A stretch of DNA of 64,000 nt from positions 32,080,102 to 32,144,101 of the forward strand of contig NC_134850.1 of assembly GCF_965363235.1 (NCBI RefSeq). The letters are read 5' to 3'. The stretch's first letter is position 1. Every line of letters starts with the position of its first letter. Below the pieces are notes generated by a model that made no database searches, was not told the origin of the DNA, and saw only the letters and a list, made by a program, of their open reading frames with translations. The DNA comes from Mytilus galloprovincialis (lineage: Eukaryota; Mollusca; Bivalvia; Mytilida; Mytilidae). Position numbers and translations under genes: made by a program. This document shows positions 1 through 64,000 of the stretch, one piece after another.

Positions 1-650
1 GCATTTCAAAAACTCTGTTGTTGATCATCAACAAAAGATGGTCAAAATTATTTCTTAATTAAATCATGCATACATGTATCAATCAATTTTCTTATTTGTA
101 TGTTATAATAACCATGCATTTTACAGATACAAGGGTTAAAGACTTTTACACATAGCAAACGAAAAACTTGTCTCAAAAGCCGACTAATTTTATCACTTTT
201 CTATGAATATTTCTTCCCGTGTGAAAATCAATAGATTGAAAGTACTTGATAATACTCTTGTTAAGTTTCAGAGGGAAGAGATTTGATGAAATATTTAACA
301 TCAACAGTGACGCTATATCCGTTTGTAATCAAATGTCAAACGCCTCTCATTTAACATAGAAAATGTTTCCACTTATTCATACTTTATCTGTTTGTCTCTT
401 TATTCAATCTATATCGGATGTTTAAAGTGGTGATAAAACTCATTTGCTACGTCATATAATGAACTTTTAAACAAATTAAGAAAGACAATGTAAATTCTTA
501 TTTGAATAAGGTTATAAATGAATATAGAAAATATTAGAATTCAACTGTTAGTAATCATGAAACATTATTGGATATGTTGAATATATATGAATAGTCTTTT
601 GAAGAGGTACCAAACACCTTGACTAAAATTAATTTGGCAACGTTGGTAAC
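1..650. other. AT-rich flank, no gene seen
   Basis: I see no convincing exon, RNA gene or named repeat here. Open frames are short and the sequence is AT-rich. Confidence 0.5.
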
Positions 651-654
651 GTTC

Positions 655-895
655 ATTGAATAAACTCATCATAGATACCAGGACTAAATGTTGTACATAC
701 GCCAGACGCACGTTTCGTCTACAAAAGACTCATCAGTGACGCTCGAATCCAAAAAAGTTAAAAAGGCCAAATAAAGTACGAAGTTGAAGAGCATTGAGGA
801 CCAAAATTCTTAAAAGTTTTGCCAAATCCAGCTATGGCAATCTGTTCCTGAGGTAGAAAAGCCTTAGTATTTCAAAAATTTAAAATTTTGTAAAC
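655..895 (+). repeat. Short interspersed repeat, CAGACGCGCGTTTCGTCT family
   Basis: The unit begins near an 'aactcatcatagatacc' motif. It continues through CAGACG(C)ACGTTTCGTCTAC, a 'gactcatcagtgacgctc' block and an 'aaagtacgaagttgaagagc' block, and ends near 'ccttagtatttcaaaaa'. The same order of blocks recurs at 47378-47600 and in part at 7463-7560 (reverse), 15905-15980, 42050-42190 and 54020-54095. It encodes nothing that I can see. I remember this family as very frequent in mussel sequence, but that was not checked. Confidence 0.75.
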
Positions 896-1419
896 AGTTA
901 AATTATAAATGTATAATCATGTCAGCACAAAAGTGTTGACTACTGGGCTGGTGATACCCTCGGGGAAATAAATCTCCACCAGCATTAAACTTTGACTCTG
1001 TGACAAAAATACTCAAATTTAAAAAAAAAATTAACTTCACAATTTATCGGTAAAATATTTGGAAATATAGCAGTTAAACCAGTACTATTTCTTATCATTG
1101 AAATACCAAATATAACCTTAACAATAAAACGTGATTGAACCGTTTAGCTGATTATTAAAGAATGTGCTCCGTGTAGTGTTATTTAAATGCTAATTGTTTT
1201 ATGTTTACCCTTCAATAGTATAAGAGATCATCCCTTCTTTCTAGTCAGGTCCATTTTCCTCAGTTCAATATATTAATATATTCATCAGAGTCAAGAGCAT
1301 TACAACTAATTTGACTATTTTCTTTTTCAAAATAACACTTATAATAAGCAAACGAAAGGACGATTTGGATAACATAAATATCCTATAATGTAAAGTATAT
1401 GCCGGAAAGCTTTATAAAT

Positions 1420-1865
1420 AAAGGCAACAGTAGTATACCGCTGTTCAAAACTCATCAATCCATGGACAAAAAACAAAATCGGGGTAACAAACTAAAACCG
1501 AGGGAAACGCATTAAATATAAGAGGAGAACAACGACATAACACTGAAACGTAACACACACAGAAACGGACCAAGCATCAGACAAAACACCACGAGAATAA
1601 CAAATATAACATGAAAACCAAATACATGAATTTGGGATAGACAAGTACCGTGCCACGTCTTATCTCAATATCTCAAAAATAAGAGAAAACACAAACGACT
1701 CAACGTTAAAATGCAACACACACAGAAACGAACAATAATATAACAATGTCCATCTTCCTGACTTGGTACAGGACACTTTAAAAGGGGAATAAAAGTGGTG
1801 GGTTGAACCTGGTTTTGTGGCATGCCAAACCTCGCACTTTAATGGTAAAGTTAAATATAACATTG
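1420..1865. repeat. Dispersed non-coding repeat
   Basis: This CA-rich, low-coding stretch has internal echoes: 'acacacacagaaacg' occurs twice, about 160 bp apart. It starts with an 'aaaggcaacagtagtatacc' block that I recognise from many mussel intergenic sequences. No protein is encoded. Repeat status is inferred from internal similarity and memory. Confidence 0.45.
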
Positions 1866-1974
1866 AAATGACAACATAATATTACAGGACTACAATACAA
1901 ATAAATAGGAGAACATATTAGAAAAAGAAAAACATGATTAATAGATAACAAAAAGCATCAGGTTTAAAATACAA

Positions 1975-2345
1975 TACGCCAAAAACGCGCCTTGTCCACA
2001 CAGGACTTACAAGTGACGCCCAGATATAAAAGATCGAAAGTGAAAAAAGTACAAAGTTGTACAGCACTGGAGATCAAAAGTTGAAAAGGTTTCGCCAAAT
2101 ACGGCATTGTTTTTATGTCCGGGATAAGAACATTCTTATTATATAGAACAATTCATGCTATTGCAAACAGTAAATTTTATCAAATGAATATGAAAGAGAT
2201 ATACATAAAGAAACTGGAGTATTAACTAATTACAGAAAACTAAACCCGAATACATAACACCCAGATATAAAAGATCGAAAGTGAAAAAGGTACAAAGTTG
2301 TACAGCACTGAAGATCAAAAGTTGAAAAGGTTTTGCCTTAAAATG
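1975..2345 (+). repeat. Diverged repeat related to the CAGACGCGCG family, partly doubled
   Basis: A block reading 'cccagatataaaagatcgaa' followed by 'agtacaaagttgtacagcac' occurs at about 2020-2090 and again at about 2260-2335. It is a diverged relative of the tail of the 655-895 repeat, which has a similar 'aaagtacgaagttgaagagc' element. Confidence 0.55.
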
Positions 2346-2415
2346 ATGAAAAAAACAATGTTTGTTGAAATGCTACTGGCAAATGTAATTGGCTTTTCAT
2401 AACAGTTTTTTTCTT

Positions 2416-2660
2416 GATAATTGTGTGGTTACTCTAACACTGATCTAATCAGGAAACGAGCTGTGCCAAGGCTACTTTAACTACATATGTACATACCACA
2501 TATTATGGACTTATAATTGTGTGGTTACCTAAGACTGATCCCATTCGAAAACGAGCTGTGTCAAGGCTACTCTAACCACATATGTACATACCACACATCA
2601 TGGACTTATAGTTGTGTGGTTATCCTAAGACTGATATTATCACAAATTTTAACAAATCAT
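2416..2660 (+). repeat. Tandem repeat, ~97-bp unit, about 2.5 copies
   Basis: Units begin with 'aattgtgtggttac' near 2418, 2515 and 2611. They share an 'aaaacgagctgtg' block and a 'catatgtacataccaca' block. Short open frames across it are by-products of the repeat. Confidence 0.8.
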
Positions 2661-3235
2661 GTCGCTACCTACAGAAACACTCTCATTTCGGGTCTTCTTT
2701 TAGTCTGACAAAAACACAATTGGTATTTTCAAAAGTCGATAGGTATGACAAAACTCATGTGCCATATCCCTGTATTTTTGTTATAATTTTACAATATTTA
2801 AAAATCAATTCTTAGTACATCTAGCGTAAGGTTTTTACAGTAAATTCAGATTTTTTTCAAAGTTAACAATGTTCACGATTAAAACCTCTCTTATATTCAT
2901 ATATTCATTAGTGATTTGAATTCATTAACCTTTGTAAAATCCCATTTATAATTATAATTCATATTTTGACCCATTATTAGTAATTTACAATAATAAATGA
3001 ATGCAATTGCCTGCAACAATAGATATGAATACATGTATATACTAAATGGTGTTTAAAATTTCTTTCAAGTTGTACAGTTGAATGCGATCAAACAATTCAG
3101 TTGCTTCATAATTTTCCAATGATTGTTTATTTTCCATTTTAGTAGTGTTTTTATTATCATCGATTTTAAAGGTTTACTTATTAATTATTAAATACATGCA
3201 AATATTCAAAGCGCGTGTATGCATTGAAGGATAAA
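2661..3235. other. AT-rich unique flank left of the duplication
   Basis: No exon or repeat is recognised. Similarity to the right block starts only at its end, around 3236. Confidence 0.45.
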
Positions 3236-4340
3236 AGATTGTGTTAATTATTTAACGGGAAGTAAAATTAAATATTGCACTTAATAAAGCATTGTTTATT
3301 CAACTACAAATATAGACAAAGAAAGATAACTTTAATATTTTTAGAACAGTTGTTAGATTTCTGCGCCTTGCAATAATGTTTAATTAAAAATTATTTAATC
3401 ATTTTGAAACTTGAATTTCTAGGCATATATTTCATTGATGAATGTCTAAAAAGAAAATGAATTGGATGTACATCATATTATGATCAATACACTAAATGAT
3501 GTGTATATCAACGGTGGGATTAAACATTGTAAGCATTGAATACGATACAGTTTTGATCCCGTATTTACATTTTGATAAAAAAAAAATCAATATAGACTAT
3601 TTCTGACCTGATTAAATCAAATATGTAATACAAAATATACCTGCATGTGCTACTTTTTGAGCAAAATGAGGTCGGAATTTTGCATATTTGCTCAAAACTC
3701 GGATTTTTGGCCGTATTTTCACTTTCGAAAGAACGACATAACTTTTTTGTTTTGAAAGATTAACACAAATTGATTTTAGTTAAATAGTTTTAAGTTTCTG
3801 TATTTTATAAGTATTCTAAAAATTTATTCAGAAATAACTCGTATTTATCAAATGTTCATGAATGTAGAAAAAAACATCATGTTTGCTGTATTTTTATCAA
3901 ATTTAAAAAAATGCACTATTTAAGTTTTCATGAAAATTGCCACACATAATCTTCTCGCGTAATCAAACCAAATGACATTTTAAAAAAGAGGGGTCCATGA
4001 TCTCGTTTTCAAGTTAAATAAGTTTGAATGATAAAAATCAGTCGAAAACTGAATCTTTTCCCGATAAGTAATAGTTTGACGTCGCGAAAATAACAATTTA
4101 CGTTAGCGACGTCATTACCTCCCCCGTAACTGTATCGTATGCCCTTAAGATATCAAGTTAGTACAATTTTCACGAAGAAATGTTTTTGGTATGGACTTTA
4201 AAGACCTTACATAAACATCACAGTGATTAATATCTGTACGCATTTAGCTTACTGTTCGGTGTGAGACAAGGCTCCGTGTTGCAGACCATACTTTGACCTA
4301 TAATAGTTTACTTTTACAAATTGTGACCAAAAACAAAATA
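3236..4340. other. Non-coding DNA at the left edge of the left block
   Basis: It aligns with 44206-45375 and is AT-rich. I see no exon. At 4240-4340 there is a short repeat with a 'ggtgtgagacaaggctcc' block that recurs near 12670 and 45275. Confidence 0.5.
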
Positions 4341-4344
4341 GACT

Positions 4345-5760
4345 TGCGCGCAAAGTAGTATTTTTTGACACAAAGTATGAATAATTTGGCATTATTAAAG
4401 CTACCTCGGGTTTAATTAAGTGTGTGTTTAAAGCAAAATATTGTCCTAATCTATGGAAAAATGTCCAGAGCAGGACAAAATGATTGTGTAATTATGTTTG
4501 TATGTAGGCATATGTCATATCTGAAATTCATAAAATTGGAAACGGAACTCCCTTCAAAAAATTGTCCGTCTAAAAATTTTAAAGTTTAATGAAACTAAGT
4601 TTTCAACTCCAGCAGGGAAAGTTGGCCTTAAATGGATTTGGCTATATAAGTAGTCCACAGTCATTGTGAGGATATTTTGTTTAACAAATGTGTCCGATGA
4701 TCCGGTTTGCAAACAGACAGTGCTGATATGGTTAAAAAATACCATTAAAATTACGGGGTAAAATGCAGTTTTGACCTTCATCTCTGAATTTAAAGCAATT
4801 AGCATGATTAGAATAAATATGATACGTGTTAAAATGTTTATCAACTTTCCGAAATAATCAGACAACCCGTTGTTGGGTTACTGTCCCTTAATTGATATTT
4901 TAAAGACATTTGGCAGTTTTTTGTTATAATCTTAGTTATCATTATAGATAGATATAACATGTTAACAGCAATAATGTTTAGCGAAGTCAGAATTATCATA
5001 ATTGTTAATTAAACACTTAAGGTATTTTTACAATATCTTTACAATTTTTTTGTTATATTTTACAAAAATCTTCCCCTCTGAGACTAGATATACAAATTTG
5101 ACCAAACTTGGCCATAATCGTCATTTTAGGTATTAAGGTTAAAAAATGTGTCCGATAATCCCGCTTGCAAACTAACATGGGCAACATGGCTACACATACA
5201 TGTAAGACATAAGGGTAAAATTCCGTTATTTTGCAAACATCTCTAAAGCTAAACCATTTTGAGCAAATCTGACCAAGGAAAATTTTCATCAGGTATATTC
5301 TATCTGCCCTGAAATTTTCAGATGAATCAGACAACCTGTTGGTTTGTTGTTGTCCCTGAACTGGCAATTTTATGGACGTTTTGCATCTTTTGGTTATTAA
5401 TTATAATATTACTATAGATACAGATAAATTGTAAACATCAATAATATTCAGCAAAGTACCTTCTTCAAATAGGACAACATGGCCAATATTGTCTTTTCAT
5501 CCATTTTGTAGTAGATTTTTCGTAAACTTTTAGTCTTTTACAAATCTTTTCTCAGATAAATCTACTGTGATAACTAGAACTAAACTTAGACACATATTCC
5601 AATAAAGTACCTTGATTAAGAAATGTATACGACGAATCTGTCATCCATTAAAGATTAACATAAGATGACTGCTTTTAATTTAACTACTGGGACATATTTA
5701 ACCAAACTTGGCCTCAATCATTTTAAGGATATTTACACAGATTACTACTTATAATGATTT
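4345..5760 (+). repeat. Array of diverged ~450-bp tandem units
   Basis: Blocks recur in the same order: a 'tgtccgatgatcc' block (about 4687 and 5150), a 'cagacaaccygttgktgg' block (about 4858 and 5330), then 'gttatcattatagatagat' or 'attactatagatacagat'. A third, shorter echo follows at 5500-5760. The right copy has one unit fewer: about 580 bp (4345-4935) is missing at 45370. It does not encode a protein, and short open frames across it are chance. Confidence 0.7.
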
Positions 5761-7462
5761 AAACCTTCTTTTACATGATTTTCAAAAACACAGTCAATAC
5801 GAAGGCTCCTGAGAGACTCAGGATATGTTGTTTCGCAATGCCTCCATGAAACATTTTGCAGGGTTTGAATATAGTGTGCTTATATATTTCTTTAATTAAT
5901 CGTGTAGTGGAAGGATGAAATACATTTAGGTGTGGTTGATTGTTAGTTTTTGACTGATGAGTTCAAATGTTTCTCTTTGGTGTCTTCCGACTAAAGCTCC
6001 TAACTGAATTAACTAATTGACAATAAATGCTGGACTAATCTTCTTCGTGTACCTGATATACATATTAGTAGTTAAATGTAAAAAGTGATTTGGGGAGTCA
6101 AAATCTGATGACAAAGCAAAACAAGAAAACTAAGCTGATATGTAGTAATGGAGTACTTTATACAAGCCAGCAATTCTTTGTGGATTCAAATTACTATCGT
6201 GCGTTCTCACAGTGTATGGTCAAATTAGCTTATCATCATTTTAATTCTTCTCTTGTTATAGCTATCTTTTATTATTTGACAGTTTACAATAACAATGGAG
6301 TGTGTCGTGTTGATGTAAACGTACGCAGACGTCATATTTTGAGCGTTATCTAATAAAACAAAGGAGTTTGTGGTATTGTTTGCAACTCTTCTGATAAGTT
6401 TGTCCTTTAAAATATGACGCAAGTTTGGAATGGCAAATTATAAGGGTCTAAAATCTTGTACACTTTTTGAATCAAGTAAACAAATTGCTCAGCCAAGTAA
6501 AGTCTTTGGAATGATTTGATTTGATTATTTTCAGCTAATTCAGTCTATCCGTTTTTAAGATATTTAAGTAAAACATCAGCAGAAGAGCGTAACTTTTGAT
6601 AATCGTGCGAGGTATGTCCCATGTTTTTACTCGTAGTCAATATCGAAGATTTGTAACTTGGTGGAATCTGTCAGCTTAAAATCTAAGTAAACAAATGATC
6701 AAAAAGTGTTTTTTTTTACATTTTATAGAGAGAGTAAAAATCTCATTCCGTTCTACATTTTTAAATATCTAAGGTATTGATGTTAACTATAACAGATTTT
6801 CATGTTTTTGTACAACAACAAAGAACAATCAAGATGAATGATTTTTTTTATATTAAATTCGATTTTGGTTTAGAATGTCCTTCACAAATTATTCAATGAA
6901 TGTTAGAGATATGCAAAACTTTTTTGTTCAAAATTGATTTTTTTATATTTAAAATGACGACATAAAATAATGTCCAGATTTAATTGCCGTGCTGGTGAAA
7001 GAATACAAAGGACATTAGCCGTACATGTGTATATCTAATAAAAGAGTTGTTTCAATTATCTCATTTATTCAACAGCTATTGGAAAACTATTGCATGAATA
7101 AATTCAATACTAAATACATAAACAAAAATATACATTAAATGATAAGATAATGTACAATTATTGTACATGAATCCACAACAATAGTATATAATATATGCAA
7201 TGCTTTCTTCAATTTTAATTTAAACACAGTTTTATTAGACGGATAGATACAAATGTATATACCTAACAGTATGCCTGATAAATCTAACACATTAACTTAT
7301 ACGGGGAAACTATGTACTAGAAAATCAAAAATTAAATCAATTCAAATCTTTAATTAAAGAACTAAATGCAATTCACGACTGCCGACAAAATTGGCTGACT
7401 AGATCTAAATAAAACAAATATGGAAGTGTTTATACATTGTGAGAAAAAGAAATTTAAACTAA
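5761..7462. other. AT-rich non-coding DNA downstream of KY-like copy 1
   Basis: It aligns with 46800-48750 with many small differences. No exon is supported: open frames here are not conserved between the two copies. Confidence 0.5.
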
Positions 7463-7562
7463 TTTTTGGATTCGAGCGTCACTGATGAGTCTTTTGTATA
7501 CGAAACGCGCGTCTGGCGTATATACAAAATTTAGTACTGGTATCTATGATGAGTTTATTTCC
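7463..7562 (-). repeat. Truncated CAGACGCGCG-family repeat, left copy only
   Basis: It reads as the reverse complement of the 655-895 family. The right copy is continuous at this point (near 48745), so this fragment was probably inserted after the duplication. Confidence 0.75.
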
Positions 7563-8162
7563 ACAGTAGATACAGTTCCATCTGCTTACATGAAGAAAAA
7601 AAAATTAACGGCAAACCCTCTGTTGTCTTTAAAAAAAGAACCCTGAGATAGTGCTATTAAAAAGGCAAGTTCAGGTGAGTAAGTCACTAAATGTTATTCT
7701 TACACGATAACGCTGTCAAGATAGTAGTTTAGCAAGCTTATTAAACTGAACGTGATAGTGCCATCGAAAAAAAATAATTAAAAAAGTCAGTAGTTATTAC
7801 CTTGTAAACATCAAAGGAATGCTGATCCAATTCCATCATCAGGTGGAGTCCTCCTTCCTTGGCTGTTTCGGCGCTATTCCACAACAACCTCCAGAGGTGC
7901 GCCGGCTCAGGTGATCAATTTGAACCTGGAACTGGATGGCCTACACGGCTCCGATGTCTCAGCTGATGTCATTGCTGTTCTTCTGTAACTGAATGCTGTT
8001 CTGTATATCTATATCTGTCCATTATCTACACAATAACTGTTCATTGTTCTATCACTTTGCACTTTTTCACACTTCGTCTCTTTTCCTCCAAATCCACGGT
8101 GATGCCACTTCTGCTTCTCTACACATTTCTGTAATCAGTTTCTTCCTCTCTGTTCCTACCAC

Positions 8163-8813
8163 TCACAAAGTCCTAAGTGCCCGCCACATTGACTGTCCTG
8201 CAAATCCCCTGCATCCGACTTCTATTGCCATACACCACGTCCTCCATCCCCGCTGTTTGCAATCCTCTACTAGCTGCTGGTATTTTGCCATCTTTCTTTC
8301 ATAAGCTTCTTCTATTCTGTCTTCCCATGTGACTGTTATTTCCAGCAATACCGCCTGCCTAGTTCCCTGTGACCAAATGACTATATCTGGTCTTAGCGAT
8401 GTTGCTGCTATTTCTGCTGGGAAACTCATGCGTTGATGTATGTCTGCTGTCATCTGCCAGTCTGATGCTGTTCCAAGTATCCCTAAACATTCTGCCTGGT
8501 TGTCTTTCTTTTCTCCAGCCCTCACAAAATTTACAAACATGATGTTCGTCTGCATCTTTCTCTTCTTTCTCCTGGTGGTATCCAACTTTGCTGCTATTGT
8601 TTTCAATACACTGTCATGCCTCCATGTATATCTTCCATCTTTTAGTGCGACTGGACATGCTGACAACACATGCTGTATAGATGCTGGTTTGTCTTTGCAT
8701 AAGGTGCATGTTGGGTCTTCTATCAACCCCCAGGTATAGAGGTTTGATGGACTTGGTAAAACATCATACACTGATCTTAGGAGAAAACTCAATCTGTATC
8801 CTCCATACTCCAA
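8163..8813 (-). CDS. LINE C-terminal part: CCHC knuckle and restriction-like endonuclease
   Basis: The 216-residue frame continues the reverse transcriptase polyprotein after a frameshift. It begins just before 'LSFLLRSVYDVLPSP'. A Cys-Cys-His-Cys knuckle follows (C-T-L-C-x7-H-x4-C, about residues 36-52). The nuclease signature comes near residues 142-165: 'RPDIVIW', then 'LLEITVTWEDR', then an 'RKMAKYQQL' helix and 'EVGCRGF'. The PD...E-x-T/K arrangement matches the endonuclease that R2-type LINEs use to nick target DNA for target-primed reverse transcription. The frame ends shortly before the usual end; related residues continue in another frame near 8150-8100, so the C-terminus is also broken. 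It is a transposon relic with no host role indicated. Confidence 0.88.
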   Translation of the reverse strand: MEYGGYRLSFLLRSVYDVLPSPSNLYTWGLIEDPTCTLCKDKPASIQHVLSACPVALKDGRYTWRHDSVLKTIAAKLDTTRRKKRKMQTNIMFVNFVRAGEKKDNQAECLGILGTASDWQMTADIHQRMSFPAEIAATSLRPDIVIWSQGTRQAVLLEITVTWEDRIEEAYERKMAKYQQLVEDCKQRGWRTWCMAIEVGCRGFAGQSMWRALRTL

Positions 8814-8821
8814 ATCTCGCT

Positions 8822-9124
8822 CTAGGTCAAAGTCCTGCTTCTAGCTCCTTGCCAATTCAACCAACTACCCTGTTGTTCCATTTCTACTGCCTTAACATTC
8901 CTACTCTCTTCTTCCATCTGTCGTATTTTCTGTTGCACCAGTTCTCTCCGTCCCTTCTCATTTGCTGTATCCCACCTTGGTTTTGTTGTCATACCAAATC
9001 CCTGTCTACCAACTGCTGTTACACCAACGATGACACTGTGCTTTAGTCTGGTCTCAGCTTCCTTAATTGCTTCCTCTGCTTTCCATTTTCTTCCTGTCCT
9101 GAGTTTTACTTTGGCTCCTCTCAC
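8822..9124 (-). pseudogene. LINE linker between reverse transcriptase and endonuclease
   Basis: It continues in the same frame as the reverse transcriptase after the stop at 9125-9127. It contains a basic 'KVKLRTGRKWKAEEAIKEAE' segment and a charged helical region typical of the connector in this LINE type. It then runs into a stop near 8822, while the following endonuclease is in a different frame, so a frameshift lies near 8830. It has no independent start codon. Confidence 0.8.
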
Positions 9125-10630
9125 TTAAGCATCTTTGCTGTCTCTCAACGTCATAACCTGTCTTGTCTTTGTAACTTTATACTCTTCTGTCAATGCCTTC
9201 ATTGGTAATTGTAGCTTTGTTCCTGTACTGTACAATCCAATGCTGCTGAAACTTCTTGGCACATCCAACCATCTTCTTAGGCATGCACTGATCTTTCTCT
9301 CTAAGGCCTCCACTTTGGACAACGGGAACTCGTAAACTAGTAATAGCCACAGTATTCTTGGTAAGACCCCATGTTGATATATCCAGGCCTTATATCTTCC
9401 TGGGAGCCCACTTTTGTCTATCTTCGTCAGCCATTCTACCAATTGCACTTGAACTTCACCCATGTTTACCATATCTGCTAGTGTTGCATCAAACTTTTTA
9501 CCTAGGCATTTCACTGGTTTCTCTCCAACTGTTGGTATCTTTTCACCTGCTAACTCAAATGTCTCATCTTGCACTTTGCCTTTCCCCACTATCAAACTTC
9601 TAGATTTACTTGATTTGAACTTCATTCTGGCCCACTTAATCATCCTTTCTAATTCCTCTAAAGTCCATCTTCCCTCTATGACTGTTTTTGCTGTCACTGT
9701 CATATCATCCATAAAAGCTCTTACTGGTGGTTGCCTGACCCCTGATGACAATAATGGTCCTCTACTTGGTTTTTCTACTGATTTTACAATTAAGTTCATT
9801 GCTGCTGCAAACAGGACTACTGATACTGTACACCCCGTTAATATTCCAACTTCAAGTCTCTGCCAAGCTGTGGTGAAGTCTCCAGCTGTGAACCTCATTT
9901 CAATCTTGTCAAAATACTCTCGCAGCATAGTTCTGATAGTTGGTGGAACATGATACCTCTCCAATGTCAGGTCTACTAGTTTGTGAGGTATGGACCAATA
10001 AGCATTAGCCAGATCTAGCCAAAACACTGCTAAGTCACTTTTCTTCTCCTTTGCTTCTCTTAAAATCTGTATCATAACGCTGGTGTGTTCGATGCAACCA
10101 GATACTTCAGGCATGCCTCCTTTCTGGACTGCGATGTCTATATATTCGTTGCCAAACAGGTACCTCGTCGTTCTCCTTGCTAAAACTGTCAGGAATATCT
10201 TCCCCTCAATGTTCGATAGGGAGATGGTTCTTAACTGTTCAACTTTCCTTGAGTTCTCTTCTTTTGGTATAAAACATCTTTCTGCCTTGTACCAAGACTC
10301 TGTCATCTTTCTCCTTCTCCAAATTACTTTTAATAGCTTCCACAACCTTCTGATCAGTCTGGGACAGTTCTTATATACCCTATATGAAATACCATTTGGT
10401 CCTGGAGCTGACCCTGCTCTTGCCTTTCGCACTACGTCCTGCACTTCTTGGAACTTCAGGTCTGACTCATCAAACTGTTCTTTTGGCTCCTCTGGTGTTA
10501 ACAATTTCTCACATTCTTCCAGGTCTTCTCCTCGTCTCTCATCGCTGTGGGTCTTACTGAGATGTTCTTCCACTTCTTCCCTCGAGTTTTCCAGTTTACC
10601 AGATCCTCTCGCTCCAAATAATCGCTTCAT
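9125..10630 (-). CDS. LINE reverse transcriptase
   Basis: A 501-residue frame. The RT signature appears in order: 'ARAGSAPGPNGISYRVYKNC' (fingers), 'WYKAERCFIPKEENSRKVEQ' and 'LRTISLSNIEGKIF' (RT 2/2a), 'FWLDLANAYWSIPH' (catalytic Asp, motif A), 'GILTGCTVSVVLFAAAMN' (motif B), 'VRAFMDDMTVTA' (motif C, F-M-D-D in place of the usual A/Y-x-D-D), then a thumb with 'KSGLPGRYKAWIYQHGVLPR'. The function is target-primed reverse transcription of the element's own RNA. It starts at an ATG, but related residues probably continue upstream, so that Met may be internal. It ends at an in-frame stop after 'TLRDSKDA', where intact relatives would read on into the linker and endonuclease. Confidence 0.93.
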   Translation of the reverse strand: MKRLFGARGSGKLENSREEVEEHLSKTHSDERRGEDLEECEKLLTPEEPKEQFDESDLKFQEVQDVVRKARAGSAPGPNGISYRVYKNCPRLIRRLWKLLKVIWRRRKMTESWYKAERCFIPKEENSRKVEQLRTISLSNIEGKIFLTVLARRTTRYLFGNEYIDIAVQKGGMPEVSGCIEHTSVMIQILREAKEKKSDLAVFWLDLANAYWSIPHKLVDLTLERYHVPPTIRTMLREYFDKIEMRFTAGDFTTAWQRLEVGILTGCTVSVVLFAAAMNLIVKSVEKPSRGPLLSSGVRQPPVRAFMDDMTVTAKTVIEGRWTLEELERMIKWARMKFKSSKSRSLIVGKGKVQDETFELAGEKIPTVGEKPVKCLGKKFDATLADMVNMGEVQVQLVEWLTKIDKSGLPGRYKAWIYQHGVLPRILWLLLVYEFPLSKVEALERKISACLRRWLDVPRSFSSIGLYSTGTKLQLPMKALTEEYKVTKTRQVMTLRDSKDA

Positions 10631-11460
10631 ATACTGAAATGGGTTTGCTGTAAATGTTGCTCTCTCCTTTGCCTTTTTCTTTCTATCTCTTCTATGAGTT
10701 TCTACTCTTGTAAGTGTCTTAAGTTTCTCCCTAGTTTCCTTTCTTAACTGCTGTAATGGTTACCTTTCATTCTCATTGGCGACTTTGTATCTCTTCTTTA
10801 ACCTTCTCAAGTCTCCTCTCAATTCCTTGATCTTCTTCTGTCTCCGGTTACTATGGCCTTGTTTTGTTGGTTGTTTCCCTTGTGGTACCACTCCAAATCT
10901 GTCCTTTCCTACGCTGTAAATAATGGACGTCATTGCTGTTATCTTTCTGTCTACACTGCCTGCTAATGTTGCCTCTAAGATGTTTTCCAAATCTTCGTCA
11001 AGAGCTTTCCAAGCTGCTTTGTCTGCATTCGTTGGCCATTTGATCTTCTCTTTGCATGGCTCATTCTCTTCTCTACTGGTTGTTGGCTCTATCCTGTCTC
11101 TCTACGGACTGTTGTTTCTATCCCGTCTTCTCTATGGACTGTTGGTTCTATCCTCTCTATCTCTTCTGCCTCGTCAAGTTGTTCTACCTCTGTAGGCTGT
11201 TCCTCGTGCTCATCCTCACCCTGGGTCACAGGGAGGCTATCATCACTGTGGTTTGTTTCCTGGATGGTCTCCTCCTCCGTCTGACCAGATGTCTCTGTGC
11301 GTTGATTGCCAGAATGGGGTTGCACACATTTCATTCTGCTTTGATGGATCTTCAAACCTCTAGAATTCTTACAGACTTTACCACAAAAAACATTTACATC
11401 CGTTGTTCTGGTTCGTTGTCCTTGTCGGTTCCATAGTCGTTTCCTGATCCTGTCCTATGG
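10631..11460 (-). pseudogene. LINE N-terminal region with C2HC zinc finger
   Basis: Three interrupted minus-strand stretches are visible. At 11326-11385 is a Cys-x3-Cys...His-x5-Cys finger ('CGKVCKNSRGLKIHQSRMKC'), the DNA-binding finger usual at the start of R2-type proteins. At 11089-11325 is an acidic, E/T-rich linker. At 10760-10990 is a basic helical stretch ending 'LRGDLRRLKKRYKV'. Stops and frame changes separate them, so the N-terminus is decayed. Confidence 0.75.
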
Positions 11461-11622
11461 GCTGTTCATCCTCCCTCGCTCTCGCACAGCCCCGAGGGTG
11501 TCTTAGTATATATCATTCCATAGCGTGTAAAATGGGTTCCCCTTCACAGGAGATGCACTTTGACTTGCCAAGCCTAATGCCCCGGTTACCAGTCTCTCCT
11601 GGCTGTTATATTTTCTTCTTAT

Positions 11623-12345
11623 TCAAGAACACTGTCAAGATTGTAATTTGGTACGCTTCTAAAACTGAATATGATAGTGCCATCGGAAAAGGCAAGTTCA
11701 TGAAAGTCAATGAATATATAAACTAGTTTCTTTTTACAAAAGAACGCTGTAAAGATTATAATTAAACACGCTCTAAAATGAATGTGCTATTAAAAAAGAC
11801 AAGTTGATGAAAGTCGGTAATTATATTTACTTTTTACACAAAAACGCTGTCAAGATTGTAATTTAACACGCTTCTTAAACTGAACGGGAATTGTATTTAG
11901 TTGTACATGTAATTATCTTTAAATAAGCAATCAGTAACTGTGTGTACACTTATATCGTTGTTTTGTGTTTATTTTATGTAAGTTGTCTTTGTGTCTCGTA
12001 CCGATCTTTTGAGTTACACCAATTTAAAATATATGTGTATGTTATGCTGTTACACCAGTGTCAAGGTTAGTGGTAGGTTTGCTTACGCACACCCATATTT
12101 AATCACGACACTATCTTTATTTTCCTGCTATTTTTGTTTTCATTGGTTGTCGTTGTTTTATGTCTGTCATATTCTTGATATTCGTTTTTTGTAAACTGTT
12201 TTTTTTATAAATTAGGTCCGAGCTTTTCGTTGCCTAGGGGTTCAACAAATCTAGATGAAATAAAAAGAAAAGGAATATATCAATGATATGTTATGTGAAC
12301 ATAAATGTGCTTTCTAATGGACTGGGTTACGTTCAATATTGTTGC
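11623..12345. other. Tandem ~120-bp non-coding units and AT-rich DNA
   Basis: Around 7660-7800 and 11630-11900 the pattern 'aacgctgtcaagat(t)gta' followed by 'gatagtgccatcg(a)aaaa' repeats at about 110-120 bp. The LINE sits inside this small array. The same array without the LINE lies at 48840-49270. Confidence 0.65.
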
Positions 12346-12349
12346 AGAT

Positions 12350-12785
12350 ATATATAGTGTGTTTATTTACGTTTTTTGATTGAGTTAAGCCCTCCGATTG
12401 ATATTTATCGTGTGTTTTTTCTATGTTGTGATGTTATACTATTGTTTCAGAAAAGGGAGAAGGTTTTGTACCATTAAAACGTTTTATTCCGCTGCAAATG
12501 TTTGCACCTGTCCTAAGTCAGGAATCTGATGTACAGTAGTTGTCGTTTGTTTGTGTAATTTATACTTGTCTCTCGTTTCTCTTTTTTTATATAGTTTAGG
12601 CCGTTGGTTTTCCCGTTTGAATGGTTTTACACTAGTAAGTTTGGGGCCCTTTATAGCTTGTTATTCGGTGTGAGCCAAGGCTCCATGTTGAAGCCGTACA
12701 TTTACCTATAATGGTTTACTTTTATAAATTGCTATTTGAATGGAGAGTTGTCCCATTGGCAATCACACCACATCTTCCTATATCT
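12350..12785 (+). mobile_element. ~440-bp short interspersed element, left copy only
   Basis: It includes a 'ctaagtcaggaatctgatg' block, a pyrimidine-rich middle and a 3' part ending 'agagttgtcccattggcaat' then 'caccacatctt', which I recognise as a common mussel SINE/MITE-like tail. The right copy passes directly from 'attcaatattg' to 'agatatctaaatt' near 49745, so it is a post-duplication insertion. No coding capacity is seen. Related tails occur at 14515-14690 (reverse), 21290-21390, 22165-22310 (reverse) and 24170-24450. Confidence 0.75.
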
Positions 12786-14388
12786 ATAACCGCTTTGTCT
12801 GAGATATCTAAATTCGTTGAACGATTTGCTCCGAGGCTTTAATATTCAACTAACGTAGACGCCATTTTGGCTATCTAGATATATTTAGCAGAAAGCAAAA
12901 CGGACAACAGATATGTAACCATACGATAGGTAGATTAAAGTCCGCGATATCCTTTCGGATAGTGGGACTACAAAACCTGAGACGAACGTTTTGCATATTA
13001 TTGTAATTTGTCGGTCATTCGTATTGGTTCAGTAGTCGAAATCTACGTAGTCCTCCGAAGCAGCTAAATAAGATACTAAACGCACCCCTGGTGATACGCC
13101 CCTTAAAAAGGCATTCTGTTGCATAAACTGTATTATGACTGTAGTTGTTCACAAATCGTTGTCAATATAATTGAATTTGATGCGATTGTCTATAAAACCA
13201 GTTTTAATCTACCATTCTCTTCATTATAAATGCCTGTACCAAGTCAAGAATATGACAGTTCTTGTCCATTCGTTTGATGTGATTTATCTTTTGATTTTGC
13301 CAATTGATGAAGGACTTATGTTTTGAATTTTCCTCGGTGTTTTTTATTTTTATTTTACTTTTTGTGTATGTGTCTGTATCCGGGTATCGAGACCATTCTG
13401 GTGAATAAATGCAAAATCATTTACCTTCACCTTTCAACAAGATGTATGGATAACCACTGCCGATTCGTTTGGGAAATAAAATAAAATCGAAACATAATGT
13501 TGAGACTTGCAATCAGAAAGTCTATCTCGAGTTTGACAATAATCTCAAATGTCATTCTGTAGTAATAGGACTTCATAGAGGCATTTTTTTTTATAGATTT
13601 AGTCAGAACTAAAATAGTATAATATATGGCCATGAATGTAGCTTTGTGTCATAAAAAGAAGAGTAACTACTTACCCTTCAGGTGCACATCGGTTATAGAT
13701 TTTGCTCAATCTTTATTAAACAATTTTCAGTTTTGATATTGAGATTGGTTAACTACTTTCATCTGAATGTTTTACTCATATGTATTTGTTTAAATCTAAA
13801 TGAAGTATACTAAGCATTAAGTGTGGTGTACGTAATTTATACGTAGCAGTTTCATTAAACTCAATAAAATCAGAAGACACCAAAATATGATCTGACACAA
13901 TGTGTTTTATTATACAAGTAAGATGTTTCACTAGCTATAAAACCAGATTGAATTCCCCCTTATCTACAAAAAAAAAAAGCAAGAGCAACGCGAACCACTT
14001 AAAATAAATGCTAGCGGAGATGCAGATGCATCGGAAGTGTAAGCAGGTTCTGCTCCACATATGCATGTATCAACCGTAAAGATTGTTAACAAGTCTCGTG
14101 CGATGACATCAGTATTAAAGAACAGGATGGGATTGTAGTAATGTTAATTGCAACATTTACCAGGATATCTGTGATACAGATTTTTATAAGGATTTACAAT
14201 CTTGTGACGGCGCCCGTATAAATTTGAGGATTTTTTTTTTCGAGAAAGGACTTTGAAATTGTTTCGAAGATAACGAAAGGCAAAGGATTGTTGGAGATAA
14301 CATATTAGGTTTAATGTAGATATTAAGCTACATATTAGAAATATAAAATCGTTGCAGTTCAGTCATACTGTTGCCTCTTTGAATATGT
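12786..14388. other. Non-coding DNA 3' of KY-like copy 1
   Basis: It aligns with 49770-52400 at visibly lower identity than the gene core (a 120-bp sample at 12901 has about 17 differences). A dispersed repeat with an 'aatatgacagttcttgtcc' block lies at 13225-13350. A minus-strand ATTAAA at 14310-14315, about 75 nt past the stop of the long isoform, is a possible poly(A) signal. Confidence 0.5.
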
Positions 14389-17300
14389 CTATCTTTCTAA
14401 CGCATTCCATTCACTTATCAGCAATGTTACTATCTCGTTAACCTGTAATAAACAAATCATTTTATCACACATTCTCTAAAATGAAAATGTTTAGCCATGG
14501 CGTTGTCAACATAAAATAGAAGATATGGTATGAATGCCAATGAGACAACTCTCCGCAGGAGACCAATTGACACAGTTTTTTATAGGTCACCGTACGGCCT
14601 TCAACAATGAGCAGAGCTCATATCGTATAGTCAGCTATAAAAAGGCACGAAATGAAAAATGTAAAACAATTCAAACGAATAACTAGCGGCCTTTTTGTAC
14701 ATACAAAAAATAAACGATAAACAAATAACATACACATCAACAGTTTAATTTCGACTTATGCAGTTTAAATGTCCCTCTGGTATCTTTCGCACATCCTTAA
14801 TAACGTTAGAGCAAAAACGTTTTCAATGAAGGTAATTACGAATCTTACACATAAAACTTTTACATCTAACCTTAAAATTGCAAAAATAAAAGAAATATAA
14901 AGTTAAAATATATTTGTGATTGGTTGAGATGATATATATAGTTAAAGAAAAAAACTATTGATAGATAACGAACATATACTCTCTCCTAATTATATGAATT
15001 TGTCTTCCAGCTGTTTTGATTCGTGCATCATTAATGAGTCTTCTGTAGATGTATTGCTCGCTTGCATACAAATTATTGTAAGCATTGAATCGTTGAAGCA
15101 TTTTAAAAACTGGACTGATGCCTTTGCGGGTGCTTGATACGTCACTGAGCTTAAAGGTATAACACCATCTCAGTATGTGTTGAATTGAAATATTAATCAT
15201 AATATGTACATTCTCTATACATTTTCTGTATATAAAACAGGTAAATTTTTCGACAACTAAGGTCATTCTAACCCAAAATATTGGCTTAGCAGTTTTTCGC
15301 AAATTTTTTCGATTTTTGTTTTGTTTTTTAAACTCTATAACTTCTGTCTTTTTTCGCACGCCACTGATGAGTCGTATGTCGACTAAACGCATTTCGGCAG
15401 TACTCAATTATCCACATGAGATCAAACTAATCACCAAACGTTGAATTAATCAGTGAAATGGCAACAAAGCACGATGTTAAAGGATAAAGCTAGCTTCATT
15501 TCATGATAGATAAATCTGTTATCCAACCGTGCGTGTGCTTTGTCCTTTGGTCGAAATCACATCAAAATTTCTAATCTCTGTACAAGGCATGGTAAAAATA
15601 TTCAGCACAAACATTAACTACTTCTAATTTGATTACTTTCGACTTACGCATTTGAATATGTCTGATGCAATCTTTACTCGATGGTTAAATGTGAAATCTT
15701 CCATTAAATCCATTGTTCGTCTAATGTCTTCTGGTAAAAGAATAAAGCCGTGCTGCTTCAGCTCTTTTGAGAGTTCTTCAATCAACCAAACAGTATCCTG
15801 AAATGTTTTTTGAAAAAAAGCTAGAACACAACAAAACAGTTTGTTTTAAGTACAAGCTGTGTCAACTGAAGTTCGTCCCTGCTTTAACCTAAAGACAGTT
15901 CAATGTATATAAACTCATCATAGATACTAAGATTAAATTTTGTATTTACGCCAGACGCGCGTTTCGTCTACAACAGTTTTATTACGTTTGATTCTTTAAT
16001 ATGCTTCATCTATCAATCGCATGTACATATTTGTTAGACTGTGTATCAAATTGCCAGCTTTTCCGTTTCGCTCTGTAGGCTAAGAATACGTCTAACCAAG
16101 TATTGGTTTTTCAGAAGGTTTGATGTGCAAATATCTAAGACCGTATATTAGTTTTAGTACGAAATCTTTTTTAATAGAACAAATCAAAATAAACACTTGC
16201 ATAAGTTTTGTTTCTTATTTGTAAGTTTTGGGTATATGAAAATTTTCTTTCTTTTTTCCAATCTTGTCAATATAGCACAGGTATCAAGCCAGAGGATAAT
16301 ACTCTTCAGTCTATCTTTTTGTCGTTTTGATAATTTCCCGTTTGACATATATTTTAGGATGTCTGCTTGTCATGTTTTGGAATTTCTGTCAGATTTTCGG
16401 AATCCTCTGGTTTTATCCATTTGAATGCCTTCAAAAAATGTCCCCATGAACCCCAATTTTCTTTTTATAAATCTTTTACATGTATAATTATAAGTCATTT
16501 GTAAAGGTCTATCAAATTCTATTTTTTTAATTGTATTTGAGAACTTTAACTGGTCAATGATAAAGCTATGAAAAATCAAGAGAGACCATTTTCCCTCCAA
16601 ATATCCAATGGCTAATATCACGAAAAGAAGCACATTGATCCCTATATTTTTTTTTATTTTTTTTTATTTCTAAATTTATTCCCTATCAATACATACTAGT
16701 TTTATGAAAAGTTATTTATGTTGAAACTGAGCAACGAACATCCTTAATGAAGGATTTTAGCCGAAATTGAATTATTATACACCATGAGGTTGATGCCAGC
16801 AGAGTGAGTTTACTTTGAAACCACTATCTTCGGGTTTATTTATGCTTTGTTTGATACATTGTTAGTCGGCATTGTGTATTTGCAACTGTATTTTTCAATC
16901 AGTTTTTCTTTTAATTGATTAATCCTTTTTCATATTTTTCGCTGTTAATGATGGAGATTAATTTGTTTATCTAGGACACTATTTAGTTCTCATTTATATT
17001 GACTTTATGTAATTTGTTGGGGGGAATTTCCAGTTTGCTTTTCTGTCGCATGGACTTAATGAAAAATATGCTTTAGTTCATATCCTATATGACAGTTGGG
17101 TGTAAGCATGATTAATGTACCTCTGGGCAAAATTAAATGATTTCAGCAAACTTAAGTTTACGAATATTTAAGTCCTAAACTCGAGACTAGCAAAACATGT
17201 TGTAGTTACATTAAATCAACAAAATATCTAATCAACTGAAAAATAATTAGAACAAATTCCATCACTTACTAATTAAAAGCAATATTTTGTATTTCGTGAT

Positions 17301-20300
17301 TGTGTTTTGTTGATGAATAAAAGAAACACATGTATACATACCTTTTCCTTCTCATCTGACTTGCTGAACAATGTGAGCAGCAGATATACTGTTTGATTAA
17401 CTGCATTAGTTTTTTCGACTGTTACTTTGTTTACTGATTGTGGTCTGCTCACAGTTGCCCATGTTTCTGAGCTATCACCATGCTGTAGATAATAGATCAG
17501 TCTTTCAAGAAGATTTATAAGTCTATGTAGTCTTGCTTCATATTCCGACTGTCTTACTATGTTTGAATGATGCAGCCGTGGATCAACAGCCACTTTTCGA
17601 CCTCTGTGTAGTTTTTCTAAATAAATATACAATTGAATTAGCAGAGGAAGTTAGAGTAAATTCTTTTTAAAACTGGATTAATATGTGTCCTCTTTTATGT
17701 CAGTGTTGAATTTTTGGTTTAGGGTTATTCGACGTTATGTATTATTCAATATACATAGGTTAGTTTCAAGCACCTCAGATTAGAAATAAATAGAGTTCTA
17801 AATGTTCACAAAAGGCATCAAATTAATTTTGGTACCTTTATTTTGGATAGCATTGTATTGCAGTTACCGTGATAAAAAGAAAAAAAACGTAAAAACGGGA
17901 AGATAACAAAAATACCTAAATCCAAGGAAAATTAATATCGGAAAGTCCCTTATCAAATAGCAAATTCAAAGTTATCCTTGGTTGACCGACTGAATGATTA
18001 TTCTAAAAGCAATAAGATTTGTTGCCTTACATTGCTATTAAGAATGTGTTTGTGTAGCTTATTTGAAGTACACAAATCAAATTTAAAAAAACTTCCATTA
18101 CTTTGTTTAATGTTGAGAATTGCAGCTTTTCCTCTAGCTCTTTGAACATCTAGGTCGACCTCTGTTATTTTCTTGCTAGCACAGTCCTGAATACGGAATA
18201 ATATTTCGTTGACGTTCTTGCCTTCTATTGAAGCATTTAACATCTTTCGAGCAGCTCTGATACCACAGTTCTACAATTATAAAAAAACATATATTTATAT
18301 TAGATCAAAGCATCTATTGAATTCATTGTATCGATATTACCTGAATCTGTGATTTGAATGTTGAGTTCTATATTCTTTTTTATCCTACTTTAACCCTTGG
18401 CAAGAATTGAATGTTAAATTTCTTTATTTGGTCGACGGTTTCTAGAGAAAAATAGAGGAAGTAGTAAAAGCAATATCCGAAGCAAAATTGCAAAACAAGA
18501 AACAATAGAGAACACACTTCAACAACAATAATGTGTTGTATGCAGTACGGTCCAAAGAAATGTATTTATTCAAGAAAAAAAATGATTTTCATGGTTTTGT
18601 GTTAGAATTTAATGCAAAAGGCAATTACATTTTATGCTTTGAAAGTATCTTCATCAGTTAAGAGTATATATACCTCGTGCGATTCTTGCAAAGGAAGTTC
18701 GTCGTAGATCAACAGATAGTAACAGGCTGTTTTTGTCTCAGATTCTAAATATCCATTTGTTTCAGTGCAAATCTGCAAAATGTATTGTCCTGGTGATTCT
18801 GGTGGGAAAACGTCAATCACTACTTCTTTGTATGTTCTTCTTCGTATTAAACAACACTGGGTTAGTTCATTGATCACTTCGTAATCCTCCGAATGGTTTG
18901 ATGTTGCTTCTGAAGACAACACATTTGCTTTTATGGAAATCAGTTCAGACATTCTATTATCTATCCGAAATTTTATCTGGAAATGTCTGCTCAAATCGAT
19001 TTGCAGTATTCCAGATCTGTATGACGGATGAGATAGCCCAGAGAAGTACATGAAAGGACCAGGCCCCAGCCCAATAGCACCAGTGTTAATAGGAAGTGGC
19101 ATGGGTTCGGGATGACACACCTTGCAATCGATATCAACTGCGAGTATTTTTAGAAGAGGTTCACCATATTTACCGGCATAAAATACAAGTTTGTAGGTAC
19201 CAGTATAAGGAAACAGTACATCACATGTCCAGGTTGATTCGTTTCTGATAAGATAAACAAACTTTTGTAAGAAATTATCATTTTCAATTTTTATATCTAA
19301 GTCTGTTTCAACTAATTCTAAATTATACCAAAGTACCAATTCATATACGGATTCGTATGTTCCCATGAAACCAAGTGTAATTCTACCATCGTCACAGGTT
19401 ATTCGGTGGCTCAAATGAGTAGTAAGTTTTAGACCCGTTCTCCACCAAGGAGGAAAGAACATGTCTTGGTCTAAGAATTGTTCTTTTGTTATTGGTTCAA
19501 GAAGTAATTGCCATTTTTCATCATCAGGAAAGCATTCGTGAATAAAATGTTCTGGATTTGACAATACATAATGATCTAAGAATGTTTTCTTTAGAATCTC
19601 ATTCGTATCTGAATGGACTTCAGTATAAGATTTGACCATGTCTTTTGATATATTCCCTGATAGTGTTCGACATATGCGATATGGATGAACAAGCTGCCAC
19701 GTGTCTTTAATTAAAACTGCTACCCATGCGCATGGAAGTAATGTGCTTCCATCATCACTCCTGCAGACACCACTTATCTTGTCACATTTAATACCAGTAG
19801 CCCTGAAAAATGATACGGACTAAGCAAGGAAGACGAAATGTTTTTCTTTTATTTTTTTATTTACAGCTTGAAATTACGATTATTATTAATTTCATTCACA
19901 CAATGATGACGTAATTACACGCCTTACATACCGAAAAAAACTTACAAGAGATTTAAGAATAAATGTAAAAAATAATTGAATCTTTTTTTCTCTTTTCTAC
20001 CAATGAAATAGGTAACATTGCTTGATTAATGTTATAGGGAATGTATTTCACAGAAAAACCGAAATAACTGAAGCATTAAAAGAGAAACCGTAACGATATA
20101 TACCAATTGAATATTCGATCAACTGACATATACGTCGATGATCAGCTAACAAGGCAATCACAAAAATCGAACAAAAAGACAAAAAAAACAGTCAACAAAA
20201 ATACTGGTCATAAGATGTAAAAGCATAGTTAATGGTAACTTATCTTTCACCAGAAAAAAAATCAACTAAAAACCTAAAAAGGAAACCATTTAAAACATAT

Positions 20301-23300
20301 AAATGTGTATGTGAGACAGGTCCGATACTTCAGTATCAGAAACTTTCAGAAATGTTTACCAGATGAAACGCATCAAAGAATTATTTACGTTTGTTGGGTT
20401 AAATACCTGACTTTAATATTTTGCCAGTAAAATTTGAATGCACGAAATATGCACATGATGATCTTTTGTGGATTTTTACAAATATTCAGATAAAAAAGGA
20501 TAAAATCCTTAATGTTTTTTTAAATCGGTCAGATCATACAAACAGGGTATTAGGATTTGTACTGTGTTGTTTGAATGTTTTTGTTCGAATTTTATTAGCA
20601 CCGAATTTCAATTTTGATATAAAAAAAACTACTACCGTTGTTTTAATTGTCATATATATCTTAAACCATTCGAATCAAGTAAAATCTATAAATAATAAAT
20701 ATGTTATTTTAACATACCAGCATAATAAAATAAATATTGTGGTAAATGTAGTTTTATGTTGCCGTAACAGTCTAATTAATACATCCGGGGTTCTGCCTTG
20801 TCCTTCACCAGATCTGTATGACAGAGGAGAAGATGGAGGCTCTAAATCCTCAACTGTATCATGAGCCAATGCATCTGACAACCAAATAATAAAGGACCTG
20901 ATCAGCAGAATGTCACTGTCAGGGTGGTTGGGTATCGGTTCTTTTAGATAATCTCTCAGCTCTCTAAAACTGCTCAGTGCTACCCGTGGTACCTGAAATT
21001 ATTTTAAATCAAAATCGCCAATATCTTGTTCTGCACCCTTGTCAATCTTACCTACAAGCTGAGATATGAGATACTAGTAATATTGCAATTCTTTGTATTT
21101 TTAAATTGACAAAATTATATTTTGCACAACGTTTTCTGCACGTATGAAAGCATTATTACATTCTACATGTGCGTGTCCCAATTTATGTACCTATATTTCA
21201 ATGGTGATTTTTGTCGCAGTGTATCACATTTGCTTTTGCTTATTCTTTTTGTACATACATAAGACAGTTAGGTTCCTCGTTTGAATTATTTTACATTTTC
21301 ATTTTCTATGCGGCATGGGATTTTCTCATTGTTGAAGGCCTTACTGGGTCATCTATATAATTTGATCTCTGGTGGATAGTTGTCATAATTTCAGGATATC
21401 ATACTATTGTACATTCTTATTATCATATCACGCATAAAAAGCAATGTATGCAAATTTAAATCTACTGAATAGTTCACATTTCTGAAAGGTACAATGGTGT
21501 GTTAGATCGTTGCTGATGCACTGTTAATAATCATTCACTTTCATTCATCTATCGAATGACACAAAAACAAAATAATGATGCATGAATTATGTGAACAGTT
21601 TATGTTACCTTCGATGCGTTCTTCTCGATAAGGTCTATCAAATCAGTGTTCAGACCGTTATGGTTGGCTGCAATGACGTACTGTTCGCATAGAGCATTCC
21701 GGTACAAGACTCTTTTAACCACATTTCGCTTTGCTTGTCTTCGTTGAACTTGGTTTGTTGTTATGGGATTTGGTTCAAAGGAAAAATCTTGAGATGGAAG
21801 GATTTTGACCTAGGTGGAATAAAAAAATATGGTGTTAAAAGTTTTTGTACATTTCTATTTTTATTTTCGTTTTGTGATTCGTTGATATTCACCAACATAA
21901 GAAATAACTTTCCAAGTATGCACATCCAATGTACATGTTGAAATGCATTTAAACTAGACAAAGTGATGCCCCTGCACTCCATGCTGAAGTAAAATATTTT
22001 AATGAACAAAGTGAATTCGTCGGGGTTAAACATTTTTTGTGAGATTTCAACCTTCCCCTTATACCTCAAACCAATGTAGAATAAAGAAAACACACAAGCA
22101 ATACGCACAGTAAAACTAAGTTTGAAAGAAGCTTGAGTCCGATGTCAGAAACACTTTAAATATAAAAAAAAAAAGATGTGGTATAATTGCCTATGACACA
22201 ACTCTCCACAAAAGATCAGAATGACACAGAAATTAACAACTATAGGTCACCACAAGGCCTTCAACAATGAACAAAGCCATACAGCCCATACCCATTAAAG
22301 ACGGTTCATCAGTATCATTTTGAAAACATTTGTAGTGTTGTAATTTTGGCCTGCAAAAAAATGCAATCATTTCGCAGTTCGATATTTCCGAAAACAGCGT
22401 CAAAGTAAGAGATACAGATGACTGACTAATCAAGTTAGACGTGGCATTGGTGACAGGCCTTCCTTTTATGTATAACAAGTTTTAAAGAAATAAGAACTCA
22501 TATGTCTGCCTTATATTTATAAGACATACATGTAGTAGCATGAATGTTATAAACCTCACACAGAATATAGTGATTGATTGATTGTTGGTATCCTAACTCC
22601 AATGAAAAATATTCCAAACATGTTTAGATCGATAACAAATTAAAAACTAGATCTATCATTGCAAGTAATAGCAGGTGGCACCCAGCCCACATTGCAATTT
22701 AACTGCCACCACTTTAAAATCAGTCAAAGCACATAAATACATAACAAAGCATGGTATAAAGGTTGAGGATATTTGAACTGCAACATTAAAATGAGGGTAT
22801 ATCAGATTTTGCTGTTTCATAGGCCACCGTTTGGCCCCGGAAATAGTTGTTTTATTGCTTCTAAAAGTGTATATATCGTGGCACTATTTCTATACGAGTT
22901 CTTATTTTGTAAGCACGATAATGTTCCATTTTTATATCACTTCAAAATAGCAACAAAGGGCAGTTATTGAAGAATTGAATGGTTCTTATTGTAAATTCAT
23001 TGGAGTGAAAAAGCGTTGACCGAAGTACATTTTGTATGAAGTGCGGAAGCGCTTCATTCTAACAATGAGCGCAAGGTCAACGCTTTTACAACCCTATGAA
23101 ACTGCTAAAAGAATCATTTGATAATTAAAACTATATTTATAAGCTGTGATCAATAGAACATGATTTATTTTAGCCAATCAAAATTACGTTTTCATAATGA
23201 AACATACATCCAATGTTAGGTTGAAGACATTGATGTACGTATTTAAAAAGAGGATACATGAAAGAGAGAGAACATAACATTTTTTTTCTTTTGATAGTGT

Positions 23301-24706
23301 CAAGTACGTCGTGTGATATTTCATGACACAACAAGCTTTCAGTTTGCAAAGAAAGCGTCCACAATATCAGTTTGTCCATTTTTGTTAAAAAACATTTGTT
23401 TCAGAACTCACACGCAAAGGTGCTAAAGTTGTGTGCCATTGACTTATTATACATATATCACTACATTTAGATATATCGAGATTATAAACTGTAGTAATAT
23501 CCAACTTGTTTTTCTGATACTATTTTTATTGTCGTTTTTTTCCTAATCTGATCTGATAGATTGTTCTCATCTTATTTGGTCTGACGTTATTATCAATGAC
23601 TCTACTTTTAAAGGCAAATTGCGTCTATTTCTGTCTTATATTTTATTAAGTACGTTTTGTTTGTTGTTGTTGTTGCCATACCTTTTAGCCTTGATGTTTA
23701 TTTATTTCCAAATTCATTACTCAAGCGTTAATAATACATTGATTTAAGTTAAAAACATCACTTAACGTGATCGACACCTCTAAGTACATAGTTTTAATAC
23801 GTTGTATTTTAGTGAAGATTTAAATTAAAACTGTAAATGACAGTGTCGGAGATATTTTGAATTACTATACCAACGAAGCATCGTCTACTCAAATGTACTC
23901 CTTTTTACACAAATAACAGTTGTTACCACTTTAAATTGAAAAGTATCTTTATACTGAATTTTATGTAAGAATTTTAACCTACCCCGTTCCATTTCAAATT
24001 TACAATCCAAAATTAAAATGCAAATCTTTTTATTCTGTAATTCATTTAATTAAATAGGTAATCATCATATTACAGTAAGTTGGCATTTTCTTCATTTTAC
24101 GACCAAGGTAATAAAATTATAGGACTGAAAGGAAAATAGAAGATTTGAATAAAATATAAAATTGACAGCAAATGTGTCTGTTCCAAGTCAGGAGCCTGTA
24201 GTGAAGTGGTTGTCGATGGTTCGTGTCTGTCATGTTTGTTTTGCGTTAACTGTTTTGTTATAAATTATGCCATGAGTATTCTGAATTGAACTGTTTCACA
24301 TTTTCATGTCGGGACCTTTTTTAGCCGACTACGGTGTGGGTTTTTCTCATTGTTGAAGGCCATATGTTTGCCTATAATTGCTTACATCCACTTTATTTGA
24401 ACTTTGGTGGATATTTCTCTCATTGGCAACCATACATCGTCTCTATATTTTAAGAATACAAACATAAAACGTGTAACGATTAAAATTTTCTTATTTTAAT
24501 AGTGAAGACTACATTTAAATTCATTTGAAGAGGGACACGTTCTCTATGAATTTTAGTACATAATATATAGTAAATTGTATAAAACAAACCTTATCATTGA
24601 CGAAACTTTCCGATTCTAACTCAGCTTCTGTGGTTGCTGTCACTTTGTTGAGATTCTTTTCCCCTTGAAAAATACGGGGCTCTCTCTTGGCTGGATTATT
24701 ACCCAT
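14389..24706 (-). CDS. KY/hillarin-like transglutaminase-fold protein, copy 1 (8 exons)
   Basis: Exons, 5' to 3' on the minus strand: 24706-24590, 21809-21609, 20992-20718, 19802-18674, 18270-18102, 17616-17342, 15797-15648, 14442-14389. All have AG/GT borders and matching phases; the product is about 789 aa. Residues 1-106 are polar and probably disordered. The transglutaminase-like region is 107-245 ('SSFRELRDYLKEP', 'IRSFIIWLSDAL', 'CAWVAVLIKDTWQLVHPY'). Two beta domains follow from about 270 ('FPDDEKWQLL' at 289-298; 'GLGPGPFMYFSGLSHP'). A helical tail starts near 575. This is the layout of the kyphoscoliosis peptidase/hillarin/LTD-1 family, which acts at the cytoskeleton. The expected Cys, His and Asp are replaced (about K186, C222, H237), so catalysis is unlikely. 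It starts Met-Gly, but residue 6 is Ala, so myristoylation is doubtful. A short isoform is possible (see 17998). Family call firm; tail exons less so. Confidence 0.86.
14515..14695 (-). repeat. Short interspersed repeat within last intron
   Basis: It carries 'gccaatgagacaactctcc', 'gtcaccgtacggccttcaac' and 'aatgagcagagctcat', the reverse complement of the common mussel element tail. It is present in both duplicates (52515-52700), so it predates the duplication. Confidence 0.7.
15905..15980 (+). repeat. CAGACGCGCG-family repeat fragment (intronic, shared)
   Basis: 'actcatcatagatac' is followed by GCCAGACGCGCGTTTCGTCT. It is also present at 54020-54095 in the right copy, so it inserted before the duplication. 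It lies in the intron between exons 6 and 7. Confidence 0.75.
17837..17842 (-). terminator. Candidate poly(A) signal for short isoform, copy 1
   Basis: AATAAA on the minus strand, about 155 nt after the stop at 17998. It is conserved in copy 2 (55957-55962) at almost the same distance. No transcript evidence. Confidence 0.4.
17998..18270 (-). CDS. Alternative terminal exon of KY-like copy 1 (read-through form)
   Basis: If the exon-5 donor at 18101 (AAA|GTAATG) is not used, the frame stays open for 34 more codons and ends '...QQILLLLE', giving a ~664-aa protein with a poly(A) signal 155 nt on. Copy 2 keeps the same open frame and stop. The exon begins 'NCGIRAARKML', a helical segment expected after the KY beta domains. 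A second donor-like site (AAT|GTAAGG at 18030) would put exon 6 out of frame, and it is altered in copy 2, so I do not favour it. Confidence 0.55.
   Translation of the reverse strand, partial: NCGIRAARKMLNASIEGKNVNEILFRIQDCASKKITEVDLDVQRARGKAAILNIKQSNGSFFKFDLCTSNKLHKHILNSNVRQQILLLLE
21290..21395 (+). repeat. Short interspersed element tail (intron 2)
   Basis: 'tcattgttgaaggcc', 'atctctggtggatagttgtc' and related blocks match the common element tail. It is shared with 59400-59525, so it predates the duplication. Confidence 0.6.
22000..22320. repeat. Composite of two dispersed repeats in intron 1
   Basis: 22010-22130 carries the 'cggggttaaac' and 'caatgtagaataaagaaa' blocks also seen at 34350-34480. 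22165-22310 is a reverse-oriented element tail ('caaaagatcagaatgacac', 'ggccttcaacaatgaac'). Both are present in the right copy at 60165-60430. Confidence 0.65.
23000..23097. repeat. Small inverted-repeat element (hairpin)
   Basis: 'aaaagcgttgacc' near 23011 is answered by 'ggtcaacgctttt' near 23080, with an inner pair 'gaagtgcg...cgcttc'. The stem is at least 13 bp. The same hairpin is in the right copy at 61208-61292. It lies in intron 1 of the KY-like gene. Confidence 0.7.
24170..24450 (+). repeat. Short interspersed element in intron 1
   Basis: A 'ccaagtcaggagcctg' block is followed by 'cattgttgaaggccatatg' and 'ttctctcattggcaacc', the family also at 12350-12785. It is present, more diverged, at 62740-63000. 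Confidence 0.65.
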
Positions 24707-25420
24707 CGAGGTATGTTTCTACTTCAAAATACTCTTGATTTTAGTCAAAAGATGAAAAATAAACTAAATCACGTCATAATCTTTAAAATGTCAATTATTG
24801 TGAAAATATGTTTTGATTGTACCTGTCTTGAAAGGTATAATTTTATTTACTACGAAGGTAAACAGTGATTTAAACAACATTCCCATTATTAGAACAACAA
24901 AACGGATGTATTGAATAACTTTAAATTAATTAAAATACGTAAATGGAGAATACTTTATTTATGACATTAAACAATAAGTTTTCTGTACCTGTTGAAGAGG
25001 AGTTCAATATAAATTTAATATACTTTAGACCTATATATACAAGAAAGGCAAACTGGACAATTTTTAACTAAACATGGTATTTTGCCAAATATGTCGAGTT
25101 TAAGATGTTAACTTTGGCTGGGTTACTGTTACTTATCTATTCAAATACAACATAACTCATAAAGTTGTTATTAAATTGATCCGGGGGATCGATATTTGTT
25201 AGTAAATAAGTTTTTTTAATCAATCCTTATATGTAGGATGTAAACTGCATTGCGTATAACGAATATTTTATAATTGACGGGAGAGATTACAGGTTATTGA
25301 CTGGTAAAATGGTCAATATGATACTTTCATGGTTAAATGTATTTCAATAGCAACAGAATTTTATATGCACTGTAAGACCAATGCAAAATTTCAAGATTAT
25401 AACTTGGCAGACAAAAAAAA
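24707..25420. other. 5' flank of KY-like copy 1
   Basis: AT-rich sequence upstream of the predicted ATG. It aligns with 63259-63960 at moderate identity. It may hold the promoter and 5' UTR, but no TATA box or initiator can be singled out. Confidence 0.4.
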
Positions 25421-25780
25421 ATATACCAGGTAGTCACAAGGGATGACTGGGGTAAATAAAGATGATCATCCCTGGAATTATCCCGTTCCATACTATATCA
25501 TTACCCTACTACATGAGTGTCAAGAGATCTGCACGTTAAAGAACACTTGCTACGCCTAACCGAGGGGCCCTTATAGGGTATCTTGCAAAGCAAAATAATT
25601 AATCATATCCATCAAACCGACATTTTCCAGAAACAGTTGACATTTCTTGCATATCGACCTTCCTATCAGAACCTGCTTAATGTTTTAATTCTGAAAATGT
25701 TCTCGTCTTGTATATCGATGAAATATGAGCTACACTGTACGTTAAACAAATACAAATATATCATTTTTGTATGTTTTTTC
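25421..25780. other. Start of spacer, no gene seen
   Basis: Sequence without homology to the right block. It is moderately GC-rich around 25440-25570 ('gaggggcccttatagggtat'), and no exon is recognised. Confidence 0.4.
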
Positions 25781-26110
25781 GGTCTGTGCATCCGTTCGTT
25801 CGTTCGTTCGTCCGTCCGTTCGTTAGTTTGTCCGTCCATTCGTCTGTCCGTTTCAGGTTAAAGTTTTTGGTCAAGGTAGTTTTTTAATGAAGTTGAAGTC
25901 CAATCAACTTGAAACATTGAAAATGACAGTGCGAATGGGGCATCCGTGTACTATGGACACTTTTTTGTTGGACCCTGGAGTTGACATCACTCAGGAAATA
26001 TGTAAGAATACGGGTCAATCGCCAAACAATATCAAGCCCTACTAAGGAAAATGTGATGGTGGCTTTATGTCGATCTGCTGTCATGATACAAGATCAATTG
26101 CTATAAATCG
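25780..26110 (-). repeat. Dispersed repeat with CGTT/CGTC tetranucleotide run
   Basis: A run of cgttcg/cgtccg repeats (25793-25850) is followed by 'caggttaaagtttttggtca' and 'aatcaacttgaaacattg'. Read in reverse, this is the same family as the right-copy insertion at 46052-46686, which ends in the complementary 'gaacggacgg' run. Confidence 0.7.
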
Positions 26111-27270
26111 ACAATTAATTTTGCAATTTGAGAGGCAATGAATCGAGCTGAGATAAAGTCATTGAAAACGAATTTTTTTTCCACATTTATATATATATAA
26201 TATATATACGACTGTGTAAGAAGTAATGTACATTTGTAGAACACTATATATCAGTATGCATGATTTTTAAATGGAGTGAAGTCGGCGAATGTCTTACCAT
26301 AAACCAACCCTAAATGAAAAAGATAAGATAATTAAAATATAAATATCGAAAGTGATATATATATCAAAGTGTCAGATTAATATATTTTAAGAAAAAGTGC
26401 AAAAGTGTTTATATGTACTTTAAATCAAAATGTTCATCTGGGCCTTAGATTGCCGTTGAATACAATATCACATACAATTGCAAATTTTACATCTTTTTTG
26501 TCTCAGAAATTTGTTGCAAATGTCCAGACGAAAGAGACATTCAAGTTGTATTTAACCTTCACATTCTGACCAGACTTGACCATGTTTTAATAATCTGTTC
26601 ACCCTAGGTTTTGATTTAAATTGGCGGTTGTTTTTTAACATAAAGCCGTAAAATTGACCGTATTTGTACATCAATTATAATGATTTCGAGCCTAATTTGG
26701 TTAAACATGTATTTTTTCATATACATGTATTGTTTAATTTGTAAGATTTTCAAAAGAATGATTCCTTGCCATGATATTATTGTGATAATGGTAATTTATT
26801 GTAAAATATTTGAATATAAAAATTTCAATATTTCGAATTAAGCTTAAGATTTCTCAAATAATTATAATAAATTATAAACGCCACCATTTTAAAGGTACAA
26901 GTATATATTTTTTTAAATAATATAAACACAAAAGCAATACCGTAACAGTATCATATATTACCGTGTCGTCTTTGAAGTAAAATACTTACCATTTCAGTGC
27001 AAATAAATAATGGTTTGACAGCTTAAACACTTTGTACCATTATCTCAAGTAAATATGACTTGTTCTTTTCTAATGTCCACTTAAACTAACTATCTAATTG
27101 AATAATTGAATTCACACTAAATTGTCCTTAAAACACAATATTAGGTCATCTACAACTGCGTGTAAAATTTGAATTAAATTACCATTAGAAACGGTTTATT
27201 TCTGTAATGCCTACATCTTTTGATCTGCCGATAGAATACAGGTGAAATATGTTCGCGGTTAAGGAATAGT
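26111..27270. other. AT-rich spacer, no gene seen
   Basis: Long A/T stretches and a TATATA run near 26190. I find no exon or recognisable repeat. Confidence 0.45.
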
Positions 27271-27274
27271 GGTC

Positions 27275-27370
27275 CTCAGGGCGCATTGCATTTGCGCCAA
27301 TATTTACAAAATACAATCTTTCATTTGCGCCACAAGGTTAATATATTTCATTTGCGCCACACAAAAAAAA
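27275..27370 (+). repeat. 'catttgcgcca' direct repeats
   Basis: The motif 'catttgcgcc' occurs three times within about 85 bp, followed by an A-rich tract. Non-coding. Confidence 0.6.
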
Positions 27371-27384
27371 CAAAAAAAAACAAT

Positions 27385-27830
27385 TTTTGTAAGGTGTATA
27401 TAACTGTCTGACAGGTATCATCTATCCTTGACCTTATTTTCATGGTTAAGTTTGTTTCTTAGATACTATAAGCAATAGGTCAACTATAATTAATGCATAT
27501 ATTGATTGTAAGGTGTACATGTCTGTCTGGCATGGTTCATCTGACCTTGTTCTTATTTTCATAGTTCATTGGTCAATGTTTAATTTTCCTGGTTAAGTCT
27601 GTTTCTTAGACACTATAAGCAATAGGTCAACTATATTTAGTGTATTGAATGATTGTAAGGTGTACATGTATTTCCCGTTTAGGTTTATCTGACCTTGACC
27701 TCATTTTCTTGGATCATGTTAAGTTTATGTGATACTTGTGGTAAAACTCTATACTTAGGACTATCAGCATAATGGCAATGGTCAGTAAAGAACGCGAGAC
27801 ATTTCAGCGTGTGCCCTCTTGTTAATTTTG
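27385..27830 (+). repeat. Tandem ~120-145-bp units, about 3 copies
   Basis: 'attgtaaggtgta' recurs near 27388, 27506 and 27652. Each is followed by a 'tcatctgacctt' or similar block and a 'gtttcttaga(c/t)actata' then 'agcaataggtcaac' block. The array ends in 'gaacgcgagacatttcagcg'. Confidence 0.7.
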
Positions 27831-28535
27831 TACCAAAAAACCAGTTTCCATAATATCTATACATTTTTAGTTACTATGACTTGAACTTGGATATGTAACC
27901 TTAAATCTTGTATTTTACCATATAATGATCCAATTATGATTGCAATCCCATTATTGTATTTTTCTTAGCATGAAAACCACTTTTTGCTTAGATTAAGTCT
28001 TTTTTTTTGTAAGTTGCTATGCGGTATGGGGTTTGCTCATCCTTGAAGGTCGTATGGTGACTTATAGTTGCTAATTTATATACTCGTTTTTCCTGTGTGT
28101 GTTTGTGTTAAAACTGATAGTCGAATATATCCTATGTTTTCCCGTCCTATATATGCATGGAATATTTGCCACTGGAATTATACCAACAACCAAATAACCA
28201 TGTAAGCAGCCATCCAATTAATCAATCAATAACTTTAGATCTGGAAATGACGCGAGTTTCCCACATGATAATCTTGTTTAACTAATTGTAGTTCAATTAG
28301 TCTAAGTGAAATCATGTACAATTTAATAAAACGATAGCATATTTTAACGTTGTACTTAAACTTTGATGCTGGTTTCAATTGCGATTATACCACGAATCTA
28401 ATGTTATGCAGTTTGCTATACACGTGTAATAGCACAATATGATTTGTGAGGAATTCGACATTGCAGTCTCTGTGATAATTATTTTATTCTCCTTGTCAAT
28501 CAAATAGTTAGTATAAGAATCGTCGTAGGACATCA
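27831..28535. other. AT-rich spacer with a short element tail
   Basis: Around 28015-28090 there is a diverged element tail ('gctatgcggtatggggtttg'). Otherwise nothing is recognised. Confidence 0.45.
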
Positions 28536-28559
28536 AACTTTGAGTTATCAGGGTTTTTT

Positions 28560-30080
28560 CCATGTGAAGTCGGAGTTCGTCAAGGGGAAAATTTATCTCC
28601 TTTCTTATTTTCTGTATTTCTTTCGGACCTTGAGACTTTTTTTCCGTGAAAATGGTATATCAGGACTCCAAACCGTATCACAAAAAACTTTAGAACAACT
28701 GAATATGTTTTTGTTGTTATTTATTATATTGTATGCTTATGATACAATAATATTAGCTGAATCAACAACAGCACTGCAAAAGTGTTTAGATGTATTTGAA
28801 CAATATTGTAATATTTGGAAACTTTCAGTAAATGTTGAAAAAACTAAAGTGATGGTATTCTATAAAAGAAAGTACGTTATGATGGATAATTTTAAACTAT
28901 ATGGTTCAATTATTGAAAGAGTGGAGTCGTACCCCTATCTTTGTTTGTTTTTAAACTAAAATGGGAAATTTGTAATAACGAAAAATAAGTAAGCAGAACA
29001 AGGACAAAAAGCACTTTATGTTCTATATAGAAAGATTAGGAATATATCTATTCCAGTAGATATACAGCTTGAGATATTTGATTCTTTAATTGATCCTATA
29101 CTTTTATACGGGAGCGAAATTTGGGGATATGAAAAAATAGACATATTGGAAACGGTGCACTTGAAATTTTTAAAGAAGGTGCTCTCTGTCCGAAGATCAA
29201 CGCCAAACTTCATGGTGTACTGCGAAACAGGTAGATATCCATAAGACATACATGTAAAACTACGTAATAACTGTATACTTAATTTTTGGGTAAAACTACT
29301 TTCGAATGATTCTAAACTGTCTAGTATTATGTATAAGTTACTGTATGAAATGAATTGTTCAGGAAATATGCAATCAAAATGGTTATTAAATGTGAAATCT
29401 ATACTGAATGATATAGTATAAAATATTACGTTAAACAAATCTAACAAGACCAATTTGTACAAAATGGCACAGTATCGCTAAAAGTGCCTCGAGAGAGGAA
29501 CTTTGCTTATCATTGAGGCCCCTCATGGGGGGGTCCTAGTAATCACATAATCACCATTTTTTTGCCAATATAATCACATAATCATTAAATATTTGCTTAT
29601 CTTTGGTAATCAAATAATCATAAACTAAAAATACAGTCCTAGGTAATCAAATAATCATGAAATATTTGGCTTAATAATCAAATAATCATTAAAAAAACGG
29701 CCAAGTAATCACATAATCAAAAACCCCATGAGGGCCCTCATCATTGAAAAGGGATATCTGTCTTGAAGGCTACTTGATGAAACTAAATAAACAACGATGA
29801 GTACACTTTGTTCAAATTTTATAATCCAATTAATCATATGATATATATATGTCACGATATGTGTATTTGTTTGGATCGTTGAAATAACGTGTCAAACAAT
29901 CGTATGTGACGGTGTGTTTGTTGGCTTATATCCAATAATTGACCTGTATATATATGTTTATTTCAATTTTTGTTTTGTTATTATACCACTTTTGTCAAGC
30001 TGTATATAATGTATATCTGCCTCTTGTAACAGTGTAAACTGTCAGAGCGTACAATAAAATCTTGATACAAATCTTAATGT
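28560..30080 (+). mobile_element. LINE fragment: C-terminal reverse transcriptase and tail, degenerate
   Basis: The frame at 28540-28959 holds the last RT motifs: 'LYAYDTIILAESTTALQKCL' (motif C, Y-A-Y-D where Y-A-D-D is expected), 'WKLSVNVEKTKVMVFYKR' and 'VESYPYLCLFLN'. After a break, 28998-29420 continues in a second frame with 'KALYVLYRKIRNISIPVDIQ', 'LLYGSEIWGYEKIDILE', 'HLKFLKKVLSVRRSTPNFMV' and 'CETGRYP'. A third stretch ('ASREELCLSLKRDICLEGYL') is split by a MITE at 29515-29739. The end near 30050-30080 has AATAAA-like sequence. This looks like a non-LTR element of the CR1/jockey-like type, 5'-truncated; the clade is not decided. One substitution in the catalytic box, several stops and frame changes, and the nested insertion show it is dead. 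Confidence 0.85.
29515..29739. mobile_element. MITE with terminal inverted repeats and internal ATAATCA repeats
   Basis: The left end 'gaggcccctcatgggg' pairs with the right end 'ccccatgagggccctc' (about 15 of 16). The flanks are a direct repeat 'atcatt(ga)' at 29509-29516 and 29740-29747, i.e. a 6-8-bp target duplication. Between the ends, 'taatca(a/c)ataatca' occurs about six times. It is inserted in the LINE fragment and interrupts its frame. No transposase, so non-autonomous. Confidence 0.85.
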
Positions 30081-30257
30081 AGTGTCAGCAGACTGTAGAT
30101 TCAATAATTTTTTTTTCACGGAACCATAATGCTAGCTACTAAAAATACGGTGTACATGTAATATATTTATTATGAATATTACACTAAATAAAATGAAAAT
30201 GTATTTTCTGTACTAAATATATAAAACATGTTAAATTGTTTGGCTTTGGGAAATCAC

Positions 30258-30440
30258 TCAAATATCTGAAAAATAATTTTGCTCCAGCACTTTGTCAGCA
30301 AGCGATTCTTTCGTGGAAAGTACACCAGCTGACAATCCATTCTTTCGTGGAAAGTACACCAGCTGACAAGCCACTACGCTCAACTTGAACAACACAACTG
30401 ACAAAAGAATGACAAAGCGAAGCTTCATCTGACGACCCAT
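30258..30440 (-). CDS. Hypothetical small secreted peptide
   Basis: A 60-residue frame starting at ATG 30440. A second Met four codons on fits a secretory start better: 'MKLRFVILLSVVLFKLSVVA' is followed by Cys-Gln, a textbook signal peptide with likely cleavage near Ala-Cys. The remaining ~34 residues are not recognised and hold no further cysteine. The coding part contains a direct repeat of about 30 bp at a 34-bp spacing (30304 and 30338), which shifts frame between its copies, so the two halves read differently. It could be the first exon of a larger gene or a chance frame; no splice site or partner exon could be established. Confidence 0.35.
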   Translation of the reverse strand: MGRQMKLRFVILLSVVLFKLSVVACQLVYFPRKNGLSAGVLSTKESLADKVLEQNYFSDI

Positions 30441-30985
30441 GCGTAGCAGTGGACCTGCCCCCGCATGACGTGGGCTACAATGTTTACAAGTGTTGAGTTG
30501 AGGTTGGAGATGTTAAATGAAAAATGCTTGGAAAATGAATGAAAATTATGAATGATAAGTGAAATATTTCAAAAGGTTCACTTGTTGAGTTCTTTCCCTT
30601 TTCATTGACATATTGAAGGTAAATCATGAGGTGGGGGAGAATGGAGGTTGTTTTGAGAATAAGTTTTAAAAGCTGTTGTCACAATGTCATTGAGCAATTA
30701 CTAAGACTGTGATTCAACTTGTGTTTCACGTAACATATGAATTATAAAACTGGAAGCACGCAACTTTTTCTAACCTATATGTTTTGTGACCTCTTAACCG
30801 ATTTAATGTCGAATAACGGATTATGCAGAAACGGGCTAAGAAAAGTCAACAACACCATTTAACAGCTGGGAATAATCAACTCGTCTATAGCTATAAACCA
30901 TGATTAATTTATGCAATTCTATAATCTACCACTATTACGTCATTAGGTCTTGGAGAGTTGTCTCAATTGCAATCACATTTATATA
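30441..30985. other. Spacer, no gene seen
   Basis: AT-rich. A short element-tail fragment ('tggagagttgtctcaattgc') lies at 30951-30975. Confidence 0.4.
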
Positions 30986-30999
30986 TTTTTTCAGCCAGA

Positions 31000-31740
31000 G
31001 TGCCCTAATGCGGGGTTCACACATTGCCGATTATTACTCCCGTTTGAGATCAGACAGCGATACGACACGAAAAGTGAAAAATTCGGATTAGTATCCTCAA
31101 TTATCTGGAATGCCCTATTATTGTCTGAACGCAGTCGTTTTAGTTCGTAACAGATTCCTACTGGTCGGGAAGGGTCCGAATAGTTCGGCAAAGCACCCCG
31201 ACAGTTAGGTGCGTCCCGTAACATTCGGGGAAACTCAGCCGATTTTGTCTAGTCGTATTACAATCGTGCCTATGTTGTGACAGATTCTGCTGTATCGGAT
31301 CGAATTCCTAACAATGTTCTGTGTATTCGGGACGGTGTCCTGTGGTACGGGAATGATCTGGAGAAATTTGTTCGAACGGATAACTTCCGTCAGCGTCGGT
31401 TCACTGTCTTGTCACTATCTGATCTCTGTCGGATTACATTCGGTAGAATCGGGACGCAGTCGTGACAGACTCGGTCGTATTTTACCTGGTGAAAGAGAAA
31501 AATCGGATTAGAAGCGGATTTAGAACGGGATTATCGGGATAAATTCGCTTGGAAACGGTTGAATATCGACGCTTCCTGGACAATATCTGATTGTTGTCGT
31601 GATTAGATTTTTAAAGTTTGAATTTACATCCAAGATTGATAGGATCTTGATCAGACTTTTGATAAATTTTAATCGGGAATGGTCCTGTCAAGGACGGCAG
31701 TAAAAATCGTGAATGTGTGACCCCAGCTTAAGAGAACCAC
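31000..31740. repeat. CpG-rich degenerate repetitive tract
   Basis: GC and CpG content are clearly above the surroundings. Short motifs recur: 'attcgg', 'cgtaaca', 'gaacgg', 'tcggattag' and variants. Several open frames overlap on both strands, but none resembles a known protein. Probably an old dispersed repeat; not identified. Confidence 0.45.
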
Positions 31741-33489
31741 CGATTTACGGTAGAAAACTGACAATCGGTACGAAAGATGAATTTTTGTTTACAAAACATA
31801 TTTCTTTTTTAAATTGTGTTCATTATAATAATGTGCAGTTTCTTTTAAGGCAAAACAAATGGTTTGTAACAGTTTCCTGTTGCATGCTCCTAAAAAATAA
31901 AATTTGAAGGTCAACGTATTATTCCATTAACCTTTTAAATTAGTCTTATCATGAAGTTCGTTGAACAGTTGTTCAAAGGTCTTTGAGAGTGTGAAACTGT
32001 CATAAAACGCTTGCATATCATGTTATCAGTAAACATTTTTATATATATTGATCATGGTAATTAAGTTAAGTTTCATTTAAGACCAACCAAAGAAAATAGG
32101 AGAGTTTTGCATGCTCCAAAAAAATCATGAAGATCTTTGAACAGTTGTTCAAATAATTTTGAGTGTAGAACTTTTATGAAACGTTTCTATATCAGGTTTA
32201 TGGGTGTCACATGTGGAGCAGGATCTGCTTACCTTCAATAATTTCCGGAGCACCTGCTATCATCCCCAGTTTTTGTTAGGGTTCGTGTTGCTTAGTCTTT
32301 AGTTTTCTATGGGTTTTTTTCTATGTGTTTTGTGTACTATTGTTTGTCTATTGGTCTTTTTTTCTTTTTTTAGACATGGCGTTGTCTGTTTATTTTCGAC
32401 ATATAAGTTTGAATATCCCTCTATTATCTTTCGTCTCTCTCTCTTATGGTTCCATTTCATCAACTGAACTGTGAGCACACCCGTTATATTTGGCATGACA
32501 TAGAGTTTGTCATATCTGCACACTACCGTAACAGTTCGCATTTATATCATAAACGCCTCAAGAATCCCTGATATTGCATGGGAAAAAATTCACAAAACAG
32601 GAGAAAGTATACTATGAAAAAATGTACGAAAAATAGATTTAGATAATTTAAAAGTCTGGAAGAGGTCAATGTCAATCTAGAATTTTTCAGAAAATTGGAT
32701 TATACCAAAACATCCACATTCATATTCATTCATCGGGTGAGTCGAATTAAATTTACGTCAATCCTAAGAAAAACTGTCAATTCAATTACGATTAACAGAA
32801 AGAGGATTTCCGATTATGTTATTATGATAATTGTAAGAAAATTTCTATAATGAATAATTCTTTACTAAACCGAACCCTAGGCATTAAAAGATTATAAATA
32901 TCAATGAGAGAAGATGTGTGGTATACGTCAATAAAAGAAATTGAGACAAAAACCATTTATCAAACTTTCTTCATTTTAATAAGTTACTATATACACTACG
33001 GAATAATTCCAAGATGTAAGATTAACCTAGATGTGTTACTAGTAAAGTTTTTTTTGTTATGCAGAGATTGCCGGAAAACAGCCGTGTCTTAACTTGATTT
33101 AATATATGTAAAACCTTAATTATCGAGACTTAGGAATAGCAAAATCTCGCTTCATTTATTTTTTATTTGATCAATTTTGTGATGAACAAATATAAATTAA
33201 GCCTGCCGGTGAAATGCAGTTCCGCGAGGTTATCACCTTCTTGGTAGCCAATAATTCTCAGTACTAATATGTAAATACGGATATTTTTGTATTGAAATTT
33301 GTTGTTTCAAACTTTTTGAAATCCTTTTAAATTCCGGAATGTATTTATTTCTCTTATGCAAAGCCCGCAATTTTGGTCCGGTTTGGTCGGCTTCGCATTT
33401 GGTCTTTCTGGTTTTATCATCACTCCAACGTTTGGTTTAGGTTTTGGATTTTCAAAGGTTTAAGCCTCAAACAACCTGGAAAGTAACAT
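31741..33489. other. Spacer with one dispersed repeat, no gene seen
   Basis: At about 32190-32460 the 'gggttcgtgttgcttagtct' and 'agacatggcgttgtctg' blocks form a repeat whose pieces also occur near 14495-14800. The rest is AT-rich without recognisable exons. Confidence 0.5.
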
Positions 33490-34073
33490 AAAGGAGTAGG
33501 TCCGGTAAGACCCCTTTTTGGCCCCAAAATATAACAGTTTTACAAAATTGTTAAAATGTAAACTTTTAGTTATTTATTGGACAGTTGAATGCTTCTGCTA
33601 CATAAATATGGGCTGTTTTTGACAATACAATGCACATATATCGGGTTGTAGCACCATAAAGTCATGCTAAATTACTGAAATCTTCAAAATTCAATCATTT
33701 CACTTAAATTTTAGACGGTTTCCTTGTAAAACGAAAGTGGCCGCATTCGTGTTCATCCTTAATATTGAAATGTAAGTTGTATTTTATGATAATACATAAC
33801 ATATATAAAAGTTGTGGATGAACACGGATGCGGCCACTTTCATTTTTGACAAAAACCATCTGAAAAGTGACGTTTTTTGGCATATTTGAGAGATTTTTCA
33901 CATTTGAGCTTGAATCGGATCGTTTTTAATGACTAAATCAGTTAAAATCTTTCACTTATACTAATTAAATCAAGTGAAATAGACACTTAAGTCTTTAAAA
34001 AGTGGTCAAAATCTGTCGTCAGATGAAACTGAAATTTGAGGCCAAAATGAGTCCTTACCGGACTGACTCCTTT
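33490..34073. mobile_element. MITE with ~34-bp terminal inverted repeats and an inner inverted repeat
   Basis: The left end 'aaaggagtaggtccggtaag' and the reverse complement of the right end (34040-34073, 'cttaccggactgactccttt') match at about 28 of 34 positions. Inside, 33733-33758 and 33816-33841 form a second, nearly perfect 26-bp inverted repeat around 'gtggccgcat'. No transposase frame is present. The target duplication is not clear. Confidence 0.8.
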
Positions 34074-34084
34074 GTCATTTCAGA

Positions 34085-34490
34085 ATATGATTAAAACAAA
34101 ATTGAGAATGGAAATGGGGAATATGTCAAAGAGACAACAACCCGACCAAAGAGCAGAGAACAACCGAAGGCCACCAATGGGTCTTCAACGCAGCGAGAAA
34201 ATCCCGCACCCGGAGGTGGTCCTCAGCTGGCCCCTTAATAAAATTGTGTACTTGTTCAGTGAAAATGGACGTCACACTAAAATTGAAATAACATACAAGA
34301 CTAAAAAAAGGCCAGAGGCTCCTAACTTGGAACAGGCGCAAAAATGCGGCGGGGTTAAACATGTTTTGTGAGATCTCAAACCACCCCCTATACCTCTAGC
34401 CAATGTAGAATAAAGAAACACATAGCAATACGCACAGTAAAACTCAGTTTAAAAGAAATCCGAGTCCGATGTCAGAAAAGGTAACAAAAG
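34085..34490 (+). repeat. ~400-bp dispersed repeat (copy A)
   Basis: It shares 'gagacaacaacccgacc', 'gaaggccaccaatgggtctt', 'ggtggtcctcagctggcccc' and 'aatgcggcggggttaaa' with 36656-36979. Its frames on both strands are repeat by-products. It lies just beyond the MITE end. Confidence 0.85.
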
Positions 34491-34924
34491 AAACTAAGCA
34501 AAATGACAGGACTACTAGCAGTTACTGAAAAGCCAGCTCCAGACTTCAATTAAACTGACTGAAAGATTATGTCTTCATCATATGCATACTGGGTAGTATT
34601 TCAAAAGTTTACACAAAAACGTTATGATTGGTTAAATACGTTTTTAACAATGGAAATTCGACCAATGACGTGACGTTATGCTTATTGTAGGGTACGAGCA
34701 ATACAATTATAGTCCTTTAGATTCTGAAACGGCCATACATATCTATTGCAATAAATTTAGTACCTTTAATGTTATAAGAATTTGAGAAAGTTTCGATTAA
34801 TTTTGAATTGTGGATTGAAATTGGTACCCCAGATAAAGCAATGACAAACTTATTGATCTACTTAGGGAAACCTCCACATTAATTCTGGTATTCTGACAAC
34901 CACTAACACAGTATGGAAAGGTAT

Positions 34925-35880
34925 AAACTACCCACACATTATAGACAGTCACTGACAACCCAGTAAATACATAGTATAGTTTTGGACTGACAACCATCAA
35001 CACAGTATAGACAGTCACTGACAATAGAGTAAAGACATAGTATAGTTTTGGATTGACAACCATCAACACAGTATAGACAGTCACTGACAATCCAGTAAAG
35101 ACATAGTATAGTTTTGGACTGACAACCATCAACACAGTATAGACAGTCACTGACAATCCAGTAAAGACATAGTACAGTTTTGGACTGACAACTATCATCA
35201 CAGTATAGACAGCCACTGACAATCCAGTAAAGACATAGTATAGTTTTGGACTGACAATCATCAACACAGTATAGACAGTCACTGACAACCCAGTAAAGAC
35301 ATAGTATAGTTTTGGTCTGACAACTATCAACACAGTATAGACAGCCACTGACAACCGAGTGTATACAGTCTGCCAACTGAAAACACTGTATTGACAGGAT
35401 ATGACAACAAGTTACACAGTATAGACAGTCACTGACAACCCAGTAAAGACATAGTATAGTTTTGGACTGACAACTTTCAACACATTATAGACAGCCACTG
35501 ACAACCGAGTGTAAACAGTCTGCCAACTGAAAACACTGTATTGACAGGATATGATAAGAAGTTACAAAGTATATTTATATGGAACATATATTATATACAT
35601 AATTGAACACCCAGTAAAGACATGGTATAGTTTTTGAATGACAACTATCAACACAGTTTAGACAGCCACTGACAACCCAGTAAAGACATTCTGCCAACTG
35701 ATCGAAAAAGACTGTATTGATAGGATATGATGACAACAAGTAACATAGTAAAGTCAGGTTAACATGACAACTGGCAATAACATATTGACAGGCACTTACA
35801 CTTGACAACATCATAAGACAGGGTCTGATAGCTGACAACAAAACATAAATATTGTCTGACAATCGGTTTACCACATTGTA
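34925..35880. repeat. 66-bp tandem repeat array with higher-order variants
   Basis: The unit 'actgacaacccagtaaagac' + 'atagtatagttttggact' + 'gacaaccatcaacacagtat' + 'agacagtc' is 66 bp. About six copies run from 34951 to 35350 with few changes. Then a variant block ('gtctgccaactgaaaacact', 'attgacaggatatgac') alternates with the basic unit to about 35880. Because 66 is a multiple of three and the unit lacks stops on one strand, frames up to 185 codons arise; they are not genes. Confidence 0.93.
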
Positions 35881-36485
35881 TGCAGATGATTTTGATGGGT
35901 AATTCTAAGAATTAAATTTAGTTCTGTGTTTAAACGGCTAGGAAAAGACCGTTCATGAAACCGATCTAATGCTGGTTAACAATTGTTATCACACCTGTTA
36001 TTGTTTCTTTTCAATTTCTCTTTGCTTAGATTTCGCCGTCCGACACTAATGATAGATAATATATATATTCCTCTAACTATAATGCTGACTTTAATTATTT
36101 GTTTGATGAGATGTATTGATTATTGTACTATTGCCATTTAAACCAATAGAAAACCACATTTAGCTGATTGGTTAACAGATTTTAATTTTCACAGCAATTG
36201 TTTAAATACACTAATTTGTTGGACAAAATATCAGGAAAAATAATACACTGTAACACAAATATATACAGAAGTCAAGGTAAGGAATTTTTTTTCTTAAGAA
36301 TTAATGAAAATATAGAAACAGCATACATGTGAAAGTTAATTATTTCAGGAAAACAAATTCAGGAAAACTAAAAAACTAAAAAAAACTAAAAAAAAACTAA
36401 AAAAAAAAAAAATAACAACGTTTGGAGAACATATTTAATTCAAACTGAAATTGATCTATGATCTAACAAATTTACAAAATCTGAC
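35881..36485. other. Spacer, no gene seen
   Basis: AT-rich. A (CTAAAAA)n-like A-rich run lies at 36363-36410. Confidence 0.45.
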
Positions 36486-37390
36486 AAAGTACAGGTATTT
36501 ATGACTTCGTGATCCTGATTACGCACAGACAATACATTTTACACCGGTTCACGTATTTATGCCTTCCTTTTTTTGACTATGTACATGTATTCATAACTTC
36601 ATTCTATTGACTAGCTATAGGTGCACGTATTTATGCCTACATTCCCTTGACTAGGTAAAATTGAGAATGAAAATGGGAAATATTTCAAAAAGACAACAAC
36701 CCGACCAAAGAGCAGACAACAGCCGAAGGCCACCAATGGGTCTTCAACGCAGCGAGACAATCCCGCACTCGGAGGTGGTCCTCAGCTGGCCCCTAAATAA
36801 AATTGTGTATTAGTTCATTGAAAATGGACGTCACACTAAACTCCAAAACATATAATGAACTAAAATTAATAGAACATACAAGACTAACAAAGGCTAGCGG
36901 CTCCTGACTTGGAACAGGCGCAAAAATGCGGCGGGGTTAAATATGTTTTGTGAGATCTCAACCCTCCCCTATACCCCTAGGAGCATGTATTTATGTCTAC
37001 ATTCTCCGAGGTATGTATTACTTCTCTTGACTAGATGTACGTATTTATGCATTCATTCTCTTGACTATGCACAAGCATGTATGCTTTCATTCTCCTCATT
37101 AAGTGCACGTATTTATGTCTATATTCTCCTGTTCATATACAGGTATGTGATCGTTCTCGTAACTAGGGACAGTTATGTGTACCTTCATTCTCTTGACAAG
37201 GTACAGATTATTCCTGCATTCTCCTGATAACAGGTGTTAATATTCCATTCTCCTGACTGGGTACACGTACATGTATGTATGTATTCGTGCTCTTGACCTG
37301 CAGCACGTATGTATGACAGTGCACACGTATGTACGCCTTCATTCACTTGAATAGGAGCATGGTATTATGTTTACATTATCCTGTCTATAA
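36486..37390 (+). repeat. Degenerate ~35-40-bp tandem repeat, interrupted by a dispersed repeat
   Basis: Units of the form 'cacgtatttatgcctacatt' + 'ctcttgactag' repeat from 36490 to 36655 and again from 36980 to about 37390. The 36656-36979 repeat sits between them. The 94-codon frame at 36943 comes from the repeat. Confidence 0.75.
36656..36979 (+). repeat. ~320-bp dispersed repeat (copy B), inserted in tandem array
   Basis: The same family as 34085-34490. It is bounded by 'gactagg' on the left and 'ccctagg' on the right, so 'ctagg' may be a 5-bp target duplication. The tandem array resumes right after it. Confidence 0.8.
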
Positions 37391-37700
37391 AGAAATAAGA
37401 AGAGACCAAATGACGCAGAAATAAACAACTATAGATCACCGGACGGCCTTCAACAATGAGCTAAGCCCATACCGCATAGTCAGCTATAAATGCCCGAGAT
37501 GACAAATGTAAAACAATTCAAACGAGAAAACTAATGGCCTAATTTATATACAAAATGATTAACGAAAAACAAATTAGTTACACAGCGACAAGCCACATCC
37601 ACTGAAGTACAGGCTCTTGGCTTGGGACAGGCACATACAGAATGCGGCGGGGTTAAAATAGTTTGTTGACGCTAACCCTTCACCTAACCTGGGACAGTGG
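37391..37700 (-). repeat. Short interspersed element, reverse orientation
   Basis: 'accggacggccttcaacaat', 'gtcagctataaatgcc' and 'aatgcggcggggttaaaa' match the families at 14515, 22165 and 34350. Confidence 0.7.
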
Positions 37701-37807
37701 TGTAACTATGTTTACATATGTGTTCATTTTCCCGACTTCAATTCAGATTAGAAAGAGATAATCGATAGGACAAAGCAGTTTGAATTATTCTAACCTTTTG
37801 TCTATTA

Positions 37808-38255
37808 GGTCCGAGACCACAATTGTCGTCCCTTGATTTTCGTTGTTCATAGTCCCCAGTGTTGACCGTGGATTACTTCCATTAACTTTTATGCCCCTTT
37901 TATGCTCAAATTTATTTCTCCATGTTTAATGCCTCAAATTGCAAGTAGGGGGTGAAATTACACTGTAAAAAGATTTGGGTCCAGAATTTTAAAGGAAAGT
38001 AGTGATTTGGTCCAGCTGAAAAAGGTTGAAAATTAGCACTTCGGAAGCTGTCAAAAGATTTCAAGACGCCCTAAACATGAAATTGTCCATATTTTGAGTT
38101 AGAGCCGATGAAGTTTTCTATAATTTTGATATAATTTGTCCCAAAAGTAGTACAACACACTGTAAAAGTTTCTTTGAGAAAGCGCAGGTGTTTTTTTTTT
38201 ATTTTCATTTATGTTCTAAAAGAAATGCACTACGAAATAATTGTGGTCTCGGACC
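37808..38255. mobile_element. 448-bp MITE with perfect 17-bp terminal inverted repeats
   Basis: The left end 'ggtccgagaccacaatt' (37808-37824) is exactly complementary to the right end 'aattgtggtctcggacc' (38239-38255). The interior is non-coding. No obvious target duplication beyond one or two bases. It ends 144 bp before the GPCR start codon, so it may lie in that gene's promoter or 5' UTR. Confidence 0.88.
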
Positions 38256-38399
38256 ATTTTTCATTCCTTCCACACATCGTTAGACATTTATGAATTTTCT
38301 TGTTGACATCAAAGTGTTTTGAAATTTAATTTTAATTAAGCAACCAATACCAAATGTTTTAAATATTTTAGTGACTAGTATAAGCAGCCTTTACTTCAA

Positions 38400-40040
38400 A
38401 TGATGTTCAGAGTACATAGCACGATAATTAGTCTGGTTTTGATATCGTTGAAAGGGAAATTAACGACCAGTTCTACTCCACAATCAAACAAAGTGCGCAC
38501 GTTGTATCCTGCAATGTATATAACAACAAAGGAGACTCCATCTAGAAGCACAGTCAGTGAAGCAATAACAATATTTGGAATGCATATTACAGCAGAGGAG
38601 ACACAAGCTAGAAGTACAGTCAGAGAAGCAATTACAATATTTGGAACGAATATCACAGCAGAGGGGACACCAGCTAGAAGAACAGTCAGAGAAGCAATAA
38701 CAACATTAGGAATTAATATCACAGCTGAAGAGACACCAGCTAGAAGTACAGTCAGAGAAGAAATAACAACATTTGGAATGAATTTCAAAGCAGAAGAAAA
38801 ACCAACTAGAAGTACAGTCAGAGAAGCAATAACAATAGTTGGAATGAATACTACAGCAGAGGAGACACAAGCTGGATTTATAGTCAGAGAAGCAATAACA
38901 ATATTTAGAATAGATTTAACAACGTCAAGTAGTGTGATACCAACTGGAGCTTGTCTGAATGAGAACAATACAAAAACTAGGTCACCAAACCTCGATATTT
39001 ACCCTAGCTCTTTACTAGCAATATTAAAAGACATTGAATTTTACCAGAACGCGTATATAATTCCATCAATTTGTTTAATAGGACTTGTGGGAAATATCAT
39101 TGTAACGTTAGTTTTATTTGACAGATGTAATACTGGATCTTCATTCGTATACATGTTCTCATTTGTAATGGCTGATATTTTAAGTCTTCTATCAGATATG
39201 TTAGTATCATTATCCAATATACTAGAACTATATGTCTCTGGTGCTTGGGAGAGGATATTTATCCAAATGAGACATTGGAATCAAGTGTTTGTAACGTACA
39301 CGTTTCGGTGTACAGCTATCAATATTTTGTGTGTACTTTCTGTGGAAAGATTCCTGGCAATTAAATATCCCATTCACCTGAAGTCATCTCTAACAGCTCG
39401 GTTTCCATTCATATTTATTTCACTTTCGTTTCTTTTTGGTTGCTCTGCTAACATATCAAAAGTCATTAATACTAAGTTTGCAGACATTGTATTAGATGGA
39501 ACAAATTTAACCGTGTATTCGCCTGTAAGCTCATATTTTTATTTACAGAATATTGCGAGGTCAAACACAGTAATTCTTACATCAAAGATTTTTTCTGGGC
39601 CACTTCAAATCATTATTTTCTGTATAATGAATGGGCTTATATTGTATGAGATGTATACATATAGGAAAACAATGCAAGCATTAAATTTAATTGCTGTTAA
39701 TCAACAACGGAAATGCGTTCAAATTAAATTGTGCAAAATTTTTCTTGTTCTGTGTCTAGCAAACATTTTAGCTTTTCTTCCAAATTCACTGACCATTATT
39801 ATTGCACGTTTATTTCCAGAATTAGGAATTAATAAAATCACATCGCACACATCCCGATTTATCAGTCAAGCCGGAACTATTCTCCGTATCATAAATAGTG
39901 CCAGCGACTTCTTAATATTGATAGCTATGTCCTCTGGTATTAAGAATGCATTTAAGAATAAATGTATTTGTCCTGGTAAGTCTACGCGTGATCGCAAAGA
40001 AGTATCATCTAATATTAAAACTTCGGACAACTTCATTTAA
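38400..40040 (+). CDS. Rhodopsin-type (class A) G protein-coupled receptor with repeat-bearing N-terminus
   Basis: 546 residues in a single exon. A signal-peptide-like start (residues 1-19) is followed by six 22-residue repeats (45-176, core 'STVREAITIFGMNITAEET'), a short linker, then seven hydrophobic segments near 219-240, 250-272, 295-320, 335-351, 395-417, 445-470 and 488-510. Class A landmarks: 'GLVGNIIV' in TM1, 'VMADILSL' in TM2, 'SVERFLAIKYP' at the end of TM3 (E-R-F for D-R-Y) and 'NSASDFLIL' in TM7 (Asp where Asn of NPxxY is usual). The TM3-ECL2 cysteine pair is not evident and TM6 lacks C-W-x-P. It should be a plasma-membrane receptor, perhaps for a neuropeptide; the ligand cannot be named. 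AATAAA follows the stop by 10 nt. Confidence 0.92.
   Translation: MMFRVHSTIISLVLISLKGKLTTSSTPQSNKVRTLYPAMYITTKETPSRSTVSEAITIFGMHITAEETQARSTVREAITIFGTNITAEGTPARRTVREAITTLGINITAEETPARSTVREEITTFGMNFKAEEKPTRSTVREAITIVGMNTTAEETQAGFIVREAITIFRIDLTTSSSVIPTGACLNENNTKTRSPNLDIYPSSLLAILKDIEFYQNAYIIPSICLIGLVGNIIVTLVLFDRCNTGSSFVYMFSFVMADILSLLSDMLVSLSNILELYVSGAWERIFIQMRHWNQVFVTYTFRCTAINILCVLSVERFLAIKYPIHLKSSLTARFPFIFISLSFLFGCSANISKVINTKFADIVLDGTNLTVYSPVSSYFYLQNIARSNTVILTSKIFSGPLQIIIFCIMNGLILYEMYTYRKTMQALNLIAVNQQRKCVQIKLCKIFLVLCLANILAFLPNSLTIIIARLFPELGINKITSHTSRFISQAGTILRIINSASDFLILIAMSSGIKNAFKNKCICPGKSTRDRKEVSSNIKTSDNFI
38532..38927 (+). repeat. In-gene minisatellite: six 66-bp repeats encoding 22-residue units
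   Basis: Six in-frame units, residues 45-66, 67-88, 89-110, 111-132, 133-154 and 155-176. Each has T-V-(R/S)-E-(A/E)-I-T at its centre and N-x-T or similar near its end in several units (possible N-glycosylation). All units are exactly 66 bp, so the frame is kept. Confidence 0.95.
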
Positions 40041-40050
40041 AGAAATAAGA

Positions 40051-40056
40051 AATAAA
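40051..40056 (+). terminator. Candidate poly(A) signal of the GPCR gene
   Basis: AATAAA starting 11 nt after the TAA stop. It is very close, so a more distal site may be the real one. Confidence 0.4.
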
Positions 40057-40064
40057 TTCACCAC

Positions 40065-40195
40065 AGGGGCGGATCCAACCACTTTTAAAGGGGGGTCCCA
40101 ACCCAAGATAAAGGGTGGGGTTCCAACTATATGTCCCCATTAAAATGCATTGATCTTCAAAAAAGGGGGTTCCAAACCCCGGACCCCCCCCTCTT
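40065..40195. repeat. Dispersed repeat with G-rich and C-rich ends
   Basis: 'ggcggatccaacca', a run 'aaggggggtcccaaccc', then 'cattgatcttcaaaaaaggg' and a C-run. The inverted form occurs in the right copy at 62322-62485. Confidence 0.75.
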
Positions 40196-41420
40196 ACACC
40201 TGGCTGTTGTATAAGACTGTGATATTGTATGGACACCTGGCTGTTGTATAAGACTGTGATATTATATGGACACATGGCTGTTTTTTAAGACTGTTATATT
40301 GTATGGACACCTGGCTGTTGTTTAAGACTGTTATATTGTATGTGGCCATCTGGCTGTTGTTTAAGACTGTTACATTGTATGTGGACACCTGGCTGTTGTT
40401 TAAGACTGTTATATTGTATGGACACCTGGCTGTTGTTTAAGACTGCTCTAATGTATGTGGACACCTGGCTGTTGTTAAAGACTGTTATATTGTATGTGGA
40501 CACCTGTTTGTTGTTTAAGACTGTTATACTCTATGTGGACACCTGGCTGTTGTTTAAGACTGTTATATTGTATGTGGACACCTGGCTGTTGTTTAAAACT
40601 GTTATATTGTATGGACACCTGGCTGTTGTTTAAGACTGCTCTATTGTATGTGGACACCTGACTGTTGTTAAAGACTGTTTTATTGTATTTGGACACCTGT
40701 CTGTTGTTTAAGACTGTTATACTCTATGTGGACACCTGGCTGTTGTTTAAGACTGTTATATTGTATGTGGACCCCTGGCTGTTGTTTAAGACTGCTCTAT
40801 TGTATGTGGACACCTGGCTGTTGTTTAAGACTGTTATATTGTATGTGGACACCTGGCTGTTGTTTAAGCCTGCTGTATTGTATGTGGACACCTGACTGTT
40901 GTTTAAGACTGTTATATTGTATGTGGACACCTGTCTGTTATTTAAGACTGTTATACTCTATGTGGACACCTGGCTGTTCTTTAAGACTGTAATATTGTAT
41001 GTGGACCCCTGGCTGTTGTTTAAGACTGTTCTATTGTATGTGGAGACCTGGCTGTTGTTTAAGACTGCTCTATTGTATGTGGACACCTGGCTGTGGTTTA
41101 AGACTGCTCTATTGTATGTGGACATCTGGCTGTTGTTTAAGACTGCTCTATTGTATGTGGACACCTGGTTGTTGTTTAAGACTGTTATATTGTATGTGGA
41201 CCCCTGGCTGTTTTTAAAGACTGTTATATTGTATGTGGACACCTTGCTGTTGTTTAAGACTTTTATATTGTATGTGGACACCTGGCTGTTGTTTAAGACT
41301 GTTATTCTGTGTGTGGACACCTGTCTGTTATTGAAGACAGTTATGTTGTATGGACACCTGGCTGTTGTTTAAGACTGTTATATTGTATGTGTACACCTGG
41401 CTGTTGTTTAAGACTGTATG
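40193..41420 (+). repeat. 39-bp minisatellite, about 31 units
   Basis: The unit 'gtatgtggacacctggctgt' + 'tgtttaagactgttatatt' (39 bp) repeats almost without gaps, with a minority of 36-bp units. Since 39 is a multiple of three and stops are rare, long frames appear on both strands (up to 157 codons, a 13-residue period). These are artefacts. It begins about 150 bp past the GPCR stop. Confidence 0.96.
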
Positions 41421-42045
41421 ATGTCCTCCAAATTTCTGTTGGTTATTTGTATTGTTGGGCTACTTTATTCAGCACATCTCTTTTTTAATTCCTATTGTTT
41501 GATTTTGTAATTTATTTATTTATTTTTTAGGGGGAAAGGGGGGGGGGTAATACATCTACCCATTTGTATACTGTGCGAATATCTGTTAGTAATAGTGGTT
41601 TTTATTTTGTATGAAGTAGTGTGCCGTTGCTGCTCTTCTGGCTTAGAGAGTCCGTTCATTTATACCAAGATCTCTACACGTAAATAGATTCCTTCAAACA
41701 AGTTTCTTGCCGAGCGGCGTCCGTTTTCCTGCGCGGGATGTACAAATACAGAGTCTGCTTTGGGACGTGAACTCCAATTTATTCATATAGTTATTTGTAA
41801 CTAAATATGATATGTTTGTCGCGTCGTCAAACCCACTGCTTTCTACAAATCTAAAGAATACATAAATAAAGGACCCCCCCCCCCCCCGCCCCAAATAAAA
41901 AATACCCTCAGATACTGTGTATCCAAAATGTTACTGCTTTATGTCTATATTTCGTCATTTCATTTCAACTAACTTCCTCCGGTTATTTTATGTGTAACAA
42001 AGAAAAACATTCAGGTGGCATCAATCATTCTATAAATCTCTAATA
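41421..42045. other. Spacer with poly-G and poly-C runs, no gene seen
   Basis: G-rich at 41530-41550 and a C-run at 41873-41887. No exon is recognised. Confidence 0.45.
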
Positions 42046-42049
42046 GTTA

Positions 42050-42190
42050 TCAAAGGTACCAGGCTTATAATTTGATACGCCAGAGGCGCGTTTCGTCTAC
42101 ATAAGACTCACCAGTGACGCTCAGATCAAAATAATTAGAAACACAAAACAAGTACAAAGTTGAAGAGCATTGATGACCCAATTTCGTCTA
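42050..42190 (+). repeat. CAGACGCGCG-family repeat, diverged
   Basis: 'aggtaccaggcttataattt', 'cgcgtttcgtctacataaga', 'gtacaaagttgaagagcatt' in the family order. Confidence 0.8.
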
Positions 42191-42299
42191 TTTTTCAGAG
42201 TGAGCAACACTTACGATACAAGACTAACATATAAGGTTCATGCGTGAAGTAAGGACTGTTCTAGGTCATGGGATAAAACATGTATAAATAAAGCACAAA

Positions 42300-42900
42300 T
42301 TTATGTATTGAAAATGTTATTTATAATTTTTCCATCAGACATTAATTGCAAGAAACCAAATCCAAACTTTGTGAATTAGATAAAACTGAATGAGTTAAAA
42401 CTTTGTTTAATGACAGAAATGAATGTAACGAACTTATATATGGAGTATAAAAATGTTCTATAATTTGATTCTTATACGTAAGACCGGTAAAACTAGTTCG
42501 TACATGTAATAGGCAGCATAGACGAGTTTTGTCAAATTTTAGTGGTGACTGTTTACCACTGGCAGTTGAAACAGGTAGATACACCAGGCCAAAATGCCTT
42601 TTAATGCACGTGCAATGTAGTTGTATATACTGTGTTGAGGATGAAAAACATTTTTAGTAAAGGTGCAATTTTTATTTAGATTTAAGATATGATTTAAAGA
42701 AAAATTCTTGTGATATTTTCGAGACTTTTAATGATCTTGAATCAAAAGACAAATTTATTTTCTAAATGTCAAATGATGCAATTCAACCATTTTTTGCAAA
42801 AACCTTACATAAAATGTTTTATCGAAGAAGGTATTGTGTGTAATGATATTTTTTATGTATAAGTTTTAATTGTTTATTTTAGAATGTGTTATTTTTTAAA
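42300..42900 (+). mobile_element. LINE 3'-terminal fragment, degenerate
   Basis: One plus-strand frame reads 'CLPLAVETGRYTRPK', then C-x-C pairs and 'VEDEKHF', followed by 'LDLRYDLKKNSCDIFETFND' and 'IFKAF'-like residues. This resembles the C-terminal zinc-knuckle region of CR1/jockey-type LINEs (usual form 'E-T-G-R-Y...C..C...E-D-E-x-H-F'). Several stops interrupt it. It is not the same copy as 28560-30080. Confidence 0.5.
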
Positions 42901-42989
42901 TGTCCAGTAAGTCAGTAATGTTTTTAATATTTTAATTGTAATATTTATTATCGCTATTTTGTGAAATTTAACTTTGAAGTATTGTAAAT

Positions 42990-44205
42990 GAAAAAATGCA
43001 AAAAAAATTGGGGGTCACCGGCCATCTAAGAGATATTTTGACCTCTGAAAATGATTGCAAATAGGTTATATAGAAATATAGGGAAAATGGACAAAAAACA
43101 CTTTGATGGAATTTTCAGAGCAAAACAAATGACAGAAGCTGCTCATTCTTTCATACTGTAAAGCTTGATGTCTCTATTTTATAAAATTGAAATAAAATTT
43201 GGGGGTCACCGGCCATCCAAGAGATTTTTTGACCTCTGAAAATGAGTGCAAATAGGCTAAATATAGGGAAAACAGACATAAAATCTCTTTGATTGAATTT
43301 TCAGAGCAAAATAAATGACAGAAGTTGCTCATTATTTTATACTGTAAAGCTAAATGTCTCTATTTTATAAAATTGAAATAAAATTTGGGGGTCACCGGCC
43401 ATCCAAGAGATTTTTTGACCTCTGAAAATGAGTGCAAATAGGCTAAATATAGGGAAAACAGACATAAAATCTCTTTGATTCAATTTTCAGAGCAAAGTAA
43501 ATGACAGAAGTTGCTTATTATTTCATACTGTTAAGCTTGTTGTCTCTATTTTATAGAATTGAAATAAAATTTGGGGGTCACCGGCCATCCAAGAGATTTA
43601 ATGACCTTTGAAAATGAGTGCAAATAGGCTAAATATAGGAAAAACAGACATAAAATCACTTTGATTGAATTTTCGGAGAAAAATAAATGACAGAAGTTGC
43701 TCATTATTCCATACTGTAAAGCTATGTCTCTATTTAATAGAATTGAAATAAAATTTAGGGGTCACCGGCCATCCAATGGATTTTTTGACATCTGAAAATG
43801 AGTGCAAATAGGCTAAATATAGGGAAAACAGACATAAAATCTATTTGGTTGAATTTGCAGAGCAAAATAAATGACAGAAGTTGCTCATTATTTCATACTG
43901 TGAAGTTTGATGTCTCTATTTTAAAAAATTGGAATTAAATTTGGGGGTCACCGGCCATCCTAGAGATTTTTGACCTCTGAAAATGAGTGCAAATAGGCTA
44001 AATTTAGGGAAAACAGACATAGAATCTCTTTGATTGAATTTTCAGAGCAAAATAAATGACAGATGTTGCTCATTATTTCATACTGTAAAGCTTGATGTCT
44101 CTTTTTTATAGAATTGAAATCAAATTTGGAGGTCACCGGCCATCCAAGAGATTTTTTGACCTCTGAAAATGAGTGCAAATAGGCTAAATTTAGGGAAAAC
44201 AGAGA
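42990..44205 (+). repeat. 186-bp satellite-like tandem repeat, about 6.5 units
   Basis: The motif 'ggggtcaccggcc' (one unit has 'gaggtcaccggcc') starts at 43011, 43202, 43388, 43574, 43758, 43944 and about 44129, so the period is 184-191, mostly 186. Each unit carries 'gacctctgaaaatgagtgca', 'aataggctaaatataggg' and 'aataaatgacagaagttgct'. Identity is high between inner units. The last unit stops in mid-sequence where the right duplicated block begins. Confidence 0.95.
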
Positions 44206-46050
44206 TTAATTAGTTAACGGGCAGTAAATTAAATATTGCACTTAATAAAGCATTGGTTGTAGTTTATTCAACTACAAGTTTAGACAAAGGAAGATAACTT
44301 TAATATTTTTTGAACAGTTGTTAGATTTTAGCGCCTTGCAATAATGTAGCTTTTTTAAAAAATTGTTTAATCATTTTGAAACTTGAATTTCAAGGCATAT
44401 ATTTCATTGATGAATGTCTAAAAAGAAAATGAATTGGATGTACATAATATTATGATCAATACACTAAATGATGTGTATATCAACGGTGGGATTAAACATT
44501 GTAAGCATTGAATACGATACAGTTTTGATCCCGTATTTACATTTTGATAAATAATTCCATATAGACTATTTTTTTACCTGATTAAATCAAATATGTAATA
44601 AAAATTTTACCTTCATGTGCTACTTTTTGAGGAAAATGAGGTCGAAATTTTGCATATTTGCTCAAAATTCGGATTTGTGGCCGTATTTTCACTTTCGAAA
44701 GAACGACGTAACTTTTTTGTTTTAAAAGATAAACACAAATGGTTTTTTGTTAAATAATTTGTAATTTCTGTATTTTATAAGTATTCTAACAATTTATCCA
44801 ATTTTTTATTCAGAAATAACTCATATTTATCAAATGTTCATGAATGTAGAAAAAACATCATTTTTGCTGTATACATGTATTTATCAAATTTTAAAAAAAT
44901 GCACTATTTACGTTTTCATGCAAAGTGCCACACATAATCTTCTCGCGTAATGAAACCAAATAGCATTTAAAAAAAACAGGGGTCCATGAACTCGTTTTCA
45001 AGTAAAAATAAGTTTGAATGATTAAAATCAGTCGAAAACTGAATCTTTTCCCGATAAGTAAAAGTTTGACGTCGCGAAAATAACAATTTACGTTAGCAAC
45101 GTCATTACCTCCCCTGTAACTGTATGGTATGCCCTTAAGATATCAAGTTAGTACCATGTGGTTTTCATTGCATTTCATGTAATTTTCACGCAGAAATGTT
45201 TTTGGTATGCACTTTAAAGACCTTACATCAACATCACAGTGATTTATATCTGTACACATTTAGCTTACTGTTCGGTGTGAGACAAGGCTCTGTGTTGCAG
45301 ACCATACTTTGACCTATAATAGTTTACTTTTACAAATTGTGATCAAAAACAAAATAGACTTGCGCACAAAGTTATCATTATAGATAGATATAACATGTTA
45401 ACATTAATAATGTTTGGCGAAGTAAGATCTACAAATAAGTCAGAATAACTGTTGATTTAACACTTAAGGTATTTTTACAATTTCTTTACAATTTTTTGTT
45501 ATATTTTACAAAAATCTTCCCCTCTGAGACTACACATTATACCAATTTGACCAAACTTGGTCATAATCGTCATTTTGGGTATTAAGTTTAAAAAATATGT
45601 CCGATGATCCCGCTTGCAAACTAACATGGGCAACATGGCTACACATACATGCAAGACATAAGGGTAAAATTCAGTTATTTTGCAAACATCTCTAAAACTA
45701 AAGCATTTTGAGCAAATCTGACCAAGGAAAATTTTCATCAGGTATATATCTATCTGCCCTGAAATTTTCAGATGAATCAGACAACCTGTTGGTTGGTTGT
45801 TGTCCCTGAACTGGCAATTTTATGGACGTTTTGCATCTTTTGGTTATTAATTATAATATTACTATAGATACAGATAAATTGTAAACATCAATAATGTTCA
45901 GCAAAGTACCTTCTTCAAATAGGAAACATGGCCAATATTGTCTTTTCATCCATTTTGTAGTAGATTTTTCGTAAACTTTTAGTCTTTTACAAATCTTTTC
46001 TCAGATAAATCTACTGGGAAAAATAGAACTAAACTTAGACACATATTCCA
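44206..46050. other. Non-coding DNA at the left edge of the right block
   Basis: It matches 3236-5605 minus about 580 bp (missing at 45370). No exon is seen. Confidence 0.5.
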
Positions 46051-46051
46051 A

Positions 46052-46686
46052 ACAAGAATGTGTCCAAAGTACACGGATGCCCCACTTGCATTATCATTTT
46101 CCATGTTCAATGGACGTCACCGTGAAATTGGGTAACAAATCTAATTTAGCCTTAAAAATAAAAAGATCAACTAATAAGAAACATGTGTACTAAGTTTCAA
46201 GTTGATTGGACTTTAACTTCATCAAAAACTACCTTGACCTAAAACTTTAACCTGAAACTCACACTTTTAATTTCTATGTTCAGTGGACCATGAAAATGGA
46301 GTCAAAAGTCTAATTTGGTTTAAAAATATGAAAGATTATATCATAAAAAACATGTGTACTAAGTTTCAAGTTGATTGGACTCCAGCTTCATCAAAAACTA
46401 CCTTGACCAAAAACTTTAACCTGAAACTCACAATTTTAATTTCTATGTTCAGTGGACCATGAAAATGGTGTCAACAGTCTAATTTTGTTTTAAGATAAGA
46501 AAGATCATATCATAAGGAACATGTGTACTAAGTTTCAAGTTGATTGGACTTCAGCTTCATCAAAAACTACCTTGACCAAAAACTTTAACCTGAAATAGGA
46601 CGAACGGACGAACAAACGAACGGACGGACGGAAGGACGCACAGACCAGAAAACATAATGCCCCTCTACTATCGTAGGTGGGGCATA
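46052..46686 (+). mobile_element. ~635-bp element, right copy only, with internal ~170-bp repeats
   Basis: The left block is uninterrupted here (near 5603). The insert holds three related units starting with 'atgttca(a/g)tgga' near 46103, 46276 and 46445. Each carries 'gtgtactaagtttcaagttg' and 'aaaactaccttgacc'. It ends in an 'acggacggacgg' run and 'ggtggggcat'. The reverse-oriented relative is at 25780-26110. Non-coding. Confidence 0.82.
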
Positions 46687-46689
46687 AAA

Positions 46690-47377
46690 AGTACCTTGAT
46701 TAAGAAATGTATACGACGAATCTGTCATCCATTAAAGACTAAAATAAGGCGACTGCTTTTAATTTAACTACTGGGACATATTTAACCAAAGTTGGCCGCA
46801 ATCATTATGAGGATATTTACACAGATTACTACTTATAATGATTTAAACCTTGTTTTACATGATTTTCAAAAACACAGTTAATACGCAGGCTCCTGTTGTT
46901 TTGCAATGCCTCCATTAAACATTTTGCAGGGTTTGAATATAGTGTATTTTTTAATTAATCGTGTAGTAGAAGGATGAAATACATTTATAGGTGGAGTTGA
47001 TTGTTATTTTTTGACTGATGAGTTCAAATGTTTCTCTTTGGTGTCTTCCGACTAAAGCTCTTAACTGAATTAACTAATTGACAATAAATGCTGGACTCAT
47101 CTTCTTCGTGTACCTGATATACATATTAGTAGTTAAATGTAAAAAGTGATTTGGGGAGTCAAAGTCTGATGACAAAGCAAAACAATAATACTAAGATCAA
47201 ATGTAGTACATGGAGTACTTTATACCAGCCAGCAATTATTTGTGGATTCATATTACTATCGTGCGTTTTCACATTGTATGTTCAAATTAGCTTATCATAA
47301 TTTTAATTCTTCTCGTGTAATAGCTATCTTTTATTATTTGACAGTTTACAATAAGAAAGGAGTGTGTCGTGTTGATA
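46690..47377. other. Non-coding DNA, right block
   Basis: It aligns with 5605-6315. No exon is supported. Confidence 0.5.
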
Positions 47378-47600
47378 AATAAACTCATCATAGATACCAG
47401 GACTAATTTTTTTATATACGCTAGACGCGCGTTTCGTTTACAAAAGACTCATCAGTGACGCTCCAATCCAATAAAGTTAAAAAGGCCAAATAAAGTACGA
47501 AGTTAGAGAGCATTGAGGACCAAAATTCCTAAAAATTTTGCCAAATCCAGCTAAGGTAATCTATGCCTGAGGTAGAAAAGCCTTAGTATTTCAAAAATTG
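47378..47600 (+). mobile_element. CAGACGCGCG-family element, right copy only, TTGAT target duplication
   Basis: It has the full order of blocks seen at 655-895. It is flanked by 'gttgat' on the left and 'attgatgta' on the right, while the left duplicate has a single 'gttgatgta' at 6310. That gives a clean 5-bp target duplication (TTGAT) and an empty site. Confidence 0.88.
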
Positions 47601-49740
47601 ATGTATACGTAGCCAGGTAGCCAGACGTCATATTTTGAGCGTTATCTAAAAAACAAAGGAGTTTGTGGTATTGTTTGCAACTCTTCTGATAAGTTTGTCC
47701 TTCCAAATATGACGCAAGTTTGGAATGGCAAATTACAAGTATATAGTGGTCTAAAATCTCGTACACTGTTTGCATCAAGTAAACAAATTGCTCAGCCAAG
47801 TAAAGTCTTTGGAATTGATTTGATTATTTTCAGCTAATTCAGTCTCTCCGTTTTTAAGATATTTAAGTAAAACATAAGAAGAGCATAACTTTTGATAATC
47901 GTCCCATGTTTTACTCGTAGTCAATATCGAAGATTTGTAACTTGGTGGAATCTGTCAGCTTAAAATCTAAGTAAACAAATGATCAAAAAGTGTTTTTTTT
48001 TACATTTTATAGAGAGAGTAAAAATCTCATTCCGTTCTACATTTTTAAATATCTAAGGTATTGATGTTAACTATAACAGATTTGCATGTTTTTGTACAAC
48101 AACAAAGAACAATCAAGATGAATAATCTTTTTATATTAAATTCGATTTTGGTTTAGAATGTCCTTCACAAATTATTCAATGAATATTAGAGATATGCAAA
48201 ACTTTTTTGTTCAAAATTGATTTTTTTATATTTAAAATGACGACATAAAATAATGTCCAGATTTAAATGCCGTGCTGGTGAAAGAATACAAAGGAAATTA
48301 GCCATACATGTGTATATCAAATAAAAGAGTTGTTTCAATTATCTCATTTATTCAACAGCTATTGGAAAACTATTGCATGAATAAATTCAATACTAAATAC
48401 ATTAAAAAAAATATACATTAAATGATAAGATAATGTACAAATATTGCACATGACTCCACAACAATAGTATATAATATATGCAATGCTTTTTTTAATTTTA
48501 ATTTAAACACAGTTTGATTAGACGGATAGATACAAATGTATATACCTAACAGAATGCCTGATAAACCTAGCACATTAACTTAGACGGTTAAACTATGTAC
48601 TAGAAAATCAAAAATTAAATCTTTTTAAATCTTTAATGAAAGAACTAAATGCAATTTACGACTGCAGACAAAATTGGCTGACTAGATCTAAAAAAAACAA
48701 ATATGGAAGTGTTTATACATTGTGAGAAAAAGCAATTTAAACTAATGTTCACAGGGGATACAGTTCTGTCTGCTTACATGAATAAAAATAAATTAACGGC
48801 ACACACTCTGTTGTCTTTATAAAAGAACCCTGAGATAGTGCTATTAAAAAGGCAAGTTCATGTAAGTAAGTAACTAAATGTTCTTCTTACACGAGAACGC
48901 TGTCAAGATAGTAATTTAGCAAGCTTATTAAACTGAACGCTATAGTGCCATCGAATTTTTTTTTTTATAAAAGTCAGTAGCTATATTTTCACCTTACATG
49001 AGAACGCTGTCAAGATTGTAATTTAGTACGCTTCTAAAACTGAATATGATAGTGCCATCGAAAAAGGCAAATTCATGAAAGTCAATGAATATATGAAATA
49101 GTTTCTTCTTACAAAAGAACGCTGGCAAGATTATAATTAAACACGCTTCTTAAACTGAATGTGATAGCGCTATTGAAAAAGACAATTTGATGAAATACAG
49201 TAATCATTCTTTCTTTTTACACAAAAAACGCTGTCAAAATTTAATTTAGCACACTTCTTTAACTGAACGTGAAATATTTTTAGCTATTCATATAATTATC
49301 TTAAAATGAATTATCAGTAACTACGTGTACTGATATCGGCGTTTTGTGTTTATTTTATATTACCTGCTTTTGTGTCTGGTACCGATCTTTTGAGTTTCAC
49401 TAATGCAACATATTTTTATGTTGTGCTGTTATACCACTGTCCAGGTTAGCGGTGTGTTTGCTTGCTCACACCCATGTTTAAAAACGACACTATCTTTATT
49501 TTCCTGCCCAAGTCAGGATGTCTTTTTTGGGGGTTGTCGTTGTTTCATATCTGTCATATTAGTGATATTCGTTTTTCGTAAACTTTTTTTTATAAATTAC
49601 GTCCTAACTTATCTTTGTCTAGAGGTTAAACAAATCTACATTAAATAAAAAGAAAAGGAATATATTAATGGCATGTTATGAGAACATAAATGTGCTAACT
49701 ACTTGACTGCATGGGTTCCATTCAATATTGTGGCATACAT
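47601..49740. other. Non-coding DNA, right block, with the LINE-free tandem units
   Basis: It aligns with 6320-12345 of the left block except for the LINE. The 'aacgctgtcaagat' units lie at 48895-49240. Confidence 0.5.
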
Positions 49741-52400
49741 ACTATAGTATAACCCCTTTGTTTTAGATATCTAAATTTGTTGAACGATATGCTACGATGA
49801 TTTACTATCCAACAAACGTCGACGTCATTTTGGCGTTCTAGATATATTTAGCGGTAAGAGTAGCTTTCTGTTTAGTTAATTATTAATAATGCCATCTCAA
49901 GAGGTAGCAACGACAACTATGTCAATCTTGGAACGGCCATATACTCCATATCATACTTCTAGTTGCAAAGTGAAAGCAAAACGGTCAACAGATCTGTTAC
50001 CGTACGAAAGGTAGATGAAATCCGCTATATCCTAGGATAGTGGGACAATAAAACTGAAGACGAACGTTTTCCTTATCATTGTAATTTGTCGTTCATTCAC
50101 ACACATCGTCCGTATTCGTTCAGTAGTTGAAATCTACGTAGCCCTACGATGCAGCTAAGATATTTAACGCACCCCTGGTGATACGCCCTTTAAAAAACGT
50201 TCTGTCGCATAAACTGTATTTTCACTCTAGTTGTTCACGGATCGTTGTCAATATAATTAAATTTGGTGCGATTGTCTATAAAACCAGGTTCAATCCACCA
50301 TTTTCTTCATTATAAATGCCTGTCAGGAATATGACAGTTGTTGTTCATTCGTTTGATGTGATTTATTCTTTGATTTTGCCATTTGATAAAGGACTTTCCG
50401 TTTTGAATTTTCCTCGGTGTTTTATTTTTTTTTATTTTACTCTTTGTGTCTGTGTCTGTATCAGGCTATCGAGACCATTCTGGTGAATAAATACAAAATT
50501 ATCTACCTTCACCTTTCAACAAGATGTAGGGTTAACCAAAGTCGATTCGTTTGGGAAGCAAAATGAAATCGAAACATAATGTTAAAACTTGCAATCAGAA
50601 AGTCTATCTCGAGTTTGACAATAGTCCCCAATGTCGTTTTATAGTGATAAGACTTCATAGAGGCATTTTTAATAGACTTAGTCATTACTAAAATAGTATA
50701 ATAAATGGCCATGAATTAAGCTTTGTGCCATAAAAAGAAGAGTAACTACTTTCCCTTCAGGAGCACACCGGTCATAGGTTTTGCGCAATCTTTGTAAAAC
50801 AATTTTCAGTTTTTATATTGAGATTTGTTAACTGCTTTCATCTGAATGTTTTAATCGTATGTATTTGTTTAAATCTAAATGTAGTATACTAAACATTAAG
50901 TGTGGTGTACGTAAATTATATGTAGCAATCCCATAAAACTTAATAAAATCAGAAGAGATCAAAATATGGTCTGACACAATGTGTTTTATCATACAAGTAA
51001 GAGGTTTCACTAGCTATAAAACCAGATTGAATTCACCCTTTTTTACATAAAAAATGCCTGTAGTAAGTCCTGAATATGACAGTTGTTATCCATTCCTTTA
51101 AATTTGATGTGTTTAAGCTTTTGATTTTGCCATATCCGATTTAAATTTTCCTCAGAGTTCAGTACTTTTGCGATTATACTTTTTAAATCAGAATACTAAT
51201 GACCTGTCCCTCGTCGTTGCTAGTCTTCTTTGCAGGATCTTCTTCATTTTAAATTTATCATCGCAAAAAACAAAAAAGGTAGCAAAGTGGAAATTAGAAT
51301 TCATACGTAGAAGAAAGACCATGTGCAATATAAAAGATACCAATGCATAACTGTAGTGAACCTCAGAATCAAATGTTTTACGTGACATTTCCATAAACGT
51401 TGTCCCAACGTCTCAGTGTTTTAATAATTCCCGGTGAATTGTACTTATTTTTAATCTCCTTTTGTAATTTCAATTCTAATTGTGATTCTTCTAAAGGGGT
51501 TGTACATATGGTTTTTTATCAACTGTGTAAAATGGGGTAGAGAATATTAAAGAGGAAATCAAAATTCATTAGTCAAAGAGAAACAGACAACACCATGGAA
51601 AAAAAGAGAAAAAAAAACGAGAAAAAACGACACATTATTTGTCAACACATCACTACGCTGAAAACTAAAGACTGATCTCGAGCTATACAGGCCTCACCAA
51701 ATACCAGGGTTAAATTCAGGTGACCCGGAAGCTTGATCAGATACAACTCCTACTCATTTACAATACTTTGATGAGGTATGAAGTGATTTAACGTCACCCA
51801 CTACCAAAAATGGTCATTAATGTCCAAATGACCAAACATGTAAAACATATCTTAATTTTATAACCACTGCCAATTAAATTGACCGAATGTGAAATTTTGA
51901 CTTTTTATGACAAAGGTTAGACAAAAGTTAAAACAACACAATCATCGATACATTTAAAATCACAAAATATAACATCAAAAACAAAAGCAAGCGCATTGCG
52001 AACCACTTTAAATAAAAGCTAGTGGAGATCGCAGATGCATCGGAAGTGTAATCAGGTTCTGCTCCACATATGCATAAAACAGCCTTCAAGACTGTTGATA
52101 ACTCTCGTGCAATGACATCAGCATTAAAGAATAGGATGGGATTGTAGTAATGTTAATTGCAAAATTTACCAGGATATCTGTGATACAGATTTTTTATAAG
52201 GATTTTACAATCTTATGATGGCGTCCGTATCAATTTGAGGATTTTTTTCTTCGAAAAAATGGCTTTGAAATAGTTTCGAAGATAACGAATGGCCAAGGAT
52301 TGTTGGAGATAACATAATAGGTTTAATGTAGATATTTAGCTATATATTAGAATTATAACATCTTTGCCGTTCATTCATACTGTTGCCTCTTTGAATATGT
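49741..52400. other. Non-coding DNA 3' of KY-like copy 2
   Basis: It aligns with 12786-14388. It contains a right-specific insertion of about 935 bp (51050-51985) and another of about 100 bp (about 49878-49980). A minus-strand ATTAAA at 52322-52327 follows the stop of copy 2 by about 75 nt. Confidence 0.5.
51050..51985. mobile_element. ~935-bp insertion, right copy only
   Basis: The left copy runs straight from 'cagattgaattc' to the 'agcaagagcaacgcgaacca' region (13955-13985). The insert starts with a repeat also found at 13225 and 50315 ('tgaatatgacagttgttatc'). Its middle has short frames on both strands (60-68 codons) without recognisable similarity. It ends in A-rich DNA. It may be several elements. 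Confidence 0.6.
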
Positions 52401-55400
52401 CTATCTTTCTAACGCATTCCATTCACTTATCAGCAATGTTACTATCTCGTTAACCTGTAATAAACAAAACATTTTATCACACATTCTCTAAAATGAAAAT
52501 GTTTAGCGTTGTCAATATAAAATAAAAAGATATGGTATGATTGCCAATGAGACAACTCTCCACAAGAGACCAATTGACACAGAATTTATATGTCACCGTA
52601 CGGCCTTCAACAATGAGCAGAGCTCATACCGTATAGTCAGCTATAAAAAGGCACGAACTGAAAAATGTAAAACAATTCAAACGAATAACTAGCGGCCTTT
52701 TTGTATGTACAAAAAAAAAACGATAAACAAATAACATACACATCAACAGTTTAATTTCGACTTATGCAGTTTAAATGTCCCTCTGGTATCTTTCGCACAT
52801 CCTTAATAACGTTACATCAAACACGTTTTCAATGAAGACAATTACAAATCTTACACATAAAACTTCTTACATCTAACCTTAAAATTGCAAAAGATAAAGA
52901 AATATGACTCTTATGAACAGATAATAGTATATATTAACATTGTTATCTGTTTTTATCAATGCACAACACTAATGCAGCTATAATTAATACTTGTACGTTA
53001 TAAAGTTAAGTATATTAGAATTTGTGATTGGTTTAGATGATATGACCGTATATAGTTAAAGAAAAAAAACTATTGATAGATAACGAGCATATACTCTCTC
53101 CTAATCATATGAATTTGTCTTCCAGCTGTTTTGATTCGTGCATCATTAATGAGTCTTCTGTAGATGTATTGCTCGCTTGCATACAAAATATTGTAAGCAG
53201 TGAATCGTTGAAGCATTTTTTTAAAACTGGACTGATGCCTTTGCGGGTGCTCGATACGTCACTGAGCTTAAAGGTATAACAGCACCTCAGTCTGTGTTGA
53301 ATTGAAATATTAATCATAATATGTACATTCTCTATAAATTTACCGTTTATAAAACAGGTAAATTGTTCGACAACTAAGGTCATTCTAACCCAAAATATTG
53401 GCTTAGCCGTTTTTCGCACATTTTTTTTTCGATTTTTTTTAATTTTTAAACTTTATAACTTCTGTCTTTTTTTGCACGCCACTGATGAGTCGTATGTCGA
53501 CTAAACGCATTTCAGCAGTACTCAATTATCCACATGAGATCAAACTAATCACCAAACTTTGAATTAATCAGTGAAATGGCAACGAAACACGATGTTAAAG
53601 GATTAAGCTAGCTTCATTTCATGATAGATAAATCTGTTATCCAACAGTGCATGCGCTTTGTCCTTTGGTCGAAATCACATCACAATTTCTAATCTCTGTA
53701 CAAGGCATGGTAAAACTATTCAGCACAAACATTAACTACTTCCAATTTGATTACTTTCGACTTACGCATTTGAATATGTCTGATGCAATCTTTACTCGAT
53801 GGTTAAATGTGAAATCTACCATTAAATCCATTGTCCGTCTAATGTCTTCTGGTAAAATAATAAATCCGTGCTGCTTCAGCTCTTTTGAGAGTTCTTCAAT
53901 CAACCAAACAGTATCCTGAAATGTTTTTTGAAAAAAAACTAGACCACAAGAAAACAGTTTGTTTTAAGTACAAGCTGTGTCAACTGAAGTTCGTCCCTGC
54001 TTTAACACTAAGACAGTTTAATGTATATAAACTCATCTTAGATACTTAGGATTAAATGTTGTATTTACGCCAGACGCGCGTTTCGTCTACAAAAGTATTA
54101 TTACGTTTGATTCTTTAATATGTTTCATCTATCAATCGCATGTACATATTTGTAAGACTGTGTATCAAACTGCCAGCTTTTCCTTTTCGCTCTGTAGGCT
54201 AAGAATACTTCTTTCCAAGTATCAGTTTTGTCAGCAGGTTTGATGAGCAAATATCAAAGACCGTATATTAGTTTTAGTACGAAATCTTTTTTAATCGAAC
54301 AAATCAAAATAAACAGTTGCATAAGTTTCGTTTCTTATTTGTAAGTTTTGGGTATATGAAAATTTTCTTTCTTTTTTCCAATCTTGTCAATATAGCACAG
54401 GTATCAAGCAAGAGGATAATACTCTTCAGTCTATCTTTTTGTCGTTTTAATAATTTCCCGTTTGACATATTTTAGGATGTCTGCTTGTCATGTTTTGGAA
54501 TTTCTGTCAGATTTTCGGAATCCTCTGGTTTTATCCATTTGAATGCCTTCAAAAAATGTCCCCATGAACCCCAATTTTCTTTTTATAAATCTTTTACATG
54601 TATGATTATAAGTCATTTGTAAAAGTTTATAAAATTCTATTTTTTTAGTAGTATTTGAGAACTTTAACTGGTCAATGATAAAGCTATGAAAAATCAAGAG
54701 AGAACATTTTCCCGCCAAAATTCCAATGGCTAATATCACGAAAAGAAGCACATTGACCCCTATATTTTTTTTGATTTTTTTATTCCTCAATTTATTCCCT
54801 ATCAATACATACTAGTTTTATGAAAAGTTATTTATGTTGAAACTGAGCAACGAACATCCTTAATAAAGGATTTTAACCGAAATTGAATTATTATACACCA
54901 TGAGGTTGATGCCAGCAGAGTGAGTTTACTTTAAAACCATTATATTCTGGTTTATTTATGCTTTGTTTGATACATTGTTAGTCGGCATTGTGTATTTGCA
55001 ACTGTATTTTTCAATCAGTTTTTCTTTTAATTGATTAATCCTTTTTCATATTTTTCGCTGTTAATGATGGAGATTAATTTGTTTATCTAGGACACTATTT
55101 AGTTCTCATTTATATTGACTTTATGTAATTTTTTGGGGGGAATTTCCATGTTGCTTTTCTGTCGCATGAACTTAAATCAAAAATCTTCTTTAGTTCATAT
55201 CTTATATGACAGTTGGGTGTAAGAATGATTAATGTATCTCTGGGCAAAATGAAATGATTTAAGCAAATTTAAGTTAACGAATATTTAAGTCCTAAACTCG
55301 ATACTAGCAAAACATGTTGTAGTTACATTAAATCAACAAAATATCTAATCAACTGAAAAATAATTAGAACAAATTCCTTCACTTACTAATTAAAAGCAAT

Positions 55401-58400
55401 ATTTTGTATTTCGTGGATTGTGTTTTGTTGATAAATAAAAAAAAAACACATGTATACATACCTTTTCCTTCTCATCTGACTTGCTGAACAATGTGAGCAG
55501 CAGATTTACTGTTTGATTAACTGCACTAGTTTTTTCGACTGTTACTTTGTTTGATGATTGTGGTCTGCTCACAGTTGCCCATGTTTCTGAGCTGTCACCA
55601 TGCTGTAGATAATAGAGCAGTCTTTCGAGAATATTTATAAGTCTATGTAGTCTTGCTTCATATTCCGACTGTCTTACTATGTTTGAATGATGCAGCCGTG
55701 GATCGACAGCCACTTTTCGACCTCTGTGTAGTTTTTCTAAATAAATATACTATTGAATTAGCAGAGGAAGTTAGAGTAAATTCTTTTTAAAACTGGATTG
55801 ATATGTGTCCTCTTTTATGTCAGTGCTGAATTTTTGGTTTAGGGTTATTCGACATTATGTATTATTCAATATACATAGATTAGTTTCAAGCACCTCAGAC
55901 TAGAAAGAAATATAATTCTAAATGTTCACAAAAGGCATCAAATTAATTTTGGTACCTTTATTTTGGATAGCATTGCATTGCAGTTACCGTGATAAAAAGG
56001 AAGAAACTTAAAAACGGGAAGATAACAAAAATACCTCAATCAAAGGAAAATTCAAATCAGAGGTACCTTATCAAATAACAAATTCAAAGTTATCCTTGGT
56101 TGACCGACTGAATGATTATTCTAAAAGCAATAAGATTTGTTGCTTTATATTGCTATTAAGAATGTGTTTGTGTAGCTTATTTGAAGTACACAAATCAAAT
56201 TTAAAAAAACTTCCATTACTTTGTTTAATTTTGAGAATTGCAGCTTTTCCTCTAGTTCTTTGAACATCTAGGTCGACCTCTGTTATTTTCTTGCTAGCAC
56301 AGTCCTGAATACGGAATAATATTTCGTTGACGTTCTTGCCTTCTATTGAAGCATTTAACATCTTACGAGCAGCTCTGATACCACAGTTCTACAATTATAA
56401 AAAAAAAACATATATTTATATTAGATCAAAGCATATATTGAATTCATTGTATCGATATTACCTGAATCTGTGATTTGAATGTTGAGTTCAATGTATTCCT
56501 TTTTATCCTACTTTAACCCTTGGCAAGAATTGAATGTTAAATTTCTTTATTTGGTCGACGGTTTCCAGAGAAAAATAGAGGAAGTAGTAAAAGCAATATC
56601 CGAAGCAAAATTGCGAAACAAGAAACAATAGAGAACACACTTCAACAAACATAATGTGTTGTATGCAGTACGGTCCAAAGAAATGTATTTATTCAAGAAA
56701 AAAAAATGATTTTCATGGTTTTGTGTTAGAATTTAATGCAAAAGGCAATTACATTTTATGCTCTGAAAGTATCTTCATCAGTTAAGAGTATATATACCTC
56801 GTGCGATTCTTGCAAAGGAAGTTCGTCGTAGATCAACAGATAGTAACAGGCTGTTTTTGTCTCAGATTCTAAATATCCATTTGTTTCAGTGCAAATCTGC
56901 AAAATGTATTGTCCTGGTGATTCTGGTGGGAAAACGTCAATCACTACTTCTTTGTATGTTCTTCTTCGTATTAAACAACACTGGGTTAGTTCATTAATCA
57001 CTTCGTAATCCTCCGAATGGTTTGATGTTGCTTCTGAAGACAACACATTTGCTTTTATCGAAATCAGTTCAGACATTCTATTATCTATCCGAAATTTTAT
57101 CTGGAAATGTCTGCTCAAATCGATGTGCAGTATTCCAGATCTGTATGACGGATGAGATAGCCCAGAGAAGTACATGAAAGGACCAGGCCCCAGCCCAATA
57201 GCACCAGTGTTAATAGGAAGTGGCATGGGTTCAGGATGACACACCTTGCAATCGATATCAACTGCGAGTATTTTTAGAAGAGGTTCACCATATTTACCGG
57301 CATAAAATACAAGTTTGTAGGTACCAGTATAAGGAAACAGTATATCACATGTCCAGGTTGATTCGTTTCTGATAAGATAAACAAACTTTTGTAAGAAGTT
57401 ATCATTTTCAATTTTTATATCTAAGTCTGTCTCAACTAATTCTAAATTATACCAAAGTACCAATTCATATACGGATTCGTATGTTCCCATGAAACCAAGT
57501 GTAATTCTACCATCGTCACAGGTTATTCGGTGGCTCAAATGAGTAGTTAGTTTTAGACCCGTTCTCCACCAAGGAGGAAAGAACATGTCTTGGTCTAAGA
57601 ATTGTTCTTTTGTTATTGGTTCAAGAAGTAACTGCCATTTTTCATCATCAGGAAAGCATTCGTGAATAAAATGTTCTGGATTTGACAATACATAATGATC
57701 TAAGAATGTTTTCTTTAGAATCTCATTCGTATCTGAATGGACTTCAGTATAAGATTTGACCATGTCTTTTGATATATTCCCTGATAGTGTTCGACATATG
57801 CGATATGGATGTACAAGCTGCCACGTGTCTTTAATAAAAACTGCTACCCATGCGCATGGAAGTAATGTGCTTCCATCATCACTCCTGCAGACACCACTTA
57901 TCTTGTCACATTTAATACCAGTAGCCCTGAAAAATGATATGGACTAAGCAAGGAAGACGAAATGTTTTTCTTTTATTTTTTTATTTACAGCTTGAAATTA
58001 CGATTAATATTATTAATTTCATTCACACAATGATGACGTAATTACACGCCTTACATACCGAAAAAAAACTTACAAGAGATTTAAGATCATTTAAGAATAA
58101 ATGTAAAAAATAATTGAATCTTTTTTTCTCTTCTCTACCAATGAAATAGGTAACATTGCTTGATTAATATTATAGGGAATGTATTTCACAGAAAAACCGA
58201 AATAACTGAAGCATTAAAAAAGAAACCGTAACGATATATACCAATTGAATATTCAATCAACTGACATATACGTCGAAGATCAGCTAACAAGGCAATCACA
58301 AAAATCGAACAAAAAGACAAATAAAACAGTCAACAAAAATACTGGTCATAAGATGTTAAAGCATAGTTAATGGTAACTTATCTTTCACCAGAAAAAAAAA

Positions 58401-61400
58401 TCAACTAAAAACCTAAAAAGGAAACCATTTAAAACATATAAATGTGTATGTGAGACAGGTCCGATACTTCAGTATCAGAAACTTTCAGAAATGTTTACCA
58501 GATGAAACGCATCAAAGAATTATTTACGTTTGTTGGGTTAAATACCTGACTTTAATATTTTGCCAGTAAAATTTGAATACACAAAATATGCACATGATGA
58601 TCTTTTGTGGATTTTTACAAATATTCAGATAAAAAAGGATAAAATCCTGAATGTTTTTTAAATCGGTCAGATCATACCAACAGGGTATTAGGATTTGTAC
58701 TGTGTTGTTTGAATGTTTTTGTTCGAATTTTATTAGCACCGAATTTCAATTTTGATATAAAAAAAACTACTACCGTTGTTTTAATTGTCATATATATCTT
58801 AAACCATTCGCATCAAGAAAAATCTATTAAATAATAAATATGTTATTTTAACATACCAGCATAATAAAATAAATATTGTGGTAAATGTAGTTTTATGTTG
58901 CCGTAACAGTCTAATTAATACATCCGGGGTTCTGCCTTGTCCTTCACCAGATCTGTATGACAGAGGAGAAAATGGAGGCTCTAAATCCTCAACTGTATCA
59001 TGAGCCAATGCATCTGACAACCAAATAATAAAGGACCTGATCAGCAGAATGTCACTGTCAGGGTGGTTGAGTATCGGTTCTTTTAGATAATCTCTCAGCT
59101 CTCTAAAACTGCTCAGTGCTACCCGTGGTACCTGAAATTATTTTAAATCAAAATCGCCAATATCTTGTTCTGCACCCTTGTCAATCTTACCTACAAGCTG
59201 AGATATGAGATAATATTGCAATTCTTTGTATATTTAAATTGACAAAATTATCTTTGTAGATTGCACAACGTTTTCTGCACGTATGAAAGCATTATTACAT
59301 TCTACATGTGCGTGTCCCAATTTATGTACGTATATTTCAATGGTGTTTTTTGTCGCAGTGTATCACATTTGCTTTTGCTTATTCTTTTTGTACATACATA
59401 AGACAGTTAGGTTCCTCGTTTGAATTATTTTACATTTTCATTTTCTATGCGGCATGGGATTTTCTCATTGTTGAAGGCCTTACTGGGTCATCTATATAAT
59501 TTGATCTCTGGTGGATAGTTGTCATAATTTCAGGATATCATACTATTGTACTTTTTTATTATCATATCACGCATAAAAAGCAATGTATGCAAATTTAAAT
59601 CTACTGAATAGTTCACATTTCTGAAAGATACAATGGTGTGTTAGATCGTTGCTGATGTACTGTTAATAATCATTCACTTTCATTCATCTATCGAATGACA
59701 CAAAAACAAAATAATGATGCATGAATTATGTGAACAGTTTATGTTACCTTCGATGCGTTCTCTTCGATAAGGTCTATCAAATCAGTGTTCAGACCGTTAT
59801 GGTTGGCTGCAATGACGTACTGTTCACATAGAGCATTCCGGTACAAGACTCTTTTAACCACATTTCGCTTTGCTTGTCTTCGTTGAACTTGGTTTGTTGT
59901 TATGGGATTTGGTTCAAAGGAAAAATCTTGAGATGGAAGGATTTTGACCTAGGTTGAATAAAAAAATATGGTGTTAAAAGTTTTTGTACATTTCTATTTT
60001 TATTTTCGTTTTATGATTCGTTGATATTCACCAACATAAGAAATAACTTTCCAAGTATGCACATCCAATGTACATGTTGAAATGCATTTAAACTAGACAA
60101 AGTGATGCCCCTGCACTCCATGCTGAAGTAAAATATGTTAATGAATCATAACAAAGTGAATTCGTCGGGGTTAAACATTTTTTGTGAGATTTCAACCTTC
60201 CCCTTATACCTCAAACCAATGTAGAATAAAGAAAACACACAAGCAATACGCACAGTAAAACTAAGTTTGAAAGAAGTTTGAGTCCGATGTCAAAAACACT
60301 TTCAATATAAAAAAAGAAGATGTGGTATAATTGCCAATGACACAACTCTCCACAAGAGATCAGAATGACACAGAAATTAACAACTATAGGTCACCACAAG
60401 GCCTTCAACAATGAACAAAGCCATACAGCCCATACCCATTAAAGACGGTTCATCAGTATCATTTTGAAGACATTTGTAGTGTTGTAATTTTGTAAAAATT
60501 TAATCATTTCGCAGTTCGATATTTCCGAAAACAGCGCCAAAGTTAGAGATACAGATGACTGACTAATCAAGTTAGACGTGGAATTGGTGACAGGCCTTCC
60601 TTTTATGTATAAGCAAGTTTTAAAGAAATTAGTATTCATATGTCTGCCTTATATTTATAAGACTTACATGTAGTAGCATGAATGTTATAAACCTCACACA
60701 GAATATAGTGATTGATTGATTGTTGGTATCCTAACTCCAATGAAAAATATTCCAAACATGTTTAGGACGATAACAAATTAAAAACTAGATCTATCATTGC
60801 AAGTAATAGCAGGTGGCACCCAGCCCACATTGCAGTTTAACTGTCACCACTTTAAAATCAGTCAAAGCACATAAATAAATAACAAAGCATGGTATAAATG
60901 TTGAGGATATTTGAACTGCAACATTAAAATGAGGGTATATCAACTTTTGCTGTTTCATAGGCCACCGTTTGGCCCCGGAAAGAGTTGTTTTATTGTTTCT
61001 AAAAGTGTGTATATCGTGGCACTATTTCTATACGAGGAAACAACAAGAAGTCCATAGTTCTATTCTTAAGTCGCCCTTTGGTACGATAATGGCAGTGTTT
61101 GCCTTCTTATTTTGTAAGCACGATAATGTTCCATTTTTATATCATTTCAAAATAGCAACAAAGGGCAATTATTGAAGAATTGAATGGTTCTTATTGTAAA
61201 TTCATTGGAGTGAAAAAGCGTTGACCGAAGTACATTTTGTATGAAGTGCGGAAGCGCTTCATTCTAACAATGAGCGCAAGGTCAACGCTTTACCTGTGAT
61301 CAATAGAACATGATTTATTTTAGCCAATCAAAATAACGTTTTCATAATGAAACATACATCCAATGTTAGGTTGAAGACATCGATGTACGTATTTAAAAAT

Positions 61401-63258
61401 GAGGATACATGAGAGAGAGAGAACATAACATTTTTTTTCTTCTGATAGTGTCAAGTACGTCGTGTGATAATTCATGACACAACAAGCTTTCATTTTGCAA
61501 AGAAAGCGTCCAAAATATCAGTTTGTCCATTTTTGTTAAAAAAAAAACATTTGTTTCAGAACTCATACGCAAAGGTGCTAAAGGTGTGTGCCATTACTTA
61601 TTATACATATATCACTACATTTAGATATATCGAGATTATAAACTGTAGCAATATCCAACTTGTTTTTCTGACACCATTTTGATTGTCGTTTTTATCCTAA
61701 TCTGATCTGATTGCTCTCATCTTATTTAGTTTGACGTGTTTATCAATTTCTCTACTCTAAATCGCGTCAATTTCTGTCTTATATGTTATAAAAAAATGAA
61801 AACAACACGTTTAATAATTTCTTGCGTCCGAAGCGCTTTTCTGGATTTCCTTCATCAGGAACGTTTAAGTCAAACATTTGAAATCCGAAGATGTTTAAGT
61901 ACCGAAAATCGTTGAAGAGCTATATGTTAAAAATACCCTATGGAAACAGCAAAATTCATCTAAAGCCAACTTTAATCTTGTAAAATAGACATAATCTGAT
62001 GTTCACTCTTCGTTAGTAGAGAGGTATTGAGTTAAATCTTTAAATTATAAATTAAAGTACGTTTTGTTTGTTGTTGTTGCCATGCCTTTTAGCCACACTA
62101 TTTATTTATTTCCTCATTTGTTATTCAAGCATTAATAATAAATTGATTTAAGTTCAAAACAACACTTAACGTTATCGACACCTCCTAGTACAAAGTTTTA
62201 ATACGTTTTATTTCAGTGGAGATTTAGGTTAAAACTGTAAATGATTGTGTGGGATATATTTTAAATTACTAAACTGAAATGGTCTGTTTTTATTCTAACG
62301 GCGCAAAATATACTCTACTCAGTGGCGGATGATTGTGTATGTGAGGGGGGGTCTGGGGTTTGGAACCCCCTTTTTTGGACGATCAATGCATTTGAATTGG
62401 GACATGTAGTTGGAACCCTCCACACACCCTTTTTTTCATGGGTTAGGACCCCCATTTTTTTTTAAATGGCTTCATCCGCCCCTGCTAATAATGGACTAGA
62501 AGTTAATACCACTTCTATCAATTTAAACTAAATTCATGTAGAACTGTAACCAATATTTTTGTTTTTTTTTAATCCAAGATTAAAATTAAATTACACTTCA
62601 ATTCTTATTTTCAATAACTTATCCAATTAGGTTATCATTTATATCTTCATTTTTCGACCAAGGTTATAGTATTTCAGGATTGGAAAGAAAATAAAAGATT
62701 TACAAAAAAAAAAAACTGACATCAAAAGTGCAAGTTCCCAGTCAGAAGCCTGAAGTGTAGTGGTTATCAACGGTTCTTGTCTGTTATATTAGTTTTTTTG
62801 TTAATTGTTTTCTTATAAATTAGACCGTTAGTTTTCTGAATTGAACTCTTTCACGTTTGCATGTCGGGCCTTTTTAAAGTCAATTATAAGGTTTGGGTTT
62901 TTCGCATTGTTGAAGGCCCTATGTTTGCCTTTGATTGATTACATATACTTTATTTCAACTTTGGTGGATATTTCTCTCATTGGCAATCATATCACATCTC
63001 TATATTTTAAGACTACAAATATAAAACGTGTAACGATTAAACTTTTCGTTTTAAGTAAAAACTACATTTAGATTTAATTGAAGAGAGGCGTGTTTTCTAT
63101 ATATTTTAGTATATGTCAGTAAATTGTGTAAAACAAACCTTGTCATTGAGGAAACTTTCCGATTCTAACTCAGCTTCATTGCTTGTTGTCACGGCTTTGT
63201 TGAAGCTCTTTTCACCTCGAAAAACACGCGATTCATTCTTGACTGGATTATTACCCAT
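52401..63258 (-). CDS. KY/hillarin-like transglutaminase-fold protein, copy 2 (8 exons)
   Basis: Exons, 5' to 3' on the minus strand: 63258-63139, 59948-59748, 59131-58857, 57926-56798, 56388-56220 (long form), 55736-55462, 53915-53766, 52454-52401. Borders and phases match copy 1; the product is about 790 aa. Amino-acid differences from copy 1, counted by eye: exon 1, about 11 of 39 plus one extra codon; exon 2, one of 67; exon 3, two of 92; exon 4, three of 376; exon 5, two; exon 6, five of 91; exon 7, two of 50; exon 8, none. Domain layout and the loss of the catalytic triad are the same, so it is a recent paralogue and both copies look intact. A role in cytoskeletal anchoring is inferred from the family only. 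Intron 1 is ~3.2 kb against 2.8 kb in copy 1, because of element insertions. Confidence 0.86.
52515..52705 (-). repeat. Short interspersed repeat in last intron (shared)
   Basis: Counterpart of 14515-14695; it predates the duplication. Confidence 0.7.
52906..53000. other. ~95-bp stretch present only in the right copy
   Basis: The left copy reads 'aaagaaatataaagtt' without it (14890). The stretch has an inner inverted pair 'gaacagata...ttatctgttt'. It is either an insertion here or a deletion on the left. Confidence 0.5.
54020..54095 (+). repeat. CAGACGCGCG-family fragment (shared)
   Basis: Counterpart of 15905-15980. Confidence 0.75.
55957..55962 (-). terminator. Candidate poly(A) signal for short isoform, copy 2
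   Basis: Minus-strand AATAAA about 153 nt after the stop at 56116; matches 17837-17842. Confidence 0.4.
56116..56388 (-). CDS. Alternative terminal exon of KY-like copy 2 (read-through form)
   Basis: The same frame and stop as 17998-18270, ending '...QQILLLLE'; it would give a ~665-aa protein. The donor-like GTAAGG of copy 1 reads ATAAAG here, while the AAA|GTAATG donor at 56219 is kept. Confidence 0.55.
   Translation of the reverse strand, partial: NCGIRAARKMLNASIEGKNVNEILFRIQDCASKKITEVDLDVQRTRGKAAILKIKQSNGSFFKFDLCTSNKLHKHILNSNIKQQILLLLE
60150..60435. repeat. Composite dispersed repeats in intron 1 (shared)
   Basis: Counterpart of 22000-22320, with a few small indels. Confidence 0.65.
61208..61292. 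repeat. Small inverted-repeat element (hairpin), right copy
   Basis: 'aaaagcgttgacc' pairs with 'ggtcaacgcttt'. The ~48 bp that follow it in the left copy (23098-23146) are missing here. Confidence 0.7.
61787..62055. mobile_element. ~265-bp element, right copy only, TTATAAA target duplication
   Basis: It carries 'cttgcgtccgaagcgctttt' and 'ctggatttccttcatcagg'. 'ttataaa' lies at both edges, and the left copy has one 'ttattaa' at the matching point (23643). Non-coding; family name unknown to me. Confidence 0.75.
62322..62485. mobile_element. Dispersed repeat with G/C-rich ends, right copy only
   Basis: 'gaggggggtctgg', 'cgatcaatgcatttgaatt' and 'cttcatccgcccctg': the inverted relative of 40065-40195. 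The left copy has no counterpart near 23890. Confidence 0.75.
62740..63000 (+). repeat. Short interspersed element in intron 1 (shared)
   Basis: Counterpart of 24170-24450. Confidence 0.65.
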
Positions 63259-64000
63259 CGAGGTCTTTTTCTACTTCAAAATACTCTCGATTTTAGTCAA
63301 AAGATGAAAAATAAACATAAATCACGTCATAATCTTTAAAATGTCAATCATTGAAAATGTTTTGATTGTACCTGTCTTGAAGGTATAATTTTATTTAATA
63401 CGAAGGTAAACAGTGATTTAAACAGCATTCCCATTATTAGAACAACAAAACGGATGTATTAAATAACATCATATTAACTTAAATACGTAAATTGAGAATA
63501 CTTTATTTGTGACATTAAACAATAAGTTGTCTGTGCCTGTTACAGAGAAGTTCAATATAAATTAATATACACTAGACCTATATATACAAGAATGGCAAAC
63601 TGGACCATTTTTAACTAAGATGATATATAATTGCCAAATATGTCAAGTTTAAAATATTAACAGGGTTACTGTTACTTATATATTTAAATACAACACATAA
63701 CTAATAAAATTGTATTTAAATTGATATCGGGGATCGATATTTGTTTGTAAACAAGTTTTTTCAATTACATGTAATCCTAATGTAGAATGTAAACTGAATA
63801 TTTTATAATTTACGTGAAAGATAACAGGTCATTAACTTTTTAAAGTAGAATAATGGTAGTGAAACGGCCAATATAATACTTCCATGGTTGAATGTATTGG
63901 TAATTGTAACAGAATTTAACAAGCACTGTAAGAGGAATGAAAAGTTTCAAGATCATCAACTTCTCTATAACTTTGTAATCAATCACAAGAGTTGAGGCTG
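63259..64000. other. 5' flank of KY-like copy 2 and window end
   Basis: It aligns with 24707-25410 up to about 63960. The promoter is not identifiable. Confidence 0.4.

Follow-up and report, generated by a model that had tools for sequence, protein, structure and literature searches.

Tandem KY-like and GPCR genes in the mussel Mytilus galloprovincialis, with probable exchange between KY gene bodies

Gene content of the window

We analyzed a 64,000-nucleotide stretch of the Mytilus galloprovincialis genome (hereafter, the window), which corresponds to positions 32080102-32144101 of contig NC_134850.1 (C13); coordinates below are those of the window unless the contig is named. Two KY-like genes were found, both on the minus strand. 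Gene A (15648-24706) comprised seven placed coding exons (exons 1 to 7 at 24706-24590, 21809-21609, 20992-20718, 19802-18674, 18270-18102, 17616-17342, and 15797-15648), and gene B (53766-63258) comprised the same seven, with exon 1 at 63258-63139. In both genes, the frames were open and the splice sites conserved across exons 2-7, and likewise in exon 1 with its donor. Since exon 7 ended at a GTAAGT donor, an eighth exon is likely to follow. Thirteen candidate acceptors for this final exon were conserved in both A and B, two of which, at 14634 (15 aa) and 14442 (17 aa; 14442-14389), led to tails identical in the two genes; we lean toward 14442-14389 over the candidate at 14634. A reading of this DNA made from the letters alone (the sequence-only reading) had described two complete eight-exon genes, of which the seven coding exons were intact in each copy and the eighth has the standing of a candidate.

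The predicted products resembled the KY (kyphoscoliosis peptidase) family in their Ig-like KY domain (Pfam Ig-like_KY, PF23265), with scores of 87.6 bits for A (E 9.8e-25) and 87.1 bits for B (E 1.5e-24) against a cut-off of 27. No other Pfam domain was matched up to an E-value of 5 in the 733-aa protein encoded by exons 2-7, a search in which weak matches may be lost to the HMMER filters. When the KY protein was searched against PDB sequences, the two matches returned were both weak (E 0.32 and 1.4). Neither the exon-4 frame nor the GPCR described below had a match in NCBIfam. In contrast to the KY family, no transglutaminase core was detected. At what we take to be the motif positions of the transglutaminase Cys, His, and Asp, the product carries RQHKTTFTT, LLPCAWV, and LVHPYR, and the three residues look replaced at these sites, as judged by eye against the usual transglutaminase motifs. 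The presence of the Ig-like KY domain and the lack of a detected transglutaminase core suggest that the products of A and B are likely non-catalytic KY relatives. Over exons 2-7, A and B differed by 16 synonymous and 16 nonsynonymous substitutions (dS 0.034; dN/dS 0.28), and this ratio, together with the intact frames and splice sites, indicates that both genes probably make protein.

The region between the KY genes contained a gene for a rhodopsin-family G-protein-coupled receptor, GPCR1 (38400-40040, plus strand), as a single open frame of 546 aa (Pfam 7tm_1; E 5.1e-8). Its N-terminal part carried 22-aa repeats, the number of which varied among copies: the predicted receptor was 546 aa long in the window and beside the distant KY copy C (see below), and 652 aa long in two copies to the right of the window.

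A repeated unit of about 40 kb

Self-BLAST of the window followed by chaining showed two collinear copies in direct orientation, 3244-25405 (22.2 kb) and 44206-63962 (19.8 kb), separated by 18.8 kb. The chain consisted of 13 plus-strand matches, from 3244-4356/44206-45372 to 24089-25405/62644-63962. One of them, the core of high identity (14896-22898 in copy A and 52999-61036 in copy B), was 96.3% identical over 8.06 kb, and the other 12 were 82-94% identical. A tandem segmental duplication is defined by a pair of collinear direct copies that exceed 1 kb in length and 90% in identity, and the core surpassed both values. The sequence-only reading had placed two same-orientation blocks of about 22.2 and 19.8 kb, 18.8 kb apart, and its block ends agreed with ours within about ten bases; the collinear matches, open frames, and kept splice sites likewise bore out its view that the segment is duplicated in direct orientation, with an intact KY-like gene in each copy. 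The self-comparison that it had proposed as a check recovered the two direct blocks, and when the window was compared with its reversed sequence as a control, a single 29-bp match passed E <= 1e-3.

The duplication extended beyond these blocks. We compared a region of 264 kb, consisting of the window with 90 kb to its left and 110 kb to its right. The share of sequence covered by local direct copies of at least 500 bp and more than 5 kb apart was 66% in the window and 44% in the region as a whole. The spacer block with GPCR1 (38258-42960, plus strand) occurred again at approximately 79364-84062 and at 105347-110046 in window coordinates, with an offset from GPCR1 to GPCR2 of 41.1 kb. Offsets from A to B were 40.4-41.3 kb to the left of a LINE inserted in copy A and 37.0-38.6 kb to its right; when the LINE is allowed for, the adjacent units share one register of about 41 kb on both sides. 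Because the spacer GPCR block recurs in register with the KY blocks, the repeated unit is the KY-like gene, the spacer, and the GPCR gene, approximately 40 kb in length. Unit 1 (3244-42960) contained gene A, the spacer, and GPCR1, and was collinear with 44206-84062; the left part of unit 2, with gene B, filled the window from 44206 to 64000, and the unit continued with GPCR2 to approximately 84062. The middle of the spacer (25406-34900) aligned to unit 2 in scraps only. The earlier description of a 20-kb duplicated unit, with an unrelated GPCR outside the duplication, must therefore be revised, since the GPCR block has an in-register copy 41.1 kb further right and belongs to the unit.

The junction between the end of unit 1 at 42960 and the start of unit 2 at 44206 was filled by a tandem array of approximately 1.2 kb (TRF; 42992-44203, plus strand) comprising 6.5 copies of a 186-bp repeat, one copy of which, used as a query at E <= 1e-8, matched no part of the 264 kb outside 42992-44209. 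The 3.8-kb LINE (RVT_1; 7796-11605, minus strand) occupied part of the first block and was missing from the second, as expected from the lineage-specific insertions that had been proposed; among the distant KY copies, it was present in A' and absent from C. To the right of the window, the candidacy of a 17.2-kb segment as one transposon was weakened by the wide recurrence of the start of its left inverted repeat, which was found at at least 39 other genomic places among the matches listed; its inverted repeats may be two facing copies of a short repeat.

The wider cluster and the question of alleles

Searches of the 1.385-Gb assembly (331 contigs) placed the window, and with it the duplication, within a larger duplicated cluster of approximately 1.35 Mb on the same contig. 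The cluster contained four near-identical KY genes, four GPCR genes, and three KY genes of a second type (KYp). The KY exon-4 copies were all on C13, at 32098736 (A), 32136860 (B; 99% identity), 32980024 (A'; 100%, rounded), and 33268864 (C; 98%); the next-best of the 32 matches had 43% identity. The close GPCR copies were located on C13 at 32118480, 32159586-32161562, 32185569-32187545, and 33397148. The KYp copy at 32213682 on C13 had an open frame in the searched exon, whereas those at 32284104 and 33415449 each had stops in the 3' part, and a KYp relative on contig C14 showed 84% identity. Long-query genome searches omitted the window itself from their matches, and absences there were not interpreted.

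A' lies 0.88 Mb from A and was 99.88% identical to it over 10 kb, with one nonsynonymous site between the two genes. Eighteen more samples of 200 bases were taken around A', 11 of which matched the window at 599-29479 with 97-100% identity; the sample matching 3606-3804, at 97%, fell below the others. One sample matched 34331-34686 in two pieces (95-98%), two matched other parts of the 264 kb (93% and 83%), and four had no match at E <= 1e-8.

Copy C (C13:33254264-33276473) was compared by search coordinates and whole-percent identities. Its inner left part was 91-94% identical to B over 46686-53000, unbroken across approximately 0.9 kb absent from A, and 79-92% identical to A. Its right flank, in contrast, was 97% identical to A over 22900-26199 and 82-86% identical to B. 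The core of C was 93-97% identical to A and 94-96% identical to B. The outer left part was again A-like, with 97% identity to window positions 1-1418 and, over 2417-4149, 91% to A versus 85% to B; next to it, at 45383-46056, the identity of C was 88% to B and 91% to A. Past window position 26199, the C side showed a jump of 110 kb before the match resumed. On these identity values alone, the nearest relative of C switches along its length, as in a mosaic copy, and the return to A-like sequence in the outer left part means that, on this comparison, at least two switches are needed.

The divergence between A and B was uneven. In 12 slices from left to right, mismatches amounted to 15.3, 10.7, and 6.9% left of the core, 4.5, 3.8, 4.2, 1.3, 1.4, and 3.1% through the core (1.3-1.4% at 18.0-22.0 kb), and 4.2, 25.0, and 14.1% right of it. 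The slice adjoining the core on the right (22899-23649; 4.2%) was within the range of the core slices, leaving no sharp edge on this side; part of the 25.0% slice (23650-24088; 396 sites) aligned poorly. Exon 1, which lies outside the core, differed at 18 of 117 aligned sites (15%), in comparison with 32 of 2199 in exons 2-7.

These values bear on whether A and B could be two alleles of a single locus that the assembler misjoined in tandem. Published heterozygosity estimates for the mussel are 1.73% (PMC7653742) and 3.27% by k-mers (PMC11183127), close to the 1.3-4.5% of the core slices, and both sources report that large insertion/deletion differences are widespread between mussel haplotypes. 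In a haplotypic duplication, divergence would be even throughout and similar to the heterozygosity, but A and B differed by 1.3-25% over the 12 slices, with five of the six flank slices at 7-25%, and the dS between GPCR1 and GPCR2 was 0.126. Moreover, A, B, and C represent three lineages, more than one diploid locus holds, provided that a single animal was sampled; assigning A' and C to the other haplotype would still leave each haplotype with two KY genes. There was no N in the 264 kb. With three KY lineages and most flanks beyond the published heterozygosity, we consider a misjoining of A and B quite unlikely.

A different allelic reading accepts A and B as true tandem paralogs and assigns A', C, the GPCR copy on their side (GPCR'), and the third KYp gene (32.98-33.42 Mb) to a leftover second haplotype. 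It is decidedly more plausible, although we incline against it. The 97% identity of the right flanks of A and C and the dS of 0.024 between GPCR1 and GPCR' fall in the allelic range, and each side carries two KY genes as well as GPCR and KYp relatives. Against these points, A and A' differed by 0.1% over 10 kb, far under the published heterozygosity; a sample 24 kb to the left of this 10-kb stretch had its best match, of 93%, elsewhere in the array, and another had none. The order of copies also differs (A-GPCR-B versus A'-C-GPCR'), and the 82-86% identity of C to B on the right means that C is not a plain allele of B. The duplication of the KY gene is safe if the sample is one animal, with a haploid copy number of two or four; A' and C may be an assembly duplication.

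Uneven divergence and a proposed history

The low-divergence tract of the KY genes lies within diverged homologous flanks, the pattern of gene conversion or unequal exchange, with the slice at 22899-23649 also low. Within the core, noncoding mismatches were fewer at 18.0-22.9 kb (63/3110; 2.0%) than at 14.9-18.0 kb (121/2668; 4.5%), and the density difference between the left and right parts was strong by chi-square (p 1.9e-12), for a cut picked after viewing the profile. The longest identical run in the core was not significant in a permutation test (p 0.28), and it is these differences in density that carry the argument for exchange.

The same pattern could arise without conversion if the KY and GPCR genes were duplicated at separate times, the KY core last. 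The KY dS of 0.034 is approximately a quarter of the GPCR1-GPCR2 value and would fit such timing. However, the flanks on both sides are collinear in the same register and are mostly far more diverged than the core, and a later event confined to the core would therefore itself mean that one existing copy had its core replaced from another, by conversion or exchange. We regard separate duplication times as doubtful. Selection on regulatory sequence, rather than exchange, would be another way of preserving the core; the KY dN/dS of 0.28 and the capacity of introns to hold enhancers speak for it. The noncoding core is nevertheless low in divergence in both of its parts, the low divergence extends to a dispersed 395-bp repeat within an intron (3.8%), and conservation is lacking in exon 1 although it is coding, which together make this explanation very improbable. 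A single duplication followed by replacement of the KY core best explains the uneven divergence.

We therefore favor a probable history in which, within a larger recombining cluster, an old tandem duplication came first and the KY core later underwent unequal exchange or gene conversion. Unequal crossing over would have produced direct tandem units of approximately 40 kb, each with a KY-like gene and a GPCR gene, in an old event, and the window would hold one and a half such units. Later crossing over or conversion between the KY genes would have kept exons 2-7 and the intervening introns similar as divergence built up in exon 1, the outer flanks, and the GPCR genes. The same exchange process may have built C, with its B-like inner left and A-like right parts. 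A', at a distance of 0.88 Mb, would stem from a younger event in which a segment of approximately 30 kb around A, LINE included, was copied. Structures of this sort ordinarily arise by non-allelic recombination between tandem copies, and none of our findings calls for a new mechanism.

The favored history resembles several known systems in part. Bivalve gene families are described as expanding in tandem, for example the C1q-domain genes (PMC6835236), and the present locus shares with that case direct tandem copies, intact genes, and a clustered locus; unlike it, the mussel unit joins two unrelated families, KY-like and GPCR. The large insertion/deletion differences between the copies recall the presence/absence variation and hemizygosity reported for M. 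galloprovincialis (PMC7653742), and the gene-centered tract of high identity in diverged flanks, together with the mosaic copy, recalls interlocus gene conversion in duplicated blocks as reported for Drosophila (PMC2588116). Tandem family expansion in bivalves and conversion between duplicates are thus already known; what stands out here is a gene body that appears homogenized beside a free first exon.

A further and rather unlikely possibility is that the cluster acts as a shuffling device, in which exchange limited to KY exons 2-7 generates mosaic KY-GPCR units in a set that differs from chromosome to chromosome. If this were true, a shared KY protein body would be joined to varied first exons, 3' flanks, and neighboring GPCR genes.

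A spacer that seems unrelated may belong to the repeated unit, and copies of very different ages adjoin each other in the cluster. Copying with later exchange is a known route of gene-family growth, and the cluster offers a concrete locus at which to measure such growth, homogenization by exchange, and possible variation between individuals in an animal that is probably highly heterozygous.

Direct copies carrying the GPCR gene

Sequence comparison to the right of the window on contig C13 identified a pair of direct copies of 8785 bp at positions 77953–86735 and 103936–112720 (window coordinates), which were 99.92% identical to each other and each contained a GPCR frame. The copies were separated by a 17.2-kb segment, the ends of which were formed by 271-bp inverted repeats (86733–87001 and 103665–103932; 85.6% identity) abutting the edges of the 8785-bp duplication to within 4 bases. 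Inspection of this segment by eye revealed no target-site duplication. In maize, reversed-ends transposition reportedly yields tandem direct duplications (PMC3744419), and a route of this type may be conceivable for the copies described here.

Repeat arrays of the GPCR locus

Within the GPCR frame in the window, 66-bp repeats (38513–38911) encode an array of 22-amino-acid repeats in the N-terminal part of the protein, and the number of these repeats varied among the GPCR copies. The gene is adjoined by an array of a 39-bp unit (40196–41417; 31.6 copies), which was also found beside both GPCR copies to the right of the window.

Left-edge duplication and dispersed elements

Directly left of the window, a separate direct duplication extends from −16934 to 657 in window coordinates, with a register of 10.1–10.6 kb and an identity of 89–96%.

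An element of ~725 bp (31006–31731), without a copy in the region around the KY-like copy C, occurred at 96–98% identity in at least 24 other places among the matches listed. The KY-like copies A and B share a 395-bp dispersed repeat in an intron (16353–16747 in A); among the matches listed, the A repeat recurred in at least 35 other places at 89–91% identity, and that of B showed 91–94% identity to its own listed matches.

A LINE with a reverse transcriptase (7796–11605) was present in copy A and in A', a further KY-like copy outside the window, and was absent from B and C. Because at least 14 other genomic places, among the matches listed, each carried at least 3.5 kb of this element at 95–98% identity, the LINE family is probably young.
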